From Pontibacter sp. G13 (GTDB taxonomy: Bacteria > Bacteroidota > Bacteroidia > J057): a DNA stretch of 64,000 bases. The stretch lies in assembly GCF_031851795.1 (NCBI RefSeq), contig NZ_CP134696.1, forward strand, positions 2,589,001 through 2,653,000. Direction: 5' to 3'. Shown piece by piece: positions 1-64,000 of this stretch. The notes under the pieces are model-generated. The model made no database searches. It was not told where the DNA came from and saw only the letters and a list, made by a program, of their open reading frames with translations. Position numbers and translations under genes: made by a program. Position 1 is the first letter of the stretch, and each line of letters opens with the position of its first letter.

Positions 1-2581
1 CCCCATTTTGGTCCACGAAGTTCCAATTCCCCACTGAAATGCCTTCGTAGAATGGAGCATTGGCAAGCTCTTCCTCAGATCTAATGATTCCATCTGTCTG
101 TAGTCCATAGAAATTGCCGATTTCTTCTCCCGTCTCGTATCTGACCATGTCGCCGAATTGGCCACTCCCAATCCCCACATTAAAGGCACCCAATGCGCCG
201 AGATCTGCCAATTCATTCCGAATAAAGGAAATGTTGAAATTGGTCGACCAAGAGAAATCGTCCGTGCTGACATTGACTGTTCTCGCACTGATTTCCAATC
301 CACGATTGATGATGACTCCGACATTTTGACGCGGGTTGTTGTTTACCCCAACGACTCCTGAAACAGGGACTGCCAAGAGGACGTCAGATGCTCGTTTGTG
401 ATAGGCATCAACAGTGAAAACCAATCGGTCATTGAAAAGGCCCATATCCAAGCCCAAATCCTGCTGAACCGTGGTTTCCCACCGGAGATTGGTATTGGCC
501 AATTGGGAAAAAGCAACCCCTGAAACCAATTCACCCCCATAGCTATAGGTAACTGTGTTCAACAAGCCAATCGAGCTGTAAGGAGGAATCCCCTGATTTC
601 CAGTCGCGCCAATTGAGTAGCGAAGCTTGAGTTCTGAGAATACGTTGGACTTTCTCAAGAATTTTTCGCGATCGATTTTCCATGCAAATGCTGCGGAAGG
701 GAAAAAAGCGTATTTGCTTCCTGCCGGGAATTTGGATGATCCATCCAGACGCGCATTCAAGGTAACCAAGTATTTTCGGGCGAAATTATAGTTGATTCTA
801 CCCAAATAGGAATCCAATGCGAAATCAGTCAGATTGATTTGCGGGGTGATCAATTCTGTACCAGCGCCGATGTCGTAGACCCCCAAGTTGTCAAATTCAA
901 ACCCTTGGTTTCGCACCCGTAGCACTCTCCGCTGGTTTTGCTCAAAGGTGTGCCCAACGACAGCTTGAATATTGTGCTTATTGATGCGGGTTCTATATCG
1001 AATCAAATTCTCCACCAAATAGTTGCTGACATCTGTATGGATGATATTGGCGATCCCATTCAATCGAAAGCCGGCACGTGTGGTATATCGAGGGTAATAC
1101 ACATCCTCGATATTTTTGACGGAAGTTCCGCCCAATCGCATCGTCACCTCTAACCCATCCAAGATCTCGTACCTCAGATTGATATTTCCGGTCATGCGGG
1201 TATTCTGCTGATTTCTGGTGCTGGTAGTAGCAAACAGCAAGGGATTGGATTCTAGCCCAATTTCATCTTCCAAGAATTCGTCATCGAGCAGTACATCATC
1301 GGGTCCGATAGCTGGCCAGGTATTGTATGCCTTCCAAATCACCCCTGTGTAGTCATTGTTAGGGCCCCCTCCAGAGGCAATCGCTCCTGATTTTTCACTT
1401 CTAGAAAAGTTGAGACGCGTACTCATTTTGAGCTTCCCCATGTTGGAGTTTAGGTTCACTTGGCCTGAGTACCGTTGAAAGTCGCTATTGACGATGACTC
1501 CCTCCTGATCGAAATATCCCAAAGATGCGAAGAAGGTGGTCTTATTGGCGCCTCCTCGAAAATTGATCTGATGTCTCATGATGGACGCGGCATCTCTCGT
1601 TACCTCATCTTCCCAGTTGGTTCCACCTTCGACAAAAGGAATAGAATCTGGATGGACATAGTATCTCAGCGTGGAATCCTTGAAGAGTCCATCATTGGAA
1701 TCTAGGGCATAGCGATACCGGTAAAACCCTTCAGAATCAATCAAATCGGTAGGTCGAGTACGCCAAGAGGTTCCGATAGATCCCGTGTAGCTCATTTGCA
1801 GGGCGCCTTCTTGACCCGATTTGGTGGTGATGAGTACCACGCCATTTGCGCCCCGTGAGCCATAAATGGCGGTAGCAGATGCGTCTTTCAGCACCTCAAT
1901 TGACTCGATGTCATTGGGATTGAGGCCTGCAAGAGGATCGCTTGTGATTTCGCCAACCAAGCTGTTGTCCGTTTCTCCTACGAGATTGTCCTTTTGAAGC
2001 GGTACGCCATCAAGCACGTAGAGCGGCTCACTATTCCCATTGATCGTACCGATTCCTCGGACATTCACCGAAAATCCCCCTCCCGGCTCGCCATCGGTAG
2101 TAGTCACTTTGACTCCTGCCAATCGGCCTTGCAGCGCGTTCTCTAGGGCAGTACCCGTAGACTTCATGATTTCATCTCCCTTGACGCTGGTCACCGAGCC
2201 CGTCAAGTCAGACTTTCTCTCGGTTCCGTAGCCAATCACCACGATCTCGTCTAGCTGCTCTATATCTTCTTCCATTTCGAGGTCAATGGTCGTGCGGCCA
2301 TTGACGGAGATGGATTCTTCACGAAATCCAAAATATCTAAACAACAAAACGCTGTTTTCCTGAACCGTAATTCTGTATGTGCCGTCGTCATCACTCAAGG
2401 CACCATTGATATTATCCCCTTTCTCCAAAATGGTCACCCCAGGTAAGGGTTGCCCACCTTCTGAAGTAACACGGCCCGTCACTTGGATCTGGGCTTGGGC
2501 GGTAAAGGATAAAAATATCAACCCCCATAGATACAAGACCCGATGCCTTAATATCCGAGTCGCAATAGTAGGTAGCTTCAT
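1..2581 (-). CDS. SusC/RagA-family TonB-linked outer membrane receptor (3' end outside window)
   Basis: The reading frame is open from ATG at 2579-2581 to the window edge, 860 codons with no stop. It starts with a signal peptide ending near FTAQAQ. A carboxypeptidase-regulatory-like domain follows (VTGRVTSEGGQPLPGV). Next comes the SusC-typical segment LDEIVVIGYGTERKSDLTGSV, then a plug domain with NVRGIGTINGNSEPLYVLDG and ASATAIYGSRGANGV, and then beta-barrel strands. It breaks off at the end of the barrel region, just after NFVDQNG, which resembles the SusC NGDG motif. SusC proteins import glycans across the outer membrane with a SusD lipoprotein; any susD would lie beyond position 1. Divergent from the glycosidase genes that follow, it is the likely importer of this locus. 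Confidence 0.95.
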   Translation of the reverse strand, partial: MKLPTIATRILRHRVLYLWGLIFLSFTAQAQIQVTGRVTSEGGQPLPGVTILEKGDNINGALSDDDGTYRITVQENSVLLFRYFGFREESISVNGRTTIDLEMEEDIEQLDEIVVIGYGTERKSDLTGSVTSVKGDEIMKSTGTALENALQGRLAGVKVTTTDGEPGGGFSVNVRGIGTINGNSEPLYVLDGVPLQKDNLVGETDNSLVGEITSDPLAGLNPNDIESIEVLKDASATAIYGSRGANGVVLITTKSGQEGALQMSYTGSIGTSWRTRPTDLIDSEGFYRYRYALDSNDGLFKDSTLRYYVHPDSIPFVEGGTNWEDEVTRDAASIMRHQINFRGGANKTTFFASLGYFDQEGVIVNSDFQRYSGQVNLNSNMGKLKMSTRLNFSRSEKSGAIASGGGPNNDYTGVIWKAYNTWPAIGPDDVLLDDEFLEDEIGLESNPLLFATTSTRNQQNTRMTGNINLRYEILDGLEVTMRLGGTSVKNIEDVYYPRYTTRAGFRLNGIANIIHTDVSNYLVENLIRYRTRINKHNIQAVVGHTFEQNQRRVLRVRNQGFEFDNLGVYDIGAGTELITPQINLTDFALDSYLGRINYNFARKYLVTLNARLDGSSKFPAGSKYAFFPSAAFAWKIDREKFLRKSNVFSELKLRYSIGATGNQGIPPYSSIGLLNTVTYSYGGELVSGVAFSQLANTNLRWETTVQQDLGLDMGLFNDRLVFTVDAYHKRASDVLLAVPVSGVVGVNNNPRQNVGVIINRGLEISARTVNVSTDDFSWSTNFNISFIRNELADLGALGAFNVGIGSGQFGDMVRYETGEEIGNFYGLQTDGIIRSEEELANAPFYEGISVGNWNFVDQNG

Positions 2582-3116
2582 AATGTGGAAGAATTTTGTT
2601 GAGTTTCTAATGGACATCAAGCTCGAGAAAGGCACAAAGTATCCATTGTAGAATTGTCCGATTTTATGAGAATTAGGTCTTCTTAGCCTATTTGGAGGAG
2701 GTTATGAGATATTATGTCCCATCGTTGTGCAATCTTCTTTCACCTTTGATTCATCATGATTCTTAGCGTGCTACTCTTGACCTCATCCACCTGATCCATC
2801 CCAGATAGTCTACCCACATTTCTTCCTCCCCATCACGATTAAATCTGGGGGATCTAATCTGGAAACTGCCCCCCATTTTGAAAAATGGTCCAGAAAGCTG
2901 ATCCCCAAAAGGACTGAAATATCATGGACCATCCTCCCAATAAAACCGACAATAATCGCAAGCCTTGGTAGGATTTCGAATGAGCTTTATGTGAGTGGAA
3001 AATATCACACTCCTTGCCTGCTGAACTACAGGCCGGTATCAGTGCTATTGGTCAAATCATTCACTAAACATTTGAACACGATCTCATCGAGGAGAATGAG
3101 TCTAACATTTGTAAAC
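2582..3116. other. Divergent intergenic region, susC-like / GH5-like
   Basis: This 535 bp stretch between two divergent genes must carry both promoters. I found no exact TAnnTTTG element at a convincing position. A near match (TACTTTG) lies on the minus strand around 2635-2641. A frame upstream of the GH5-like gene is open from 2991 but encodes no plausible signal peptide until the ATG at 3117. No RNA gene or repeat was seen. Confidence 0.4.
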
Positions 3117-4328
3117 ATGAAACTATTCCTACCCGGACTTTTACTTATCCTATCCTTTTTCAGCGCTTGCGCACAGCAAGCTCCCCAAGAGCTTCAAACG
3201 GTCAAAGGACGCTGGAACGAGAAGAAAATCAATAAATGGTATGCCAAGCAGCCATGGCTCGTCGGCTGCAACTACTATCCTGCCACAGCCATCAACCAGA
3301 TCGATATGTGGCAAGCCTCTACATGGGATCCGGAAAGAATAGATCTGGAACTGGGGTGGGCTGCGAATATCGGCATGAATACGCTACGTGTGTATTTACA
3401 TGACTTGGTATGGGCAGACGATGAGGACGGGTTATACCAGCGTATGGACGAATTTCTAACCATCTGCGACAAGCATGGTATCCGGCCCTGGTTCGTCTTT
3501 TTTGATGATTGCCACTTTCCCAATCCTCAGCTGGGAGAACAGCCCCTTCCCGTTCGTGCTTATCACAATTCCGCTTGGCTCAACAGCCCTGCCCGCGACC
3601 TTGCCAAGCGCTACGCCAAGGGGAAAGCTTCTCCTGAAGAGATCGCCCACCTCAAAGGATATGTACAGGGAACAATGGAGCGGTTCAAGAAAGACAAACG
3701 AATCCTGATGTGGGAACTCTACAACGAGCCCGGCCGTGGCAATGGCTTGAATGGAGATATGGGAGCCAAATCTAAAAAGACCCGGATCGGGGATCTTTCC
3801 CAAAAATTGGTATTCGACTCTTGGGTATGGGCAAGGGACGTCAACCCTTCGCAACCCATCACTTCCTGTACTGCTGGGAGCGTCGGAAAAAACAACATCA
3901 AGATCAATCGCCTCAATAGCGATCTACATTCCATCCATAGCTACACCGAGCCTCAAGAATTGAAAACCTTGATCACCGACTATCAAAAGGATGGCCGTCC
4001 GGTCATCATCACGGAGTGGCTAGCGCGAGACAGAGGAAGCACAGTAGAAGCTTGCCTTCCTGTGATGAAGGAAATGAATGTTGGCGCCGTCAACTGGGGA
4101 TTCGTCTCAGGCAAATCTGCAACAATCTGGAATTGGGGAAGTCGCAAAAACCCGGCAGGTAAAAAACGGAGCGTCTTGCAGGAGCGCGCAGAAGGAAATG
4201 TCGTCCAGCCAGGAGAGGCAATGCCAGAACCGGAAGTGTGGTTCCATGATCTCTTCCGCTACGACGGTACGCCTTACAGCACCGCGGAAATCGAGCTCTT
4301 TCAAAGCTTGACTACCGACAACTCTTAG
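3117..4328 (+). CDS. GH5-like (cellulase/mannanase superfamily) lipoprotein glycosidase
   Basis: The frame is open from 2991, but ATG 3117 directly precedes a lipoprotein signal peptide (MKLFLPGLLLILSFFSACAQ, acylated Cys18), so I start there (403 aa). The TIM-barrel enzyme shows WELYNEPG, with the probable acid/base Glu204, and VIITEWLA, with the probable nucleophile Glu300, plus HSIHSYTEP between them. This is the clan GH-A layout of retaining enzymes. The closest relatives are annotated as cellulase-family glycosyl hydrolase or 1,4-beta-xylanase. It is probably anchored to the outer membrane and cuts the same sulfated glycan as its neighbours. The exact GH5 subfamily and linkage cannot be told. 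Confidence 0.85.
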   Translation: MKLFLPGLLLILSFFSACAQQAPQELQTVKGRWNEKKINKWYAKQPWLVGCNYYPATAINQIDMWQASTWDPERIDLELGWAANIGMNTLRVYLHDLVWADDEDGLYQRMDEFLTICDKHGIRPWFVFFDDCHFPNPQLGEQPLPVRAYHNSAWLNSPARDLAKRYAKGKASPEEIAHLKGYVQGTMERFKKDKRILMWELYNEPGRGNGLNGDMGAKSKKTRIGDLSQKLVFDSWVWARDVNPSQPITSCTAGSVGKNNIKINRLNSDLHSIHSYTEPQELKTLITDYQKDGRPVIITEWLARDRGSTVEACLPVMKEMNVGAVNWGFVSGKSATIWNWGSRKNPAGKKRSVLQERAEGNVVQPGEAMPEPEVWFHDLFRYDGTPYSTAEIELFQSLTTDNS

Positions 4329-4432
4329 AAATCTCACGATCTGCCACTCCAATGGTTTTGGGTGGCAGATCGCTCGATGATACACAGCCATCTAAACGCC
4401 TTTCCAACGATCATCCTTTTCATGCACCCACA

Positions 4433-4804
4433 ATGATCCAAAAACTGACATTCTGCTTGATGCTATTGACTAGCCTCGGACTAGGCGCACACTCGCTTCA
4501 AGCTCAAAACAAAACTCAACAGAAAGCCGCCTTCTATGCTGAGCAGGCTGCTGCCGAGTTCGGACTCGACGCAGATGCACAACAACAGATTTATCAAGCC
4601 AAATTGGGGCTCATGAAAGCCAATCGGCAAATTACCAAGCGGAAAAAATCTGGAGAATTCGAATCCAAGGAAGCCACTAAAAAAGCCCGGATGCAAGCTC
4701 AAAAGCCCTTTTTGGATAAGATCAGATCCATTACTGGTGCGAGCCCAAAAGCCTTCAAACAATTCAACAAGCGGGCTAATGAAAAAATGAATGCCGCCCC
4801 ATAA
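4433..4804 (+). CDS. Small secreted helical protein (Spy/LTXXQ-like)
   Basis: The frame is open from 4352, but ATG 4433 begins a clean signal peptide (MIQKLTFCLMLLTSLGLGAH, cleavage near LQAQN), giving 123 aa. The mature part is rich in Ala, Lys and Gln and predicted all-helical. It has a FGLDADAQQQIYQAKL segment reminiscent of the LTxxQ periplasmic chaperone/metal-sensor proteins (Spy/CpxP group) and a second short helix pair near SPKAFKQFNK. It sits between two glycosidase genes in the same direction, so it may be co-transcribed. The function is unknown; the Spy-like label is inference from helix pattern only. Confidence 0.6.
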   Translation: MIQKLTFCLMLLTSLGLGAHSLQAQNKTQQKAAFYAEQAAAEFGLDADAQQQIYQAKLGLMKANRQITKRKKSGEFESKEATKKARMQAQKPFLDKIRSITGASPKAFKQFNKRANEKMNAAP

Positions 4805-4858
4805 AGGCTTTCGAAGTTATTCCCGTGCTTGGCTGCTGCCAATCCATCCATTCGAGCT

Positions 4859-7558
4859 ATGAGAAAGTTACGATCTTCTCTACGTTGGCGAATGCCTTTT
4901 TCGCAAGGCAAAGGAGCTGTTTACATCCTATCAAGCAGTAATTTGAGTTCCTTTTGCATCAAAGGACTGACAGTCTGGTTGATCATGATGGCAGGTAGTG
5001 CCGCATTCTCCCAGACCAACATTTCGATTGATTTTGGACAACCCGCCTATTTTCCATTGATCAAGGACAAGGGCAGCACCTTTCAGGAAGGAAGGCCCAA
5101 CAAACCGACCATTTCAGCAGCGATGGCGCCAATGTCTGACCTCAAACAAGGAGCTTTTCGCGCTTTGGTCAATCAAGGAGGTTCCAATTTCATCTGGAAA
5201 AATGGGAGCAACATTCAAGCGGCCCGGAACACGGACTATGACCTGATAGCCAATATCTGTCATGGCAACCACATGGAACCCATGTTTACGCTCTACCAAA
5301 CGCCTGACGCTTGGCTTCCGGCTGGAGCGACCTCTTCCAAAGTCCCCCCTACCAATTTTGTGGAATATGCAGAAGGGATCGGCAAATTCGTCGAGCTATA
5401 CACGAATGTCAAACCCATCGTCTGGGAGGTCTGGAACGAGCCACAAAATGGCAATAGTTTCCTGATCACCGACAATACCATTCGCGACTACAACCTGATC
5501 TATGAAAATGTTGCACCCGAGGTCCGAAGTGCCGATCCGGATGCCGTGATTGCGGGACCGGCCATGGCGAATACATCCAGTGTGATTGATGCTTTTTCGG
5601 AAGCATTTCTAGACAATGTCCGAAACAAAAACCTTCCCCTCGACTACTACTCCATTCACAGCTACAATCGATTTGGGAATGGCATAGATCGCTTGAAGGA
5701 TATCATCGATGTGTCCAGAGCCAATCTGAGCAATGATTTCCAGACGGTTCCCATGATTTTCACGGAGTATGAGCAAACGCCTACAGGAGACAATCCCGAC
5801 CGAGAGTTTACCATCGGTGCGGTCAGATGGCTGGAGGATATCGACTTCTTTTTGGAGCAGACAGACATCCCAATTGTCACTTGGAATCGGTACCAATTCA
5901 AAGGAAGCGGCAATTCAGGCGGGCTGGTAGACGACCAACAAAACCGTCGTCCGATCTACTGGGCATACAAGGTATTTGGAGACATGCCCACTGAGCGGAA
6001 GGAATTGACCATCAACAATGCTCCCAATGGACTCGATGGTTTTGCTTCTGCGGACGAATCGGGTGCGGGGATTTTGATCTGGAATAATTCCAATAACACC
6101 CGAAGTATCAATTTACAGACGTCCAATCTTCCATTCTCAAGTGGTACTGTGAAACTCTACCGAATTGATGCTGATCATTCTAGCTACCTCGAAAACAGCA
6201 ACAATGACAATCTCTCCCAGATTTGGAGCAGAAACTTGAGCACCCTCAATAATACCACACTCAGTATTCCGGGTCCGGGCATCATTTACCTAGAAATCAC
6301 CCCCAATACTGTACCTGCTTCCCCCACGATGGTATCTGCTGACTATATCCGAGCATGGCAGTTCACCGCTCGAAAATCGGCCGGGGGAATCTTCCAACAC
6401 TACGGCCATTTCGACTGGAATACATGGACAGGTCGAATGGGGGTAAAAACCAATACCGGTCGCGGAATGTGCGGTGTAACAATGGATAATACGCCTAGTG
6501 CAGTAGGGTTCCAATTCAAGACCTTCGACATGAATCCCGCCAACAACAATAATGCCTTGGTGGCGATTCGAGTAGACTACATGAATGGAAACAATGCCCT
6601 GAAAAGCGTCATGTTGCGGAGTAACATCTACAATGCAAACAGAACCAGCAAATTACCTTGGGGCGATAATGTCGCTACCGGAGATGTGGTCATCAACAAA
6701 GGAACTGCAATTGGTGACAACTCCATTTTTGATTTCAATATCAACCAAAACGCCCCCAATAACTGGAACAATCAGCGCCGAGTCATCATTTCCTTCATCA
6801 TGGAGAATACCGGCCCCGAGTCTCAAGGAGTTGCCAGAATTCTTCAAGCGGGCCAAGAAACCACTTCCGTACCTACCGGAGAAATCTTCATTCAGCATAA
6901 ATCCAGTGGGAATAAACTCCACAACAATCAAAACAACAATGGGGACATCGTGAATACAATTGCCCCTACGTTCACTGGAGACAACGTCCGCTGGAAACTC
7001 ATCCCCATCAATGACGATCCCGGCTATTATCGTTTGGAGCACAAAGCCTCCGGTCGATGGTTCCACTGCCAAGAAGATGGCATTACGAACTTTCAACTAG
7101 GTCCCACTTCTTGGACAGGTGAGCGCACCAAATGGACAGTGGTTCCGGTGGATAATACGTTCTTCCGATTGGAACATAAGGCTAGTGGGAAATGGCTTCA
7201 CGTCGGTTCAGATGGTACGACCAACTTCAGTTTAGGGCCCACCACATTTACAGGAGACAATACGCAGTGGGAATTTATTTCCGCTTCAAGTAATCGAAAA
7301 GCTCAAGTATCGGAGGAACTGAATGAGGGCCGTCTTAAGGCTTGGCCCAATCCTGCTACAGGAAGTAATCTGGTGGTAGAGGGACTCAATAAGGGGGAGC
7401 GTATTCGTGTTTTCGATCTTTTGGGAAAGTTGGTCTATGATGGCACTGCCTCTGGTGAGACGCAAAAGTTCGACATTTCCGATTGGGGAACAGGCATGTT
7501 TTTGCTTTATGTCAATGCATTGAATCAGGATCAGGTATTGAAGATTTTGGTCAAATAA
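4859..7558 (+). CDS. GH39-like glycosidase with beta-trefoil module and T9SS sorting domain
   Basis: I chose ATG 4859; an in-frame TTG at 4829 is possible. After a long n-region the signal peptide ends at GSAAFSQ. Residues about 55-460 are a clan GH-A barrel with WEVWNEPQ (acid/base Glu193) and IFTEYE (nucleophile Glu303), as in GH39 beta-xylosidase/iduronidase relatives. Residues about 490-667 form a beta-sandwich-like domain of unknown type. Residues about 674-805 hold three repeats of the LEHKASGRWFHC type, a ricin/fascin-like beta-trefoil. The last 80 residues (AWPNPATG start, GMFLLYV near the end) are a T9SS type A sorting domain. The protein is therefore secreted and surface attached. 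It is paralogous to the 9463-12135 gene. Confidence 0.9.
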   Translation: MRKLRSSLRWRMPFSQGKGAVYILSSSNLSSFCIKGLTVWLIMMAGSAAFSQTNISIDFGQPAYFPLIKDKGSTFQEGRPNKPTISAAMAPMSDLKQGAFRALVNQGGSNFIWKNGSNIQAARNTDYDLIANICHGNHMEPMFTLYQTPDAWLPAGATSSKVPPTNFVEYAEGIGKFVELYTNVKPIVWEVWNEPQNGNSFLITDNTIRDYNLIYENVAPEVRSADPDAVIAGPAMANTSSVIDAFSEAFLDNVRNKNLPLDYYSIHSYNRFGNGIDRLKDIIDVSRANLSNDFQTVPMIFTEYEQTPTGDNPDREFTIGAVRWLEDIDFFLEQTDIPIVTWNRYQFKGSGNSGGLVDDQQNRRPIYWAYKVFGDMPTERKELTINNAPNGLDGFASADESGAGILIWNNSNNTRSINLQTSNLPFSSGTVKLYRIDADHSSYLENSNNDNLSQIWSRNLSTLNNTTLSIPGPGIIYLEITPNTVPASPTMVSADYIRAWQFTARKSAGGIFQHYGHFDWNTWTGRMGVKTNTGRGMCGVTMDNTPSAVGFQFKTFDMNPANNNNALVAIRVDYMNGNNALKSVMLRSNIYNANRTSKLPWGDNVATGDVVINKGTAIGDNSIFDFNINQNAPNNWNNQRRVIISFIMENTGPESQGVARILQAGQETTSVPTGEIFIQHKSSGNKLHNNQNNNGDIVNTIAPTFTGDNVRWKLIPINDDPGYYRLEHKASGRWFHCQEDGITNFQLGPTSWTGERTKWTVVPVDNTFFRLEHKASGKWLHVGSDGTTNFSLGPTTFTGDNTQWEFISASSNRKAQVSEELNEGRLKAWPNPATGSNLVVEGLNKGERIRVFDLLGKLVYDGTASGETQKFDISDWGTGMFLLYVNALNQDQVLKILVK

Positions 7559-7949
7559 AGTCCCCAAACGATTTCCGAATGACGATTTAGGCATTTGGAA
7601 TACAAGAATTTGGACAGTTTGAGTAGTGTCCCAAGAAGCGCAGTTCGATTTTCGGGCTGCGCTGCTGTGTTTTGAGAAAGTGATGAACATTCAGAAGCGT
7701 TCCTACGCATTGCCCTTTATATATCCGCTCCGATGATCCTATCGTCCAGTTGGGATCATTGGTGAGAATGTTTCACTTACCTTGGACGATCTTCTAAACC
7801 CCAAAGACGATCCTCCCAATTCAATGCAGAACATTTAGGCAGTTTTAAGGCAAAGTCAGGAATATCCTATTTCCCGGCTTGGCCGACTTTGTGTACGGAA
7901 ATGCTCCGAAGGTCGACTCTACATTGTCAATTCACCAACATTCGATCGA
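7559..7949 (+). other. Intergenic region between GH39-like and sulfatase genes
   Basis: This 391 bp stretch contains no convincing ORF. It carries a 7-bp hairpin (AGCGCAG 7637-7643 with CTGCGCT 7657-7663) followed by GCTGTGTTTTG, which may be a weak terminator for the upstream gene. A promoter for the 7950 sulfatase may lie in the remainder but no consensus was seen. Confidence 0.4.
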
Positions 7950-9377
7950 ATGGCTTCTTTCTTGAATCACCTATTTTCCTATGGTCTGCTGCTTGTTCTC
8001 CTTTGGGGAAAAGGAACAGTATTCGCTCAGCAAAAACCCAACGTCCTGTTCATTGCTATAGATGATCTCAATGACTACGTATCCCTGCTTCAAGACTATC
8101 CGGGCATTCAGACGCCCAATTTGGATAAGTTTGCCAAACAGGCCATGACCTTTACCAATGCCCATACAGCGGCCCCCCTGTGTAATCCATCTCGCACAGC
8201 TGTCCTGACAGGATTTGGGCCCAATCGTACAGGGATACATTCCAACAAAGACAAGATTCAGGATTCGGAAATCGCTCTGGCCGCTACCTTCCTCCCCGAA
8301 CTGTTCAAAGCGCAAGGCTATCTGACCCTATCGGCAGGCAAGATTTTTCATTCGCAGCCCGGAGATGAGAGAATGAAGAGCATCTGGGATGAGGAATTAG
8401 GCCCCAAAGACTACGGTCCTCGCCCATTGACCCCAAGCATCCCAAAATCCTTCAAAAGGCACAAGAATTTTGACTACCAAGCGTGGACCGGACCCGATAC
8501 TGATTTTCCTGATGTGGTGAATACCGAAATCACCATCCAGCGTCTCAAACAGACTTACGAAAAGCCATTTTTCATGGCGATGGGATACTATCGCCCCCAT
8601 AATCCATGGACGGCTCCGAAGCGATATTTCGATATGTATCCGCTGGAGGAAATTCAATTGCCGCCAGTGCTAGACAACGATTTGGATGATCTCCCAGCCA
8701 AAGGCAAAAAGATGGCAGGCGATGGTCTCCTTTTTCAGCAACTGAAAGACTCTGATCATTGGCGCAAAACCGTGCAAGCCTATATGGCCTGTATCACCTT
8801 CATGGATGATCAACTCGGTCAGCTCCTCGACGCATTGGCCCAAAGTCCACATGCAGAAAACACCATCGTGGTCCTATTTAGCGATCACGGATTTCACCTT
8901 GGAGAAAAGACCCATTTTGCCAAGCATACCATCTGGGAGCGATCAGCCCGGACTTTGATGATGATGAAAGTCCCCAAATTGACTCAGCCAAATTCTCAAT
9001 ATTCCTATCCCGTCAGTTTGCTAGATCTCTACCCCACGCTTGTGGATCTATGTGAGCTGGAGGCTCCCTCCCAAGAGCTGTTTGGCCACAGCCTACGCTA
9101 TGCATTGGCGGACCCCACCCAACCAGCGAAAAGATACGCTATCACGATCAATACCAAAGGATGTTCAGTCCGTTCCAAACGGTGGCGATATATCGACTAC
9201 GGGAATGGAACTGGGGAACTATACGACCTCCTGAATGACCCACATGAATGGGCCAATCTCTGGCAAAAACGGACCTATAGCGACATCAAGAGAAGGCTCA
9301 AGACTTGGGTTCCCTCGGGCGCTGAAATCCCCAACTACGAGGAGGCAGAATTCCTCGAAACAGGGACAGACGGCTAA
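7950..9377 (+). CDS. Sulfatase, iduronate-2-sulfatase-like (S1 family)
   Basis: 475 aa with a signal peptide ending at TVFAQ. The metal-binding AIDDLND (Asp38/Asp39) and the formylglycine signature LCNPSRTAVLTG (Cys78, the residue converted to formylglycine) are both present. The C-terminal metal site is FSDHGFHLGEKTHFAKHTIWE, and the family-typical LYDLLNDPHEWANL lies near the end. The IDDLNDY/GFHLGEK pattern is that of iduronate-2-sulfatase-type enzymes, which remove 2-O-sulfates from uronic or other sugars. Maturation needs a formylglycine-generating enzyme, not encoded here. It has no sorting domain, so it is probably periplasmic. It follows the first GH39-like gene and is paralogous to the 12186 sulfatase, with near-identical N-termini. 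Confidence 0.93.
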   Translation: MASFLNHLFSYGLLLVLLWGKGTVFAQQKPNVLFIAIDDLNDYVSLLQDYPGIQTPNLDKFAKQAMTFTNAHTAAPLCNPSRTAVLTGFGPNRTGIHSNKDKIQDSEIALAATFLPELFKAQGYLTLSAGKIFHSQPGDERMKSIWDEELGPKDYGPRPLTPSIPKSFKRHKNFDYQAWTGPDTDFPDVVNTEITIQRLKQTYEKPFFMAMGYYRPHNPWTAPKRYFDMYPLEEIQLPPVLDNDLDDLPAKGKKMAGDGLLFQQLKDSDHWRKTVQAYMACITFMDDQLGQLLDALAQSPHAENTIVVLFSDHGFHLGEKTHFAKHTIWERSARTLMMMKVPKLTQPNSQYSYPVSLLDLYPTLVDLCELEAPSQELFGHSLRYALADPTQPAKRYAITINTKGCSVRSKRWRYIDYGNGTGELYDLLNDPHEWANLWQKRTYSDIKRRLKTWVPSGAEIPNYEEAEFLETGTDG

Positions 9378-9462
9378 TTAACCTCTACAAGGGAAGCTGA
9401 TTGGAATTCTATTCGCTTCCCTTCCGCTCTTTTAATTCTTCCACTACTACATCAACCTATCT

Positions 9463-12135
9463 ATGAAAAACCTCCTACGCACCATCGGAGTTGCGAGGGC
9501 CACATTCTATGGCCTCCCCTCAACTCACAAACCAGCAAAGATCCTCAAGCAACGGGCCTGGTATTTGGCGATACTCTGTGTGCTTGGTATGGCCCAAGTC
9601 TCTGCCCAAACGACGGTTACGGTCAAATTTGATGAACCCGCCTATTATCCATTGCTTAAGGACAAGGGCAGTGTTTTTTTGGAAAGTTATCCCAACCAAG
9701 GTTCCCTTTCTGTCGAGGAATCCATGGATATGCTGGCCCCCTTAGAAGTGGGTGCGTTTCGTATTCTTTCGCGACAAGGAGGAACGAACCACGTCGACAC
9801 CCTCAATGGGGAGGTTGTGGTAAATCGCGTCGATAGGCTCAATAGCTTTATTTCTAGTGCGCTGCAATATAAGGTGGAGCCCGTCTTGACGCTATTTCAG
9901 ACTCCGGATTACCTCCTTCCTCCAGATGCGCCCAATAGCAAGGCTGCCCCGACAGATATGGTCGAATACGGCCGAGCGATGGCCGCATACACCGCTCAGT
10001 TTGTAGATACCAAACCGCTGATGTGGGAGATTTGGAACGAACCTCAGAGTACGGAATTTCTGATATCGGATGATGTGATCGGCGACTACAATGAGATCTA
10101 CCGGCAAGTGGTCCCTCGAGTGCGCAGTGTCGACCCAGATGCTGTCATCGTTGGGCCGGCCATGGCCAACAACGGTCCTAGACTGGCCTTCACCCAAGCA
10201 TTTGTTCAAAACCTGAAGGACAACGATCTGCCCATTGATTACTATTCGATTCATTCCTACGGCAACTCCGGCACCAGACTTCAGGACCTCATAGATCTTA
10301 CTCGCGAGGAATTGAGTGATGATTTCCAGACTGTGCCGCTTGTCTTTACCGAATATGAGTATTACCCAGCGGGCAATAATCAACCCAGCCAAGCGAATCG
10401 AATTCTGACGATCGGTGCTGCGAATTGGTTGAATGATATGAGTTACTTCATCGAGCAGACCGATATTCCCTATATCACGTGGAATCGGTGGATGGAAAAA
10501 CCGGGCAACAATCCGGGTGGGCTATTTTTCAGCGATCTCCGCAAACGCCCAATCTATCACACTTATGAGTTGTATGGTCGGATGCCGGTGGAGCGAAAGG
10601 TCCTAGAAGCCAGCAATGGGCTCAAGGGGTTTGCTTCCAGCAATGCGCAATCCGCAGCCATTCTGATTTGGAATGATTCTTCGAGTGTAGCGACCATTCA
10701 GTTGGATATTCCGACCCTTCCTTTTGCCAATGGTCAAGTTTCGCTCTATCGAATTGATGCCCAGCATGCAAGTATCGAGGAAAACAGCCTAGACGATGAG
10801 CTGGAAGCCGAATGGATACAAGCTCTCAGCACTTTGGACCAGACGGTTTTGACGATTCCGGGGCCGGGGATTATTTTCTTGGAGATTACGCCAGACACCC
10901 CCACAATTGAACTACCCCCATTGTCATCCGGACAATATATCCGTCAATGGGCATGGGCAGGCAGAACGACTTCTGGAGGCATAACGGGGGATTATGGGAA
11001 TTTTCATTGGCGGTCGATGACAGGCAGAATTGGGGTGAAAGACAGCTCAGGGCGCGGAATTGCAGGAGTCACCCTCGACGATTGCCCGGAGAAAATCGGC
11101 TTCCAATTTTGGCTTCAACATGCCCCAACCTCTGCTACCCTTCCTCATTCGATAGCAGCCATTCGGATTGACTACATGAACGGAGATAGCGCGCTCAAAA
11201 GCGTGATGCTCCACGGAGACACCTTCTATGATCCTGCTAGAACCTCCACATTGCCTTGGGGAAAAGGAGGAGCTTTTGCGGATTACATGATCAATTTGGG
11301 AGACACCATCGGCAATGACAAAGCATTTGTCTTTGATATTGCCGATCATCAACCTGCTGGATGGAATGCCGATCGTCGGGTGCTAGTTTCCTTTTGGATA
11401 GAAAACACAGGGGTGGAGTCGCAAGCGCGAATCAGGATGCTTCAGGTGGGTGGAGATGGGTCCACCTACATCATTCATAAGGCTAGTGGCCAAAAATTGC
11501 ACAACAATTTCGATGAAATGGGAAACCAGGTCAATCTTGAAGATCCGGTACAAACCGATGCGGATGTTCGCTGGAAACTCATCCCTATCCCTGAAGATTC
11601 CGGATACTACCGAATCGAGCACCAAGGCTCCACTCGCTGGTTTCACTGCCAAGAAGATGGGGTAACAGCTTTCAGGCTTGGGCCTTTGTCCTGGACGGGC
11701 GAACGCACCAAATGGTCCATCATTCCTGTAGACAGCCTGCATTTCCGATTGGCACATAAGGCCAGCGGACTCTGGTTGTACGCTGAACCCGAAGGCACTG
11801 GTCTCAAACTAGCTTCTCCCGCGTATACAGATGATCGCACACAGTGGAGCTTTGAGGAAATATTGTTTGACCAGACGACTTCTACCCAGCCTGTCCATGC
11901 GTCTAACCTGATCAGCGCGTGGCCCAATCCCATTACGTCCGACCAATTGAAAATCAGCGGTACCCAACGGGGAGACCACCTCTTGGTGATGGATCTGCAC
12001 GGCAGAAACGTGTATTCGGGAATTGGCACTGGGGAAGAACTCGAATTGGATACCAGAACTTGGGGGAAGGGAATTTTTCTCCTACAGGTAAGCTCCGGGG
12101 AAAATATGAGCACGCTAAAACTGATCATTCCCTAG
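9463..12135 (+). CDS. GH39-like glycosidase with beta-trefoil module and T9SS sorting domain (paralog 2)
   Basis: 890 aa with the same architecture as the 4859 gene. The signal peptide ends at MAQVSAQ. The catalytic barrel has MWEIWNEPQ (Glu193) and VFTEYE (Glu297). A middle domain covers about 490-660. Three beta-trefoil repeats cover about 667-797 (HQGSTRWFHCQEDGV, HKASGLWLYAEPEG). The T9SS tail begins at AWPNPITSDQ and ends with GKGIFLLQV. It lies 85 bp after the first sulfatase and 50 bp before the second, consistent with one transcription unit. Its trefoil is closer to that of the downstream sulfatase than to that of its own paralog. Confidence 0.9.
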   Translation: MKNLLRTIGVARATFYGLPSTHKPAKILKQRAWYLAILCVLGMAQVSAQTTVTVKFDEPAYYPLLKDKGSVFLESYPNQGSLSVEESMDMLAPLEVGAFRILSRQGGTNHVDTLNGEVVVNRVDRLNSFISSALQYKVEPVLTLFQTPDYLLPPDAPNSKAAPTDMVEYGRAMAAYTAQFVDTKPLMWEIWNEPQSTEFLISDDVIGDYNEIYRQVVPRVRSVDPDAVIVGPAMANNGPRLAFTQAFVQNLKDNDLPIDYYSIHSYGNSGTRLQDLIDLTREELSDDFQTVPLVFTEYEYYPAGNNQPSQANRILTIGAANWLNDMSYFIEQTDIPYITWNRWMEKPGNNPGGLFFSDLRKRPIYHTYELYGRMPVERKVLEASNGLKGFASSNAQSAAILIWNDSSSVATIQLDIPTLPFANGQVSLYRIDAQHASIEENSLDDELEAEWIQALSTLDQTVLTIPGPGIIFLEITPDTPTIELPPLSSGQYIRQWAWAGRTTSGGITGDYGNFHWRSMTGRIGVKDSSGRGIAGVTLDDCPEKIGFQFWLQHAPTSATLPHSIAAIRIDYMNGDSALKSVMLHGDTFYDPARTSTLPWGKGGAFADYMINLGDTIGNDKAFVFDIADHQPAGWNADRRVLVSFWIENTGVESQARIRMLQVGGDGSTYIIHKASGQKLHNNFDEMGNQVNLEDPVQTDADVRWKLIPIPEDSGYYRIEHQGSTRWFHCQEDGVTAFRLGPLSWTGERTKWSIIPVDSLHFRLAHKASGLWLYAEPEGTGLKLASPAYTDDRTQWSFEEILFDQTTSTQPVHASNLISAWPNPITSDQLKISGTQRGDHLLVMDLHGRNVYSGIGTGEELELDTRTWGKGIFLLQVSSGENMSTLKLIIP

Positions 12136-12185
12136 TCATTCCATCATTCTCGAATGCATGTAAACCTCCCTCAACCTAACTATCG

Positions 12186-14297
12186 ATGACTACTAAATTC
12201 TTACGAATATTGATTTACTGCGTGTGTTTAGCCTTGTCTATGCACAACAGAATTGGGTATACTCAGCAAAAACCCAACGTGCTGTTCATCGCCATAGATG
12301 ACCTGAACGACTATGTCTCCCTGCTCCAAGATTATCCCGGGATTCATACGCCGACTCTGGACCAATTTGCCCAGCAGGCGGTTACCTTCACCAATGCGCA
12401 CACAGCTGCCCCTCTATGCAATCCTTCTCGCGCGGCTCTGCTTACAGGGTTGGGGCCCAATCATACGGATATCTATGTAAATGGGGACAAGGTAGTCAAT
12501 TCGCCCGTGGCCTTGGGATCGACCTTTTTGCCAGAATTATTCAAGCAGCAAGGCTATCAAACGATCTCATCTGGGAAAATTTTCCATGCAGATCTCAGTT
12601 CTACACGGATGGGACAGATATGGGATGAAGAACCCGGAACCAAAAGCTATGGTCCCCAACCGACCTCTCCCAACATCCCTGATAGCCTGCAACGCCCAAA
12701 TTGGTTTGACTACCAAGAATGGACCGGACCCGATTCGGATTTTCCAGATGTAACCAACGCGGATACGATCATTTCGAGGCTTCAACAAACCCATACCCAA
12801 CCGTTTTTCATGGCATTGGGGTTTTATCGCCCACACAATCCGTGGACCGCTCCGAAGCGCTATTTCGATCTGTATCCTGCTGCGGACAGCATCGAGATGC
12901 CTCCCCGCTTGCCCAACGACCTCGAAGATGTTCCCTCCCGAGGCATTCAATTTGCCGGAGGCGGGGCGGATTTCGATCAGATTCAAGCCTCTGGTCATTA
13001 TGAAGAGGTCGTGCGCGCGTATCTAGCAAGTATAAGCTTCATGGACGATCAGCTGGGGCGCGTATTGGATGCGCTCAACAACAGTCCATATGCAGGCAAT
13101 ACCATCGTTGTCCTTTTCAGCGATCATGGTTTTCACTGGGGGGAAAAGTCCCACTTTGCCAAATCCACCCTATGGGAACGTGCTACCCGAACCCTGCTGA
13201 TGATCAAAGCTCCCCAAGTCTCCCAGTCAGGCGCCAAATACTCGGGGCCGGTCAGTTTATTGGATATTTATCCTACGCTGGTTGATCTATGCAGTCTGCA
13301 AGCGCCTCCTCAAGCACTCTATGGTCATAGTCTCCGATATGTATTGAAAGATTCAACGGTCGAGGCGCAGCGATATGCCCTGACGACAATCCGGGCTGAC
13401 ATGCATGCGGTACGTTCCGATCGCTGGCGCTACATCGATTATGGAGATGGGACGGGTGAATTATATGACTTGAGATGCGATCCACATGAGTGGAACAATC
13501 TATGGGGGCAACCTTTTTACGCCGACGTCCAGCAGAAACTCAGCACTTGGCTTCCACAAGGTGCCAATATGCCCGACTATGCCCAAGCACAGAAACTGCC
13601 TACAGATTCCATCACCTGTACGGAGTATTTCCATCTTTTTCACAAATCCAGTGGACAAAAGCTTCACAACGATCCGAATAATGGACATACACCCGACTTG
13701 GAAGCGCCTAGCCTCATGGGGCCAGAGGTGCATTGGAAACTTATCTCGATCCCCGAGGATTCTGGGTATTTCAGGCTAGAGCACCAAGGATCAAATCAGT
13801 GGTTTCACTGTCAAGAAAATGGGGTAACAGGATTTCGGCTGGGTCCCAAAAGCTGGACGGGGGAACGTACAAAATGGTCGCTCATTGCCGTCGATAGCCT
13901 ACATTTTCGGTTGGCTCACAAAGCTAGCGGCAGGTGGCTGTATGCAGAGCCCGATGGGTCGGCGCTACAACTTGCGTCTACCACCCATACAGGAGACCAA
14001 ACACAATGGAGGTTTGCTCCTGCCTCTTCCGGCGGGAGTTCTACCAGTCTTGTCAATCCTCAAGACTACACGATTCATATTTGGCCCAATCCCGTAACTG
14101 ACGGTCTTCTGATGGTGAGCGGGATTCACCCGGGCGATGATTTGATGGTCTGTGATATCCTCGGCCATAAGGTATACCAAGGTCAACCTCATCAGCCTGA
14201 GCTGGCATTGGATACTTCTTCTTGGGGAAAGGGAATCTTCTTGGTCCGGATAAGCTCGGGTGACCAGACTCGCACCATCAAAGTGATGATTCAGTAA
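12186..14297 (+). CDS. Iduronate-2-sulfatase-like sulfatase fused to beta-trefoil and T9SS sorting domain
   Basis: 703 aa. Residues 1-470 parallel the 7950 sulfatase: AIDDLNDYVSLLQDYPGI, LCNPSRAALLTG with Cys78 as formylglycine precursor, and FSDHGFHWGEKSHFAKSTLWE. The 7950 protein ends there, whereas this one continues into a beta-trefoil at about 480-618 (HKSSGQKLHND, HQGSNQWFHCQENGV, HKASGRWLYAEPDG). It ends with a T9SS tail (IWPNPVTDG, GKGIFLVRI). The module matches the C-terminus of the adjacent GH39-like enzyme. The fusion should send this sulfatase to the cell surface or outside, unlike its periplasmic-looking paralog. Start ATG 12186 gives a signal peptide ending near GYTQ. Confidence 0.92.
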   Translation: MTTKFLRILIYCVCLALSMHNRIGYTQQKPNVLFIAIDDLNDYVSLLQDYPGIHTPTLDQFAQQAVTFTNAHTAAPLCNPSRAALLTGLGPNHTDIYVNGDKVVNSPVALGSTFLPELFKQQGYQTISSGKIFHADLSSTRMGQIWDEEPGTKSYGPQPTSPNIPDSLQRPNWFDYQEWTGPDSDFPDVTNADTIISRLQQTHTQPFFMALGFYRPHNPWTAPKRYFDLYPAADSIEMPPRLPNDLEDVPSRGIQFAGGGADFDQIQASGHYEEVVRAYLASISFMDDQLGRVLDALNNSPYAGNTIVVLFSDHGFHWGEKSHFAKSTLWERATRTLLMIKAPQVSQSGAKYSGPVSLLDIYPTLVDLCSLQAPPQALYGHSLRYVLKDSTVEAQRYALTTIRADMHAVRSDRWRYIDYGDGTGELYDLRCDPHEWNNLWGQPFYADVQQKLSTWLPQGANMPDYAQAQKLPTDSITCTEYFHLFHKSSGQKLHNDPNNGHTPDLEAPSLMGPEVHWKLISIPEDSGYFRLEHQGSNQWFHCQENGVTGFRLGPKSWTGERTKWSLIAVDSLHFRLAHKASGRWLYAEPDGSALQLASTTHTGDQTQWRFAPASSGGSSTSLVNPQDYTIHIWPNPVTDGLLMVSGIHPGDDLMVCDILGHKVYQGQPHQPELALDTSSWGKGIFLVRISSGDQTRTIKVMIQ

Positions 14298-14321
14298 AGT
14301 AATTTAGCGCGTTTCAAATGC

Positions 14322-14359
14322 TTGGAGGCCCCCTTTTCAGAGGACCTCCAATTGGTTTT
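14322..14359 (+). terminator. Rho-independent terminator after the sulfatase-trefoil gene
   Basis: TTGGAGG (14322-14328 region) pairs with CCTCCAA (14345-14351) and is followed by TTGGTTTT. It lies about 25 bp past the stop at 14297 and before the dispersed repeat copy. Confidence 0.55.
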
Positions 14360-14376
14360 AGGGCTTGGATAATTGG

Positions 14377-14571
14377 GTGCGGAAGGCTTGTGCGGTGTGA
14401 GGGATGGTAACGGTGCGACGCTAGGAGCAGTCCGAAGCATCCTTCATGATCAAGCTGGATGCCCAATCCTTGCGGAGGACGGAGCGTAGCGAACCCGTGC
14501 ACAGCCCGACTCGGCGACTCATTTGACTGGAGGAAAATTTCATGTCCAGCACGCCGAGGCACACCCAAATC
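14377..14571 (+). repeat. Dispersed structured intergenic repeat, copy 1
   Basis: The copy begins GTGCGG..GGCTTGTGCGGTGTGAGG and ends ACGCCGAGGCACACCCAAATC, ends shared with three other copies. Hairpin 1 is GTCC (14430-14433) with GGAC (14477-14480), with inner GCATCC (14437-14442)/GGATGC (14457-14462). A GGAGCGTAGCGA linker follows. Hairpin 2 is CTCGGCG (14510-14516) with CGCCGAG (14552-14558). It lies between the 3' ends of two convergent genes. An ORF crossing it (14314-14589, minus) is not conserved among copies. Confidence 0.75.
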
Positions 14572-14624
14572 CGCATGCTCAAACCCCAAGATATTCTGGA
14601 ATTGAATAGGGGTTGCTTGCCAGC

Positions 14625-16493
14625 CTATCGCGCTTGCTCAAACAGCTTGGTATGAATGCGTTTCAATTCCTCCACAGGTATTTTGATTACTTTCCGGTCG
14701 TAGGTAATCAGGCCGTTCACCTCTCCTTCGACATCGGTGATCTGGGTATAGACCGCTGCTGAAAGTCCTTTGGTACGCTTCATATCCACGATCTGGTCGA
14801 ATTTGTGCGCATATCCCTCGATCAATTCTGCCTGCGTTTTGTAGGTTTGGTAGCCCCAGTTTTTCATGTTGGGATTCCATAGGTGCTCTTGGATTGGATA
14901 GCCAATGCCCCCAAATTCACCAATCACCGAAGCCTTGTCGAGCGAGGTAGGCGGAACGCGGACATTTTTTCCATAGGTATGGATGTCATAGATGTCTCCA
15001 CACGGGCGCAATCCCCATCCGCTGGCAGAATTCACCAAACGGGATGGATCATAGTTTTGTACCATATCGCACACTCGGCAAGTGCCATACTGTCCCCATC
15101 CTTCGTTGAACGGCACCCACATCACGATACTGGTGGCATTGTAGTGCAGATCAATCATGCGCCGGAGTTCAGATTCGTACTGGTTGGTATCTTCACTTCT
15201 CCGGAACAGGTCTTCCTCTTTCCGCTTGATATGTTGCACATGATCAGGCTTGAGACGATCCTCCCGCGGCAACACGACCATTCCGGAAGGCATGTCTTGC
15301 CACACGAGCATCCCGAGTTTGTCGCAGTGATAATACCAGCGATCAGGCTCTACCTTGATGTGTTTTCTGATCATATTGAAGCCCATTTCTTGAGTCTTCA
15401 CGATGTCCCATTTCATGGCTTCATCCGAAGGCGGCGTGTGCAATCCATCTGGCCACCAGCCTTGGTCGAGAGTTCCGTACTGGAAGAGCGGCTCATTGTT
15501 GAGGAACAGGTACTGCGCTGCATTGTGAATCCCCAAACTGATTTTGCGCATGCCGAAATACGTGGAGATTTGATCGATTTCGGTACCTGATTGATTGACG
15601 AGACTCAGTTCCATATCATACAAAAACGGAGAATCCGGTGACCAGAGCTTGGCTTCTTTAAGCGGAAAGACCAATTCCCGATCTGCGGTAACTGCTCCTT
15701 GGTACACGACCTTGCCTTGATCCAACACCTTGACATTCACCTGGTAGATCGGCTTGAGGGGTTTGTTGATCATGGGAATGAGCGAAACCGTCTCTGAATC
15801 GATATCTGGGGTGATCTTGATCTCTTTGATCCAAGCTTCGGAGTTTACGGCTTCCAGCCATACCGTCTGCCAGATCCCGCTGACGGGGGTGTACCAGATC
15901 CCCTGTTGAGGCAGTTGCTGCTTGCCACGCGCCTGCGTACCCAAGCTAGTAGGGTCTGTAACACTGACGGTGATTTGCTGATCTTTTTTGTCGGAGAGGA
16001 ATGGGGTGATATTGAAGGAAAAACGATCGAATCCCCCTTTGTGAGCGCCTACCAATGCACCGTTGACCCATACCGTGGTATTCCAGTCTACCGCTTCAAA
16101 ATGAAGCATCACATCTTTTTGGTCCCATTCTGCCGGGATGCTAAAGGTACGACGATACCACAAGCGGTCGTTTTCGGTAACATCCTGTTTCACGCCAGAC
16201 AAGGTAGATTCAACACAAAATGGGACTAGGATTTCGTCTTTGAATGATTTCGGCTGGGGTTCATGGATCTTTTGCTGGGTAAAGTTCCAGATGCCGTTGA
16301 GGTTCTTCCAATTCTCCCTGACCAGCTGTGGCCGAGGATATTCTTGCCAGACATTGTCTGCTGTGACTGATTCCCCCCAGGAGGTCATCATTGGGGCATT
16401 TTCAGTCGATGATTGAGCCTGAATTTCTAGCGGCATTGCCCAGCAGAAAATGAGGCCAAAAATAAGCGAGCTTATTGTTCTAGCGGTGAACAT
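14625..16493 (-). CDS. Glycoside hydrolase family 2 (beta-galactosidase/glucuronidase-like)
   Basis: The frame opens at 16613 but overlaps the upstream sulfatase. ATG 16493 starts a signal peptide (MFTARTISSLIFGLIF..., cleavage near EIQAQS), giving 622 aa. The order is an N-terminal jelly-roll sugar-binding domain (WYRRTFSIP, WVNGALVGAHKGGFD), an immunoglobulin-like domain, then the TIM barrel. Within the barrel are IRKHIKVEPDRWYYHCDKLG, WVPFNEGWGQ (acid/base Glu464) and SVIGEFGG (nucleophile Glu526). It is a retaining exo-glycosidase, probably periplasmic. It lies 47 bp downstream of a sulfatase in the same direction, so the pair likely remove sulfate and then the sugar. The specific sugar is unknown. 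Confidence 0.92.
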   Translation of the reverse strand: MFTARTISSLIFGLIFCWAMPLEIQAQSSTENAPMMTSWGESVTADNVWQEYPRPQLVRENWKNLNGIWNFTQQKIHEPQPKSFKDEILVPFCVESTLSGVKQDVTENDRLWYRRTFSIPAEWDQKDVMLHFEAVDWNTTVWVNGALVGAHKGGFDRFSFNITPFLSDKKDQQITVSVTDPTSLGTQARGKQQLPQQGIWYTPVSGIWQTVWLEAVNSEAWIKEIKITPDIDSETVSLIPMINKPLKPIYQVNVKVLDQGKVVYQGAVTADRELVFPLKEAKLWSPDSPFLYDMELSLVNQSGTEIDQISTYFGMRKISLGIHNAAQYLFLNNEPLFQYGTLDQGWWPDGLHTPPSDEAMKWDIVKTQEMGFNMIRKHIKVEPDRWYYHCDKLGMLVWQDMPSGMVVLPREDRLKPDHVQHIKRKEEDLFRRSEDTNQYESELRRMIDLHYNATSIVMWVPFNEGWGQYGTCRVCDMVQNYDPSRLVNSASGWGLRPCGDIYDIHTYGKNVRVPPTSLDKASVIGEFGGIGYPIQEHLWNPNMKNWGYQTYKTQAELIEGYAHKFDQIVDMKRTKGLSAAVYTQITDVEGEVNGLITYDRKVIKIPVEELKRIHTKLFEQAR

Positions 16494-16540
16494 ACTACTT
16501 TGAATTAATGTGAAAATCTTATGAAGCCCGGCGCCTTTAG

Positions 16541-18310
16541 CTATTCCTGTATCGATTCGGGAGAGCCCCAAGGAGCTGGGAATACTCCTATCCTTTTGGC
16601 ATAAGCATCCCATTCGGCTGCCAATTCCTGAACAACTTCTGGATACTGCCCAGCCAGATCATGGAGTTCGCTCCGATCGGTAGACATATCGTACAGCTCC
16701 CAATCATAGAGAGTCAGTCCAGTCCAAATTCCGTATCCCTTCCCAGTCAGTTTTCCTTTTGCCACGAGTTTCCACTTGCCTTTTCTGACGGCTCGATTGC
16801 CTTCATGCTCCCAGAAAATGGGCTCCTCGCGCAGAAGTTCCTTACCTTGAAAGACAGGCAACAAGCTCTCACCCTCCATCGGTTGGATGACATTTCCGGC
16901 GTGAGTTTTGGGGTATTGGCCGCCCATCAGGTCGACCAATGTGGGCATGATGTCGATGAGGTGGCTGGGACTGGAGACGATTTGATTCCCTTCCGTGATC
17001 AGTTCAGGATAATGCACAATCAGCGGGGTACTGATCCCACCTTCATGAACCCAGTGCTTGTATTCACGGAATGGCGTATTGGAGCTATGCGCCCATTCTT
17101 TTCCGTAGGCCACATACGTGGTATCTGGTCCGCCTGAAATCCCCTTACCACGCATGACCCATTTGCCTTCACGTGTGATGCGTGGGATGGTGGTATACTC
17201 GATTTCATCAGGAGCCAGCGCGCGGTGTTTGGTTGTATCTTTGGCAAACGGGCGAGTCTTTCCGCCTAGGCCGATCCGTTCTGCGCAAGCGCCATTGTCC
17301 TGCAAAAAGAGGATGATGGTATTGTCCAAAATTCCTTCAGCATCCAACGAATCGACCAATCTGCCGATTCCTTCATCCATCACAGTCACCATGGCGGCAT
17401 AGGTTTCCATTCGGCCAGCCAGAACGGCCTTGTTTTTAGCTTCGGCCCAAGGGTTCACATCCAATGGTGGCAATTGGAGATCAGCATCTACCAGTCCCAG
17501 CGTTTTCAATCTGGCCAACCGGCGCATACGTACTTCCTCCCAACCTTGATCGTAATGCCCATCATAGGCTGCAATATCTGCTGCGGGAGCCTGCATAGGC
17601 CAATGGGCTGCGGTATAGGCCATGTACATGAAAAAGGGCTTGCCCTTGTCGCGCTCTTGCACAAAGCGGATAGCGTGATCCGAGATGGCGTTGGTGTAGT
17701 AATAATCCTCAGCGGGATATTCGGAATCGATAAATGGTGTGATCAGTTGATTGTCTCGGCAAAGCGTGGCGGGATCGTAAAAATTGCCAGCTCCTTGGAC
17801 GGTGCCATAAAATCGGTCAAATCCCCGTTGGATCGGCCAATTGTCCTTGGGGCCATCATTTTCCATCTTTTTGGTCACATGCCATTTGCCCGTCATCATG
17901 GTGCTATATCCCGAAAGCTTGGCCACTTCTGCCAACGTCACAGCTTTGGAGCTGAGATTGCCCTGATAGGCTTCGGGTGGGTTGGGGGCTTTGATGGCGG
18001 TCATCCACCCCATTCCTGCCTGATGCGGATACAGACCGGTAAGGAGGGATGCACGGGTAGGACAGCATCGAGCGGCATTGTAGAATTGGGAAAAGCGCAA
18101 ACCTCCCTCGGCCAATTGATCGAGATTAGGAGTTCTGATTTCTCCGCCATAACATCCCAGATCAGAGTATCCCATATCATCCGACATGATCAAAATGATG
18201 TTGGGGCGTAGGGCTGTCTGATGAGGAGATTGTTGACCCATGCCCCATTGTGGGAGAAGCGCCAAGGCCATGATGCATAGCCGGAAACAAGTCGATTGTA
18301 GAACGTCCAT
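16541..18310 (-). CDS. Arylsulfatase-type sulfatase (S1 family)
   Basis: The frame opens at 18394; I take ATG 18310, which starts a hydrophobic leader (FRLCIMALALLPQWGMGQQ), giving 589 aa. The metal site is LIMSDDMGYSDLGCYGG (Asp44/45). The formylglycine signature RCCPTRASLLTG follows the C-x-P-x-R rule with Cys82. Further motifs are LTGKWHV, the C-terminal metal site FLQDNGACAERIG and the tail LYDMSTDRSELHDLA. This matches the large arylsulfatase A-like group common in glycan loci. It is probably first gene of a two-gene unit with the GH2 enzyme. The substrate position is unknown. Confidence 0.92.
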   Translation of the reverse strand: MDVLQSTCFRLCIMALALLPQWGMGQQSPHQTALRPNIILIMSDDMGYSDLGCYGGEIRTPNLDQLAEGGLRFSQFYNAARCCPTRASLLTGLYPHQAGMGWMTAIKAPNPPEAYQGNLSSKAVTLAEVAKLSGYSTMMTGKWHVTKKMENDGPKDNWPIQRGFDRFYGTVQGAGNFYDPATLCRDNQLITPFIDSEYPAEDYYYTNAISDHAIRFVQERDKGKPFFMYMAYTAAHWPMQAPAADIAAYDGHYDQGWEEVRMRRLARLKTLGLVDADLQLPPLDVNPWAEAKNKAVLAGRMETYAAMVTVMDEGIGRLVDSLDAEGILDNTIILFLQDNGACAERIGLGGKTRPFAKDTTKHRALAPDEIEYTTIPRITREGKWVMRGKGISGGPDTTYVAYGKEWAHSSNTPFREYKHWVHEGGISTPLIVHYPELITEGNQIVSSPSHLIDIMPTLVDLMGGQYPKTHAGNVIQPMEGESLLPVFQGKELLREEPIFWEHEGNRAVRKGKWKLVAKGKLTGKGYGIWTGLTLYDWELYDMSTDRSELHDLAGQYPEVVQELAAEWDAYAKRIGVFPAPWGSPESIQE

Positions 18311-18665
18311 AAATAGATAGTTGTATTGGCAGATTCCAAGCCCACCCTTCAACTGGTTCAGGCGGATGAAAAATCGAATCATCCAACGATCCACAAACCT
18401 ATCAAAGCGAGGGTCTACCGTTTGGGAATTATGCCCAATGATTGTTGAAAATGGTCCAATTGGCAGATTGGTACTATTCTACCCCTTGCCATCAGAATCT
18501 CGAATATGAGGATTCTAGGCGCTTTTGATGGGGGCAAATCATCTCAATTTTGGGCTTGGACGCACAGGGCAAGAAAATGGACAATCGTCCGAATTTGGAA
18601 AGGGATAATATGCGCAGATTGATTCTGCTAGTTGGATCCATCCATTTGGATGAAAATTTGATTAT
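18311..18665. other. Divergent intergenic region between two sulfatase genes
   Basis: 355 bp separate the minus-strand sulfatase-GH2 unit from the plus-strand sulfatase at 18666. It should contain two promoters. I saw no exact TAnnTTTG, no repeat copy and no RNA gene. Confidence 0.35.
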
Positions 18666-20330
18666 ATGTTATCAAGACTATTGCTGAGCATATTCCTGTT
18701 TGGAATGACGCTCTCATTCGCCCAGTCCCAAAGGCCCAACGTGGTGTTCATCTTGGCAGATGATTGCACCAAATTTGATTTGGGTTGCTATGGAAGCCCC
18801 GACTCCAAAACTCCCACCATCGATCAATTGGCCGCAGGTGGCATGCAATTCAATCGTTGCTATCAAGCGGCACCTATGTGTTCGCCCACACGCCATTCCA
18901 TTTTCACGGGCTTATATCCTGCGCGTTCAGGGGCCTATCCCAACCATACCTATGCTGAGGATGATGTCCAGTCTGTGGTTCAGTATTTGAATCCGCTGGG
19001 ATATCGGGTAGGCCTTACAGGCAAAACCCATATCGCGCCGAAGTCCATTTTTGACTTCGAATATCTAGATGACAAACATGTGCTCATCGGCCCGGAGACG
19101 GAGGCATTCTTGAGCAGCGCAAGCGAGAATGAAGAAAACTTCTGTCTGTTTGTGTGTTCCAATGAGCCACATACCCCTTGGAACCAAGGCGACCCCAGCC
19201 AGTTTGACCCAGTCAAGATCACCCTGCCCGAGATGTACGCCGATCTTCCGAGAATCCGCGAAGAGTTTTGCAAATATCTCGCTGAAATCAATTATCTGGA
19301 CGGCCAGGTCAAACAGACGCTCGATGCCTTGGACAAATACGGATTGCGTGAAAATACCGTCATCATTTTTGCCAGCGAACAGGGCAATTCGTTCCCATTT
19401 GCCAAATGGACGTGCTATCAGGCAGGGCTCGGTTCAGCATTGATCGTCAACTGGCCTGCTTCCATTCAAGCAGGATTGACCTCCGAAGCACTAGTCGAAT
19501 ACACGGACATTTTGCCGACCATCATCGACCTTGCTGGTGGCGAACCAGTCGATCATCTAGATGGGCAATCCTTGCTGCCGCTATTGAAGCAGGAAACCGA
19601 TACGCACAAATCATTCACCTATGGAATGCAGACCACCCGAGGCATCATCAACGGGGCAGCTTATTATCCCATCCGGAGCGTAGCTGGCGATACGTTTCGA
19701 CTCGTTTGGAATATTTCCCCTGAAATGGCCTTTAGAAATGTCGTTTCCGAGAAAAAATGGTTCAAGGAATGGCTCAACTCTCCGGATGCTGAAACCCGGA
19801 AAACCGCCAATCTCTATATCCATCGCCCAGAATTCGAGCTTTACAACGATGTGACAGATCCCTATAACCGGCAAAATCTCATTGATCAACCCGAATACGC
19901 CGACAAAGTGAAAGCGCTGAAAGCAGAACTTCATCGATGGATGGAACATTGCGGAGATTTGGGACTGGAAACCGAACTCCATGCGGATGTGCACAAGAAT
20001 CGGGGGGGAAAAGGCAGTAGTCAAGTGAAAGGAAATGCTCATACGGTCGTGATGGGACTCCAAGCCTCAAGGCCTTCTGGCAACCTCCAGATTGAGGTTC
20101 AGGGATACTACTCCTTTTCTACCAAAAAAGATTGTGAAGTATTTGTGGATGGTATTCAGCTCATCTGGCCGACTCAAAATTCCAAGCTGGCACTTCGACG
20201 AGGAGTCATTGGCCTTGAAACAGGGCACCATACCTTAGAGATCAAGAGCAATGGACCAGTCCCCCAATTGTCTTGGTCAGGGCCCAATTTCCAACCTCAG
20301 GTTATGCCACAACTCGAAAGCCCTGAATAG
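18666..20330 (+). CDS. Sulfamidase-like sulfatase with C-terminal PA14-like domain
   Basis: 554 aa with a signal peptide ending at LSFAQ. FILADDCTKFDLGCYG (Asp32/33) and MCSPTRHSIFTG (formylglycine Cys72) define a type I sulfatase. The overall pattern (LTGKTHIAPKSIFDFEY, short length) resembles heparan N-sulfatase relatives. The second metal site reads FASEQGNSFPFAKWTCY where other sulfatases have SDxG. After about residue 440 there is an extra domain ending LEIKSNGPVPQLSWSGP, resembling PA14/chitobiase-C carbohydrate-binding folds. A terminator-like hairpin shared with the convergent tRNA genes lies downstream. It is the last gene of the sulfated-glycan locus. Confidence 0.9.
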   Translation: MLSRLLLSIFLFGMTLSFAQSQRPNVVFILADDCTKFDLGCYGSPDSKTPTIDQLAAGGMQFNRCYQAAPMCSPTRHSIFTGLYPARSGAYPNHTYAEDDVQSVVQYLNPLGYRVGLTGKTHIAPKSIFDFEYLDDKHVLIGPETEAFLSSASENEENFCLFVCSNEPHTPWNQGDPSQFDPVKITLPEMYADLPRIREEFCKYLAEINYLDGQVKQTLDALDKYGLRENTVIIFASEQGNSFPFAKWTCYQAGLGSALIVNWPASIQAGLTSEALVEYTDILPTIIDLAGGEPVDHLDGQSLLPLLKQETDTHKSFTYGMQTTRGIINGAAYYPIRSVAGDTFRLVWNISPEMAFRNVVSEKKWFKEWLNSPDAETRKTANLYIHRPEFELYNDVTDPYNRQNLIDQPEYADKVKALKAELHRWMEHCGDLGLETELHADVHKNRGGKGSSQVKGNAHTVVMGLQASRPSGNLQIEVQGYYSFSTKKDCEVFVDGIQLIWPTQNSKLALRRGVIGLETGHHTLEIKSNGPVPQLSWSGPNFQPQVMPQLESPE

Positions 20331-20368
20331 ATCGCTACACGCTTTTCAGAACTTTCAGCTTTCCATAA

Positions 20369-20395
20369 AAAAACCCTGTCCGAATTCGGACAGGG
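20369..20395 (-). terminator. Terminator of tRNA-Arg copy (distal)
   Basis: A perfect hairpin, CCCTGTCCGAATTCGGACAGGG, reads on the minus strand as a stem followed by TTTTTTT. It sits directly after tRNA-Arg 20417-20490. Confidence 0.85.
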
Positions 20396-20416
20396 TCTAC
20401 GTTATTCCAATTTTTG

Positions 20417-20490
20417 TACACTCGGAAGGATTCGAACCCTCAACCTCCTGATCCGTAGTCAGGTGCTCTATCCAGTTGAGCTACGAGTGC
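20417..20490 (-). tRNA. tRNA-Arg (anticodon ACG), copy A
   Basis: 74 nt cloverleaf with acceptor GCACTCG/CGAGTGT (a G-U first pair), D-arm GCTC..GAGC, anticodon stem CCTGA/TCAGG with loop CTACGGA (anticodon ACG), and T-arm GAGGG TTCGAAT CCTTC. The discriminator is A and CCA is not encoded. It has its own terminator. Confidence 0.95.
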
Positions 20491-20499
20491 GCGTCTCGT

Positions 20500-20530
20500 C
20501 TGAGAAAAAAGCCCCATCTCGTGCGACAGG
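20500..20530 (-). terminator. Terminator between the two tRNA-Arg copies
   Basis: On the minus strand GCCCTGTCGCACGAGATGGGGC is followed by TTTTTTC, an imperfect hairpin with T-run just after copy B (20552-20625). Confidence 0.6.
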
Positions 20531-20551
20531 GCCTGCGTTATTCCAATTTGG

Positions 20552-20625
20552 TACACTCGGAAGGATTCGAACCCTCAACCTCCTGATCCGTAGTCAGGTG
20601 CTCTATCCAGTTGAGCTACGAGTGC
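20552..20625 (-). tRNA. tRNA-Arg (anticodon ACG), copy B
   Basis: Sequence identical in the tRNA body to copy A (anticodon loop CTACGGA, T-loop TTCGAAT). It lies 61 bp upstream of copy A in transcription. Flanking bases (cgttattccaattt) are also shared, pointing to a tandem duplication. It is preceded by a TACCTTTG promoter element. Confidence 0.95.
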
Positions 20626-20643
20626 ATGTCTCATTGGCGGATG

Positions 20644-20651
20644 CAAAGGTA
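20644..20651 (-). promoter_or_regulatory. Bacteroidota -7 promoter element for tRNA-Arg
   Basis: TACCTTTG on the minus strand is an exact match to TAnnTTTG, ending 18 bp before the tRNA 5' end. No clear -33 TTTG was seen at the usual spacing. Confidence 0.6.
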
Positions 20652-20813
20652 GCCAAATATTTGGCTGATGCCAGTTTTTGGCGAGAAAATTTTGAAAAAA
20701 GTCTGCATAATTTACAAAAAACTCTTTCCGAATTCTGTAATATGGATTTTTTCGGCTTTTTTCACTAAATCACCTTTCTCTAAAACCTACTTTACTACCC
20801 TTGTATTCACCCT

Positions 20814-23279
20814 ATGAATCATCTCGTCTATTGGACGGGAAACCAGCGCACTATCGGCGTGCTGGCTTTCCTGCTTTGTGCTTGCATGCACATATCCGTT
20901 GCACAAAACACCACGCAAACCGTCCGGGGTACTGTCATTGACACCGATACTCGAAGACCATTGACGGGCGCTACCGTTTTTATCGAAATTGAAGGCGGTA
21001 CTACCATTGGAAGCATCTCAGATGAATCAGGTCATTATCGACTAGAAGCTGTCCCCACAGGTCGGCAGGTAGTCAAATGCCGATATCCCGGTTATGCGCC
21101 CTTCCTCTCTGAACCCCTCATCGTGAGTTCGGCCAAAGAGGTGATCCTCGAAATCGCCCTGCTGGAATCCATCATGGAATCCGATGCGGATGAGGTCCTC
21201 ATCACCGCAGGAGAGCATCCCTCCAAGGCAGCCAATGAACTTTCCGTCGTCTCAACCCGCTCATTTTCCGCCGAAGAAACCCAGCGTTATCCCGGTGGTG
21301 TCAATGATCCGGGCAGGATGGCCTTGACCTATCCGGGCGTCCAACAAGGCAAGAACGACTCCGAGAATGATATCATCATCCGCGGCAACTCTGCCATCGG
21401 GATGCTCTGGAGACTCGAAGGACTCGATATTCCCAACCCCAATCACTTTGCAAGACCGGGTACCTCTGGCGGAGGAATCTCCATCGTATCAGCCCAGCTG
21501 CTGGGCGAATCCGACTTTTCGACTGGGGCTATGCCAGCCGAATACGGGAATGCCATTTCTGGCGCATTTGACCTGAGATTCCGAAAGGGAAACATGGAGG
21601 AGCGCGAAAGCCGAATCAAAATTGGCTTGCTAGGGCTGGATTTTGCCACTGAAGGCCCCATCAAGAAGGGACGATCTTCCTACCTCGTCAACTACCGCTA
21701 CTCCACCCTCTCACTCCTCAACAGCATGGGATTCCATGTGGTCGGAGAGCGCGTAGACAACGATTTTCAGGACTTGGCCTTCAATTTGGCGTTTGACGGA
21801 AAGGATGGAAAAACCTTCGTGACTCTCTTTGGAATGGGCGGATTGAGCCTAGAGACCTATCACCCATTCTATGATCCGGCTGATCGTGCAGATTCCATTT
21901 CCAATCACCGTGAACTACGGGAGGAGGGCGCTGACATGTTTGCCGTGGGAACCACCATCACACGGCTGCTGGATGACAAATCCTACCTGAAGCTCATGAC
22001 GGGGTTCACCATCCAAAACATCTATCGGGATCATGACACCCTCAACAACGAGAATGTCATGTTCCGATGGAATGAGGAAAAATATCTGGATCAGCGTTGG
22101 ATCACCCATTTGGCCTATCAACGCAAATTCTCCCCACGGACCAAGCTCAAGGCCGGCGCTATGACCAGCCTCATACATGTCGACTACTTCCGGAGCCAAT
22201 ACCTGAGAACGAATCTCCCGAGCATCACCGATTTCATTCCCACCCGAAGTGGCGTCGCCATTGATGGAAACGAGGTCACCCAAACGGCTCAAATTTACGC
22301 CACCTTGAGTCACAAATTGGGGAGCGATCTGACCGTGAATGCAGGATTGCACTACAACCGACTGATGCTCAACAACACACAGGCCTTGGAACCGCGGCTT
22401 TCATTGAAGTATCAGGCATCTAGAAAGACGACCATTAGCTTTGCTTACGGCCTCCACAGCCAGATTCTACCGCTGGGAATTTACTTCTTCACCCGAAATG
22501 ACACCCTGCAAGATGGCACTGTGGAGCAGGTCATGCCCAACTTTGATTTGGACATGATGCGTTCCCATCACGCCATTCTTTCCTTCAACCAGATTTTGCC
22601 CGGCAACTGGCGTGTACAATTGGAAAGCTACTATCAGCGCCATTTCAACATCCCCGTCATGCCGCTGGATATCGACTATTTGCCGGAGGTCGATTCCTCC
22701 TTTTTCCTCCTGAACAATGGGCAGGGATTCCCGCAGATTGACATGGTTTCGGATGGAACGGGCACCAACTTCGGGGTGGATCTTGCTGTGGAGAAATTCT
22801 TCTCAGGGGGATTCTACATGTTGGCTACAGCAAGCTGGTTTTCCTCCAAATACACCACCCAAACGGGCATTCAGTATTCCACCAAGTTCGATACCAAATG
22901 GTCTTCCACGTTGACCCTCGGTCGCGAAAAGACGTTCCAAAATGGCAATGTCTTGCTGGCAGGTTTCAGGGCACTGTTCAACGGGGGTTTCCGCTACACA
23001 CCTCCCAATTGGGAGCGATCCATTGAGCAAAGTCGCTACATCGCAGACCAATCTCAGGCGTGGTCAGGCCAAGTAGATCCTTATTTCCGAGTCGATGGCC
23101 GGATTGGATACCGCTTCAACAAGCCCAAAGGCTCATACCAGATCTCCTTGGATGTGCAAAATTTCACCAATCGCAAAAACATGCATTCCATCAGCTGGTC
23201 TGCGGAGACCCAAGATCTCTATGCGCGCCGCCACACCACCGGATTTATCCCCGTCCTGAGTTTCCAGTGGGACTTCTAG
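20814..23279 (+). CDS. TonB-dependent outer membrane receptor with carboxypeptidase-regulatory-like N-domain
   Basis: 821 aa with a signal peptide ending at HISVAQ. Residues about 35-115 form a CarboxypepD_reg-like beta-sandwich (VRGTVIDTDTRRPLTGATV). A plug domain follows (IIIRGNSAIGMLWRLEGLDIPNPNHF, AEYGNAISGAFDLRFRKGN). The rest is beta-barrel, ending in a strand with terminal aromatic residues (VLSFQWDF). There is no SusC signature and no adjacent susD, so the substrate could be a siderophore, peptide or small glycan. It is a single gene with a strong terminator downstream. Confidence 0.9.
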   Translation: MNHLVYWTGNQRTIGVLAFLLCACMHISVAQNTTQTVRGTVIDTDTRRPLTGATVFIEIEGGTTIGSISDESGHYRLEAVPTGRQVVKCRYPGYAPFLSEPLIVSSAKEVILEIALLESIMESDADEVLITAGEHPSKAANELSVVSTRSFSAEETQRYPGGVNDPGRMALTYPGVQQGKNDSENDIIIRGNSAIGMLWRLEGLDIPNPNHFARPGTSGGGISIVSAQLLGESDFSTGAMPAEYGNAISGAFDLRFRKGNMEERESRIKIGLLGLDFATEGPIKKGRSSYLVNYRYSTLSLLNSMGFHVVGERVDNDFQDLAFNLAFDGKDGKTFVTLFGMGGLSLETYHPFYDPADRADSISNHRELREEGADMFAVGTTITRLLDDKSYLKLMTGFTIQNIYRDHDTLNNENVMFRWNEEKYLDQRWITHLAYQRKFSPRTKLKAGAMTSLIHVDYFRSQYLRTNLPSITDFIPTRSGVAIDGNEVTQTAQIYATLSHKLGSDLTVNAGLHYNRLMLNNTQALEPRLSLKYQASRKTTISFAYGLHSQILPLGIYFFTRNDTLQDGTVEQVMPNFDLDMMRSHHAILSFNQILPGNWRVQLESYYQRHFNIPVMPLDIDYLPEVDSSFFLLNNGQGFPQIDMVSDGTGTNFGVDLAVEKFFSGGFYMLATASWFSSKYTTQTGIQYSTKFDTKWSSTLTLGREKTFQNGNVLLAGFRALFNGGFRYTPPNWERSIEQSRYIADQSQAWSGQVDPYFRVDGRIGYRFNKPKGSYQISLDVQNFTNRKNMHSISWSAETQDLYARRHTTGFIPVLSFQWDF

Positions 23280-23312
23280 CCCAGTCAACCTCTCTGCAAG
23301 GGTAGTAGTCAG

Positions 23313-23347
23313 AAGCGCCAATCCAGTCATTTGGGTTGGCGCTTTTT
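23313..23347 (+). terminator. Terminator of the TonB-dependent receptor gene
   Basis: AAGCGCCAATCC pairs with GGGTTGGCGCTT and runs into TTTTTG, 34 bp after the stop codon. Confidence 0.8.
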
Positions 23348-23363
23348 GATGTATGAGATGGAT

Positions 23364-23530
23364 GATTAGGGCGTATCCCGGCGTACTCGGCATCTGGGAG
23401 ATTGCCGGGCATGAGGGTCGCCGGGCCGGGCGCTTGCAGGCTCGCTGGTCGCTCGGTCTCTCCGCGGGGCTCCGAGACTGCGGCTGCGCCTTACCTTTCA
23501 GCCCCCTTACGCCGCACAAGCCAGCCGCAC
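23364..23530 (-). repeat. Dispersed structured intergenic repeat, copy 2
   Basis: Read on the minus strand it starts GTGCGGCTGGCTTGTGCGGC and ends ACGCCGGGATACGCCC then TAATC. Hairpin 1 is short: GTCTC/GAGAC (plus-strand 23474-23478 and 23456-23460). Hairpin 2 is CCCGGCG (23419-23425) with CGCCGGG (23377-23383). It is GC-rich compared with its flanks and lies between two plus-strand genes, antisense to both. Confidence 0.75.
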
Positions 23531-23607
23531 CTGAAATATCAATCCTCTCAGATATTCTGTTGCCAGTTTGATTATCTTCGGCTTCCCAAGACTGCAAATC
23601 AACGCTC

Positions 23608-24714
23608 ATGGATTGGTATCAATTGACCCACCCTGAAACTCTAGACACTCCCAACCTCCTGGTTTTTCCCGACCGTGTCAATCACAACATCCGCACTGCC
23701 ATCAAAACAGCCGGAGATGTGGCTCGGCTTCGTCCCCACGTAAAAACCCACAAGACCAGCGAGATCGCCCAAATGCATTTACAGCATGGCATCTATCGCT
23801 TCAAATGTGCTACGATTGCAGAAGCGGAAATGCTCGCTCAGGCAGGCGCTCAAGAAGTCTTGTTGGCACATCAACCAGTAGGTCCCCGCATTCGCAGACT
23901 GGTCGAACTCGCCCAAGCATATCCCAAAGTGCAATTCGGCACCCTGCTGGACGATACCCACGTGCTTGAACTACTCAACGAAGCCGCAGCGCATGGACAA
24001 GTCATGCTGGACATCTGGATCGATTTGGACACAGGAATGGGAAGGAGCGGCATTCAGGCATCTGAGGAAGCATTGGATCTCTACCAACGTATTCATAAGG
24101 CGAGTCAGCTCAATCCTCGCGGGATTCATGCTTACGACGGACACATTCGGGACCGAGAATTTGAGGTTCGGAAGCAACAATCAGACCTAGCCTTCGAACA
24201 GGTTCAATCATTCAAAACGGCCCTAGAAGCTGCGAATCTCCCGATAGACTCCATTGTAGCTGGCGGCTCTCCGACCTTCCCGGTTCACGCGCTCCGCAAT
24301 GGCGTTGAGTTAAGCCCGGGCACTTACCCGTTGTGGGATGCCGGATATAGCATGATTGTCCCTGAAGTGGATTTTCAACCGGCTCTTGTAGTGGCGACCC
24401 GAATTATCAGCAAACCTGGGACAGATCTCATCACCCTCGACTTAGGACACAAGGCCATTGCCTCGGAGAATCCTTTAGACAAGCGCATCCATTTTCTTCA
24501 TAAGGAGCCCTATACCGTCGTCAAGCACAGTGAGGAACACCTAGTCGTGAAAGTGGAAGATCAGGACAAATGGCAGGTTGGAGACCTATGGTATGGCATT
24601 CCGCATCACGTCTGCCCCACCGTCAATCTCCATGAGGCGATGGAGGTAGTGGTAGAGGGCGCCATTCGCGATCAATGGGAGATCGTAGCCCGAAGCCGCA
24701 GGATCAGGATCTAG
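23608..24714 (+). CDS. D-threonine aldolase / D-serine dehydratase-like PLP enzyme
   Basis: 368 aa, fold-type III PLP enzyme with an alanine-racemase-like N-terminal barrel. RPHVKTHKT carries the probable PLP lysine (Lys46), and IDLDTGMGRSGI and VAGGSPTF line the barrel. The C-terminal HHVCPTVN supplies the His and Cys that bind the metal in this family. Members cleave D-threonine to glycine and acetaldehyde or dehydrate D-serine; the sequence does not separate these. It is cytoplasmic. Its stop codon overlaps the stop of the convergent minus-strand gene by 4 bp. Confidence 0.88.
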   Translation: MDWYQLTHPETLDTPNLLVFPDRVNHNIRTAIKTAGDVARLRPHVKTHKTSEIAQMHLQHGIYRFKCATIAEAEMLAQAGAQEVLLAHQPVGPRIRRLVELAQAYPKVQFGTLLDDTHVLELLNEAAAHGQVMLDIWIDLDTGMGRSGIQASEEALDLYQRIHKASQLNPRGIHAYDGHIRDREFEVRKQQSDLAFEQVQSFKTALEAANLPIDSIVAGGSPTFPVHALRNGVELSPGTYPLWDAGYSMIVPEVDFQPALVVATRIISKPGTDLITLDLGHKAIASENPLDKRIHFLHKEPYTVVKHSEEHLVVKVEDQDKWQVGDLWYGIPHHVCPTVNLHEAMEVVVEGAIRDQWEIVARSRRIRI

Positions 24715-26369
24715 CGTCTTCTCCGACGATCATTTTCAGCTTGGACATCCATCTCTGGGAGTTCTTCTGAAGAAACATTGATGGTAACTGTATGGACACG
24801 TCCCGGCAATCCTTCCAGCACTGTCAAAGTCAGGATATCCGAGTTGATCCATTCCGTGTAGGCGTGGAGCAAAAATTGCTCTCTACGGCTCCCATCGTAG
24901 ATTTCCATGCGGTCGGAAACTTCAAATGTATCGAGGTCTAGGGTACGCAAATAGACGCGCTCTGGACCTCTCAACTTATCTCCGGACTTTTCACGTGTGA
25001 CAAACCGCATGACCCCGAGGTCTTGATCAATATGCAGGTCGTACACATGCCCCATTCGTTCATTGGTAGAAGAAATGGACTGGGCAGTGGGGACAACCAG
25101 CGCGTGCCTGACCTTCCCTCGTTCATCAAAGCCATAGAGTACCAATTCCTCAAGGGTTTGCTCAAGGATGGCAGACTTGTCCTCGATACCACCGCCTAGG
25201 TAGCTATTGTCGATATACTTTTGGGTAATGAGCCACATTTTCCCATCAGGCATTTCGAGCAGCTCGCGGAGGGCATATTGCTCAAACCGGCGCTTGGGTT
25301 TCAGGCCAAAAGCTTCACGGTCCTTATTGACTCGAATATGCAGGGCGGGATTGATCGGGATCACTCGGGAGGTGTCTATGGATTCTGACCCGAAGTCAAA
25401 CTCAACAATCCGGAATTGCTCGATCTTATTCAGAAAACCCTTTTTCGATTCTTCCGAAAAGGCAAAATAGACCTTTTGGTCCTTTCCTATCAACCCCGGC
25501 AAAAGCGCTGTTTCGGGATCTGCATAATCGTAGACCTCTACCCCCGCGTCATAAGTCAGCTCCTTGGATTTGCCCAATCCTTCGAACTTCCGAACCCGGA
25601 GTTTTCGCTTTCGGACGTAGGAAGTGAGATACCCATTGCCCTCATTGTCAATCTGGCACCCCATTACGATTTCCTTTTCCTTGCGATTGAGTACCACATG
25701 GAATTGGTCTTTCATCTTTCCAGACAGATCGAATGTCGCTACTCGGACGGAAGAAACGCCCTGAGCCTGAAATCCGACTTGGCCCTCGAGATCCACATAA
25801 GGATATTTGAAATTGGGGGAAGTATTTTCCCGCTTTCCATAAAGGTAAAAAAGCCCAAAGATTTGTCCATCCTCCGAGCGGGTAACCCAGGGGTCCTGAT
25901 AATATGCCCCCGGAATTTGCCAAATCTTTCGAGTTTCTAGCGCTTCTCCGTCATTCACCGAGAAAGCCCTCAAATAAACCTGATGGGCCTTTTGATCCGT
26001 GGACCATTGGCTGGTGAGTACCTGTATCACCGTATCTACCGGGAAGACATGGATGATTTCCTCCTCTCGCTCCAGCTTGAAATCTGCCTGCCACAGCAAT
26101 TCCATCAATACGTTGTACTTCCGGATAATGCGTTCACGCCGTGAAATTTTGTCAGGTCGCCAAAGCTGGGCAAAGGTACCTCCCGGCAATTTCACCACTG
26201 GATCATGGGTGGGGTATAGCCAACGGCCCTCGATATCGAGGAATTCGTATGGGTAGAGTGCTTCCCCATTTGTCGGGAACTTCTTGTGAAGGGTTTCCCC
26301 GAGTAAATCTTGTGCGCTGACACTACAAGTCATCAGGCAAATTCCCACGAACCAGAACAGTTTGAACAT
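24711..26369 (-). CDS. Secreted protein of unknown function
   Basis: The frame opens at 26429; ATG 26367-26369 starts a signal peptide (MFKLFWFVGICLMTCSVSAQ), giving 552 aa. The mature protein is rich in short beta strands with recurring blocks such as VRVATFDLSGKMKDQ, YLRTLDLDTFEVSDR and LVLYGFDERGKVRHALVVP, which suggests a beta-propeller. I recognise no family signature, catalytic motif or sorting domain. It ends in RRRR. Single gene, convergent with the D-threonine-aldolase-like gene. Confidence 0.75.
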   Translation of the reverse strand: MFKLFWFVGICLMTCSVSAQDLLGETLHKKFPTNGEALYPYEFLDIEGRWLYPTHDPVVKLPGGTFAQLWRPDKISRRERIIRKYNVLMELLWQADFKLEREEEIIHVFPVDTVIQVLTSQWSTDQKAHQVYLRAFSVNDGEALETRKIWQIPGAYYQDPWVTRSEDGQIFGLFYLYGKRENTSPNFKYPYVDLEGQVGFQAQGVSSVRVATFDLSGKMKDQFHVVLNRKEKEIVMGCQIDNEGNGYLTSYVRKRKLRVRKFEGLGKSKELTYDAGVEVYDYADPETALLPGLIGKDQKVYFAFSEESKKGFLNKIEQFRIVEFDFGSESIDTSRVIPINPALHIRVNKDREAFGLKPKRRFEQYALRELLEMPDGKMWLITQKYIDNSYLGGGIEDKSAILEQTLEELVLYGFDERGKVRHALVVPTAQSISSTNERMGHVYDLHIDQDLGVMRFVTREKSGDKLRGPERVYLRTLDLDTFEVSDRMEIYDGSRREQFLLHAYTEWINSDILTLTVLEGLPGRVHTVTINVSSEELPEMDVQAENDRRRRR

Positions 26370-26514
26370 GCAGCTAGATTGAGTGATTGGAGGCGAATGG
26401 GGAAAAGTATCCCCCAGTTTGGCGCTCAATTAAAGATAACGTTATTCGATGGGCCTTCAAACATCATCTTTGAGAGAGCTTTCCCCATAGACTGCGGATA
26501 GAGACAAACTCCAT

Positions 26515-26555
26515 AAAGAAAACGTCCTTCCCGGCCCAAACAGCCAAGAAGGACG
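26515..26555 (-). terminator. Terminator of the sigma/adhesin operon
   Basis: On the minus strand CGTCCTTC (from 26555) pairs with GAAGGACG (to 26523) and runs into TTTTCTTT. It lies about 25 bp after the stop of the GIN-domain gene. Confidence 0.8.
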
Positions 26556-26579
26556 AATTAAACCCTAAGCGGGCGATGA

Positions 26580-27293
26580 CTAGTCGTTGAAGTGAATATC
26601 TCCAGATCCGCTGGTTGAGATTCCAGATACTCTTGGATTTCCCACACAGTATACGTCCCCAGATCCACTCACACTGGCCTCGATTTGCTCGGTAACGTGC
26701 ACATGGGCATCGCCACTTCCAGAAACGCGAACTTTGCCTTCGCTAGCGGTGAGGTTTTTTCCATGAAAATCTCCAGATCCACTTACAGAAAGGGCAAGAT
26801 GCTTGGCATTTCCAGAGACTTTCAGATCTGAAGATCCCGATACCGTCACGTCCAATTTGTAGGCATTGACCCCAAAAGAAAGGTCTGAAGCTCCGCTGGA
26901 AACGACTTTGAAGGTTTCAGCTTCGTAGACATCCAACACTTCCACATCCGAAGCACCAGAGGCTTGGAGAAAAGTGAGATCAGGAGTGGTGATATACACG
27001 GAGAGCTCTTTGGCTTTATTAATTCCCTTGCTGTTGCGGATATGCAAAACTTGGTCTTTGACTTTGGTCTCCACGACTGGGATGATGTTTTCATCAGCCT
27101 TGATCAAGACCGCGTATCTCGAACCTTTCTTGACATAGACATCATAGGCACCTCCAACGGAGATTCCATGAAAGGCGCTCAGTTCCCGAGCTTCTTCCAC
27201 GACATTTCCATTGCCACGGATATTCTGCCCCATGATTGCTTGAGCGCCGCACATGATGCAGGCTACCAACAGAAGTTGTAGATAGGATTTCAT
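26580..27293 (-). CDS. GIN-domain (DUF2807) putative adhesin
   Basis: 237 aa with a signal peptide ending at IMGQN. The N-terminal block FHGISVGGAYDVYVKKGSRYAV is typical of the head-GIN domain. The rest is a right-handed beta-helix-like series of short repeats ending SGSGD (VSGSSDLKVSG, VSGSGDFHGK, VSGSGDAHVH, VSGSGDVYC, TSGSGDIHF). Such proteins are surface or periplasmic and are often the last gene of ECF sigma operons in Bacteroidota. It lies 50 bp after the DUF4097-like gene and is followed by a terminator. The ligand is unknown. Confidence 0.9.
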   Translation of the reverse strand: MKSYLQLLLVACIMCGAQAIMGQNIRGNGNVVEEARELSAFHGISVGGAYDVYVKKGSRYAVLIKADENIIPVVETKVKDQVLHIRNSKGINKAKELSVYITTPDLTFLQASGASDVEVLDVYEAETFKVVSSGASDLSFGVNAYKLDVTVSGSSDLKVSGNAKHLALSVSGSGDFHGKNLTASEGKVRVSGSGDAHVHVTEQIEASVSGSGDVYCVGNPRVSGISTSGSGDIHFND

Positions 27294-27343
27294 AACATTG
27301 AGGGTTTCAGGTGGAACCTAATCGCAACATGAATCCGGGATGC

Positions 27344-28435
27344 CTAGTTCAACACCAAATTGCCACGCTTACTGGAGATCTCCACTCGGGCAGTTCCGCC
27401 TTGGCCAACTGTCCCTTGGAGGGACTGAATACCTGCCTTGTCGTCCATTTGCGCAATCTTCATGTCGTTGGGAACTCGGACTTCGGAGTCTTCTGCACTG
27501 AGATCCAAGGCATAAGATGCCTCTTGATCAATCGTCAGTTCCATGTCGCTGTAAGTACCATTCAGTTTGAGCGAAGAGAATTCCGCTCCCACTTGCTGGA
27601 CCATCAAGTCTCCATACATCATGTCAAAAGCTCCCGTATTGCCCAACTCTCGAATTTCGACGTGAGAATTGTGTTCAATCAAGGATGCTTTGGCAATGGA
27701 CCCCAAGGCCATATCATTGTAATGGCTTTCGGAAGTCAAGTTTAGGGCGTTGTCGATCCGAACGTCCGAATGGTCGGATTGGAGGTTGATAGAACCCGCT
27801 CTCCTCACGGTCAGATCTGAATAGGCAGCCACGATGTCCGCGTCTGCGACTTGAGAAAACATGCCTTTGGCATGCCGCAGAAAGACATAGGCTTCTTCGG
27901 GGAGGTTGCGCGCCTGAATTTGGCCGAATGAAACGCGCAGGTCTGAGGTACCATCCAGAGATTCCAAAAAGAGGTGGGCGTACTTGAAATCCGTTTTGAG
28001 ATGGCTATTTCGGGGGACCTTGATGTGATATGAGATATCGAGCTTGGAGACTTTGACGGTAGGTCCTCCCTTGGCAAATTCGATTTCTTCCACAGTTTCG
28101 GTTCCTTCTAGAGAGGTTCGCCAAGCCTTGATGGAAGGCAGATCGGCTTGCATGACAAGCCGATCTGCTTGGTGATCGAATGATATCTCCAGATGATCCA
28201 ACAAATACGCTACATGGTAGGGGTCCTTCCCCTCAACTTCCATGTTCACATCGATTTCCACTTGGTCAGAATCCCAGCTTTCAATGTGTAGGTTGCCATA
28301 TTTCCCATTGAGGGTGACAGTACCGTGGGCATGAAGGGGAAAAGACTCATGGATACGCTTGGTGGTTTGGGCCAACGCAGACAGGCTGCACACCCAACCA
28401 GACATCCACACTACCAAGAGCAGTCTGAGGATCAT
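27344..28435 (-). CDS. DUF4097-like beta-strand-repeat adhesin
   Basis: 363 aa with a signal peptide ending at SALAQ. VTLNGKYGNLHIESWDSDQVEIDV marks the start of the DUF4097-like repeat region. It continues with short beta rungs (ADIVAAYSDLTVRRAGSINLQSDHSDVRI). Its start overlaps the stop of the preceding anti-sigma-like gene by 4 bp, implying translational coupling. It belongs to the sigma operon and is probably an envelope protein whose amount is set by the ECF system. Confidence 0.85.
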   Translation of the reverse strand: MILRLLLVVWMSGWVCSLSALAQTTKRIHESFPLHAHGTVTLNGKYGNLHIESWDSDQVEIDVNMEVEGKDPYHVAYLLDHLEISFDHQADRLVMQADLPSIKAWRTSLEGTETVEEIEFAKGGPTVKVSKLDISYHIKVPRNSHLKTDFKYAHLFLESLDGTSDLRVSFGQIQARNLPEEAYVFLRHAKGMFSQVADADIVAAYSDLTVRRAGSINLQSDHSDVRIDNALNLTSESHYNDMALGSIAKASLIEHNSHVEIRELGNTGAFDMMYGDLMVQQVGAEFSSLKLNGTYSDMELTIDQEASYALDLSAEDSEVRVPNDMKIAQMDDKAGIQSLQGTVGQGGTARVEISSKRGNLVLN

Positions 28436-28989
28436 AAAGGTTGTTTCGATTGGGATTGGTTAATTCGAGCAAGAAATTGTTCGAGGATCACTTTCTTCTG
28501 CTCGCAGGTTTTGATCATCGCTGCGGCAAGATCTTCACTGTATCCATCCTCTTTGAGATCCTGATACAATCGGTCCAACTCCTCATTTACCGAATTCAAA
28601 TCTTCCCGATAATCTTCGGAAAAATCATACTGGGCAAGATCATAGCCATTGACCTGGGATTGCAGGGCATCGATTTCTTTCGAATAATTCATCCGAATCT
28701 CCTCCCATTCGGCAAATTGTGTCTCAATTTTGATGCTGGTGAAATCGGCAGTCATTGGGCCTTCCATACCGGGGTTCCCAGAATAATACCATACTCCCAC
28801 AGTCACCATAATCAAGATAACAGCAGCCGCTTGCCAGATAATGGATTTTTGATACCACTGTACCTGACGCACATCTCCAGGATGCAATTCTTGTTCAATG
28901 CGATCCCAAAGGTTCGCACTGGGGGTATCGCGATCGATTTCTTCTCGATGGTCGCGAATAAAAGTTTCAATTGTATTCCAGTCACGCAT
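28432..28989 (-). CDS. Putative membrane anti-sigma factor
   Basis: 185 aa. The cytoplasmic N-terminus (NTIETFIRDHREEIDRDTPSANLWDRIEQEL) resembles the short anti-sigma segments found next to Bacteroidota ECF factors. One membrane span is at about 50-67 (IIWQAAAVILIMVTVGVWYY). A periplasmic region of about 115 residues is predicted helical/coiled coil (EEIRMNYSKEIDALQSQ, EDLNSVNEELDRLYQDL). Position directly after the ECF gene supports the role. No zinc-finger HxxxCxxC is present. Confidence 0.78.
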   Translation of the reverse strand: MRDWNTIETFIRDHREEIDRDTPSANLWDRIEQELHPGDVRQVQWYQKSIIWQAAAVILIMVTVGVWYYSGNPGMEGPMTADFTSIKIETQFAEWEEIRMNYSKEIDALQSQVNGYDLAQYDFSEDYREDLNSVNEELDRLYQDLKEDGYSEDLAAAMIKTCEQKKVILEQFLARINQSQSKQPL

Positions 28990-29047
28990 AATGCCTGGTC
29001 ATTTTTCGTCCTACCGGTCGGACGGGATCATTTTGTGTGCCTTCTCG

Positions 29048-29070
29048 CCAAGGGACCCCGCGTCCCTTGG
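29048..29070 (-). promoter_or_regulatory. Hairpin between sigma and anti-sigma genes
   Basis: CCAAGGGAC (29048-29056) pairs perfectly with GTCCCTTGG (29062-29070) across a CCCGC loop, 5 bp after the sigma stop. There is no T-run, so it is not a standard terminator. It could adjust the sigma/anti-sigma ratio by mRNA processing or partial attenuation. Confidence 0.45.
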
Positions 29071-29074
29071 TCCA

Positions 29075-29644
29075 TCAATTCACAATTTGGGTCGACAAGT
29101 GCTGACGAAGCAGCTTCTTGGCCCTGTGATACTGGGATTTGGAAGTCGATACGGTGACTCCCAAGATATCCGCGATTTCTTGGTGGTCATATCCCTCTAA
29201 CAAATAAAGGGTAAATATGACCCGGCATCCTTCGGGAAGTTTCTGAATGGCCGAATGTATCGTCTCACTCGTCAACTGCCCGATTGGGCTGTCGGATTCT
29301 TCCTCCTCTTGCTGGTGTGCAGCCAAGTTGTCATTAAGCGGCTCTGTGTAGAGTTTTCGCTTGTTGATCTGACTGAGACACTTGTTGATGACAATCCGTT
29401 TGAGCCAAGCCCCAAACGTCGATCGGCCCTCAAAAGAGTGGATCTTCCGAAATGCATTGACAAAAGATTCCTGCAAGGCATCTTCTGCAGCCGCCTCATC
29501 GCCCAGCATCCGCATACAGATGTTGAACATGGCTCGGTTGTACAATTTGTACACCTTGTTCTGCGCAAGACGTTCTCCTCGCTTGCAACCTTCAATCAAG
29601 TCCTGATGGATATGTACGTATGTCGTGCTCAACGCTTTATTCAA
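29075..29644 (-). CDS. ECF RNA polymerase sigma factor
   Basis: 189 aa. Region 2 is LYNRAMFNICMRMLGDEAAAEDALQESFVNAFRKIHSFEGRSTFGAWL. Region 4 is IQKLPEGCRVIFTLYLLEGYDHQEIADILGVTVSTSKSQYHRAKKLL with its helix-turn-helix. It is the first gene of the sigma / anti-sigma / DUF4097 / GIN operon and probably drives its own operon. An acidic linker (QQEEEESDS) separates the two regions. Confidence 0.95.
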   Translation of the reverse strand: MNKALSTTYVHIHQDLIEGCKRGERLAQNKVYKLYNRAMFNICMRMLGDEAAAEDALQESFVNAFRKIHSFEGRSTFGAWLKRIVINKCLSQINKRKLYTEPLNDNLAAHQQEEEESDSPIGQLTSETIHSAIQKLPEGCRVIFTLYLLEGYDHQEIADILGVTVSTSKSQYHRAKKLLRQHLSTQIVN

Positions 29645-29748
29645 TCTTCCCCTAAAGGACTGTACGGAAATGGCAGGGTTGGAAGGGTTTCAAAAATCAC
29701 TTGCGTTTAGGCTCAAAATCCTCGCGGTTAAGCTCAGATTTACCACAC

Positions 29749-30876
29749 TTAGGGATCGGCCTGATCGCTGGACTCAAGATCCAACGCCTGCATCATCTTT
29801 AAATAAAGATCGGTATTTTCGTAGACTCCGGCAAAATTCGAAGCGCCTGGACCATAGGCAAACACCGGAATCATCGTAGCGGTATGGTTACCAGAGGCAA
29901 AACTCGGATCAATCGACCCGGGTTCGCGCCCCGTTTTGAGGGCCAATCCGCCTGTCTCGTGATCCCCAGTGACGATGACCAATGTCTTGCCATCAGATTT
30001 GGCAAACTCCAATGCCTTGGCTACCGCTTGGTCGAAGTCATCCATCTCGGAAAGCAGGAGGGGTAAATTATTGGAATGTCCCGCCAAGTCTATCTGAGAT
30101 CCCTCCACCATCATGAAGAACCCCTTCTTGCCTCGATCTCTCAAAAATCGACATGCATAATCGGTCGCTTCTGGCAGATATTCCCGACCCAACTCACGGG
30201 TGGCAGGCCGATCTTTGGCGGTAAAATACAGCAATTTGTCATCTGGAGCGATATAGAAGTCTGTCCGAAAATCTCCAGATCTGACCATATATTGACGCTC
30301 TTTCATGACCTTGAGGAGATTACGCTGATCCCTCCGTTCCAGAAAATATTGAATACCTCCTCCGATCAAAAGGTCCACATCTGCCTGGGTCAAATCATCT
30401 GCAATTCGCTCCGAATATCGACGCGTGTATTGGTGTGCATAAAAGGCTGCGGGGGTTGCATGAACCAATTCCACAGTGACCACCAGTCCCGTCTTCAAGC
30501 CAGCAGCATGGGCATCTTCCAGAATGGTGGGTCGGGGCACCGTATCGACATCTACCCCGATAGCTCCATTGTAGGTTTTGTAGCCAGTGGCATAGGCCGT
30601 GGCAGCAGCCCCTGAATCCGTGACATCATCACTTGCCGAAGGAGTCCGTATCAATCCCGTCACAGGGAAGGTTTCCACAGCGAGGGTTCGATTTAGAGCC
30701 ATATGAGCATAGGTGATTTGGGAGAGACCCATACCATCTCCGATCATCAAAATCAGGTTACGGGGACGATCGCCTATTCCCTTGGCCCGTGGGTTCCCTG
30801 CTCCGCTCCGCGAGCCCGCACAGCCAAGCAATAGACAAAATCCCAGACACCAAATGCCTACGCTGGATATCTTCAT
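29749..30876 (-). CDS. Alkaline phosphatase, lipoprotein
   Basis: The frame opens at 30936, but that part overlaps a terminator; ATG 30876 starts a lipoprotein signal (LLLGCAG, Cys19), giving 375 aa. LILMIGDGMG binds metal. VTDSGAAATAYATGYKT contains the phosphorylated Ser88, and MVEGSQIDLAGHSN and VTGDHETGG complete the two-zinc/magnesium site. It hydrolyses phosphomonoesters at the cell surface or in the periplasm. It is somewhat shorter than E. coli PhoA and lacks its disulfide loops. Single gene. Confidence 0.93.
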   Translation of the reverse strand: MKISSVGIWCLGFCLLLGCAGSRSGAGNPRAKGIGDRPRNLILMIGDGMGLSQITYAHMALNRTLAVETFPVTGLIRTPSASDDVTDSGAAATAYATGYKTYNGAIGVDVDTVPRPTILEDAHAAGLKTGLVVTVELVHATPAAFYAHQYTRRYSERIADDLTQADVDLLIGGGIQYFLERRDQRNLLKVMKERQYMVRSGDFRTDFYIAPDDKLLYFTAKDRPATRELGREYLPEATDYACRFLRDRGKKGFFMMVEGSQIDLAGHSNNLPLLLSEMDDFDQAVAKALEFAKSDGKTLVIVTGDHETGGLALKTGREPGSIDPSFASGNHTATMIPVFAYGPGASNFAGVYENTDLYLKMMQALDLESSDQADP

Positions 30877-30912
30877 ATTTCTTAGGAGGCAATCCCCCAT
30901 TGTATCAATTGC

Positions 30913-30950
30913 AAACAAAAAGGAGAAGGAAACCATCGGTCCCCTTCTCC
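30913..30950 (-). terminator. Terminator downstream of glnS
   Basis: On the minus strand GGAGAAGG (30950-30943) pairs with CCTTCTCC (30929-30922), followed by TTTTTGTTT. It is about 130 bp after the glnS stop. Confidence 0.75.
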
Positions 30951-31078
30951 AAGCATATTGAAGCAGTCTGATGTCTATGCTGATGATTCATGCCCATTTC
31001 AATCTCTTGAAACCAACCTTCCACCAGCAAACATCCAACGCCAGACGGCTTCTTTGTTTGAATGCGGAATCCGCAGGA

Positions 31079-32764
31079 TTACTTCTTCTGCATTTTAGCC
31101 CAAGAATCTTTCAATGTTACCGTCAAATTGAAGATTTGTTTTTCAGGCGTGGAATCCAGATCTACACAATAGTAGCCTTTACGCATAAACTGGAATCGCT
31201 CACCCGGTTTGGCTTCCTTCAGGCTTGGCTCCAAATACGCATGCTCCAAGACAGTCAAAGAGTTCTCATTCAGGAATTCCTTGAAATCTTGTTCCTTGTG
31301 TCCCGCTGGATCTTCATCCTTGAACAAGCGATCGTACTGACGCACCTCTGCTTTGATGGCATGATCTTCGGATACCCAGTGGAGCGTCCCTTTCACCTTC
31401 TTTCCGGAGGTGTCGGCGCCACTTTTGGAATTGGGATCATACGTACAGAGGAGTTCGACAATTTCACCTGCCTCATTTTTCACTACATCTTCACATTTGA
31501 TGATGTAGGCTCCCTTCAATCTGACCTCGCGACCAACTCCCAATCGGAAGAATTTACGAGGGGGATTTTCCATAAAATCTCCATGTTCAATCAGGATATT
31601 TCTAGAGAATGGGACTGCACGGCTTCCCGCTTCTGGATCTTCTGGGGTATTCTCCAACATGAGGTCCTCCGTTTGACCTTCCGGATAGTTGGTGATGGTA
31701 ACCTTCAAAGGGTCCAATACGGCCATGACCCGATGTGTGGTCTTGTTGAGATCTTCACGGACCGAGAACTCCAACAAGGACAAATCGATCACATTCTCAC
31801 GACGTGCCACTCCTACTCGCTCTGAAAAATTGCGAATAGCCTTGGCAGTATATCCACGTCTCCTCATGCCGGCAATGGTAGGCATCCGAGGATCATCCCA
31901 TCCATTGACGATTCCCGAAGTCACCAACTCATTCAGCTTACGCTTACTGGTAACGGTATAACTGAGGTTGAGACGAGCAAATTCATATTGTCTCGGACGT
32001 TGCGGGAACGTAGGCAATTGATCCAAAAACCACTCATAGAGGGGTCTGTGTACCTCGAATTCCAAGGTACAGATGGAGTGGGAAATGCCCTCAATGGCAT
32101 CACTTTGTCCATGGGCCCAGTCGTACATCGGGTAGATGGACCACTTATCACCAGTGCGGTGGTGATGCTTTTTCAAGATCCGGTACATGATCGGATCTCG
32201 CATATGCATGTTCGGAGAAGACATGTCGATTTTGGCCCTCAGGACCTTCGAACCTTCCTCAAACTCTCCATTGCGCATTCTCTGGAAGAGGTCCAAGTTT
32301 TCTTCCGCGGATCGAGATCTAAACGGGCTCTCTTGTCCGGGCGAAGTGGGAACTCCGCGCATACTCCGAATTTCCTCTAGCGTGGAATCATCCACATAGG
32401 CCTTTCCAGCCTTGATGAGGTCGCATGCATAATCATACAGTTGTTCGAAGTAGTCGGAAGCGAAGTGGAGATGGTCTCCCCAATCAAACCCCAACCATTT
32501 GATGTCTTGCTGGATCGCCTCGACGTACTCCGTATCCTCCGTGGCTGGATTCGTGTCGTCAAATCTGAGATGGGTCCGGCCCCCAAATGTCTGGCCGAGA
32601 CCGAAATTCAGGCAGATGGATTTGGCATGCCCAATGTGCAAATAACCATTGGGTTCAGGCGGGAATCGAGTGACCACGCCGTCGGTCAACGTTCCTTTTT
32701 TCAAATCTTCATCAATGATGGCCTCCAAAAAATTCATGGAGGGGCTATCTGCTTCGTGACTCAT
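31079..32764 (-). CDS. glnS: Glutaminyl-tRNA synthetase
   Basis: 561 aa class I aminoacyl-tRNA synthetase. [15 protein letters not shown] holds the HIGH motif (His43-His46). [15 protein letters not shown], the GlnRS-type [20 protein letters not shown] and [13 protein letters not shown] follow, and VTSKRKL is the KMSKS equivalent. The C-terminal anticodon-binding beta-barrels follow ([25 protein letters not shown]). This is GlnRS rather than non-discriminating GluRS, and fits the tRNA-Gln gene present at 60.3 kb. It is monocistronic with its own promoter and terminator. Confidence 0.97.
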
Positions 32765-32802
32765 ATCAATCGGTTCTGTAAAGGCGATCTTTCGATGATT
32801 GG

Positions 32803-32810
32803 CAAAGGTA
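32803..32810 (-). promoter_or_regulatory. -7 promoter element for glnS
   Basis: TACCTTTG on the minus strand matches TAnnTTTG exactly, 38 bp before the glnS start. It is the same octamer as at the tRNA-Arg promoter. A -33 TTTG at standard spacing is not evident. Confidence 0.5.
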
Positions 32811-33012
32811 TGAATTTGTCGCCAATTTTAAGGGAGCGCGATTAGTGAAAAAAACCGATTTGCAGAAAGAAATGCACGAATTGTTGTGGATAGCGAAAGG
32901 GAGGAAGGGGGAAAGAAATGGGGCGGGAGGAAGGATGCCTACCTTGATCCCACTCAGAGCAGTGAGGGGATCAAGATGTTGTTAGGCAGTTAATCGATGG
33001 CTTTGTCGATGA

Positions 33013-33219
33013 CTAAATTCTCAGTGCATCGACTTCGAGGCTTCCGTAGTAGACCGTTCGTCCATTAATAATGATCTTACCAAATTCTTGGAGCATAGGT
33101 ACGGTCACAAATCCTTGGCGATTGGTGATCCCGTAACCTTTTTCGCCCGGGCAAGAAACGATCACTTGAAGGTTGCTGGCAGGAGTGCCATCAGATTCCA
33201 ATACTGTAAATGCAGGCAT
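33013..33219 (-). CDS. Small protein of unknown function
   Basis: The frame opens at 33261; ATG 33219 gives 68 aa beginning MPAFTVLESDGTPASN. The pattern (F-x-V, GTPASNLQVIVSC, GYGITNRQGFVTVP, KIIINGRTVYYGSL) looks like a single small beta-sandwich akin to carboxypeptidase-regulatory-like domains. It has no signal peptide, so it would be cytoplasmic. It stands alone between glnS and the ankyrin gene. The regular hydrophobic alternation supports a real gene, but I do not recognise it. Confidence 0.55.
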   Translation of the reverse strand: MPAFTVLESDGTPASNLQVIVSCPGEKGYGITNRQGFVTVPMLQEFGKIIINGRTVYYGSLEVDALRI

Positions 33220-33550
33220 AGCAAACGAGTTAAGAAACGCATAAGAAGTTAAGCTTGCCAAATCAACCGAAGGATTGACTTGAAGTGATCAGGGAAAAGT
33301 ATTGGTATCCTTGAATGTAGGAAAAAGTTCTCACTTCATCCCAATGACGAACTAGACGGCTGATATATAGGCTTTGTCAGATATTTTCAGGGAATGAATG
33401 GCAATTTCCGGATGCGATTGAAGCCAGATCCGACTACATGGTCAGATCTGGCTATCAATGATTTATAATGGTCAAATAGCGCTTTATTCTAAATTCGCTT
33501 ACCAACTGAATTCCAATCAATTAGCAAGAGCAACTTTACGCCTTAATATT
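33220..33550. other. Intergenic region
   Basis: 331 bp, AT-rich, between the small-protein gene and the 3' end of the ankyrin-fusion gene. A near-consensus TTGATTTG on the minus strand around 33258-33265 might serve the small gene. I see no hairpin with a T-run and no other feature. Confidence 0.35.
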
Positions 33551-35164
33551 TTATTCGAATACTCGAATCATTTCTCCTTGATATCCCTCATTCACTCCCT
33601 GCAGGTAACTTTCACCTGATTTGTTCAAAATTGCGGTGTTGGCTTTATGGTTGATTAGCAGCTTAATAAGCTTCACCTGACCGTTAAATGCTGCGAAATG
33701 AAGGGGGGTATTGCCATCGATATTGACCGCATTGATGCTCGCTCCACGGCGAATCAGCAACTCTGCCACATCGGATTGACCGTACCAAGAAGCCACGTGG
33801 AGCGGTTGAAGATCCTTCTCCATGCAGGCGTGGATATCTGCATAATGATCCAACAGCATTCGCACCGCCTGAATATTCCCATTCATCGCAGCCTTGTGGA
33901 GTGGCGTATAGGCGCGATTGTTTCTGGCCTCCACCTCGGCTCCACCCTTGATGAGCATTTGCACGACCTCACTATTGCCCTGCTCCACAGCTACATGCAA
34001 AGGAGCATCGTAGACATAGTTTCGGGAATTGACATCTGAACCTGCATCCAATAATTGGCGGACCACTTTGGCATTGCCAGATTTTACAGCGGCATGCAAG
34101 GGAGAATTTCCGTGCTTATCCTTGACCTCAAGATTTTGCGAAGTGGCGATCGCAGATGAAACGACTTGTGCTTTCCCTGACTTCACGGCTGCATGTAAAT
34201 CCACTTGACTAGCGGATTTTGCCATCGGTTTGGCAGGCTGCTTGACGATCCGTTTGGTTTTCGGAGGCTGCTGAACGGGAGTCGACTGCTTGACGGGAAT
34301 CTGCTGGTTGGCGTGCTTTTGAGCGGGATGATTCAATTGCTCAGGCCGCGTGACAGATTTAGGCGCAGAATCGGCTGTGGGCTCTCTCTTGATAGATTTT
34401 TGCGGCTTGCTTCCCTTGCCATTGGATTTGGCCACTCCATTGCCGACGGGTTTGGTACCCGGCATGAGTCCATCATCCATAGCCTCTCCACCGATCATCA
34501 CTTGAGCAGTACGACTGGTGAGATACTGAATCAAGCTCTTGATGATACAGGCAGCAGCCAGTAGGCCCGTAGATTCGGAGGTATTATAAGCCTGCCATTT
34601 TACGGGACTTCCGGTGTACTGCGAACCAAAATCCTGAATGCGGTAAAAAATGGATGAACCCAAGGAAACATGGGTTAGCGTAGCTGCAGGATGATTGTTG
34701 GACAAACTCTGCAAATCCTGTAGAACCTGCTTGAAGTTTTTGACCTTCGATTTATAAGCCACCAATCCCGTGAAACAAATCTGTTCGCCATGTGCAAAAC
34801 TGGCGATCTTGGAGAATTCCCGGATGATACTGGAAAGATGAATTTCATCGTCCAAACGCCCTACTCCTCCCAAAATCGCCACTACGGATGACCTCGGTAC
34901 GATCACCAAATCACCCTCTTGATACAGAAGTTGCGCATTGGTCTCATAGACGATTACATCCAAAAACGGGGAAACCTGCTCGGTGGTCCAGATGTGCCCC
35001 CTTCCGATCTTGAAATTCGCAGGGAGGAATCGTCGCAACAGTGCCCGAAGGGGGGAGCCTGCATCAGCCCAGATCTCTGTCTTGTCCGTCTGGAGGAGCA
35101 GTTCCTGTCGCTGAAACAAGGTGTATAACTCGCGAGCCAACGATAAATAGTAGGCTTTTGTCAT
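33551..35164 (-). CDS. Ankyrin-repeat protein with degenerate nuclease-like (DUF6602-like) N-domain
   Basis: 537 aa, no signal peptide. Residues about 35-200 resemble DUF6602 proteins, a PD-(D/E)xK-type fold: LRALLRRFLPANFKIGRGHIW, then FLDVIVYE with Asp69. The strand that should carry E-x-K instead reads SVVAILGGVG, so catalytic Glu and Lys appear lost. Residues about 225-320 are a Pro/Lys/Gln/Ser-rich, probably disordered linker. From about 322 to the end are six to seven ankyrin repeats (GNSPLHAAVKSGNAKVV, APLHVAVEQGNSEVV, TPLHKAAMNGNIQAV, QPLHVASWYGQSDVA, TPLHFAAFNGQVKLI). It may be a binding platform. The family assignment of the N-domain is tentative. Confidence 0.75.
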   Translation of the reverse strand: MTKAYYLSLARELYTLFQRQELLLQTDKTEIWADAGSPLRALLRRFLPANFKIGRGHIWTTEQVSPFLDVIVYETNAQLLYQEGDLVIVPRSSVVAILGGVGRLDDEIHLSSIIREFSKIASFAHGEQICFTGLVAYKSKVKNFKQVLQDLQSLSNNHPAATLTHVSLGSSIFYRIQDFGSQYTGSPVKWQAYNTSESTGLLAAACIIKSLIQYLTSRTAQVMIGGEAMDDGLMPGTKPVGNGVAKSNGKGSKPQKSIKREPTADSAPKSVTRPEQLNHPAQKHANQQIPVKQSTPVQQPPKTKRIVKQPAKPMAKSASQVDLHAAVKSGKAQVVSSAIATSQNLEVKDKHGNSPLHAAVKSGNAKVVRQLLDAGSDVNSRNYVYDAPLHVAVEQGNSEVVQMLIKGGAEVEARNNRAYTPLHKAAMNGNIQAVRMLLDHYADIHACMEKDLQPLHVASWYGQSDVAELLIRRGASINAVNIDGNTPLHFAAFNGQVKLIKLLINHKANTAILNKSGESYLQGVNEGYQGEMIRVFE

Positions 35165-35742
35165 GGATTTGGCGGTTTGCGTACTAGGATAGAGGTGCTG
35201 ACCCTATCGGACAAAAACCAATCCGAATTTCTAGAATATTGGATGAGTGGATTAAGGGATGGACCCAACTGCCAGATCTCCCACATCAACAGGCATTTGA
35301 CTCCTGATCTGCCATTTCGAATCATTCGCAGATCATCAGATGCTATATCCCCTTCATTTCTTGTACCATTGTCGATTCAACAGGTATTAACCCCATCTCT
35401 CAAGAGGCCGCGACAAAACTGAATAAACACCTAACTTACAACACATTAAACATTCAAAAGATTCAAAATCCAGTCGCATAGTGAGTCAAATCTGATTGCC
35501 CCATCTGGACAAACAAAGCACTGGGATTCCATGAGCACATCGAGAAAACGTGCATCCAATACAAGAATGGGAATAATAGGATTTTGGGTAGGTGGGAAAA
35601 CTTAGACGACAGCGACCAAAAACGCATACACCTTTGAGGTAGCTGATTGGCCCATTTCAAACGGAGAAACCCGCAGTCTAGCTATGAATCATGATGGTCA
35701 GACAACCCATTTCACCAGTCAATGGATTTTTACCGTTCCGCT
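35165..35742. other. Intergenic region
   Basis: 578 bp without a convincing gene; an ORF at 35463-35660 (minus, 65 aa) has no recognisable features and poor composition. It is AT-rich, with no repeat copy. The promoter of the ankyrin-fusion gene should be at its left end. Confidence 0.35.
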
Positions 35743-36348
35743 TCAGCAAGAGCACTTTTTGCCAACCAAACGGACGACCGCGGCTTCGCCTTGATGATAG
35801 GTACCCTCACTCAAGATGACCAGCTTTTCATCTACCGTAAATTCGCCAAGGTCTTCAAAATCTTCCTGAAGTTCCTCCACACTGAAAAGCATATCGGGAT
35901 GTTTGGGGCCCCCTGAGTAGCGTCCCAATTGGTCCTTGGCAAAGCCTTCGATGATGATGACTCCATCTTCTTTGAGGACATTTTGGGCAAATTGATGGAA
36001 AATGGGACGGAATCCGGGCGGGAGGTGGGCCCAACAGATCGCCACGCAATCATACATCTCATCGGCCAATCCCAAGGACTCAAAGGTCCCCGTCAGATAT
36101 TCGATGTGAACCCCTTTCCGAGCCGCGAGCATCAGGGCTTTGGCTTTGGCTGCGATGCTAAAGTCAAAAGCGGTTACGTCCCAGCCCAGAGATGCCGCGA
36201 ATACAGCATTTCTCCCTTCTCCTTCGGCGGGAAACAAAATCTTGCCGGGTTCCAATCGTTCAATCTGCTCTTTCAGAAAGACGTTGGGCTCGGTACCATA
36301 CGCATATTCGGTTGAGGAAAACCGACCGTTCCAGAATGATGGATTCAT
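35743..36348 (-). CDS. Class I SAM-dependent methyltransferase (TehB-like)
   Basis: The frame opens at 36411; ATG 36348 gives 201 aa starting MNPSFWNGRFSSTEYAYGTEPNVFL, the usual N-terminus of this group. Motif I is ILFPAEGEGRNAVFAASLG, motif II acidic VTAFDFS and motif IV YDCVAICWAHLPP. GVIIIEGFAKDQLGRYSGGP follows. Members include tellurite/thiopurine methyltransferase-like proteins; the substrate cannot be told. Cytoplasmic, single gene. Confidence 0.88.
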   Translation of the reverse strand: MNPSFWNGRFSSTEYAYGTEPNVFLKEQIERLEPGKILFPAEGEGRNAVFAASLGWDVTAFDFSIAAKAKALMLAARKGVHIEYLTGTFESLGLADEMYDCVAICWAHLPPGFRPIFHQFAQNVLKEDGVIIIEGFAKDQLGRYSGGPKHPDMLFSVEELQEDFEDLGEFTVDEKLVILSEGTYHQGEAAVVRLVGKKCSC

Positions 36349-36569
36349 ACCTGAATTTCGGAAATATTCCCTAAAAAGACAGCGTAAATCGCCAGATATC
36401 AATGCAATCACATCCTACGGGTGTTCGAAATTAAATTCATTTGGCCATATTTTCCAAAAACGAATTAAAACACATCAATCATATTTTCACAAACTCGCAC
36501 AAAAAAGTGGAAATGACTAGATGAATACGCCCAAAATTCAATGTAAACTCGATTTCGTCCTACAGTCAA

Positions 36570-36610
36570 AAACCCAATCCGGCCATCGGAGGGCTCGGAC
36601 TGGGTTTTTG
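36570..36610. terminator. Bidirectional terminator, 3' of the oxidoreductase gene
   Basis: CAAAAACCCAATCCGG pairs with CTCGGACTGGGTTTTTG. A-run and T-run on either side let it work for the minus-strand gene ending at 36635. Confidence 0.7.
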
Positions 36611-36634
36611 AGAAAAAATATCAGATCGGGCCTA

Positions 36635-38236
36635 TCAAGCTCCATTTTCCCACTTCATCACCTTACTCATGAGATTTTTCCCAAGCATGGCTCCCGCAGT
36701 CAAAAGTCCTGAGGCCAACGCTCCTCCCACTCCCACCGTGACGATGTCCTGCCCAGTCAGATAGAGGGATTTGATTGGTGTCTTAGGTCTGAGAAACTCC
36801 CAATCAAAACGGGCGGGAGTATGCTCAATTCCGTAGATTTCCCCGCGATCGTAGTTGACAAAATGCTTCGTTGTCAAGGGGGTGGACAACTCATAAATAT
36901 CCACCTTGCCTTTCAGCTGAGGTTCCTGCTGGTACAACACCTCCAACAGTCGCTGGGATACAGACTCCTTCAGCGCCTCGTATGCCTCACCACGTTTTTT
37001 CCACGGAAGTTCCTCCCATTTGTCAAACACCTCATAAGGCATGAGGGTGATGATATCGATCGTACTCTTTCCCGGGTATCGGTTGGACCAATCCGGGTCC
37101 TTAGCCGAAGGAAAAGAAATATACACGACCGGAAATGGCGCTTGGATATCTCGCTTGTAGGCAGCTACACATTCGTCATGAGAACCTTTTTCAGGGTAAA
37201 TCCAGTAGTTGGCTTTAGGCAGATTTAGTTCCTCCGGCGATCCATTCAATCCGATGTAGAGGCAGGCATGGGCCACCGAGGGTTTCATGAGGGCCAATTG
37301 CTGATCCAATCCCAGTTTTCCGACCAAATCCTGCGGTAGCAACTTACGGTAGGTATTGGGTACGCCAATGCCCGAGACGATCTTATCAGCCGTGAATATT
37401 TGGCCATTCTTCATTCTGACTCCCGTTGCCTTCTGTCCTTCGATGACAATTTCCGCCACTTCTGCATTGACTAGGCAGGTTCCTCCAGCGGCATTGACCA
37501 CAGGCAGGATGGTTTCTGCAATCCGTGAAGAACCGCCGACGGGGAAGAAGCCTCCTTGGAAATAGTGCTTCACCAAAACGGCATGCATCGCAAAAGAACT
37601 CTCCCCTGGGGGTAGGCCATAGTCGCCATATTGACCAGCAAGCACCTTGATCAACAAAGGATTGTCAGTGATCGACTGGAGCACATCAAGCGTCGTCCGG
37701 TCATAGAATTTCTTGAAACCCTTACGAAGGAATGTCCCTGCCACCTTGTGAGCCAGATTGGGAAGCCCCTTATCCAAAAAATAGGTTCTACTCGCACTGG
37801 TAGTCTGGAAGATCAAATCGACGTAAGCATCGATTGCTGACTGATCTTCAGGAAAATAGGCTTTCATTTGCGCCTTCCAAGCCGATACGCCCTTGACGAA
37901 ATCAAACGTCTGGTCTCCAATGACAACCCGATCATATACATCGCCCATATCCGCCCATTCGAGCTGATTGTCTGTGACATAATCGAATAATTTGCGGGTG
38001 AGCGCATGCTTGCGATTCATCTCGCCGACATAGTGAATGCCGACATCCCATTCGTAGCCCGGTCGCTTGAAGACATGGGTATATCCGCCGACCGTGTAGT
38101 GCCTTTCGAGTATGAGCACCGATTTGCCTTCACGAGCCATCAGGGCAGCGGTGGTCATTCCACCGAGTCCGCTTCCTACAACAATGACGTCATAGTGATC
38201 CCGGACCTTGAATTTCTTCTTAAAGGATTGGAACAT
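36635..38236 (-). CDS. Phytoene desaturase / retinol saturase-like FAD oxidoreductase
   Basis: 533 aa. N-terminal dinucleotide-binding motif VIVVGSGLGGMTTAALMAREG, followed by ERHYTVGGYTHVFKRPGYEWDVGIHYVG, characteristic of the all-trans-retinol 13,14-reductase/carotenoid isomerase (RetSat/CrtISO) group. GGSSRIAETILPVVNAAGG and a C-terminal LYLTGQDIVTVGVGGALASGL complete the FAD-binding fold. Likely substrates are polyenes such as carotenoids or flexirubin-type pigments, but no pigment genes are adjacent. Cytoplasmic or membrane associated. Confidence 0.88.
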   Translation of the reverse strand: MFQSFKKKFKVRDHYDVIVVGSGLGGMTTAALMAREGKSVLILERHYTVGGYTHVFKRPGYEWDVGIHYVGEMNRKHALTRKLFDYVTDNQLEWADMGDVYDRVVIGDQTFDFVKGVSAWKAQMKAYFPEDQSAIDAYVDLIFQTTSASRTYFLDKGLPNLAHKVAGTFLRKGFKKFYDRTTLDVLQSITDNPLLIKVLAGQYGDYGLPPGESSFAMHAVLVKHYFQGGFFPVGGSSRIAETILPVVNAAGGTCLVNAEVAEIVIEGQKATGVRMKNGQIFTADKIVSGIGVPNTYRKLLPQDLVGKLGLDQQLALMKPSVAHACLYIGLNGSPEELNLPKANYWIYPEKGSHDECVAAYKRDIQAPFPVVYISFPSAKDPDWSNRYPGKSTIDIITLMPYEVFDKWEELPWKKRGEAYEALKESVSQRLLEVLYQQEPQLKGKVDIYELSTPLTTKHFVNYDRGEIYGIEHTPARFDWEFLRPKTPIKSLYLTGQDIVTVGVGGALASGLLTAGAMLGKNLMSKVMKWENGA

Positions 38237-38311
38237 GTAGTAGCCTTAGAGAGAATGAAGATAGTGCTCAAAGGCCTAAAAGTAAATGGGAAGGCCTGTA
38301 GGAATAGGTCC

Positions 38312-39034
38312 TTATCGATTCCTCAAGCGATCTTCAGCCAATTCATCTGTAATAAATGGGAAGCTGGCACTAATGCCGATCACAGAGTTCTGGCCCGGCA
38401 GGAATTTCTGTACTTGGGTGAATCCCTGATAATAGTTGAAGTGGAGATAGAGTCCTTTTCCTTTGCGAGCGGCAATCAATTCCAAGGCGATGTCGATGGC
38501 AATTCCAAAGTCTACAGAATTCACCTCATCCTTGACGAAGACCTCCAAATTGGCCAATTCACTTTCATAGTAATCAGAGGCATTGGTCATAAAGCCAATC
38601 TTGGGTCCCACGCCAATTCCCCACCTACGGTAAGGTCGATAATACAAATACAGCGGTACATCGATATAGGAAATGGTCCGCTTGATATCCACATTGCTGT
38701 ACAGGCTATCCAGCTCGAATACGCCAGACTCCAGCGATCCTTCATATCTGTACCCTTTGGGTTGAAGGGGCAAAAATTGCGGGACAATGTACCACTTGTC
38801 CTTGAGTTTGATATTGATTCCGAGACCGAAATTGACGGCAACCAATCGCTTGGATCGAGGAAAAGGAGGGATGTCCGCCAAATTGCCTCCGATCTCCAGG
38901 CTCAGGTAAAAATTCTCCGAAGCGACCTTATCCCCAAAGATCATCGCCAAAATCGCGGCTTGTCCACGAGCTTGGGAAAAACTCAGGGTTGATATCATCA
39001 ACAGCAGGAAGAAATGGCGAACCATGATATTCAT
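38312..39034 (-). CDS. Outer membrane beta-barrel protein (PorT-like)
   Basis: The frame extends to 39286, but Met residues at 39040, 39034 and 39025 precede the signal peptide (VRHFFLLLMISTLSFSQARGQ); I use 39034 (about 240 aa). The mature chain alternates hydrophobic and polar residues typical of 8-10-stranded barrels (FYLSLEIGGNLADIP, GIGVGPKIGFMTNAS, GLYLHFNYYQGFT). It ends in a short strand, ISASFPFI, followed by a charged tail. It resembles the PorT/OmpA-like barrel group. The function is unknown. Confidence 0.7.
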   Translation of the reverse strand: MNIMVRHFFLLLMISTLSFSQARGQAAILAMIFGDKVASENFYLSLEIGGNLADIPPFPRSKRLVAVNFGLGINIKLKDKWYIVPQFLPLQPKGYRYEGSLESGVFELDSLYSNVDIKRTISYIDVPLYLYYRPYRRWGIGVGPKIGFMTNASDYYESELANLEVFVKDEVNSVDFGIAIDIALELIAARKGKGLYLHFNYYQGFTQVQKFLPGQNSVIGISASFPFITDELAEDRLRNR

Positions 39035-39309
39035 AGGCATGAAGCTTCTATCCGGATTTATGGACAGGACAAGGGGGAATATCTCCAAATGCCAAGAGGA
39101 TTCGAATCGGACCTCGCACCAACTGTTACATCTCGTCAGGAAATGTAGGGGATTGGCGGGCTTTTCTGGCCAAAAAACGGGCCTGAAACTAGCGCTTGCC
39201 GTATAATGGGGCGACATTTGCAGGACCTTCATTGGACCTCTATTCCTACTGGCTGGACCTAGGACTACTATCCGCTTGATTTTCAAGTTTTCCCGTAATC
39301 TATCGGAAT

Positions 39310-40683
39310 ATGGATGTAGAAATATTGTCCCGTATCCAGTTTGCCTTTACGGTATCCTTCCATTATATCTACCCTCCACTGAGTATCGGCATCGGCCTGA
39401 TCATGGTCATCTTGGAGGGGATGTTCCTCAAGACCAAAAACCCCGTTTACGAAACCCTTGCCAAGTTCTGGACCCGGATATTCGCCCTGACCTTTGGGAT
39501 TGGGGTGGCCACGGGCATTGTCATGGAGTTTGAATTTGGCACCAATTGGGCCACTTACTCTCGGTATGTAGGCGATGTATTCGGCAGTGCGCTAGCCGCT
39601 GAAGGGATTTTCGCCTTTGCCCTGGAGAGTGGTTTCCTCGGAGTTTTGCTGTTTGGCTGGAATCGCGTAACTCCAGTCGTCCATTTCATTTCCACCATTG
39701 GGGTATTTTTCGGCTCGATGTTTTCTGCGGTTTGGATTGTGGTAGCCAATAGCTGGCAACAGACACCTGCAGGGTATCACATTGTAGGGGAAGGCATGGA
39801 AGCGCGTGCTGAGATCATCGACTTTTGGGCCATGGTGTTCAATCCCTCCAGCATGGATCGACTGAGCCATGTCTGGATCGGCGCATTTCTGGCAGGCGCA
39901 TTTTTGGTACTTAGTGTCCATGCGTTTTATCTGCTGAAAGGCCGCCATGTGGAAATCTCCAAAAAAGCCTTCAAAATCGCCCTGACGGTAGCGACAGTTG
40001 CTTCCTTGTCCCAACTTTTCACGGGCCACAGATCTGCGGATGGCGTGGCACACAACCAACCCGCCAAGCTCGCTGCATTGGAAGGGCACTACGAATCATC
40101 TGCACCGGCTGACATGTATCTATTTGGTTGGGTAGATCAAGAAGCACAAGAGGTTCACGGCCTCAAGATCCCCCACGGACTCTCCCTGCTTCTGTACCAA
40201 GATCCACAAGCAGAAGTGACGGGGCTCGACGCATTTGCGCCCGAAGATCGCCCTTCCCAAATCAATGCCGTCTTCCAATTTTATCACCTCATGGTTGCGA
40301 TCGGCATGATGCTAATCGGTTTGACTGTATGGGCATCCATCCAATGGTTTCGGGGTAAGCTGTTCGAATCCAAATGGCTTCTCTGGCTATTTGTGCCGGC
40401 GGTCATCCTGCCACAAGTGGCCAATCAGGTGGGTTGGTTTGCCGCAGAAATGGGTCGCCAGCCGTGGGTAGTCTATGGACTTCTTAGGACCTCAGACGCC
40501 CTTTCCAAAGCAGTGACCGCCAATCAGGTGATGTTTTCCCTGATCCTCTTCACGGTGGTGTATCTGGTCCTTTTCCTGCTCTTCATGTATCTCCTCACCC
40601 GGAAGATCCAACACGGACCCTACGATTCGCATGGACCTAGTCGTCCCAAGCAGCAAGATTTGACAGAAGTCGTCATCGGATAA
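39310..40683 (+). CDS. cydA: Cytochrome bd ubiquinol oxidase subunit I
   Basis: 457 aa, polytopic. It contains [22 protein letters not shown] with the haem b595-type His, [35 protein letters not shown] and [24 protein letters not shown]. The conserved [17 protein letters not shown] follows. The region between these is short, as in the short-Q-loop class. Together with CydB it oxidises quinol and reduces O2 with high affinity in the inner membrane. cydB starts 11 bp downstream. Confidence 0.97.
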
Positions 40684-40694
40684 CCTAGCAACTT

Positions 40695-41729
40695 ATGGAA
40701 ACATTTTTGGGAATCGATTATCCCACTTGGTGGTTTTTGGTGGTAGGAGGCCTGTTTTCGGGCTATGCCATCTTGGATGGATTTGATTTTGGGGCAGGCG
40801 CATGGCATCTCTTTTTCCGCAAGGAGAAGAGTCGTCGGATTGCCCTCAATGCAGTCGGTCCCGTGTGGGACGGCAATGAGGTCTGGTTAGTGATCGGAGG
40901 GGGGGCACTGTTCGCAGGCTTTCCAGTACTGTATGGATCGCTATTTTCTGCGATGTACATTCCGTTCATGCTCTTTCTGGTTTTCATCATTTTTCGGGCG
41001 ATCTCCATCGAGTTTCGCAGCAAGGAGAAAATGAAATGGTGGCGGGACATGTGGGATATCAGCTATAGCGTTTCCAGTATCCTACTGGCATTTTTGCTGG
41101 GGGTCGTTTTGGGGAATGTACTGTTGGGCATGCCGTTGGATGAAACCTACACCTTCACCGGCAACTGGCTTTCATTTATCAATCCCTACGCAATCATGAT
41201 GGGGGTGACCACCCTAGCACTTTTTATGATGCATGGAGCGATTTATCTGCTGATGAAAACGGAAGGTCGCCTTTACGCCAAGCTCACCCTGCTTTTGAAA
41301 CGTGCCTTGGTGGGCTTCATCGTCACATTCCTGTTGACCTCACACTATACCCTGATCTACATCCCGCATCTGAGTGATAGTTTTCGGGCGGAGCCTTGGC
41401 GTCTTTTGATCCCACTGTTGGGCTTTCTGAGTATCGCAAATGTCCCCCGATTGGCGAGCAAACGGAAGTTCAGATCAGCCTTCCTCTTCTCCTCCCTGAG
41501 CATGTCCCTGATGATGATGACCGTAGCTATCGAGCTGTATCCGACGTTGTTGCTTTCCACCAGCGATCCAGCATCCAGCATTACCATTTACAATGCTGCT
41601 TCCTCCGATCACTCGTTGGGGATTATGCTGAATTTTGTCCTAGTGGGAATCCCCTTGGTATTGGGGTACACGATCTTTGTGTATCGGACTTTTCAGGGGA
41701 AGGTTGAATTGGATGAAATGAGCTACTGA
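40695..41729 (+). CDS. cydB: Cytochrome bd ubiquinol oxidase subunit II
   Basis: 344 aa, eight or more membrane spans. It opens with LGIDYPTWWFLVVGGLFSGYAILDGFDFGAGAWH. The family block AVGPVWDGNEVWLVIGGGALFAGFP and FRAISIEFRSKEKMKWWRDMWD are present. It is the last gene of the cydAB pair; no cydX or cydDC is seen here. A shared terminator lies downstream. Confidence 0.97.
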   Translation: METFLGIDYPTWWFLVVGGLFSGYAILDGFDFGAGAWHLFFRKEKSRRIALNAVGPVWDGNEVWLVIGGGALFAGFPVLYGSLFSAMYIPFMLFLVFIIFRAISIEFRSKEKMKWWRDMWDISYSVSSILLAFLLGVVLGNVLLGMPLDETYTFTGNWLSFINPYAIMMGVTTLALFMMHGAIYLLMKTEGRLYAKLTLLLKRALVGFIVTFLLTSHYTLIYIPHLSDSFRAEPWRLLIPLLGFLSIANVPRLASKRKFRSAFLFSSLSMSLMMMTVAIELYPTLLLSTSDPASSITIYNAASSDHSLGIMLNFVLVGIPLVLGYTIFVYRTFQGKVELDEMSY

Positions 41730-41752
41730 TGCAGCATCAGTTTTGAGTCAAG

Positions 41753-41783
41753 CAAAAGGGTTGCCCGTTCGGCAACCCTTTTG
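41753..41783. terminator. Bidirectional terminator between cydB and the subtilase gene
   Basis: CAAAAGGGTTGCC (41753-41765) pairs perfectly with GGCAACCCTTTTG (41771-41783), serving two convergent genes. Confidence 0.85.
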
Positions 41784-41816
41784 AGGTTAGGCATTGAAGC
41801 TTTATTCGCAGTGACC

Positions 41817-44381
41817 CTACGGAACAATCAGGAGTTTTCCTGTGAAAGTAAGATCGCCACGGACAATCCGATATGCATAAATGCCTGTTGGCAGACCCGC
41901 CAATTCAACTAGGTCAATCTCGGCAACCAGCTCTACATTTCGTACCCTACGCCCATTCATATCCATCAATTCGAAGACAGTCTGGGTATCCGACACTTGG
42001 GAGAATATATTGACCCATTCGTCCTGACGAGATGGATTCGGAAACACCCAGAATTGGGGATCCTCAAGATAGACCGCTTCCGCCCAATCACTCAAAAGCT
42101 CTTGGCCATTTTCCAGCAAAAGGCGGACCCGATATCGGTTGGTGCCTTGAGCCGGATCGGAATCGATGAATTGCATCTCCAGTTGGGGGGAGCGTCTTTC
42201 CAACTCCATGAATCCTCCTTCTGTTTCGCGCTCAAGCACCAGTTCTCTCGCGTTGAGAATAGATCCGAGCGTCAAAAACAACTCAATCCCCTCTGACTGC
42301 AAACCGAAGGCATACCACTGCTGGAAATAGCAGGTCCCTCCAAGATTCCGGTAGTCAAATCCATAAGATCGCAATCCAGCTGTCCCATCAGCCAGCACGG
42401 GTTGAATGGCGAAATAACCAGCGGGAAAGGAGGTTTTTTCGGTAGCCCAGGTGGTCGCAGATGTTTCCGCCACGATCTCCATTTCCAGTCCATCGAAGGC
42501 CCATATCCGATATTCATTGGCTAACTCAACCGAATTCCAGCTGAGTTCGAGTAAAGTATCGCAATCCAGCCCCACTCTTGGCCTCAAGAACGAGGCAATG
42601 GGAAATTCAGGCGAATCGAAAGACTTGTTGCCCACGACCATTCGAAACTGTCCAATCCCGAACTCTGCTCGTGGAAACCATCTGTACCTTCCTCGGTCTA
42701 GATCTACCTGTCCTATGTCTATCCAATTGGAATCCGGGAGTTGGCGGAATTGAAGCATTCCATCTGAAGCCGTCAGGTGCGACTCCCACAGCAAATAATC
42801 ACTCGAAGATCCATCGTAGGGAAAAGGAGAGGCCTGAACGGGACTCCACCAGATCAGCGTATCGGGAAACTCCCATTGGTACGCGATCGCGAAAGTCTGC
42901 TGTAAGGTCTCAAGGGAAGTTGCTTGAACGACGAGGGAGATATTCTGGCTTTGAAACAATGCCTCGACCTGTTCGATATTGTTGAGAGAATCCACTCCTT
43001 TTCTTGCGGGTACATACAAAGAATCAGCAACATGATTAAGCACCCAAGGCAGGTGAATTTGCCCGTCCGCTCGCACCATCAGATCCAGATCATTGACCAA
43101 TGCATAGTCCGTCTGTTCAATGGATGAGATTGTATCCGTCCAGACGAGTGTAGCTTTAATCCCAGTTGCGCCATCTGGTACAGGAAGCAGGATGGTATCG
43201 GCTTGACCTTCTGCCAGAAAACCCGTTGCAAAGTGCCCATGATCCAGCGTTTCAACGGAACGATAGCCATTGACATTCCCGTAGCCGCCGAGGAAATCCG
43301 GACCTGGTGCACCGATATCTGTAGCTCCATTGATCATGAGTGCCTTCAGGAGTGCTGAAGACGCAGGCTCATTGTATTTGGCCAGATGCGCCTGCTGAAG
43401 CAAAACGCCCAAGCCAGATACAAGGGCGGCAGATTGCGACGTACCTGATTGGCTATAGGCTACAATTTCGGGTTTGATCCGGCCATCAAAAGCTGGTCCT
43501 TTCGATGAGTAGGAGGGAACTAAGCCAAGTGTGTCCATGGCTCCCACAACCAAGATATTTTTGGCGTGTTTGAAGTTTCCCGTGAGATTGGAGACTTGGG
43601 GAATTCCCCCGTATTTTCCGGATTGAGGGGTGGTTTCACCAGCATTTCCCGCGGAGAACACATGGAGCAGATCGGGATTGTCGAGGGAATGCTGCTCATA
43701 GGCACGGGCAAGACCTCCATAGAAGCTCTCCACCTCGGTTCCGTAGGAATGATTTTGAACAAAGGTGATCTCATCGAAATAGGGGGATAGGGGAATCAAA
43801 TCTCCAAAACCCACCGATTCGAATTGAACTTCTGGGGCAACACCAAGGCCCTGAATGGAGGAATTTCCAGCTCCTCCGATGATGGTAGCCATATCCGTTG
43901 CATGGGCATCCACTGATCCCTCAAGGGAAGGACTCGTCACCCAGCGCCCTCTGAGGTCATAGTCTGTGGTATCGAAAGGGGGTTCTCTAAGCCCCAAAAC
44001 TTGCCCAGTTCCATCTAGAAAGGGAAATTCCGCGATCAAATAGGTCAGTTGGTTTGGAAGCAATGATAGGTCAGATACAGGCCCTTCCGGCCGTGCCATC
44101 CGGCTTTCGTGAGAAATCCAGAGGATCGAATCTGCCTGCAAATCCATCATTCGAATCCTCTCGGGCGTAGCCGTAATCCATTCGTAGACCACTTTCGGAG
44201 ACAGATCTTGATTCATTCCTTTCTTCGCCACCAGCACTGACACCTCCATCTCCTCTACTCTATCGGGAGCATGCAGGACCTTTGCGGAGGACTGATTGGA
44301 TTGTCCAAACGCCATAGAACTCAGCCCTAGCATCCATCCAATTCCAAACCCGAAAATCCACCTAGAATACCTCATAAGCAA
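41817..44381 (-). CDS. S8 subtilase-like secreted protease with T9SS sorting domain
   Basis: 854 aa with a signal peptide ending at SMAFGQ. The subtilase core spans about 120-370. The catalytic His block is VDAHATDMATIIGGAG, the oxyanion Asn is in FVQNHSYGTE, and the catalytic Ser block is SQSGTSQSAALVSGLGVLL. The strand that normally bears the catalytic Asp reads VLGLREPPFDTTDYDLRGR, so Asp seems replaced by Glu. Beta-sandwich and fibronectin-like regions follow. A T9SS tail (VFPNPSRQDE, LPTGIYAYRI, FTGKLLIVP) closes the protein. It is secreted; activity is uncertain because of the altered triad. Confidence 0.85.
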   Translation of the reverse strand: MLMRYSRWIFGFGIGWMLGLSSMAFGQSNQSSAKVLHAPDRVEEMEVSVLVAKKGMNQDLSPKVVYEWITATPERIRMMDLQADSILWISHESRMARPEGPVSDLSLLPNQLTYLIAEFPFLDGTGQVLGLREPPFDTTDYDLRGRWVTSPSLEGSVDAHATDMATIIGGAGNSSIQGLGVAPEVQFESVGFGDLIPLSPYFDEITFVQNHSYGTEVESFYGGLARAYEQHSLDNPDLLHVFSAGNAGETTPQSGKYGGIPQVSNLTGNFKHAKNILVVGAMDTLGLVPSYSSKGPAFDGRIKPEIVAYSQSGTSQSAALVSGLGVLLQQAHLAKYNEPASSALLKALMINGATDIGAPGPDFLGGYGNVNGYRSVETLDHGHFATGFLAEGQADTILLPVPDGATGIKATLVWTDTISSIEQTDYALVNDLDLMVRADGQIHLPWVLNHVADSLYVPARKGVDSLNNIEQVEALFQSQNISLVVQATSLETLQQTFAIAYQWEFPDTLIWWSPVQASPFPYDGSSSDYLLWESHLTASDGMLQFRQLPDSNWIDIGQVDLDRGRYRWFPRAEFGIGQFRMVVGNKSFDSPEFPIASFLRPRVGLDCDTLLELSWNSVELANEYRIWAFDGLEMEIVAETSATTWATEKTSFPAGYFAIQPVLADGTAGLRSYGFDYRNLGGTCYFQQWYAFGLQSEGIELFLTLGSILNARELVLERETEGGFMELERRSPQLEMQFIDSDPAQGTNRYRVRLLLENGQELLSDWAEAVYLEDPQFWVFPNPSRQDEWVNIFSQVSDTQTVFELMDMNGRRVRNVELVAEIDLVELAGLPTGIYAYRIVRGDLTFTGKLLIVP

Positions 44382-44671
44382 TGTAAACTATCATCTGCCG
44401 AACTCCCCAAATATCATATTTAAACAAAAGTAAGACAGATTGAAAATAGGAAATAAACGAAACGATTTGCAAGGCTAAGAAACCAAAAATACGGCTTCAT
44501 ATCCCGATAAACCCGCCTTTATGAAGTAGCAAAATCAGCTCACATCCAACCCCTACACATTTCGAACAATTGTACTATCAATAGGATAAGGCAAACCACA
44601 TCCATATATTAATTTTTTGATGGAAACATTATTTTCCGTCTGTTACACACATTTTTTAACGCTAACTGAAG
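44382..44671. other. Divergent intergenic region, subtilase / HEIGH protease
   Basis: 290 bp, AT-rich, carrying promoters for two divergent exported-protease genes. TATTAATTTTTTG near 44608 is a loose match to the -7 element. No RNA gene or repeat was seen. Confidence 0.35.
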
Positions 44672-45526
44672 ATGAAAACTATTTTATTCTCAAGAGCATC
44701 TGCCATGCTTGCCGTTCTGGCATTGGTGGTAGCCTTCGGATGTTCCAATCAGGAATTGGCACCCGCCAAGAATTCCGCGATTCCTGCCGAAATCCTCGCC
44801 AACTTTGAAGAACTGGGATTCGATGTATCCGACATCGCCAAAGTCCCACACCATCATCCAGTATCTGAAGAGTACCTCGGAGACCGCTACCTCCTAGAAG
44901 GCGACATTCTCATCTCTGAAGATCAGATGAATGAAATGCTCTCCAGCGGAGTTGATCATCTGGGGGCATTGGGCGAGCAGTACCGTACCACCAACCTCGT
45001 GACTGGCACCCCACGAGTCATCAACATTGTCGGGTACAACAAAAAGAAGAACGCCCTGACCAACAATATGAAAACCGCCTTGCAGATGGCTGTTGACAAT
45101 TACAACGACCTGAACATCGGGTTGACTTTCAATCTGACCTTCAGCACCAACACAGCAGGAGCAGACATCACGGTTTACAAAGTAGGTGGGCCTGCTGGTG
45201 GATCAGCTGGTTTCCCGACTGGCGGCAACCCTTACGATCAGGTATTGTTGAACTCTGGGTTGAAAAACTACAGTGTAGATGTCATCGAGCATGTCATCAC
45301 GCATGAGATTGGACATTGCCTCGGATTGCGCCACACGGACTATTTCAATCGTTCCTTGTCTTGCGGTACCGGTGGCAATGAAGGGGATGCAGGAATCGGG
45401 GCTATTCACATCCCTGGAACTCCTACTGGTTTCGATCCAACCTCCATCATGTTGTCTTGCTTCAACTCCAGCGTAACTGGTGAATTTGGGCAGTACGATG
45501 TGGTTGCACTTGAGCATCTCTACTAA
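44672..45526 (+). CDS. HEIGH-type (M57) metalloprotease lipoprotein, paralog 1
   Basis: 284 aa. Lipoprotein signal ends at VAFGC (Cys24). A propeptide-like segment (FEELGFDVSDIAKVPHHHPVSEEYLGDRYLLEGDI) is followed by a metzincin-like catalytic domain with VITHEIGHCLGLRHTDYF, i.e. HExxHxxGxxH, and a later SIMLSCF Met-turn-like block. This matches the 'dual-action HEIGH' protease group. It is probably outer-membrane anchored. The 46020 gene is a close paralog in the same orientation. Confidence 0.9.
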   Translation: MKTILFSRASAMLAVLALVVAFGCSNQELAPAKNSAIPAEILANFEELGFDVSDIAKVPHHHPVSEEYLGDRYLLEGDILISEDQMNEMLSSGVDHLGALGEQYRTTNLVTGTPRVINIVGYNKKKNALTNNMKTALQMAVDNYNDLNIGLTFNLTFSTNTAGADITVYKVGGPAGGSAGFPTGGNPYDQVLLNSGLKNYSVDVIEHVITHEIGHCLGLRHTDYFNRSLSCGTGGNEGDAGIGAIHIPGTPTGFDPTSIMLSCFNSSVTGEFGQYDVVALEHLY

Positions 45527-45550
45527 GAAGAGGCTTAATTACCCAAAATT

Positions 45551-45590
45551 AATCCCCGCGATGAAGTGGTCCATCGTGGGGATTTTCATT
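45551..45590 (+). terminator. Terminator after HEIGH protease 1
   Basis: AATCCCCGCGATG pairs with CATCGTGGGGATT, followed by TTCATTTT, 25 bp past the stop. Confidence 0.7.
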
Positions 45591-46019
45591 TTCCGAATTA
45601 CCAGATCTTATTACATTCAGCCTATCTGCGGTTGGGCTTTCATATACGATCGGCAATTGAACAGAATCATCTATTTGACAAATCGAATAACTGTTAGGCA
45701 ATCATGAAGCATGAAACTTATCAGGTCTCCATTACATGATCAAAACAAAAAAATAAATATTTCTTACCTCATTTCTAAATAAACAACACACACAATAACT
45801 ATCACAAAAACAATCAACCCTTTCGCCAGAAAACACCCCAAACCAATACCCAGCAGCCATTTATGGAAACAAAAAAACACACACAAAAATCCAAACATTC
45901 AAATATTGAATAGATAGTACGTCAATTAAAATCATTATATACACAAAACTATATTGAATGATAAATGATTTTATCGTAACTAGTATTCATCAAAGTTACA
46001 TGATTTTACATTTTTAGTT
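45591..46019. other. AT-rich, G-depleted spacer between the HEIGH proteases
   Basis: About 430 bp without an ORF. Between about 45737 and 45915 the plus strand has almost no G and long A/C tracts (for example aaacaaaaaaacacacacaa). The promoter of the second protease gene should be near 45960-46010. No hairpins or repeat copies were found. Confidence 0.45.
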
Positions 46020-46868
46020 ATGAACAAGCGCTTTTATTCAACGCTTCGCATGGGCGCATTTGCCCTTGCGGTCATGACCCTCTGGGCGTGTAATCCTGAC
46101 CAATTGGCAGAAGACCCCAATGGCGTATCTGCGGATATCGCTGGGCACTTCGAAGAGTTGGGATTCGATGTTTCCGACATCGAAAAAGTTCCCCACCATC
46201 ACCCATTCACGGGTGAATTCGAAGGTGATCACTACCTCTTGGAGGGAGACATGCTGATCTCTGAAAAGCAAATGGAAGACATGCTGAAAAGTAGCGTACA
46301 CCATTTGGGAGCTGTAGGAGAGCAGTATCGCACCACCAACTTGGTGAGCGCACCTCAAACCATCACTGTCATCGGGTACACCGGAGGCAGCTATGCCCTG
46401 ACCAGCAAAATGCAGACTGCGTTGAGCTGGGCCATCGACAACTACAATGCCCTAAACACTGGATTGAATTTCACCTTGGCGTATGGAACGAACTATTCGT
46501 CCTATGACATCGTGGTCTACAAAGTCTCTGGTGGTGCAGGTGGATCTGCCGGTTTCCCATCTGGGGGCAATCCTTACAAATGGGTGCGCATCAATTCCGG
46601 AACTGATGCCTACAGTACCAACGTTGTCGAGCACGTGATCACTCACGAAATCGGGCACTGCCTAGGCCTCCGTCACACCGATTACTTCAACCGTTCCTTG
46701 TCTTGCGGAAGCGGCGGAAATGAAGGAAGCGCAGGTGTTGGAGCTATCCACATCCCCAATACCCCCACCGGATTTGATGCAAACTCGATCATGCTTTCCT
46801 GCTTCAGCTCCAGCGAAGACGGGGAGTTTGGTCCCTTCGACGTAGTTGCACTCGAAACCCTGTACTAA
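46020..46868 (+). CDS. HEIGH-type (M57) metalloprotease lipoprotein, paralog 2
   Basis: 282 aa with lipobox MTLWAC (Cys24). The same architecture as the 44672 product: FEELGFDVSDIEKVPHHHPFTGEFEGDHYLLEGDM, a beta-rich middle, VVEHVITHEIGHCLGLRHTDYFNRSLSCG and SIMLSCFSSSEDGEFGPFDVVALETLY. Identity to paralog 1 is highest around the HEIGH zinc site and the C-terminus, lower in the middle, suggesting altered substrate contacts. A tandem duplication is the simplest origin. Confidence 0.9.
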   Translation: MNKRFYSTLRMGAFALAVMTLWACNPDQLAEDPNGVSADIAGHFEELGFDVSDIEKVPHHHPFTGEFEGDHYLLEGDMLISEKQMEDMLKSSVHHLGAVGEQYRTTNLVSAPQTITVIGYTGGSYALTSKMQTALSWAIDNYNALNTGLNFTLAYGTNYSSYDIVVYKVSGGAGGSAGFPSGGNPYKWVRINSGTDAYSTNVVEHVITHEIGHCLGLRHTDYFNRSLSCGSGGNEGSAGVGAIHIPNTPTGFDANSIMLSCFSSSEDGEFGPFDVVALETLY

Positions 46869-46922
46869 ACTTGTAGCTTCGCCAGGCACGACGACATGCC
46901 TTGGCAGCACTCACTAGTTCCG

Positions 46923-46964
46923 TGGGACTCCCTCTTGTCCAGAGGCGAGTCCCATCTTATTTTC
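46923..46964 (+). terminator. Terminator after HEIGH protease 2
   Basis: TGGGACTC (46923-46930) pairs with GAGTCCCA (46947-46954), followed by TCTTATTTTC. Confidence 0.65.
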
Positions 46965-46991
46965 AAGAAATGGTCCTATTTCTTGGGCCCC

Positions 46992-47038
46992 AAAAAAAGA
47001 GAACAGGATGCCGAAAAAGCATCCTGTTCTTTATTTTT
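46992..47038. terminator. Bidirectional terminator 3' of dcd
   Basis: AGAACAGGATGC (47000-47011) pairs with GCATCCTGTTCT (47019-47030). AAAAAAA on one side and TTATTTTT on the other allow function on both strands; it mainly serves the minus-strand operon ending at 47053. Confidence 0.85.
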
Positions 47039-47052
47039 CTCTGTTAGAGATC

Positions 47053-47589
47053 CTAGAAGTCGTTTTTGAACATCATGGATTCTACAGGCTTGAGTGTCCG
47101 GTTGGTGTATTTGGCTGAGTCCTTGACATTGTAGGGATTGAGTACATCTCCCAATACCTCAAAGTAGATCAGCTGACCAATCGGCATTCCCGCATACACG
47201 CGCACAGGCATAGCGACAGTGATTTCAAGGGTCCAAGTATTGCAGAACCCGACATCCCCTTTACCGGCCGTAGCGTGAATATGAATTCCCAATCGACCGA
47301 TAGAGCTTTTCCCTTCCAAGAAAGGTACGAAGTCATGGGTCTCGGTATATTCCTCAGTTACCCCGAGATACAAGGTATTGGGCTCTAGCACCAATCCTTC
47401 TTCCGGGATAATCACTTCTTCAATCTGATTGTGTTTGCGTGCATCTAGCACACGGTCTTTGTACACGGCGAGGTATTTCCCCAATCGTACATCATAGCTG
47501 TTGCTGCCCAAGCGCGAACGATCGAATGGTTCGATCACAATGCGCTCTTTCTCGATTTCCTCGAGTATTCTTGCGTCTGAAAGGATCAT
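47053..47589 (-). CDS. dcd: dCTP deaminase
   Basis: 178 aa, the family's normal length. RLGSNSYDVRLGKYLAVYK, FLEGKSSIGRLGIHIHATAGKGDVGFCNTWTLEI (catalytic and nucleotide-binding block) and MPIGQLIYFE are typical. It converts dCTP to dUTP, feeding dTMP synthesis. It is the last gene of a four-gene minus-strand run, 26 bp after the DivIVA-domain gene. Cytoplasmic. Confidence 0.95.
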   Translation of the reverse strand: MILSDARILEEIEKERIVIEPFDRSRLGSNSYDVRLGKYLAVYKDRVLDARKHNQIEEVIIPEEGLVLEPNTLYLGVTEEYTETHDFVPFLEGKSSIGRLGIHIHATAGKGDVGFCNTWTLEITVAMPVRVYAGMPIGQLIYFEVLGDVLNPYNVKDSAKYTNRTLKPVESMMFKNDF

Positions 47590-47615
47590 GTTGGAAAAGT
47601 GCGTAATTCGTCTGA

Positions 47616-48185
47616 CTACAATTCTTCGATAATATCCTCAAAAGAGGAGTTTTCAGCTCCATTAATCTCGGAATCGAAGAAATTGTCTTGCGATGAAGCG
47701 GTCGTTGGAGGAGGTGTTTGAGCGGTGTTCGGCGGCAATTCGATCAGATCAATGGCGCTGATGCGATCCAATTGCGTTTTGAGGAAAACCTGAAGTTGAG
47801 TGATGACTTTGTCGCGTTGACGGGTGAGTTCTTCCACCTCTGCCTGGAGGGCACTTCGCTGATCCATTCCCTGCCTGACCAGATCGCGGGCAGTCGTTTC
47901 TGCTTCGCGAATTTTGAGTTCGGCCTTTTCCTTGGCATTTTCGATGGTATCCTTGGAAGACTGCTCCGCCTGCATCAAGGTTTTGTGCAACATATCCTCC
48001 ACCTCTTTCAAGGTGTTGAATTGCGCTTGAACCTTCTCCAGCTCTTCTTTCAAATTGCGGTGAGCCTCCAAATGCTGCTCCCACTCCTGAGACAAGGCCT
48101 GCAGAAACGCACGTACTTCTTCCTTGTCGTACCCACGAAGCGCTTTCTTGAATGTCTGTTGCCTAATCTCGATTGGAGTTATCAT
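47616..48185 (-). CDS. DivIVA-domain coiled-coil protein
   Basis: 189 aa. The N-terminal ITPIEIRQQTFKKALRGYDKEEVRAFLQAL is the DivIVA domain, which binds curved membrane. A long coiled coil (about 35-145) and a short acidic tail follow. In other bacteria such proteins position division or cell-wall factors. The start overlaps the WD40 gene stop by 4 bp, implying coupled translation. Confidence 0.92.
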   Translation of the reverse strand: MITPIEIRQQTFKKALRGYDKEEVRAFLQALSQEWEQHLEAHRNLKEELEKVQAQFNTLKEVEDMLHKTLMQAEQSSKDTIENAKEKAELKIREAETTARDLVRQGMDQRSALQAEVEELTRQRDKVITQLQVFLKTQLDRISAIDLIELPPNTAQTPPPTTASSQDNFFDSEINGAENSSFEDIIEEL

Positions 48186-49135
48186 AGAGAGCTGGATTCT
48201 TCAATTCCCACATGCCAACGGATTACCCGCCGGTCATCGCTACACGAAATTACGGAATTATCTGAGTTTAACCACATAATGGCATTCACGCTGTGTTTGT
48301 GACCTTGATTCCGTGCAAGGTCCACTACCTTGAGCAACTGAAAGCGATAGGCATCCCAAACTTTCCAGGTCTTATCTCGGCTGGCAGTCACGAAATGGTC
48401 CCCATCGGGTGAAATGGCGATATCGTTGATCGTGAAATTGTGCGCCGGGAGCGACTTGATCAATTGGTGTCCATCCTGAAGGTCCCAAATCTTGAGATGC
48501 GCATCGCGGCTTCCACTCAGCAAATATTTATTACTCCCATGAACGGCCAATGAGAACACGGAATTGTCATGAGCCTTCCATTTGTGGGTGATTCCACCTG
48601 CTTCCCGATCAATCTGGTAAATAAACCCATCGCTTGCCCCAATCAGCCATTGATCTCCATTGGGGTTGAGCACCTGTGCTCTCAAATGCTCTTCGGAGAG
48701 CCGGACAAATGCCTTGGATGAAAAATCCTTCAGGTCCAATACTGAGAGTCCTCCCTTGCCATGAAGTACCCAAAGTGTCTGGGTGTCGGGATCGTAGGTC
48801 AATCGGAAAATGGCATCGGGGGACTTGCGGTAAGTATGCAGAATCTTGCGAGACTCGGTATCGACAAAATGAACCGTACCATCGCTGCTTCCCAAAACCA
48901 AAAGTGGTTGATCGGGAATGACACATAGGCTGTATACCGCTTGTCCCAGCTTGACCATGCCCGTGCCATCTGAATTGCCGGGGGTCAAGCTCCAGCGAGC
49001 GACCACCCCGTCGTCCCCAGATGTATAGAAGTATGTTTCAGAAGCATCCCGCTGCATGGCGAATACAGAGCCTGTATGCCCTGCGTACTCCTGCATGATC
49101 TGAATGTCGACTGAAGGTCTTGGTGATTTAGTCAT
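48182..49135 (-). CDS. WD40-repeat beta-propeller protein
   Basis: 317 aa, seven blades. Clear repeats include GHTGSVFAMQRDASETYFYTSGDDGVVARW, AHDNSVFSLAVHGSNKYLLSGSRDAHLKIWDL, AHNFTINDIAISPDGDHFVTASRDKTWKVWD and GHKHSVNAIMWLNSDNSVISCSDDRRVIRW. There is no signal peptide, so it is a cytoplasmic scaffold. It is flanked by a phosphoesterase 12 bp upstream and the overlapping DivIVA-domain gene, so the products may work together; no function is established. Confidence 0.92.
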   Translation of the reverse strand: MTKSPRPSVDIQIMQEYAGHTGSVFAMQRDASETYFYTSGDDGVVARWSLTPGNSDGTGMVKLGQAVYSLCVIPDQPLLVLGSSDGTVHFVDTESRKILHTYRKSPDAIFRLTYDPDTQTLWVLHGKGGLSVLDLKDFSSKAFVRLSEEHLRAQVLNPNGDQWLIGASDGFIYQIDREAGGITHKWKAHDNSVFSLAVHGSNKYLLSGSRDAHLKIWDLQDGHQLIKSLPAHNFTINDIAISPDGDHFVTASRDKTWKVWDAYRFQLLKVVDLARNQGHKHSVNAIMWLNSDNSVISCSDDRRVIRWHVGIEESSSL

Positions 49136-49147
49136 GAATTTGAGGGA

Positions 49148-49879
49148 TCACATATCCAAATTCTCCTGAAAATGGAGTTCGCGGTTGGTCATATCAAACG
49201 CAGCCAATTTGCCTAGGCCATCCATGTACTTGGCAAAGCATCCATTGTCAATGTCCAACACTTGATCTTCTTCCAGCACATCGAGCATATCCCAAATTTC
49301 ATCGGCCTCCATCGGGGTATGGCCGTGAATAATTACGCGGTCTTTGAGCCAACTCCAATCAATATCCTCGTACCACCACCTGATCCACATCATCGCGTCG
49401 AGATCTTTGAGTGGGTTGTGCATATTCCACAGGAATCCGGCCTTCTCCTTCTTTCCATTGCTCTCCTCGGGGATGAAATTGAGCCCAGCGTGAACCAAGA
49501 TGTATTCATCTACTTCATAGAAGAAAGGCAGGCTATCCACGAAATCCAGATACTTGTCGGAGATCTGGCCGGGGTCTTCTATATTGAAACTTTGGAGTGT
49601 CTCTTTGCCGCCATTGTATAGCCACATGGCTGTCTCCCGAGAGTTTCGAGCGGCCTGAACCATCATTTCCTCATGGTTTCCCTTGAGGCAATTGACCTGA
49701 TAGCCCGCTTCTTTCAACTGAATAATATAATCGATGACCCCTTTGGAGTCGGGCCCTCGATCTACCAGATCCCCCAACAGATACAATTCATCTTTTGGAG
49801 TAATCTCTAATCTTCGTTCCAGCAGCGTCCTAAGCGTCTTGTTGCAACCGTGGATATCTGAAATGGCGAATTTCCGCAT
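49148..49879 (-). CDS. Calcineurin-like metallophosphoesterase (PP2A/ApaH type)
   Basis: 243 aa. ISDIHGCNKTL, LLGDLVDRGPDSKGV and LKGNHEEMMV are the three metal-binding blocks. Later VHAGLNF and IIHGHTPME supply the remaining His ligands. This is the bacterial serine/threonine phosphatase / diadenosine tetraphosphatase group. It is the first gene of the phosphatase-WD40-DivIVA-dcd run. Cytoplasmic; the substrate is unknown. Confidence 0.92.
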   Translation of the reverse strand: MRKFAISDIHGCNKTLRTLLERRLEITPKDELYLLGDLVDRGPDSKGVIDYIIQLKEAGYQVNCLKGNHEEMMVQAARNSRETAMWLYNGGKETLQSFNIEDPGQISDKYLDFVDSLPFFYEVDEYILVHAGLNFIPEESNGKKEKAGFLWNMHNPLKDLDAMMWIRWWYEDIDWSWLKDRVIIHGHTPMEADEIWDMLDVLEEDQVLDIDNGCFAKYMDGLGKLAAFDMTNRELHFQENLDM

Positions 49880-49896
49880 AATTATTTTGTGCTACC

Positions 49897-49904
49897 CAAA
49901 AATA
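49897..49904 (-). promoter_or_regulatory. Possible -7 element for the phosphatase-dcd operon
   Basis: TATTTTTG on the minus strand matches TAnnTTTG, 17 bp before the ATG at 49879. No -33 TTTG at standard spacing is visible. Confidence 0.4.
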
Positions 49905-50004
49905 ACAACTCCTTTAGTATTTGGGCATGAAAAATGGGGATATCCTCCCTTCCGGCAAATTTGGTCATTTACCTGATGAAATGGGACGAAATTTGCAAGT
50001 AACC

Positions 50005-50880
50005 ATGACAAATCCGAAGACCCAAACTATGCTGAATGTTTGTCGATGTATGGGCCTTGCAATAGGCTTGGCAGTGTTGACCGCTGGATGCGGCCCCAAC
50101 AAGCCTCCCCGAATACCCTACGCGACCTACCAAGCTGGCTTTCAGAACAAGCTCGTCCAAACAGGTCCCTCCCCACAGACTTTTGACACCCTGAAATTAA
50201 CCGAAAAAATGAAATGGGTCTCATATTCGAGTGAACAGGGAGAATTAAAGGGCGTCCTGTGCTATCCCCAGAAAAACCGGAAGTCATACCGAGGCATGGT
50301 CTATCTCCATCAAGGTCACGCACTTACCCAAGCGGACTTGAGCGCGATCAAACCCTTCTTGGATGCGAGCTATGTGGTATTTCTGCCTACATTTCGGGGA
50401 GAACAAGGCAATCCGGGGACCTTCGAGATGTTCTTGGGGGAAGTAGACGACGCCGTGGCTGCCACCAATTGGCTCAGGGACCAGACTGACATCAACTCCA
50501 ACGAAGTATTTGTTTTCGGGCATAGTAGCGGAGGGGCCTTGGCATCCCTCTTGTCCCTTCGAGATGATGTCCCCATGCAACTGTCGGGTAGTTGCAATGG
50601 ACTTTTCTACGACCGGTATTCAGGCTGGCGCTACATTGCTCCCTATGACCAAACAGACACCACTCAAGCCATCATGCGACAGTTCGTGGGGTTTGGTCCA
50701 GACATGAAGCAGCGCCACCTTGCCTTCATCGGCAAGCAAGACGCCTACTTTTCCTATGGCTGGGATATTCTATTGGAAGAAGCCGAAGACAGCCCAAATC
50801 TTACGATCAAGCAGGTGAAGGGAGATCATTTCACCAGCCTTGATCCTGCGATCCGTGCATTTCTGAAGGCCGTAAAATAG
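50005..50880 (+). CDS. Alpha/beta-hydrolase lipoprotein (dienelactone hydrolase/peptidase-like)
   Basis: The frame opens at TTG 49921; ATG 50005 (or 50029) precedes the lipobox LAVLTAGC, giving about 291 aa. GMVYLHQGHALTQAD, FLPTFRGEQGNPG, and the nucleophile elbow VFGHSSGGALA define an alpha/beta hydrolase. DAYFSYGWD and GDHFTSLDP probably carry the Asp and His of the triad. It resembles S9-type peptidase/esterase folds. Its substrate is unknown. It is divergent from the phosphatase gene and single. Confidence 0.82.
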   Translation: MTNPKTQTMLNVCRCMGLAIGLAVLTAGCGPNKPPRIPYATYQAGFQNKLVQTGPSPQTFDTLKLTEKMKWVSYSSEQGELKGVLCYPQKNRKSYRGMVYLHQGHALTQADLSAIKPFLDASYVVFLPTFRGEQGNPGTFEMFLGEVDDAVAATNWLRDQTDINSNEVFVFGHSSGGALASLLSLRDDVPMQLSGSCNGLFYDRYSGWRYIAPYDQTDTTQAIMRQFVGFGPDMKQRHLAFIGKQDAYFSYGWDILLEEAEDSPNLTIKQVKGDHFTSLDPAIRAFLKAVK

Positions 50881-51062
50881 CTCGGCCGGTTTCGGGTATT
50901 GACAGGATGGATTGTTATATTCGGACAAGGGGAATGGGTCCCCGCCTTTCGTTTTATCTAAGTCTCAGTTTCCCGAAACACGTTCTACTTTCCCGACGAA
51001 CCTCCGAAAAGATCAGCTCGTAGTAATCTTTTCCGAGTAATCTCTCCTAACGCGCTTACACC

Positions 51063-52931
51063 ATGAACGTGAAACGCCTGTTTACCGTCACTTCTGTTTC
51101 TTACGTTGCCCCGCTTATATGCGGGCTGCTGTCTGCGTCGAATGCGTATGCGCAAGACCCTCCTCGACGCCACTGTGGCACCATGCCGCATCTTGATCAG
51201 CAAATAGACGACAATCCCAATACACGGTACCAAATCCAAGAGGTCGAGAACAATACCCAGATGAACACCAAGCAAGTAGGTGGGGGTGTTCAGGGTACCA
51301 TCAAAGTCCCCGTCGTCATCCATATCTTGTGGCGCAACCAAGTCGAGAATATCTCTGAAGAGCAGGTATTTTCACAATTGGAGGTCTTGAATGAAGATTT
51401 CCGCCGCCGGAATTCGGATCGCACCGATACACCTGCGGAATTTGCCGGAGTCGCTGCCGACACCGAAATCGAGTTCGTTTTGGCCAAGCAAGACCCGCGC
51501 GGCATGCCGACAAACGGAATCATCCGAAAACGAACTACCAAAGCCTCATTCTTCTCGCAAGACAATGATGTCAAGTATAGCTCGATGGGCGGCGCAGATG
51601 CATGGCCCACCGACCAATACCTCAATATCTGGGTTTGCAACCTCGCTCAAGGTATGCTGGGATATTCTCAGTTTCCGGGAGGAGGCGCCAATGAAACGGA
51701 TGGTGTAGTGATCGGCTATCGCTTTTTCGGAACAATGGGGACAGTTTCCTCGCCATACGATCAAGGTAGAACTACCACCCATGAGGTCGGCCATTGGCTG
51801 AATCTCCGCCACATTTGGGGGGATGGAGATTGCTCTGCAGACGATTTTGTAGACGATACTCCAACTGCCCGTGCAGCGCATCATGGTTGCCCAACTCACA
51901 TGTACAGCTGTGGACATCGGAGCATGACGCAGAATTTCATGGACTACACCGATGATGCCTGCATGAATCTCTTCACTGCTGGCCAGAAGCTTCGAATGCG
52001 CGCCTTGTTCGGTATTGGTGGATTTCGGAGAAATATGCTGTACTCCCAGGGGGCTGTGCCTCCCGTGGACCAATACACTGCGCCTCATGAACTCCTCGTA
52101 TCCCAAATCGGCGACAAATCGGCCCATCTCAGTTGGGAGGATGTACCGGGCGTAACCGCTTACCAAGCTGGAATCAGACCGGTAGGTTCAGCCGAATGGC
52201 TTGAGCGCTACTTCGATCGAAACTATGCACAGCCTACCAGTTTGGAGGCTTGTACCCAATACGAATTCCGGCTGAGAAGTATCTACGGAGGATATACCAG
52301 TGATTTCTCTGAGACTGTGCGATTCACTACGCGCGGCTGCGAAGAGCAGGTGGTGGCAGTTTCCAACGAGACTGTACCTTCCCGGATGGACATTTCTCCG
52401 ATGGGAGGCACGCAGGCACAGATTGCTTGGACGCCTGTTTCGCAAGCTAGCTCATACGAGATTCAGTACAAGATGTCGGGCTCACGCAATATCCTCAATC
52501 GGATGGTGGATCGACCAGAAGCCGTGCTTCCCAATCTCCAGACGGGGGTTCGGTACTACATCAGAGTACGAGCGTACATCCAAGGTCAAGCCCAATCCTA
52601 CTCCAAGGTATTCAGCTTTGTCGCAGGAAGGGCCAACACCTCCAATGCTCGGATCGCTTCCAGTGCCCAAGGACCTGCGGAAATTGAAGTTCAGCCCACA
52701 GCAGATCCCCGGTACGTCCAAGTGTCTATGGATTTGTTGGATGCTTCCCTTTGGTTGATGACCGTTTGGAATCAGGATGGTCAAGTTGTCCGAGCATTTG
52801 ACCCCTTCGAGGTCTCTCCGGGTGCTCCGGTCGAATTGGACATGATCGACCTCCCCAGAAACATGGGCTACAGACTCACGGTGGAAGACGAAGATGGATT
52901 TGGCTTGGAGACTGAATTCTACCTGCAATAA
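51063..52931 (+). CDS. M43 (cytophagalysin/pappalysin) metalloprotease with two fibronectin type III domains
   Basis: 622 aa with a signal peptide ending at NAYAQ. The catalytic domain (about 80-320) contains the family block VEVI-like start TIKVPVVIHILW, EEQVFSQLEVLNEDFRRRN, zinc site TTTHEVGHWLNLRHIWGDGDC and the Met-turn TQNFMDYTDDACM. Two fibronectin type III domains follow (about 340-425 and 440-530). The C-terminal 80 residues are beta-rich but lack a clear T9SS motif. It is secreted or periplasmic and digests proteins. Its own strong terminator follows. Confidence 0.92.
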   Translation: MNVKRLFTVTSVSYVAPLICGLLSASNAYAQDPPRRHCGTMPHLDQQIDDNPNTRYQIQEVENNTQMNTKQVGGGVQGTIKVPVVIHILWRNQVENISEEQVFSQLEVLNEDFRRRNSDRTDTPAEFAGVAADTEIEFVLAKQDPRGMPTNGIIRKRTTKASFFSQDNDVKYSSMGGADAWPTDQYLNIWVCNLAQGMLGYSQFPGGGANETDGVVIGYRFFGTMGTVSSPYDQGRTTTHEVGHWLNLRHIWGDGDCSADDFVDDTPTARAAHHGCPTHMYSCGHRSMTQNFMDYTDDACMNLFTAGQKLRMRALFGIGGFRRNMLYSQGAVPPVDQYTAPHELLVSQIGDKSAHLSWEDVPGVTAYQAGIRPVGSAEWLERYFDRNYAQPTSLEACTQYEFRLRSIYGGYTSDFSETVRFTTRGCEEQVVAVSNETVPSRMDISPMGGTQAQIAWTPVSQASSYEIQYKMSGSRNILNRMVDRPEAVLPNLQTGVRYYIRVRAYIQGQAQSYSKVFSFVAGRANTSNARIASSAQGPAEIEVQPTADPRYVQVSMDLLDASLWLMTVWNQDGQVVRAFDPFEVSPGAPVELDMIDLPRNMGYRLTVEDEDGFGLETEFYLQ

Positions 52932-52950
52932 TGCATGAAATCCACAGCAC

Positions 52951-52985
52951 AACAAAGCCGCCTCGATAGGCGGCTTTGTTGTTTG
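52951..52985 (+). terminator. Terminator of the M43 protease gene
   Basis: AACAAAGCCGCCT (52951-52963) pairs perfectly with AGGCGGCTTTGTT (52968-52980), then GTTTG. 20 bp after the stop. Confidence 0.85.
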
Positions 52986-53034
52986 ATAGGGTCATGTCCG
53001 ATCTCGGCAGGACTTGATAGCTACCCATCTCGAA

Positions 53035-53221
53035 GTGCGGATGGCTTGCGGGGTGTGAGGTGCCTGAAGTGGACACCGTCAGGTGGAGTCTCCCATCATG
53101 GGGTGGCGATATCTCGCCCCATGGTGGGAGACCGAGCGAAGCGAGCACGGAAGGGACCGACCCAGCGACCTAAATATCTGGGGAGGAATCTATCCCGAGC
53201 ACGCTGGGGCACACCCAAATC
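53035..53221 (+). repeat. Dispersed structured intergenic repeat, copy 3
   Basis: It starts GTGCGGATGGCTTGCGGGGT and ends ACGCTGGGGCACACCCAAATC. Hairpin 1 is long: GTCTCCCA (53088-53095) with TGGGAGAC (53125-53132), continuing as CATGGGG/CCCCATG and CGA/TCG. The linker is CGAGCGAAGCGAGC. Hairpin 2 is CCCAGCG (53161-53167) with CGCTGGG (53202-53208). It lies between convergent genes. Short ORFs crossing it are not shared by other copies. Confidence 0.78.
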
Positions 53222-53254
53222 GCTATTGGCTTGATCTTTTGTCCAAAGAAGGAC

Positions 53255-54640
53255 CTACTTCTCGGAGAATTTGCCTTTGAGGTGATAGGCTTTGGGTTGG
53301 GTGAATGCGCGGATCCCTAGATAGGAAAGCGTCCATCCAATCCCCGAATCTCCCCTACCCGACCAGGGCAAAGATGGACTCAGGCGATCACAGCAATTCC
53401 AATAGACTGTGCCGGACTGCATCCGATCCATGATGGGCTTGGCAGTTTCGAAGTTGTCGGCATACACCGAAGCAGTCAGTCCAAACGGGGTATCCTGCAT
53501 CATTGCAATCGCTTCCTCATCATCCGAAACTCGCTGTATTCCGATGACCGGACCGAAGCTCTCTTCCTTCATCACGGCCATTTCGTGGGAGACATTCCCC
53601 AAGACCACCGGAGCAAAATAGTATCCAGAATCCGTGCCTTCCGGCAAAGGCGGCTGAAACAGTATTTGCGCTCCCTTCTCTACCGCATCAGCTACCTGCT
53701 CCGCAAGAAATGAAGGTTGACTGGCTCTTGTAAGCGGTCCGATGAACGTCCCTTCTTGAGTCGGGGCGCCTACTTGGAGAGTCGCGGCTTCCTCCACGAA
53801 TGCCTCCACAAATTGGTCATAAACTGACTCGTGCACATAGACTCGCTCAACCGCACAGCAACTTTGTCCAGCATTGTAGAATGCACCTTCAACTGCAGCT
53901 TGGGCAACAGCCTGTACATCGGCATTGTCAGCACTCACATAAAGTGGGTCCTTTCCTCCTAGCTCTAGTTGAATAGGCACCAATTTATCGGCTGTTTTCT
54001 GGCGAATGTACTGTCCGGTACGATACGATCCCGTGAAAAAATATCCGTCAAGCGGCAATTCCAGAAGCGCCTCACCGGCCTCTGCGCCCCCTTTCACGGT
54101 GTAGAAAACATCTGCTGGAATCCCTGCCTCCAAAAGCAATTGTTCGATTTCAAGCCCTGTGAGGGTAGCGTATTCGGAGGGTTTGTACATCACGGCATTT
54201 CCGGCGATCAGCGCGGGCACGAAGACATTGACTCCGACGAGATAGGGATAGTTCCAGGCCGAGATATTGGCAATCACCCCGAGCGGCTCCCAGCGTATCA
54301 TTTCACCGTATTGCTCACTTTTAGCGATCCATTCGTCGGCAAGCCATTTTTCAGATTCTTGGAGAAAAAACTCGATTCGACCTCTAGCTCCTCGGATTTC
54401 TCCTGCAGCTTGAGAAAGGGGTTTTCCGACTTCAGAAGTCAGAATCTCCGCTAAACGATCTTGGTGTTGGCCGAGTAATTCATGAAATCGGGATAATCTC
54501 GCAATGCGTTCTGGAAGCGGGACACTGAGCCATGATTGTTGGCCCTGAAGAAGTTGTTGATACTTCGAAGAAATGGACGCTGTAGTGTCGGCGGCAATAT
54601 CCGCGATAACCTGTCCGTTGGCGGGATTGATGATCTCCAT
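53255..54640 (-). CDS. Aldehyde dehydrogenase (succinate-semialdehyde dehydrogenase-like)
   Basis: The frame opens at 54673; ATG 54640 begins MEIINPANGQVIADI, the usual start, giving 461 aa. NISAWNYPYLVG and FTGSYRTGQYI form the NAD(P) site. LELGGKDPLYV carries the general-base Glu and NAGQSCCAVERVYV the catalytic Cys. EESFGPVIGIQRV and the C-terminal WSGRGDSGIG complete the fold. The substrate is probably a short aldehyde. Cytoplasmic, single gene. Confidence 0.93.
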   Translation of the reverse strand: MEIINPANGQVIADIAADTTASISSKYQQLLQGQQSWLSVPLPERIARLSRFHELLGQHQDRLAEILTSEVGKPLSQAAGEIRGARGRIEFFLQESEKWLADEWIAKSEQYGEMIRWEPLGVIANISAWNYPYLVGVNVFVPALIAGNAVMYKPSEYATLTGLEIEQLLLEAGIPADVFYTVKGGAEAGEALLELPLDGYFFTGSYRTGQYIRQKTADKLVPIQLELGGKDPLYVSADNADVQAVAQAAVEGAFYNAGQSCCAVERVYVHESVYDQFVEAFVEEAATLQVGAPTQEGTFIGPLTRASQPSFLAEQVADAVEKGAQILFQPPLPEGTDSGYYFAPVVLGNVSHEMAVMKEESFGPVIGIQRVSDDEEAIAMMQDTPFGLTASVYADNFETAKPIMDRMQSGTVYWNCCDRLSPSLPWSGRGDSGIGWTLSYLGIRAFTQPKAYHLKGKFSEK

Positions 54641-54883
54641 GAGATGCGTCTTGAGCGTTGAGGAAAGCGCCAAATATTGGCTGAGATTGCAAGAAAAGCA
54701 ATTTGCCTAATTCTCTCATGAAAGCTGCAAAAGTTTCCGCTTTCGGATGTAATGGGTCAATTCTCACCCCTGTATGAACATCCAGTGGAAAAACTGGAAA
54801 ACTTTCCCCCAAAAATCTTTTTCATCCCGAATTACGGCCCGAAATTCGTGGAACGAACGGAATCAAACCTGCGAATAACCCCC

Positions 54884-56347
54884 ATGGACCTCCAACAAGA
54901 ATTGACAACCAAGGAGAAAGCCTTGGCGATCAATCTCCAATCCAAATACTATGGTTCCTTTGCCGAAATCGGTGCGGGCCAAGAGACTGCCGAACATTTC
55001 TTCAAGGCAGGTGGTGCTTCAGGCACAATTGCCAAGACCATGTCGGCCTATGACATGAAATTCAGCGATGCCATTTACGGCAAAGCGAAAAGATACGTCT
55101 GCAAGGAGCGCTTGCAAACCATGCTCGACCATGAATATGATCTCCTAGAGGAACGATTGGACGAGCGGTCAGAAGACACATGCTTCTTTGCCTACGCGAA
55201 TACCGTTGAGACCCTCAACTACCGCAAGACCAATCGTGGTCACGGCTGGATCGGCTTGCGATTCCAGCTAGCTCCGGGCACTCCCACCAACGAAGTCATC
55301 TTACATGTCGGCCTCAAGGACAATGAGACACGTTGGCAACAAGAAGCCATTGGGATCTTGGGGGTCAATCTCATCTACGGCTGTCTGTTCCGATCCGAGA
55401 AAATGGAGGACCTCCTCGAAACCCTGGTAGAAGGCCTTTCGCTTGATCGGGTGGAAATCGACATGATCGAGGTAAAAGGCCCTGATTTCAAGCAGGTCGA
55501 CAATCGCCTTTTGGCACTGAAGCTCGTCAGAAATGGCCTGACACAAGCTGCTATGTTTGGCCCGGATGGAACAGTTCTTCATCCCTCAGATGCCCTCTAC
55601 AAAAAGAATGTCCTGATTCTCCGAGGCAGATTCAGACCAGTCACCCATGTCAACATGGATATGCTAGAATCTGGCAAGCGACATTTTATGGAAGAAGATG
55701 GCGTCAGCGAGGATGAATTGCTGGTGCTATTTGAACTGACCCTGAACAGCCTTCAGGCGGAAGGAGGGATCAACGAGCGGGACTTCTTGGATCGCGTGGA
55801 CATCCTTTGCTCCATGGGCCAGACCGTAATGATCTCCAATTACTACCTGTACTATCGACTGGTCTCCTACCTGACCCAATTCAATCGAGATCGTAAAGTC
55901 GGCTTGATTCTGGGGGTACACAATCTGGAATTGATCTTTGAAGAGGATTACTATACGCACCTCAAAGGCGGGATTTTGGAGGCTTTTGGGATCTTGTTTG
56001 GGCGAGATGTGAAACTCTACACCTACCCAGCTCTACAGCCAGACAGCGATGAGTTGTATTGCTGCGAAAATTTCCAGCTGCGTCCCGATCTCATGCACTT
56101 GTTTCAATACCTCCACGACTCCAACAAAATCGAGGATATCACCGGAGTCGACCCCAATCTCCTGCATATCACCTCCGACGAAACGTTGGCCATGATCAAA
56201 GGAGGTCAAACGGGCTGGGAGCAAAATGTCCCCAAACAGGTGGAACAAGCCGTAAAAATGCTGGGACTCTTCGGATACCAAGATGAATCGGAAGCATCTC
56301 ACAAATCTGCTTCGAATCCCGAACCTTTTAGTTCGAAAACCGAATAA
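54884..56347 (+). CDS. Conserved protein of unknown function
   Basis: The frame opens at 54752, but ATG 54884 starts the conserved region (MDLQQELTTKEKALAINLQS), giving 487 aa. Notable blocks are FAEIGAGQETAEHFFKAGGASGTIAKTMSAYDMKFSDAIYG, RYVCKERLQTMLDHEYDLLEERL and TMVETLNY-like ANTVETLNYRKTNRGHGWIGLRFQ. I recall near-identical blocks in uncharacterised proteins of other bacteria, sometimes mislabelled as TonB receptors; nothing here is receptor-like (no signal peptide, no barrel). It is soluble and probably cytoplasmic. No function can be given. Confidence 0.8.
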   Translation: MDLQQELTTKEKALAINLQSKYYGSFAEIGAGQETAEHFFKAGGASGTIAKTMSAYDMKFSDAIYGKAKRYVCKERLQTMLDHEYDLLEERLDERSEDTCFFAYANTVETLNYRKTNRGHGWIGLRFQLAPGTPTNEVILHVGLKDNETRWQQEAIGILGVNLIYGCLFRSEKMEDLLETLVEGLSLDRVEIDMIEVKGPDFKQVDNRLLALKLVRNGLTQAAMFGPDGTVLHPSDALYKKNVLILRGRFRPVTHVNMDMLESGKRHFMEEDGVSEDELLVLFELTLNSLQAEGGINERDFLDRVDILCSMGQTVMISNYYLYYRLVSYLTQFNRDRKVGLILGVHNLELIFEEDYYTHLKGGILEAFGILFGRDVKLYTYPALQPDSDELYCCENFQLRPDLMHLFQYLHDSNKIEDITGVDPNLLHITSDETLAMIKGGQTGWEQNVPKQVEQAVKMLGLFGYQDESEASHKSASNPEPFSSKTE

Positions 56348-56406
56348 ACCACTGCACCATCCTTGATGGTTACAGGTAATCCGTAGTCATAGTAGTAACT
56401 TGATAA

Positions 56407-56443
56407 GCGCCCAGTTTTCCCGATTTACTGGGTGCTTTTTTTT
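56407..56443 (+). terminator. Terminator of the 54884-56347 gene
   Basis: GCGCCCAGT (56407-56415) pairs with ACTGGGTGC (56427-56435), followed by eight T. Confidence 0.85.
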
Positions 56444-56530
56444 GAAGCTGATTCTGGGTTTCTCTTTTGGCTGCAAATGCCCATTTTCAGAACCTCAATT
56501 GGCCATTTTCCATTCGCTACCGCGATAGCC

Positions 56531-57037
56531 TTACCTTCCCAATCCCCAACCCATAGCGATCCCAAATCCATGCCTATGATCATCTGGTCTAAACAGGGGT
56601 GTGTAGGCCATTTTAAGGAATAAGCCTCCATTTCGATAGGGATGAAGCCGCAAACCGAATATTCCCGTCGGTACCGTTTCGGAACCCTGTTCCATCAACT
56701 CTGAGTCAAAACTAAAGGTCACTCCCACGCCAGCTTCAATAAAAAGCCGGTCTCGTCCCATAAAAGCACTGATGGTAGTCGGGATCCGCACCTCTGCCTT
56801 GGACCGGGATGCAGGATAGGCGCCCACCCCGAATCTCGCCGCAAGTCCCAGCCAATGATTGGACAGAAAGGTCTGTTCGTAGTTCAGAGAATAATACTCC
56901 CCATTTCCCAGTACCTCCAAGAAGATGATGTCCGAGGCTATCACACGCTGTCGGTCTGGCTCGAGAAATTGCCCAAAAACGAGGCTATAGGAGGCAAGCA
57001 TGGACACAAGGAGAAACGCGGATCGAAAGGCAAGCAT
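56531..57037 (-). CDS. Small outer membrane beta-barrel-like protein
   Basis: 168 aa with a signal peptide (RSAFLLVSMLASYSLVFGQ). The mature protein has alternating-pattern strands (GEYYSLNYEQTF, LAARFGVGAYPA, RLFIEAGVGVTFSFD, GLFLKMAYTPLF) and ends FGIAMGWGLGR. It is probably an 8-stranded barrel of unknown role. Single gene. Confidence 0.65.
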   Translation of the reverse strand: MLAFRSAFLLVSMLASYSLVFGQFLEPDRQRVIASDIIFLEVLGNGEYYSLNYEQTFLSNHWLGLAARFGVGAYPASRSKAEVRIPTTISAFMGRDRLFIEAGVGVTFSFDSELMEQGSETVPTGIFGLRLHPYRNGGLFLKMAYTPLFRPDDHRHGFGIAMGWGLGR

Positions 57038-57275
57038 ATTGAATATCTGTATTATCTAATAAATAAATTATCCATCAATCAAAGAAGCAGGAATAACACT
57101 TGGGGTTACATCGGGGGGAACTGCCACCACGTTGAGGGACAGGATTCTCAGGTTCAGGAAAAGTTCCATGGGATTCACGAGAATTGGGGCAACTCATTCT
57201 GGCGATTCGGGTATATTTCTTTGACTGACGACACGGCAACCCGATTTCCAGCATTCATCCTATTCTGATCCAATC

Positions 57276-57716
57276 ATGTTTTCCATCCAATTCAACTCTA
57301 CCCTTCCTATTGGCCCAGTTCGATTGGGCTTTCTGTTTTGTGCCCTGATTTTGGGATTCTGCTTACTTCCCTTGCCCGAGGTTTCGGGAGTATGGCTGAG
57401 AGAGCTGGCCGGAGCCGGTGTCATATCTGCCTGGGCAACCTTACTCGTTTTTTCGATCCAATCACATTTTCATCGTTATCGCCAGTACATCCCAACATGG
57501 GGATCACTCACCATTGAGTTGATGATAGGTATGGTCGCTTTTAGCGCCTCAACCATGCCGATTCTATACAAATGGTATAGCTGGCAAGGGATTTCGACTA
57601 TTGAATCAGGAGAGTTCCTGAGTCAGGTTTGGATTCCTTTGGTGATTGTATATGCCCTAGGAGCGCTATTTGGCGCATTTTTGAAAAAACTGAGACTATT
57701 TTACAAAAAAACGTGA
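57276..57716 (+). CDS. Integral membrane protein of unknown function
   Basis: 146 aa with about four membrane spans: LGFLFCALILGFCLLPL, GAGVISAWATLLVFSI, ELMIGMVAFSASTMPIL and VWIPLVIVYALGALFGAFL. It ends in a basic tail (KKLRLFYKKT). No family is recognised. It sits alone between an outer-membrane-protein gene and the FKBP gene. Confidence 0.65.
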   Translation: MFSIQFNSTLPIGPVRLGFLFCALILGFCLLPLPEVSGVWLRELAGAGVISAWATLLVFSIQSHFHRYRQYIPTWGSLTIELMIGMVAFSASTMPILYKWYSWQGISTIESGEFLSQVWIPLVIVYALGALFGAFLKKLRLFYKKT

Positions 57717-57791
57717 CCTCGCGAATATGGGGCCGTCCTAAAGGTGAATTAAGTAAGTCTAGGTCTTAAACACAGCAGAATTCCGGATTGG

Positions 57792-57825
57792 GGCAGTGAG
57801 CGCAATGCTCGCTGCCGTTTTTTTT
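57792..57825 (+). terminator. Terminator upstream of the FKBP gene
   Basis: GGCAGTGAGC (from 57792) pairs with GCTCGCTGCC (to 57816), followed by eight T. It probably ends transcription from the 57276 gene. Confidence 0.85.
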
Positions 57826-57916
57826 ATGCCTATCTTTGCCACAACTCGTATTCGGGCTTTTCGCGAAGGTGGCGCCACTCGGGCTCCTGCCTTTCCTGCC
57901 CGATTAAATTCCTTTC

Positions 57917-58765
57917 ATGAGCTTTCTCAAAGACTTCCTGAACAAACGGGACATCACGTTCCAAGAAAGCCCCGATGGGGTTCTATATACAGTTGAAACG
58001 CCCGGCGAAGATCCCAAACCTGCCGCTGGTCAATATGTACAAGTACACTACACAGGCAAGCTCCTCGACGGGACAACCTTTGACTCATCCGTTGAGCGCG
58101 GCACCCCATTTGTCTTCAAACTCGGTCAAGGGCAAGTTATCAAAGGTTGGGACGTCGGTATTCCGCTCTTTGGAATCGGAGGTAATGGTACCATCTATCT
58201 TTCGCCCGAATTGGGCTATGGCGCCCAAGGTGCAGGAGATGCCATTCCCCCCAACGCTTCCCTTCAATTCGATATTCAGGTACTCGGTATCCTGAACGAA
58301 GAGGAATATCAGGCTTACGAGAAGGCCCAAATCGAAGAGCGCCAGAAAGCATTGGAAGCATTCATGCGCCAGCAGATGGAGATCGATCTCGGTATCATCA
58401 AGGATCACATCCAAAAATCTGGCAAAGATTTCTTGGTGACCGAATCTGGCCTGTTCTACCACATCTCTGAAGAAGGTTCTGGCGCCAAAGCTGAAGCCGG
58501 TAAGGATGTAGAGGTACACTACACCGGTCGTCTGCTCGATGGCACCAAGTTCGATTCCTCCCACGATCGCGCACAACCGATTGCCTTCCCATTGGGAGCA
58601 GGGCGCGTGATTCCCGGTTGGGATGAAGGCATCCAGCTTTTTTCCGAAGGGGGCAAAGGGACTCTGGTGATCCCTTCCTTGATGGCCTATGGCCCTCGCG
58701 CTATGGGACCGATTCCCGCCAATGCTGTGCTGGAATTTGATATCGAAGTCGTCAAAGTGGGATAA
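57917..58765 (+). CDS. Tandem FKBP-type peptidyl-prolyl cis-trans isomerase
   Basis: 282 aa, two FKBP domains and no signal peptide. Domain 1 (about 30-120) has VHYTGKLLDGTTFDSS, VIKGWDVGIPLF and SPELGYGAQGAGDAIPPNASLQFDI. Domain 2 (about 185-282) has VHYTGRLLDGTKFDSS, VIPGWDEGIQLF and PSLMAYGPRAMGPIPANAVLEFDI. A charged helical linker (EEYQAYEKAQIEERQKALEAF) joins them. Both keep the main active-site aromatics. It probably assists folding in the cytoplasm. Confidence 0.93.
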   Translation: MSFLKDFLNKRDITFQESPDGVLYTVETPGEDPKPAAGQYVQVHYTGKLLDGTTFDSSVERGTPFVFKLGQGQVIKGWDVGIPLFGIGGNGTIYLSPELGYGAQGAGDAIPPNASLQFDIQVLGILNEEEYQAYEKAQIEERQKALEAFMRQQMEIDLGIIKDHIQKSGKDFLVTESGLFYHISEEGSGAKAEAGKDVEVHYTGRLLDGTKFDSSHDRAQPIAFPLGAGRVIPGWDEGIQLFSEGGKGTLVIPSLMAYGPRAMGPIPANAVLEFDIEVVKVG

Positions 58766-58785
58766 TTCCCCTTAGGCACATATAT

Positions 58786-58818
58786 GGGCTAGCGCTTGAC
58801 CGAGTGCTAGCCCTTTTT
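58786..58818 (+). terminator. Terminator of the FKBP gene
   Basis: GGGCTAGCGCT pairs with AGTGCTAGCCC, followed by TTTTTG, 20 bp after the stop. Confidence 0.85.
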
Positions 58819-58956
58819 GATTGGGGCTATGTAAGGATCGCTTGTGCTCAATTATCCATGAATACCCAGCGTAAGCTCCATTTTTGGGCTTCTCGATAGA
58901 TTGAGCGATTGGGCATTCGATTTGTCTTGGATGCCTATCCCCTCTCGAAATATGAT

Positions 58957-59184
58957 CATTTGGGCGTGCCCTCGCGTGCTTGCCATAAAGTACTCCCCAA
59001 CCAAAAGGGTCGCGAGGTCAGGCTGTTCATGGGGTCGCAAGCTCCGTCCTCGGATTCCATCGGCCCACAAACAGGGAGTGTTCCCCATTCTGAGGAGCGA
59101 ATTTGAGTATGCCTTCCCACCTTCCTCGGACTGCCCCTAGCGGGGCACCATTTCCATCCTTCACGCCTCACCAGCCAACCGCAC
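58957..59184 (-). repeat. Dispersed structured intergenic repeat, copy 4 (longest)
   Basis: On the minus strand it starts GTGCGGTTGGCTGGTGAGGC and ends ACGCGAGGGCACGCCCAAAT. Hairpin 1 has outer GTCC/GGAC (plus 59128-59131 and 59046-59049) around an insert of about 80 nt. The GGAGC...GCGACC linker is kept. Hairpin 2 is CCTCGCG (59011-59017) with CGCGAGG (58970-58976). ORFs crossing it have no homologous counterpart in other copies. Confidence 0.72.
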
Positions 59185-59470
59185 CTTATTGAGAATTCTT
59201 CGATTTTATTGTTTTCGTACCAATTATTGCCGATTTCAGAAGCATTCGGCCTTCCGTACAGAGATTTCTCATCCCATTTAACCATTCAAACACCACAACC
59301 AACCATTCACGCATCCTATAGAACAGTTCGCACAACTTTCGAAATCACCTAACGATCATTCGTGTATAATTGTGCAACCATTCAGCGACAATACCGTGAC
59401 ACTATAAAATCCACTTACATATCATGTTCCGTTTCAATCACACATATCGCACAATAGCATCCTGCTTAAC
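59185..59470. other. Intergenic region
   Basis: AT-rich stretch between repeat copy 4 and the structured block, with no ORF or hairpin of note. A promoter for an RNA starting near 59.46 kb could lie here, but no consensus stands out. Confidence 0.3.
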
Positions 59471-59610
59471 CCTTTGCGTCAGCAAATGGGAACAGGAGAG
59501 CATGGTGCAGAACGGAATTGATCCATTCTCCAAAGGGCGTGTAAAAAGCTTTAAATGATTAAAGCTCTCACTGCAGACACGCCCGGACTTGAAAAGTTCG
59601 GGTTTTTTTA
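59471..59610 (+). ncRNA. Candidate small RNA or leader with terminator
   Basis: CCCTTTG (59471-59477) can pair with CAAAGGG (59532-59538). GGGCGTG (59536-59542) can pair with CACGCCC (59579-59585), enclosing AGCTTTAA/TTAAAGCT (59548-59555 / 59560-59567). CCCGGACTT (59583-59591) pairs with AAGTTCGGG (59595-59603) and runs into seven T, a strong terminator. The first and second stems share GGG, and the second and terminator stems share CCC, so they compete. AGTTCGGG can also pair with CCCGAACT (59614-59621). There is no ORF inside. I do not recognise a named family. Confidence 0.4.
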
Positions 59611-59639
59611 TGCCCGAACTGTAGGATCAACTCCTGATG

Positions 59640-60175
59640 CACGAGCCTTAACATTCTGACTGATAGCCACATAGGCCAACCATCAGAGAATGTTTTCCAC
59701 CAACATAGGCTACGTGGGTAGCGCAATCGAATGCCAGCATTCGATCCGGCGTTCTGCGTGAATATCTGAAGGTCGATACCGAAATCGACCCGGGAGAGCT
59801 ATGCCCTTTCCACTCAGATGAAGTCAATCTCCGTTTGACTGCTTCCTCACCCGGAAGCAGATTGGGAAAAATATGTCTCGATTCGACATTTAGTCGTCAA
59901 GTCGAGCAATCAAGATGCCCTTGACCAAACTGCAGTTTTGATCCTGCATGAAGTCAAGTGCCGAGTTTGACGGAATTCCGTCACGTTCTTTCTCGAGGGG
60001 TTTAAGCAAGCCGGAGAATTTCGGTTCTCCGGCCCCATTTTCGGACCGGTTCATCATCGGGAATGGCTGAAAATCAGTATCGGGTTCGACTCCCGACCGG
60101 ACCGCTCACAACCTTGAGAACTTTGTCGGCCTACGGGCCGGCTTCTCCAGGCCTTGAAACAAGCTATTTTTTCGA
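59640..60175 (+). ncRNA. Candidate large structured RNA region ending in a tRNA-like domain
   Basis: Consecutive hairpins with no ORF: AACATTCT/AGAATGTT (59650/59687), ATCGAATG/CATTCGAT (59726-59745), GGTCGAT/ATCGACC (59771/59784) inside ATCTGA/TCAGAT (59764/59814), AGTCAA/TTGACT (59822/59835), GCTTCC/GGAAGC (59841/59853), CTTGAC/GTCAAG (59920/59953), a 16-bp palindrome (59968-59983) and GCCGGAGAA/TTCTCCGGC (60010-60033). At 60043-60104 a tRNA-like domain has T-arm CGGG-TTCGACT-CCCG. After a GC-rich stem near 60111-60150, CTTGaaaCAAG plus TTTTTT could terminate it. Strand is inferred from the T-arm and T-run. Confidence 0.4.
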
Positions 60176-60289
60176 AACCTACACGCATGAAAACTTTGAT
60201 ACTCACACTAGTAGACCTTTGGTACGAGATGCGGCTCCGTCGGCACGAGTTACGACACGCCAAGCCAAGTACCCGCTAATCTGAATGCA

Positions 60290-60318
60290 CCCGGAATCCA
60301 GTCTCCGCACCGGATTCC
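60290..60318 (+). other. Hairpin just upstream of tRNA-Gln
   Basis: GGAATCC (60293-60299) pairs with GGATTCC (60312-60318), 10 bp before tRNA-Gln. It may be a processing signal of the tRNA precursor. Confidence 0.35.
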
Positions 60319-60328
60319 CTCACCATAA

Positions 60329-60404
60329 AGACCTGTAGCTCAATTGGTAGAGCACCTGAATTTGGCTCAGGAGGTTTCGGGTTCGATCCCTGACGGGTCT
60401 TCCA
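60329..60404 (+). tRNA. tRNA-Gln (anticodon TTG)
   Basis: 76 nt with encoded CCA (60402-60404). Acceptor AGACCTG/CGGGTCT, D-arm GCTC..GAGC, anticodon stem CCTGA/TCAGG with loop ATTTGGC (anticodon TTG), T-arm TCGGG-TTCGATC-CCTGA. The discriminator is T. Only 1 bp separates it from tRNA-Cys, so the two are co-transcribed. Confidence 0.95.
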
Positions 60405-60405
60405 T

Positions 60406-60479
60406 GTGCAGATGGCCGAATGGCAAGGCACTGGACTGCAAATCCAGCCATACAGGTTCGATTCCTGTTCTGCACTCCA
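60406..60479 (+). tRNA. tRNA-Cys (anticodon GCA)
   Basis: 74 nt with encoded CCA (60477-60479). Acceptor GTGCAGA/TCTGCAC, anticodon stem CTGGA/TCCAG with loop CTGCAAA (anticodon GCA), T-arm ACAGG-TTCGATT-CCTGT, discriminator T as expected for Cys. Confidence 0.96.
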
Positions 60480-60663
60480 TGATGTTGGACAAACCACTTA
60501 TGATCATGCGACCAGATCTCATGCAAGACAAGCTGCACGTACTGATAGGAGGGTTATGGGTGGGTGGCAGTTCGGCAGCAATCCTTTGATAGGAAGTTTA
60601 CTTCCTGATGCACCTGACCCTTTTTGGGTCCCAACTCAACACAAAACCCCTAGAACGATCCTA

Positions 60664-60897
60664 ATGGAAAACAAGGTAAAAGTAATCGCTAACCAGCCCC
60701 AATTGCGCATGCAGGTGGTGAATGCTTTGATGAGCAAAGGCACCGTGCAAGCCATTCGGGTCTACATGGAGCAGACAGGCTCCCGACTCAAAGACGCTCG
60801 TGCATCCGTCCGACGGATCGCCGAGGACATCGAGCCAGGCCAGGCAACTGGTCAACCTTCCGGCAATACGGAAGGACAACCAAAACCCGCAGGATAG
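60664..60897 (+). CDS. Small protein resembling the ribosomal L7/L12 C-terminal domain
   Basis: The frame is open through the tRNA genes from 60406, but ATG 60664 starts the plausible protein, 77 aa. RMQVVNALMSKGTVQAIRVYMEQTGSRLKDARASVRRIAEDI resembles the helix-strand core of L7/L12 (AIKxVRExTGLGLKEAK pattern). A Gly/Pro/Gln-rich tail (GQATGQPSGNTEGQPKPAG) follows. It lacks the L12 dimerisation domain and hinge. It sits between tRNA-Cys and an HNH nuclease gene, 27 bp before the latter. A translation-related role is only a guess. Confidence 0.6.
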   Translation: MENKVKVIANQPQLRMQVVNALMSKGTVQAIRVYMEQTGSRLKDARASVRRIAEDIEPGQATGQPSGNTEGQPKPAG

Positions 60898-60924
60898 AAT
60901 CTGATCACCCTAAATGACATGACC

Positions 60925-61419
60925 ATGCAAGTGCTCGTACTCAACCAAGATTACCAAGCCATCAGCATTTGTGAGCCCGAACGTGCGCTCGTGCTGGTAT
61001 GGATGGACAAAGCCGAGATGGTGGCCGATGTGGCGGAGCGGAAGCTTCGGTCTGTCAGGACCGAATTCGCATTTCCTTCTGTGATCCGGCTGAGATCCTA
61101 TGTACAACTTCCCTTTCGTAAGGTGTCCCTGACCCGAGAGAATATCTTTCGCCGAGATGGATACACTTGCGGCTATTGCGGAAGTACCAAGGATCTCACC
61201 TTGGACCACATCGTGCCCAAATCTCAGGGCGGGGGATTCACTTGGAAAAACCTCGTGACCGCCTGCAGACCTTGCAATGTCGAAAAGGGTGACCAGTCCT
61301 TGGAGGAATACGGTAAGTCATTGCGCCACAAGCCCTTCCGACCAAGTTTCATCATGTATATGAGCCAGTTCCACGGACAGGTGGATATCAACTGGAGACC
61401 ATTTCTATATATGTCGTAG
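60925..61419 (+). CDS. HNH endonuclease family protein
   Basis: 164 aa from ATG 60925 (ATG 60919 also possible). An N-terminal domain of about 75 residues (MQVLVLNQDYQAISICEPERALVLV) precedes the HNH core: FRRDGYTCGYCGSTKDLTLDHIVPKSQGGGFTWKNLVTACRPCNVEKGD. It has two CxxC zinc pairs, the catalytic DH and the Asn. Such proteins are widespread, usually stand-alone housekeeping-like nucleases of unknown target. No methylase or mobile element is adjacent. Confidence 0.9.
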   Translation: MQVLVLNQDYQAISICEPERALVLVWMDKAEMVADVAERKLRSVRTEFAFPSVIRLRSYVQLPFRKVSLTRENIFRRDGYTCGYCGSTKDLTLDHIVPKSQGGGFTWKNLVTACRPCNVEKGDQSLEEYGKSLRHKPFRPSFIMYMSQFHGQVDINWRPFLYMS

Positions 61420-61501
61420 TGTCGCGTTCATGCGTTGGGGGGAGCAGCGCCCTGCTCCCCTATTTTTCACTCCGATCAGTTCCACCGCTAACCTCGATCT
61501 C

Positions 61502-62101
61502 ATGGAATCTACATACTTCACCCCACGTCTTGTCCTCCAGCGGGTAGTACCTGCTGATGCGACCGATATATTCGAGGCTTATGCCCATGATCCTCGGGTA
61601 GCCAAGTACATGCGATGGAAACCTCACCAATCCGTTGCCGATTCCGAGGCGTTTGTCAAGATGCTGGAAAAGGAGAAAAAGCGGAAAGGAGGCCATCAAG
61701 CTTGGGCCATACGCCTTCGCGAAACCAGTCAACTCATTGGATTGGTAGGACTAGATGTCTTCCCACCCAAAGTACACCTCGGATATGTCCTCGGACATCC
61801 CTGGTGGGGAAATGGCTACGTTTCCGAAGCCGTCAAAACCATGATTGACGCAGCTTTCCAACTGCCAGCTGTCTTTCGGGTAGAAGGAATTTGCGAAGCC
61901 TCCCATGAGGCTTCCGGCAGAGTGATGACCAAAGGAGGGATGTCCTACGAAGGACTACTTCGCAGTCATACTGTACTGCCCAATATCTCCGAGGCGCCAA
62001 GCGACATGCGTATGTATGCCATTGTTCGTGATGACTGGGAAACCCTCAAAAAGGGTGATATGAAGGTATCCACGAACCCATCCCCTGCCCGATCTACCTG
62101 A
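61502..62101 (+). CDS. GNAT N-acetyltransferase (RimJ/RimL type)
   Basis: The frame opens at 61430; ATG 61502 gives 199 aa starting MESTYFTPRLVLQRVVPADATDIFEAYAHDPRVAKYM, typical of the group. Acetyl-CoA binding occurs around LGYVLGHPWWGNGYVSEAVKTMI. RVEGICEASHEASGRVMTKGGMSYEG is the conserved C-terminal block. It acetylates an amine on a protein N-terminus or small molecule. It starts 82 bp after the HNH gene. Confidence 0.9.
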   Translation: MESTYFTPRLVLQRVVPADATDIFEAYAHDPRVAKYMRWKPHQSVADSEAFVKMLEKEKKRKGGHQAWAIRLRETSQLIGLVGLDVFPPKVHLGYVLGHPWWGNGYVSEAVKTMIDAAFQLPAVFRVEGICEASHEASGRVMTKGGMSYEGLLRSHTVLPNISEAPSDMRMYAIVRDDWETLKKGDMKVSTNPSPARST

Positions 62102-62697
62102 TTTCAGATGATTCAGCGATGGAAGATGATCAAAAAATTCGTAAATCATTTACAGTCAGGTAATCCAGGGGTAAGCCATCTTGTGTAGTATCTCAATCAG
62201 GTGATTGCACCTGTTGAGGCTGAAAGCGTATGGATGATCAGGTCCTAAAACCATGCCTGAAGCGATACAAACAGCTTTTTGGCACAAACGATCTCCACGA
62301 TTAGTTCAGCCCAACTTGCGATGGATTGTTGAGAGGTACATGTTTCGGAATATCAGCTTTGTCATTTCAATACAGCCTATATGACTCACATCCCTGTTCC
62401 GCCATTCGCTCATGCCCATTCTGGAAATCAACGCTTTGACCAGTATCGAGCCTCACTCTTGATGCGCTCCCGCTACATGTCTAGACAATCGAAAATCTCC
62501 ATGCGCCGACACGGAAATTGCCGAACGTCACGCTGGCTCCTTCGAAAAGCATAGCAATCAGTCGGTACGTCGATCTGAAAATAGCTGTTATTCCTTTGTT
62601 TTATGAAGGGAGCTTGAATTCGCGCCTCTCTGCGAACCGGTGGCTCCCATTAGGATGGTCTCCTGGCGATTTGCCTGGGGCCTCGAATGATTCCTTC
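62102..62697. other. Intergenic region upstream of rtcB
   Basis: 596 bp without a convincing ORF. A possible hairpin GGGAGC (near 62606) with GCTCCC (near 62643) lies about 50 bp before the rtcB start and could be a leader element. No repeat copy, tRNA or exact TAnnTTTG was found. Confidence 0.35.
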
Positions 62698-64000
62698 ATG
62701 GCAAAAATTAAGAAAAAGCACTTGCTCAGAATTGGGTTCGAACAAAGTGATTCGATCAAAGAAGCACTTCTAGCTGTCCAACACGAATCCTTGCAGCGGA
62801 AGGGACGAGAATCCATCCTGCAGACTTTGCAGGTAGTGCTTCAAGATCCAGAAGCCTTTTTGAACCATCAAATATTGGCACCAGTGGCCAAACAACTGGT
62901 GCCAGACGCACATACAGATAATCCCGATGCGCCTATTTTTCCGGAACTTAGAACGGAACCCGTTCCCACGCAGATCTATGGCGGACAGGGAATCGAACGT
63001 GGCGCAAGGGAGCAAATAGAAATCAGTGCCATGCTCCCCATTGCGAGAGCCACTGCATTGATGCCGGATGCCCACCAAGGATATGGATTGCCCATCGGCG
63101 GAGTACTTGCGACCGAAGGTGCCATCATTCCTTATGCAGTGGGCGTAGATATTGGATGTCGAATGAGCCTTTCGGTCTTTCCGATCAAAGCCAATCGACT
63201 GAATGGCAGTCATCATGCGTATGAGAATATGCTCAAAGCTCATACAACTTTTGGCGCGGGCAGAGGGCCTGCGGAGCCCATGCAAGCCGAAGTGTTGGAA
63301 GATCCGCTGTTCCGTGAAATTGCCATCGTCAAGCAACTTCATGGCAAGGCCATCAAACAGATTGGCTCCTCCGGATCTGGGAATCATTTCGTGGAATTTG
63401 GTGAAGTGGAAATCCTAGACCCAGACAACGAATGGGGGCTTCCGACGGGCACCTATGTAGGATTGTTGTCTCACTCAGGTTCACGAGGACTAGGGGCTGC
63501 AATCGCCCAGCACTACACCCAAATTGCGATGGACAAGACTCGTTTGCCCAAAAAGGCCAAGCAATTGGCATGGCTCGACCTAGCTTCTTCGGCTGGTGCA
63601 GAGTATTGGGAAGCCATGAATCTTGCAGGTAGATATGCTTCCGCATGTCACGACCATATTCATCGTAGGATCAGTCGTGATCTGGGAGAAAAGCCACTGT
63701 TCAAGGTGGAAAATCATCACAACTTTGCATGGAAAGAGCGCTTGGCGGATGGCACCGAGGTCCTGGTTCATCGAAAAGGCGCCACTCCAGCGGCAAAAGG
63801 TGAGTTGGGTATGATCCCAGGATCCATGACCGCTCCTGGCTTCATCGTCAGGGGGAAAGGCAATCCTCAATCCCTTGGGTCCGCTTCACATGGGGCAGGA
63901 CGATTGATGTCGAGATCGCGAGCCAAGCAGTCGATCACCAAGCACCAGATGAGAAAGATCCTCAAAGAACACAGGGTCACCCTCATTGGAGGTGCAGTGG
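62698..64000 (+). CDS. rtcB: RtcB-family RNA-splicing ligase (3' end outside window)
   Basis: 434 codons from ATG 62698 to the window edge with no stop. ALMPDAHQGYGLPIGGVLAT, VGVDIGCRMSLSVF with the metal-binding Asp and Cys, GSSGSGNHFVEFGEV, LSHSGSRGLG, VENHHNFAWKE and GSASHGAGRLMSRSRAK with the GMP-accepting His are all present. RtcB joins 2',3'-cyclic phosphate to 5'-OH ends using GTP and Mn2+, for tRNA or stress-cleaved RNA repair. Its N-terminus has an extra 60-90 residue helical lead-in compared with short RtcB forms. No rtcA/rtcR or archease is visible. Confidence 0.94.
   Translation, partial: MAKIKKKHLLRIGFEQSDSIKEALLAVQHESLQRKGRESILQTLQVVLQDPEAFLNHQILAPVAKQLVPDAHTDNPDAPIFPELRTEPVPTQIYGGQGIERGAREQIEISAMLPIARATALMPDAHQGYGLPIGGVLATEGAIIPYAVGVDIGCRMSLSVFPIKANRLNGSHHAYENMLKAHTTFGAGRGPAEPMQAEVLEDPLFREIAIVKQLHGKAIKQIGSSGSGNHFVEFGEVEILDPDNEWGLPTGTYVGLLSHSGSRGLGAAIAQHYTQIAMDKTRLPKKAKQLAWLDLASSAGAEYWEAMNLAGRYASACHDHIHRRISRDLGEKPLFKVENHHNFAWKERLADGTEVLVHRKGATPAAKGELGMIPGSMTAPGFIVRGKGNPQSLGSASHGAGRLMSRSRAKQSITKHQMRKILKEHRVTLIGGAV

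Follow-up and report, generated by a model that had tools for sequence, protein, structure and literature searches.

A dispersed family of three-way-junction repeats in Pontibacter sp. G13 and its indirect link to Flavo-1

Four copies in a 64-kb window

The window, that is, the whole 64-kb stretch of Pontibacter sp. G13 DNA analysed here, contains four copies of a repeat which, like each copy of its family, spans GTGCGG…CCCAAAT. Their positions bear out the original prediction, with 3′ ends shifted by at most one base. The shared ends it described and the four versions of its terminal stem (CTCGGCG/CGCCGAG, CCCGGCG/CGCCGGG, CCCAGCG/CGCTGGG and CCTCGCG/CGCGAGG) were found as written, and AC follows the 5′ strand of that stem in all four copies. 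The copies are listed below with their scores under two models, R1 and R2; the latter draws on 33 elements, all taken from genomes other than that of Pontibacter sp. G13.

14377–14570, plus strand: copy 1, whole element, from GTGCGG (5′) to CCCAAAT (3′); R1 148.5 bits; R2 match at 14395–14570, E 3.6e-9
23365–23530, minus strand: copy 2, short P3 subtype; R1 154.0 bits; R2 E 7.5e-4
53035–53220, plus strand: copy 3, subtype with one long P3 hairpin; R1 174.0 bits; R2 E 6.6e-7
58958–59184, minus strand: copy 4, long P3 subtype; R1 125.9 bits; R2 E 1.8e-9

In pairwise blastn comparisons among these copies, the best piece had an E value between about 3e-3 (copies 2 and 4) and 2e-11 (copies 1 and 4). 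The predicted proximity to gene 3′ ends also held, as the 3′ end of a long ORF lies within about 200 bp of all four copies in the ORF list, where ORFs of 158 and 109 aa cross copies 2 and 4, respectively. Copy 3 starts about 50 bp past a hairpin-plus-T terminator-like sequence (approximately 52955–52985, by eye).

A covarying three-way junction

Rather than a simple palindrome, the element is a three-way junction, one branch of which varies. From 5′ to 3′ it comprises a closing stem (P1), a linker A, P2, a conserved internal loop, the variable P3 branch, a linker GA, the P4 hairpin, one purine, the 3′ strand of P1 and the tail CAAAT. The stems are placed as follows in copy 1.

14394–14399, plus strand: P1 5′ strand, GGTGTG; partner CACACC at 14560–14565
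14401–14403, plus strand: outer P2 5′ strand, GGG; partner CCC at 14505–14507; inside the Flavo-1-like string GAGGGATGGTAACGG
14510–14516, plus strand: P4 5′ strand, CTCGGCG, the terminal stem of the original prediction; partner CGCCGAG at 14552–14558
14560–14565, plus strand: P1 3′ strand, CACACC; the conserved tail CAAAT comes next

Covariation of the predicted terminal stem, which is P4, was confirmed and persisted when more copies were aligned. P4 is only one among several covarying stems, the others being P1 (GGYGTR/YACRCC), P2, the base of P3 and the outer P3c pair. The 21 main-stem pairs were 99% Watson–Crick in 120 copies, and a single position could take as many as four pair types. 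Across 26 copies, 98.7% of P1 cells and 99.5% of P4 cells were paired, and three of the six P1 pairs had changed on both sides. Double changes occurred in 26 of the 36 pairs, and the covariation score was 0.472, compared with 0.139 ± 0.012 for shuffled and at most 0.103 for slid controls. Unconstrained RNAalifold on relatives returned the same P1/P2/P4 arrangement and linkers as in the window family. An outer stem formed by the flanks, which appears in single folds, was rejected: true left and right flanks paired no better than swapped ones.

The earlier claim of selection on structure stands in so far as compensatory change among paralogues shows the fold to be kept along copy lineages, but per-site selection is not shown by that alone. 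Nor can compensatory change alone tell RNA from single-stranded DNA as the working form. A test for a sense-strand fold gave 10 G–U and no A–C pairs in 2512 cells, a count that covers 21 of the 36 pairs, picked after the pairing table had been seen. Two inner P2 pairs outside this set add 13 G–U, one A–C and 37 other mismatches; with them included, there were 23 G–U to 519 minority Watson–Crick cells (4%), set beside 32 to 145 (22%) in tRNAs. The 13 P3 pairs outside the set contained 25 G–U and 60 A–C, so that over all 36 pairs A–C (61) exceeds G–U (48). We attribute the A–C excess in the P3 pairs to misaligned P3 subtypes; the strand argument is weakened nonetheless.

The genome-wide family and Flavo-1

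Many additional copies were found in the genome: the main contig has 209 candidate sites, with the total estimated at about 380, and a 93-kb contig (C3) carries two more copies. The 5′ motif, allowing up to two mismatches, occurred 151 times in the genome compared with three times for a reversed control pattern. All 150 scored covariance-model matches had E ≤ 2.6e-26, and all 34 motif-only sites re-examined with R1 were confirmed. Elements are about 165–260 bp long in Pontibacter sp. G13 and 74–181 bp in 41 extracted from relatives. Among 56 sampled copies, nearest relatives were at most 94% identical, and recent jumps were therefore not directly seen. A blastn search of plasmid and phage collections with copy 3 as the sole query gave no match.

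Does this family have a named relative? Flavo-1, a probable RNA without an assigned function, has been listed in Rfam as RF01705 from about 2010 onwards (Weinberg et al. 2010, PMC2864571). An Rfam search of the window returned tRNA matches only; RF01705 gave no match in the Pontibacter sp. G13 genome at or above its gathering threshold (42 bits), and Flavo-1 matched neither copy 1 (E up to 5) nor three further family copies (E up to 10). With a limit of E 10, R2 recovered exactly the four copies from the window, at E 2e-9 to 8e-4, and no other sequence. In relatives, R2 and RF01705 matches coincide, for example at 215484–215565 and 215476–215551 on contig C4 of genome G053, and at least five of the R2 source elements are themselves RF01705 matches (5 of the 15 alignment rows checked). 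R2 retains some dependence on R1, because its loci were chosen by a 3′-half pattern from relatives that R1 had found. Judged from these searches, the family shares ancestry with RF01705 members through the bridging model R2; RF01705 itself does not reach the family, and the link is indirect. The original prediction recognised no named family; RF01705 has no direct match, but R2 points to a distant relation to Flavo-1.

The P2 of Flavo-1 (GGG/CCC, a mismatch and two pairs) and its conserved internal loop are present in the family, most clearly in copies 1 and 4; scores are lower for other subtypes. The copy 1 string given above recurs with one change in a Flavo-1 locus of a relative (L161). Flavo-1 and the present family share the GGGAU..GG / GGAYAGCCC core loop that joins P2 to P3, occur in the same phylum, are multicopy and have no assigned function. 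RF01705 matches were found in 31 of 100 genomes (17 above cut-off), and Flavo-1 itself is multicopy and dispersed. In contrast to the window copies, RF01705 matches (76 positions) stop short of both the P4 hairpin and the P1 3′ strand, and the window copies have an extra GTGCGG 5′ leader, larger P3 branches and a very high copy number. Literature searches by sequence string and by repeat, judged from their listings, gave no account that we recognised as this element.

Mobility and competing explanations

At orthologous sites in relatives, the element was missing from the sister genome at all five loci where both flanks were found. The matched sister-genome pieces were 64–81% identical, so that insertion junctions are unreadable and deletion is also compatible. 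Sharp ends, unrelated flanks and presence/absence together argue for a mobile, non-autonomous element. The prediction of a structured RNA or selfish palindromic element thus fits the multi-helix fold and the dispersed, apparently mobile copies, but not the existence of a named relative or a three-way junction in place of a palindrome. Target duplications of 2–9 bp showed no excess in 56 copies, where target motifs were weak only, and the two ends, GTGCGG and CAAAT, do not form an inverted repeat. A MITE of a DDE transposon was rejected, given neither terminal inverted repeats nor target-site duplication in the 56 copies.

Which enzyme might move such an element? REP/BIME repeats, moved by RAYT, are likewise intergenic, dispersed, non-autonomous and structured, sometimes in inverted pairs, and two Y1_Tnp matches in Pontibacter sp. 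G13 would suit movement of this type by an IS200/IS605-like Y1 (HUH) transposase. This is nevertheless very improbable: Y1_Tnp had no matches in six carriers (draft assemblies G098, G059, G029, G014, G020 and G035), an approximately 190-bp junction replaces the 20–40-bp REP palindrome, and partners in the nine closest pairs mostly differ in P3 subtype (7/9, by eye). We give equally little credence to an RNA-copied element moved in trans by a group II intron or retron reverse transcriptase, which the oriented fold and a single RVT_1 match in Pontibacter sp. G13 would allow, but RVT_1 was undetected in 10 of the 16 carriers searched (drafts, including G098, G059, G062, G084 and G068). Both enzymes were undetected in five carrier drafts. 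ERIC and BOX are structured intergenic repeats of 100–200 bp whose mechanism is unknown; compared by description, not sequence, the present family differs in its branched fold and near-total Watson–Crick covariation in the main stems. Among the 100 of 103 nearest long ORFs at 59 relative loci (three ileS excluded), no Pfam family matched more than three ORFs, and the 25 commonest families listed included no transposase, most single-ORF families lying outside that listing. A shared neighbour gene was sought in 67 loci (327 ORFs) and rejected, the widest cluster being ABC-ATPase-like, at five loci and of a common kind; other clusters were orthologous neighbourhoods or viral-contig genes. The lack of a mobilising gene counts against the mobile-element reading, as do the missing target duplication and the weakness of the target motifs.

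Alternatively, each copy could be a host-functional RNA within transcripts (a 3′-end stabiliser, attenuator or sRNA), its fold selected per site. A gene 3′ end adjoins 50 of the 56 sampled copies (simple ORF calls), and at three Algoriphagus loci a copy lies about 35 nt before ileS on the same strand, with P3 and P4 re-paired in different letters. Some sites are kept across species, namely there, in Epilithonimonas/Chryseobacterium and in two Flavobacteriaceae (L133/L149), which is compatible with host function as well; L151/L181 was not counted as one site, because the genes are common to both but the element position differs. For F. psychrophilum, one study (PMC9723704) places some Flavo-1 matches in 5′ transcribed regions, but also describes matches as indistinctly sense or antisense and many as outside transcribed regions. 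Co-directional gaps held 21 antisense and 14 sense copies, without clear orientation preference, and copy number among relatives ranges from 0 to at least 26–42. The 45-bp left-flank profile of the 56 copies shows no obvious conserved promoter, and an intrinsic terminator was rejected, there being no T-run past the 3′ end. We consider a host RNA unlikely.

The arrangement of neighbours bears on two further readings. In the sampled Pontibacter sp. G13 copies, 15 of 17 neighbours less than 600 bp apart were head-to-head (P 7e-8), as were 38 of 40 close neighbours in SKYG108 (a Bacteroidia MAG), where 21 of the 38 pairs had 337–345 bp between 5′ cores. Among neighbours listed within 9 kb, 39 of 46 were in opposite orientation (30 of 37 once the nine close pairs are set aside). 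Such a bias could mark a site that works at the level of DNA, in architecture or recombination (nucleoid, replication or a host recombinase), with the pair as its working unit, but most sampled copies have no partner within 600 bp and the spacers (11 to 289 bp) have nothing in common by eye, which leaves this a long shot. A pair as a whole ends in TTTGGGCGTG..CACGCCCAAA, and might instead be the unit that transposes in a class of transposon not yet described. Two Flavo-1 folds would then form these ends around a short spacer; the unit would travel as single-stranded DNA, its enzyme being of a type other than Y1/HUH or reverse transcriptase, and single Flavo-1 copies in Bacteroidota would be solo ends. 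We hold this proposal only tentatively. No gene family recurred between paired copies, and a cargo gene was rejected, the ORFs being different and ordinary-looking (by eye).

The explanation we favour, and consider probable, is that the family is an expanded, elaborated branch of a Flavo-1 superfamily, consisting of short, non-autonomous, mobile three-way-junction repeats moved in trans as a folded strand. The moving form would be folded and single-stranded, either DNA or RNA, with an enzyme acting on it in trans, and selection for recognition by that enzyme over many copying rounds would keep the stems paired while their sequence drifts. Most copies would have no role in the host, persisting at sites where they disrupt no promoter; a few, such as those upstream of ileS in Algoriphagus, were perhaps taken over as 5′-UTR RNA. 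The head-to-head bias so far has no mechanism under the favoured explanation and is counted against it. Function, transcription and mechanism of the family are what we infer here.

Seen in this way, Flavo-1 is a dispersed family, apparently mobile, that has undergone large expansions and whose fold is made fuller by P1 and P4; its head-to-head arrangement points to a unit of movement. An old orphan motif thereby becomes testable. Flavo-1 matches in transcriptomes may be repeats instead of regulators, and if no known type of transposase is involved, the enzyme that moves it would be worth finding.

Window copies and abundance in the genome

The four intergenic elements of the window lie where the original prediction had placed them, and carry the common ends and the four letter versions of the terminal stem (P4) that it described.

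14377-14570, plus strand, element copy 1
23365-23530, minus strand, element copy 2
53035-53220, plus strand, element copy 3
58958-59184, minus strand, element copy 4

The window, with a G+C content of 49%, codes for proteins that carry T9SS sorting domains, which places its host in Bacteroidota. At the gathering threshold, Rfam matched only four tRNAs across its whole length.

The 5' motif GTGCGGNNGGCTTGTGCGG (up to 2 mismatches) was found at 151 places in the genome (7.67 Mb, three contigs), compared to 3 for the reversed control, and 98 of the best 100 of these matches were on the main contig. R1, a covariance model trained on 26 copies from this genome (alignment A2), gave at least 150 matches (150 of 1615 candidates were scored), all at E <= 2.6e-26. 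On the main contig, 39 of the 98 motif matches were among the 150 R1 matches, and the union of the two detections comprised 209 candidate sites; R1 confirmed all 34 of the 59 motif-only sites that were searched with it. Capture-recapture from these figures (98, 150 and 39 in common) gives a rough estimate of ~377 copies, which presumes that the two detections are independent. The 93-kb contig carries two copies. Among 56 sampled copies, the closest kin were 72–94% identical in their best piece.

Fold and covariation

The pairing columns comprise P1 (6 bp), P2 (3 + 3 bp around a mismatch), P4 (7 bp) and a P3 branch made up of a base, a small hairpin (P3a), a variable arm and a mini-hairpin (P3c). 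In A2, aligned by MAFFT without fitting to structure, 89.4% of cells were paired (71.3 ± 0.9% when shuffled), 26 of 36 pairs showed double changes, and the covariation score was 0.472 compared to <=0.103 for slid partners, scores biased in the structure's favour because it came from the same alignment. Pairing was weak in P3a (65%) and in the inner arm of P3 (68%), both of which vary by subtype.

Across 120 distinct copies, 2495 of 2512 cells in 21 main-stem pairs were Watson-Crick, 473 of them minority pairs, and the non-standard cells included 10 G-U and no A-C. The 31 tRNAs of this genome have 32 G-U to 145 minority Watson-Crick cells (Fisher 6e-12 against 10 to 473). The shortage of G-U in the elements more closely resembles strict DNA-type pairing, although cells are non-independent, the choice of the 21 pairs was made with the data in view, and selection may favour some G-U in tRNAs. 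That G-U outnumbers A-C in the main stems is a hint only that the folding strand is the strand as drawn, since over all 36 pairs A-C (61) exceeds G-U (48), an excess that we read as an artefact of the poorly aligned P3 arm.

Relationship to Flavo-1

R1 matched 12 of 100 genomes, including its own. A 3'-half pattern, drawn from the relatives found by R1 and used to find further loci, occurred in at least 119 stretches in named genomes; the best 80 were mostly from Bacteroidota (Flavobacterium, Pedobacter, Epilithonimonas, Algoriphagus and others); a small number came from Spirochaetes, Fibrobacterota and other MAGs. The pattern was also found in 8 IMG/VR contigs, and the element type is present in such contigs, which may be phage or mis-binned host DNA, at loci L248, L249, L251 and L253. 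Certain relatives, judged by eye, carry a shortened element that lacks P1 and P4. At L078:1501-1734, in a relative (G037), the P3 arm has a CCCTTCGACAAGCTCAGGG hairpin, common in bacteria, nested within it.

RF01705 (Flavo-1) scored above gathering in 6 of 17 pattern loci scanned (L166, L185, L161, L200, L206 and L192), matching elsewhere than the pattern in L185. At 18 loci of R1-found relatives there was no Rfam match at gathering. A second covariance model, R2, was built from 33 of 41 elements extracted from other genomes (alignment A5; 8 long or divergent ones excluded). Folded without constraint, A5 reproduced the P1/P2/P4 junction together with its linkers, and RF01705 matched 5 of the 15 rows checked (L161, L166, L192, L206 and L258). 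In the window, R2 found only the four copies up to E 10 (E 1.8e-9, 3.6e-9, 6.6e-7 and 7.5e-4). It matched 38 of 100 genomes, and in four compared examples it had the same coordinates as RF01705, extending 14–25 bases further at the 3' side. R2 was weaker on other own-genome subtypes (partial or E >0.01 in L005, L007, L013, L026 and the main copy of L017) and, under stricter filters, matched 8 of 39 scored candidates in this genome. The core string is GAGGGATGGTAACGG in window copy 1 and GAGGGATGGTAGCGG in the Flavo-1 locus L161. RF01705 alone had no match in this genome. Flavo-1 is itself a dispersed repeat: at E <= 0.01, RF01705 matched 31 of 100 genomes (17 above its cut-off) and none of 14 controls, with per-genome counts that went up to at least 42, in G084.

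The window elements are real, have kinship with an orphan motif already known, and very probably represent a dispersed repeat. Given the coincidence of R2 with RF01705 and the silence of RF01705 in this genome, they appear to be a divergent, elaborated branch of the Flavo-1 superfamily, outside RF01705 as curated. The table entry in Weinberg 2010 (PMC2864571) lists Flavo-1, in Bacteroidetes, as an RNA but as neither cis-regulatory nor a switch. The statements on Flavo-1 in a transcriptome study of F. psychrophilum (PMC9723704) are that matches are sense or antisense indistinctly and that many lie outside transcribed regions; a review also mentions the motif (PMC9029176). A literature search with supplements and most subscription journals outside its scope gave no description of Flavo-1 as mobile, multi-hundred-copy or head-to-head.

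Genomic sites, paired copies and possible mobility

Outside GTGCGG and CAAAT the flanks showed no relationship between copies, and true left and right flanks paired no better than swapped ones. Among 56 copies there was no target duplication, and CMTCC was weakly preferred just after the 3' end. By simple ORF calls, 50 of the 56 lay next to one or more gene 3' ends, with 15 of these in convergent and 35 in co-directional gaps (21 antisense, 14 sense); of the others, 5 were in divergent gaps and 1 had no call on one side. A second intergenic repeat, GAGCCGGATTACCC...GCCGAAATCCG(G/C)CTCAGC, occurs near elements, in the L095 spacer (395-683) and in the left flanks of the L002 and L010 elements.

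Closely spaced copies were mostly head-to-head. All 9 pairs <600 bp apart in the position list were (-,+), with 5' ends facing, as were 15 of 17 close pairs when 121 distinct places in the sequence examined from this genome were counted (P = 7e-8). The exceptions were L026 (same strand, with a degenerate copy) and L120, tail-to-tail. The latter (L120:1-450), the sole tail-to-tail close pair in this DNA, has 3' ends 105 bp apart, and the locus start cuts its first copy. Among neighbours within 9 kb in the position list, which is incomplete, 39 of 46 had opposite orientations; once the nine close pairs are set aside, 30 of 37 did. Of the 9 closest pairs, 7 joined partners of differing P3 subtype (by eye). 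Spacers (11–289 bp) had nothing obvious in common, and no cargo gene recurred between paired copies. The spacer at L110:463-2639 between two elements holds several similar units of a separate long repeat; the units give ORFs on both strands that overlap and are probably spurious. In the Bacteroidia MAG SKYG108 (JANWVE; loci include L127, L128, L134, L139 and L173), 159 kb of element-selected sequence contained 94 element 5' cores; 38 of 40 neighbours <700 bp apart were head-to-head, with 337–345 bp between cores in 21 of the 38. Its AT-rich spacer has, by eye, several copies of a ~46-bp imperfect palindrome, ACCTTG...CAAGGT.

Do these elements move? Within one genus, R2 matches numbered at least 39 in G057 compared to 2 in G096. 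When 20 G057 regions were compared with 1.6 Mb of the 4.3-Mb G096 genome, 11 had any match and 5 had both flanks (L317, L319, L322, L323 and L328); up to E 1, R2 found no element in four matching G096 pieces, nor in three others searched. Matched pieces were 64–81% identical, so insertion junctions were unreadable. Sites common to several species count against mobility. In Algoriphagus (L169:1036-1139, L193:6129-6221 and L198:3004-3107), the element lies ~35 nt upstream of ileS (confirmed by TIGR00392) on the same strand, and differing P3 and P4 letters that still pair suggest that selection maintains the fold in place. Upstream of the element at these three loci is the promoter-like TATCTTTG. 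Further common sites are L197/L206 and L133/L149. The latter elements (L133:7103-7203 and L149:3354-3451, from two Flavobacteriaceae) share a gene neighbourhood and have different P3 subtypes, a difference that probably reflects replacement or independent insertion.

Among draft assemblies of carriers, Y1_Tnp was undetected in G098, G059, G029, G014, G020 and G035, RVT_1 in 10 of 16, and both in G098, G059, G014, G020 and G035; as these are drafts, enzyme absence is unproven. Of 100 neighbouring ORFs, at most 3 matched any one Pfam family.

Movement of the element is therefore supported but not proven. Two points lower our overall confidence slightly, the number of A-C cells and the fact that R2 depends in part on R1, and two rival explanations become marginally more likely. 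On balance, we favour as the best explanation of the whole that these are mobile repeats of the Flavo-1 superfamily, which would move as a folded single strand.
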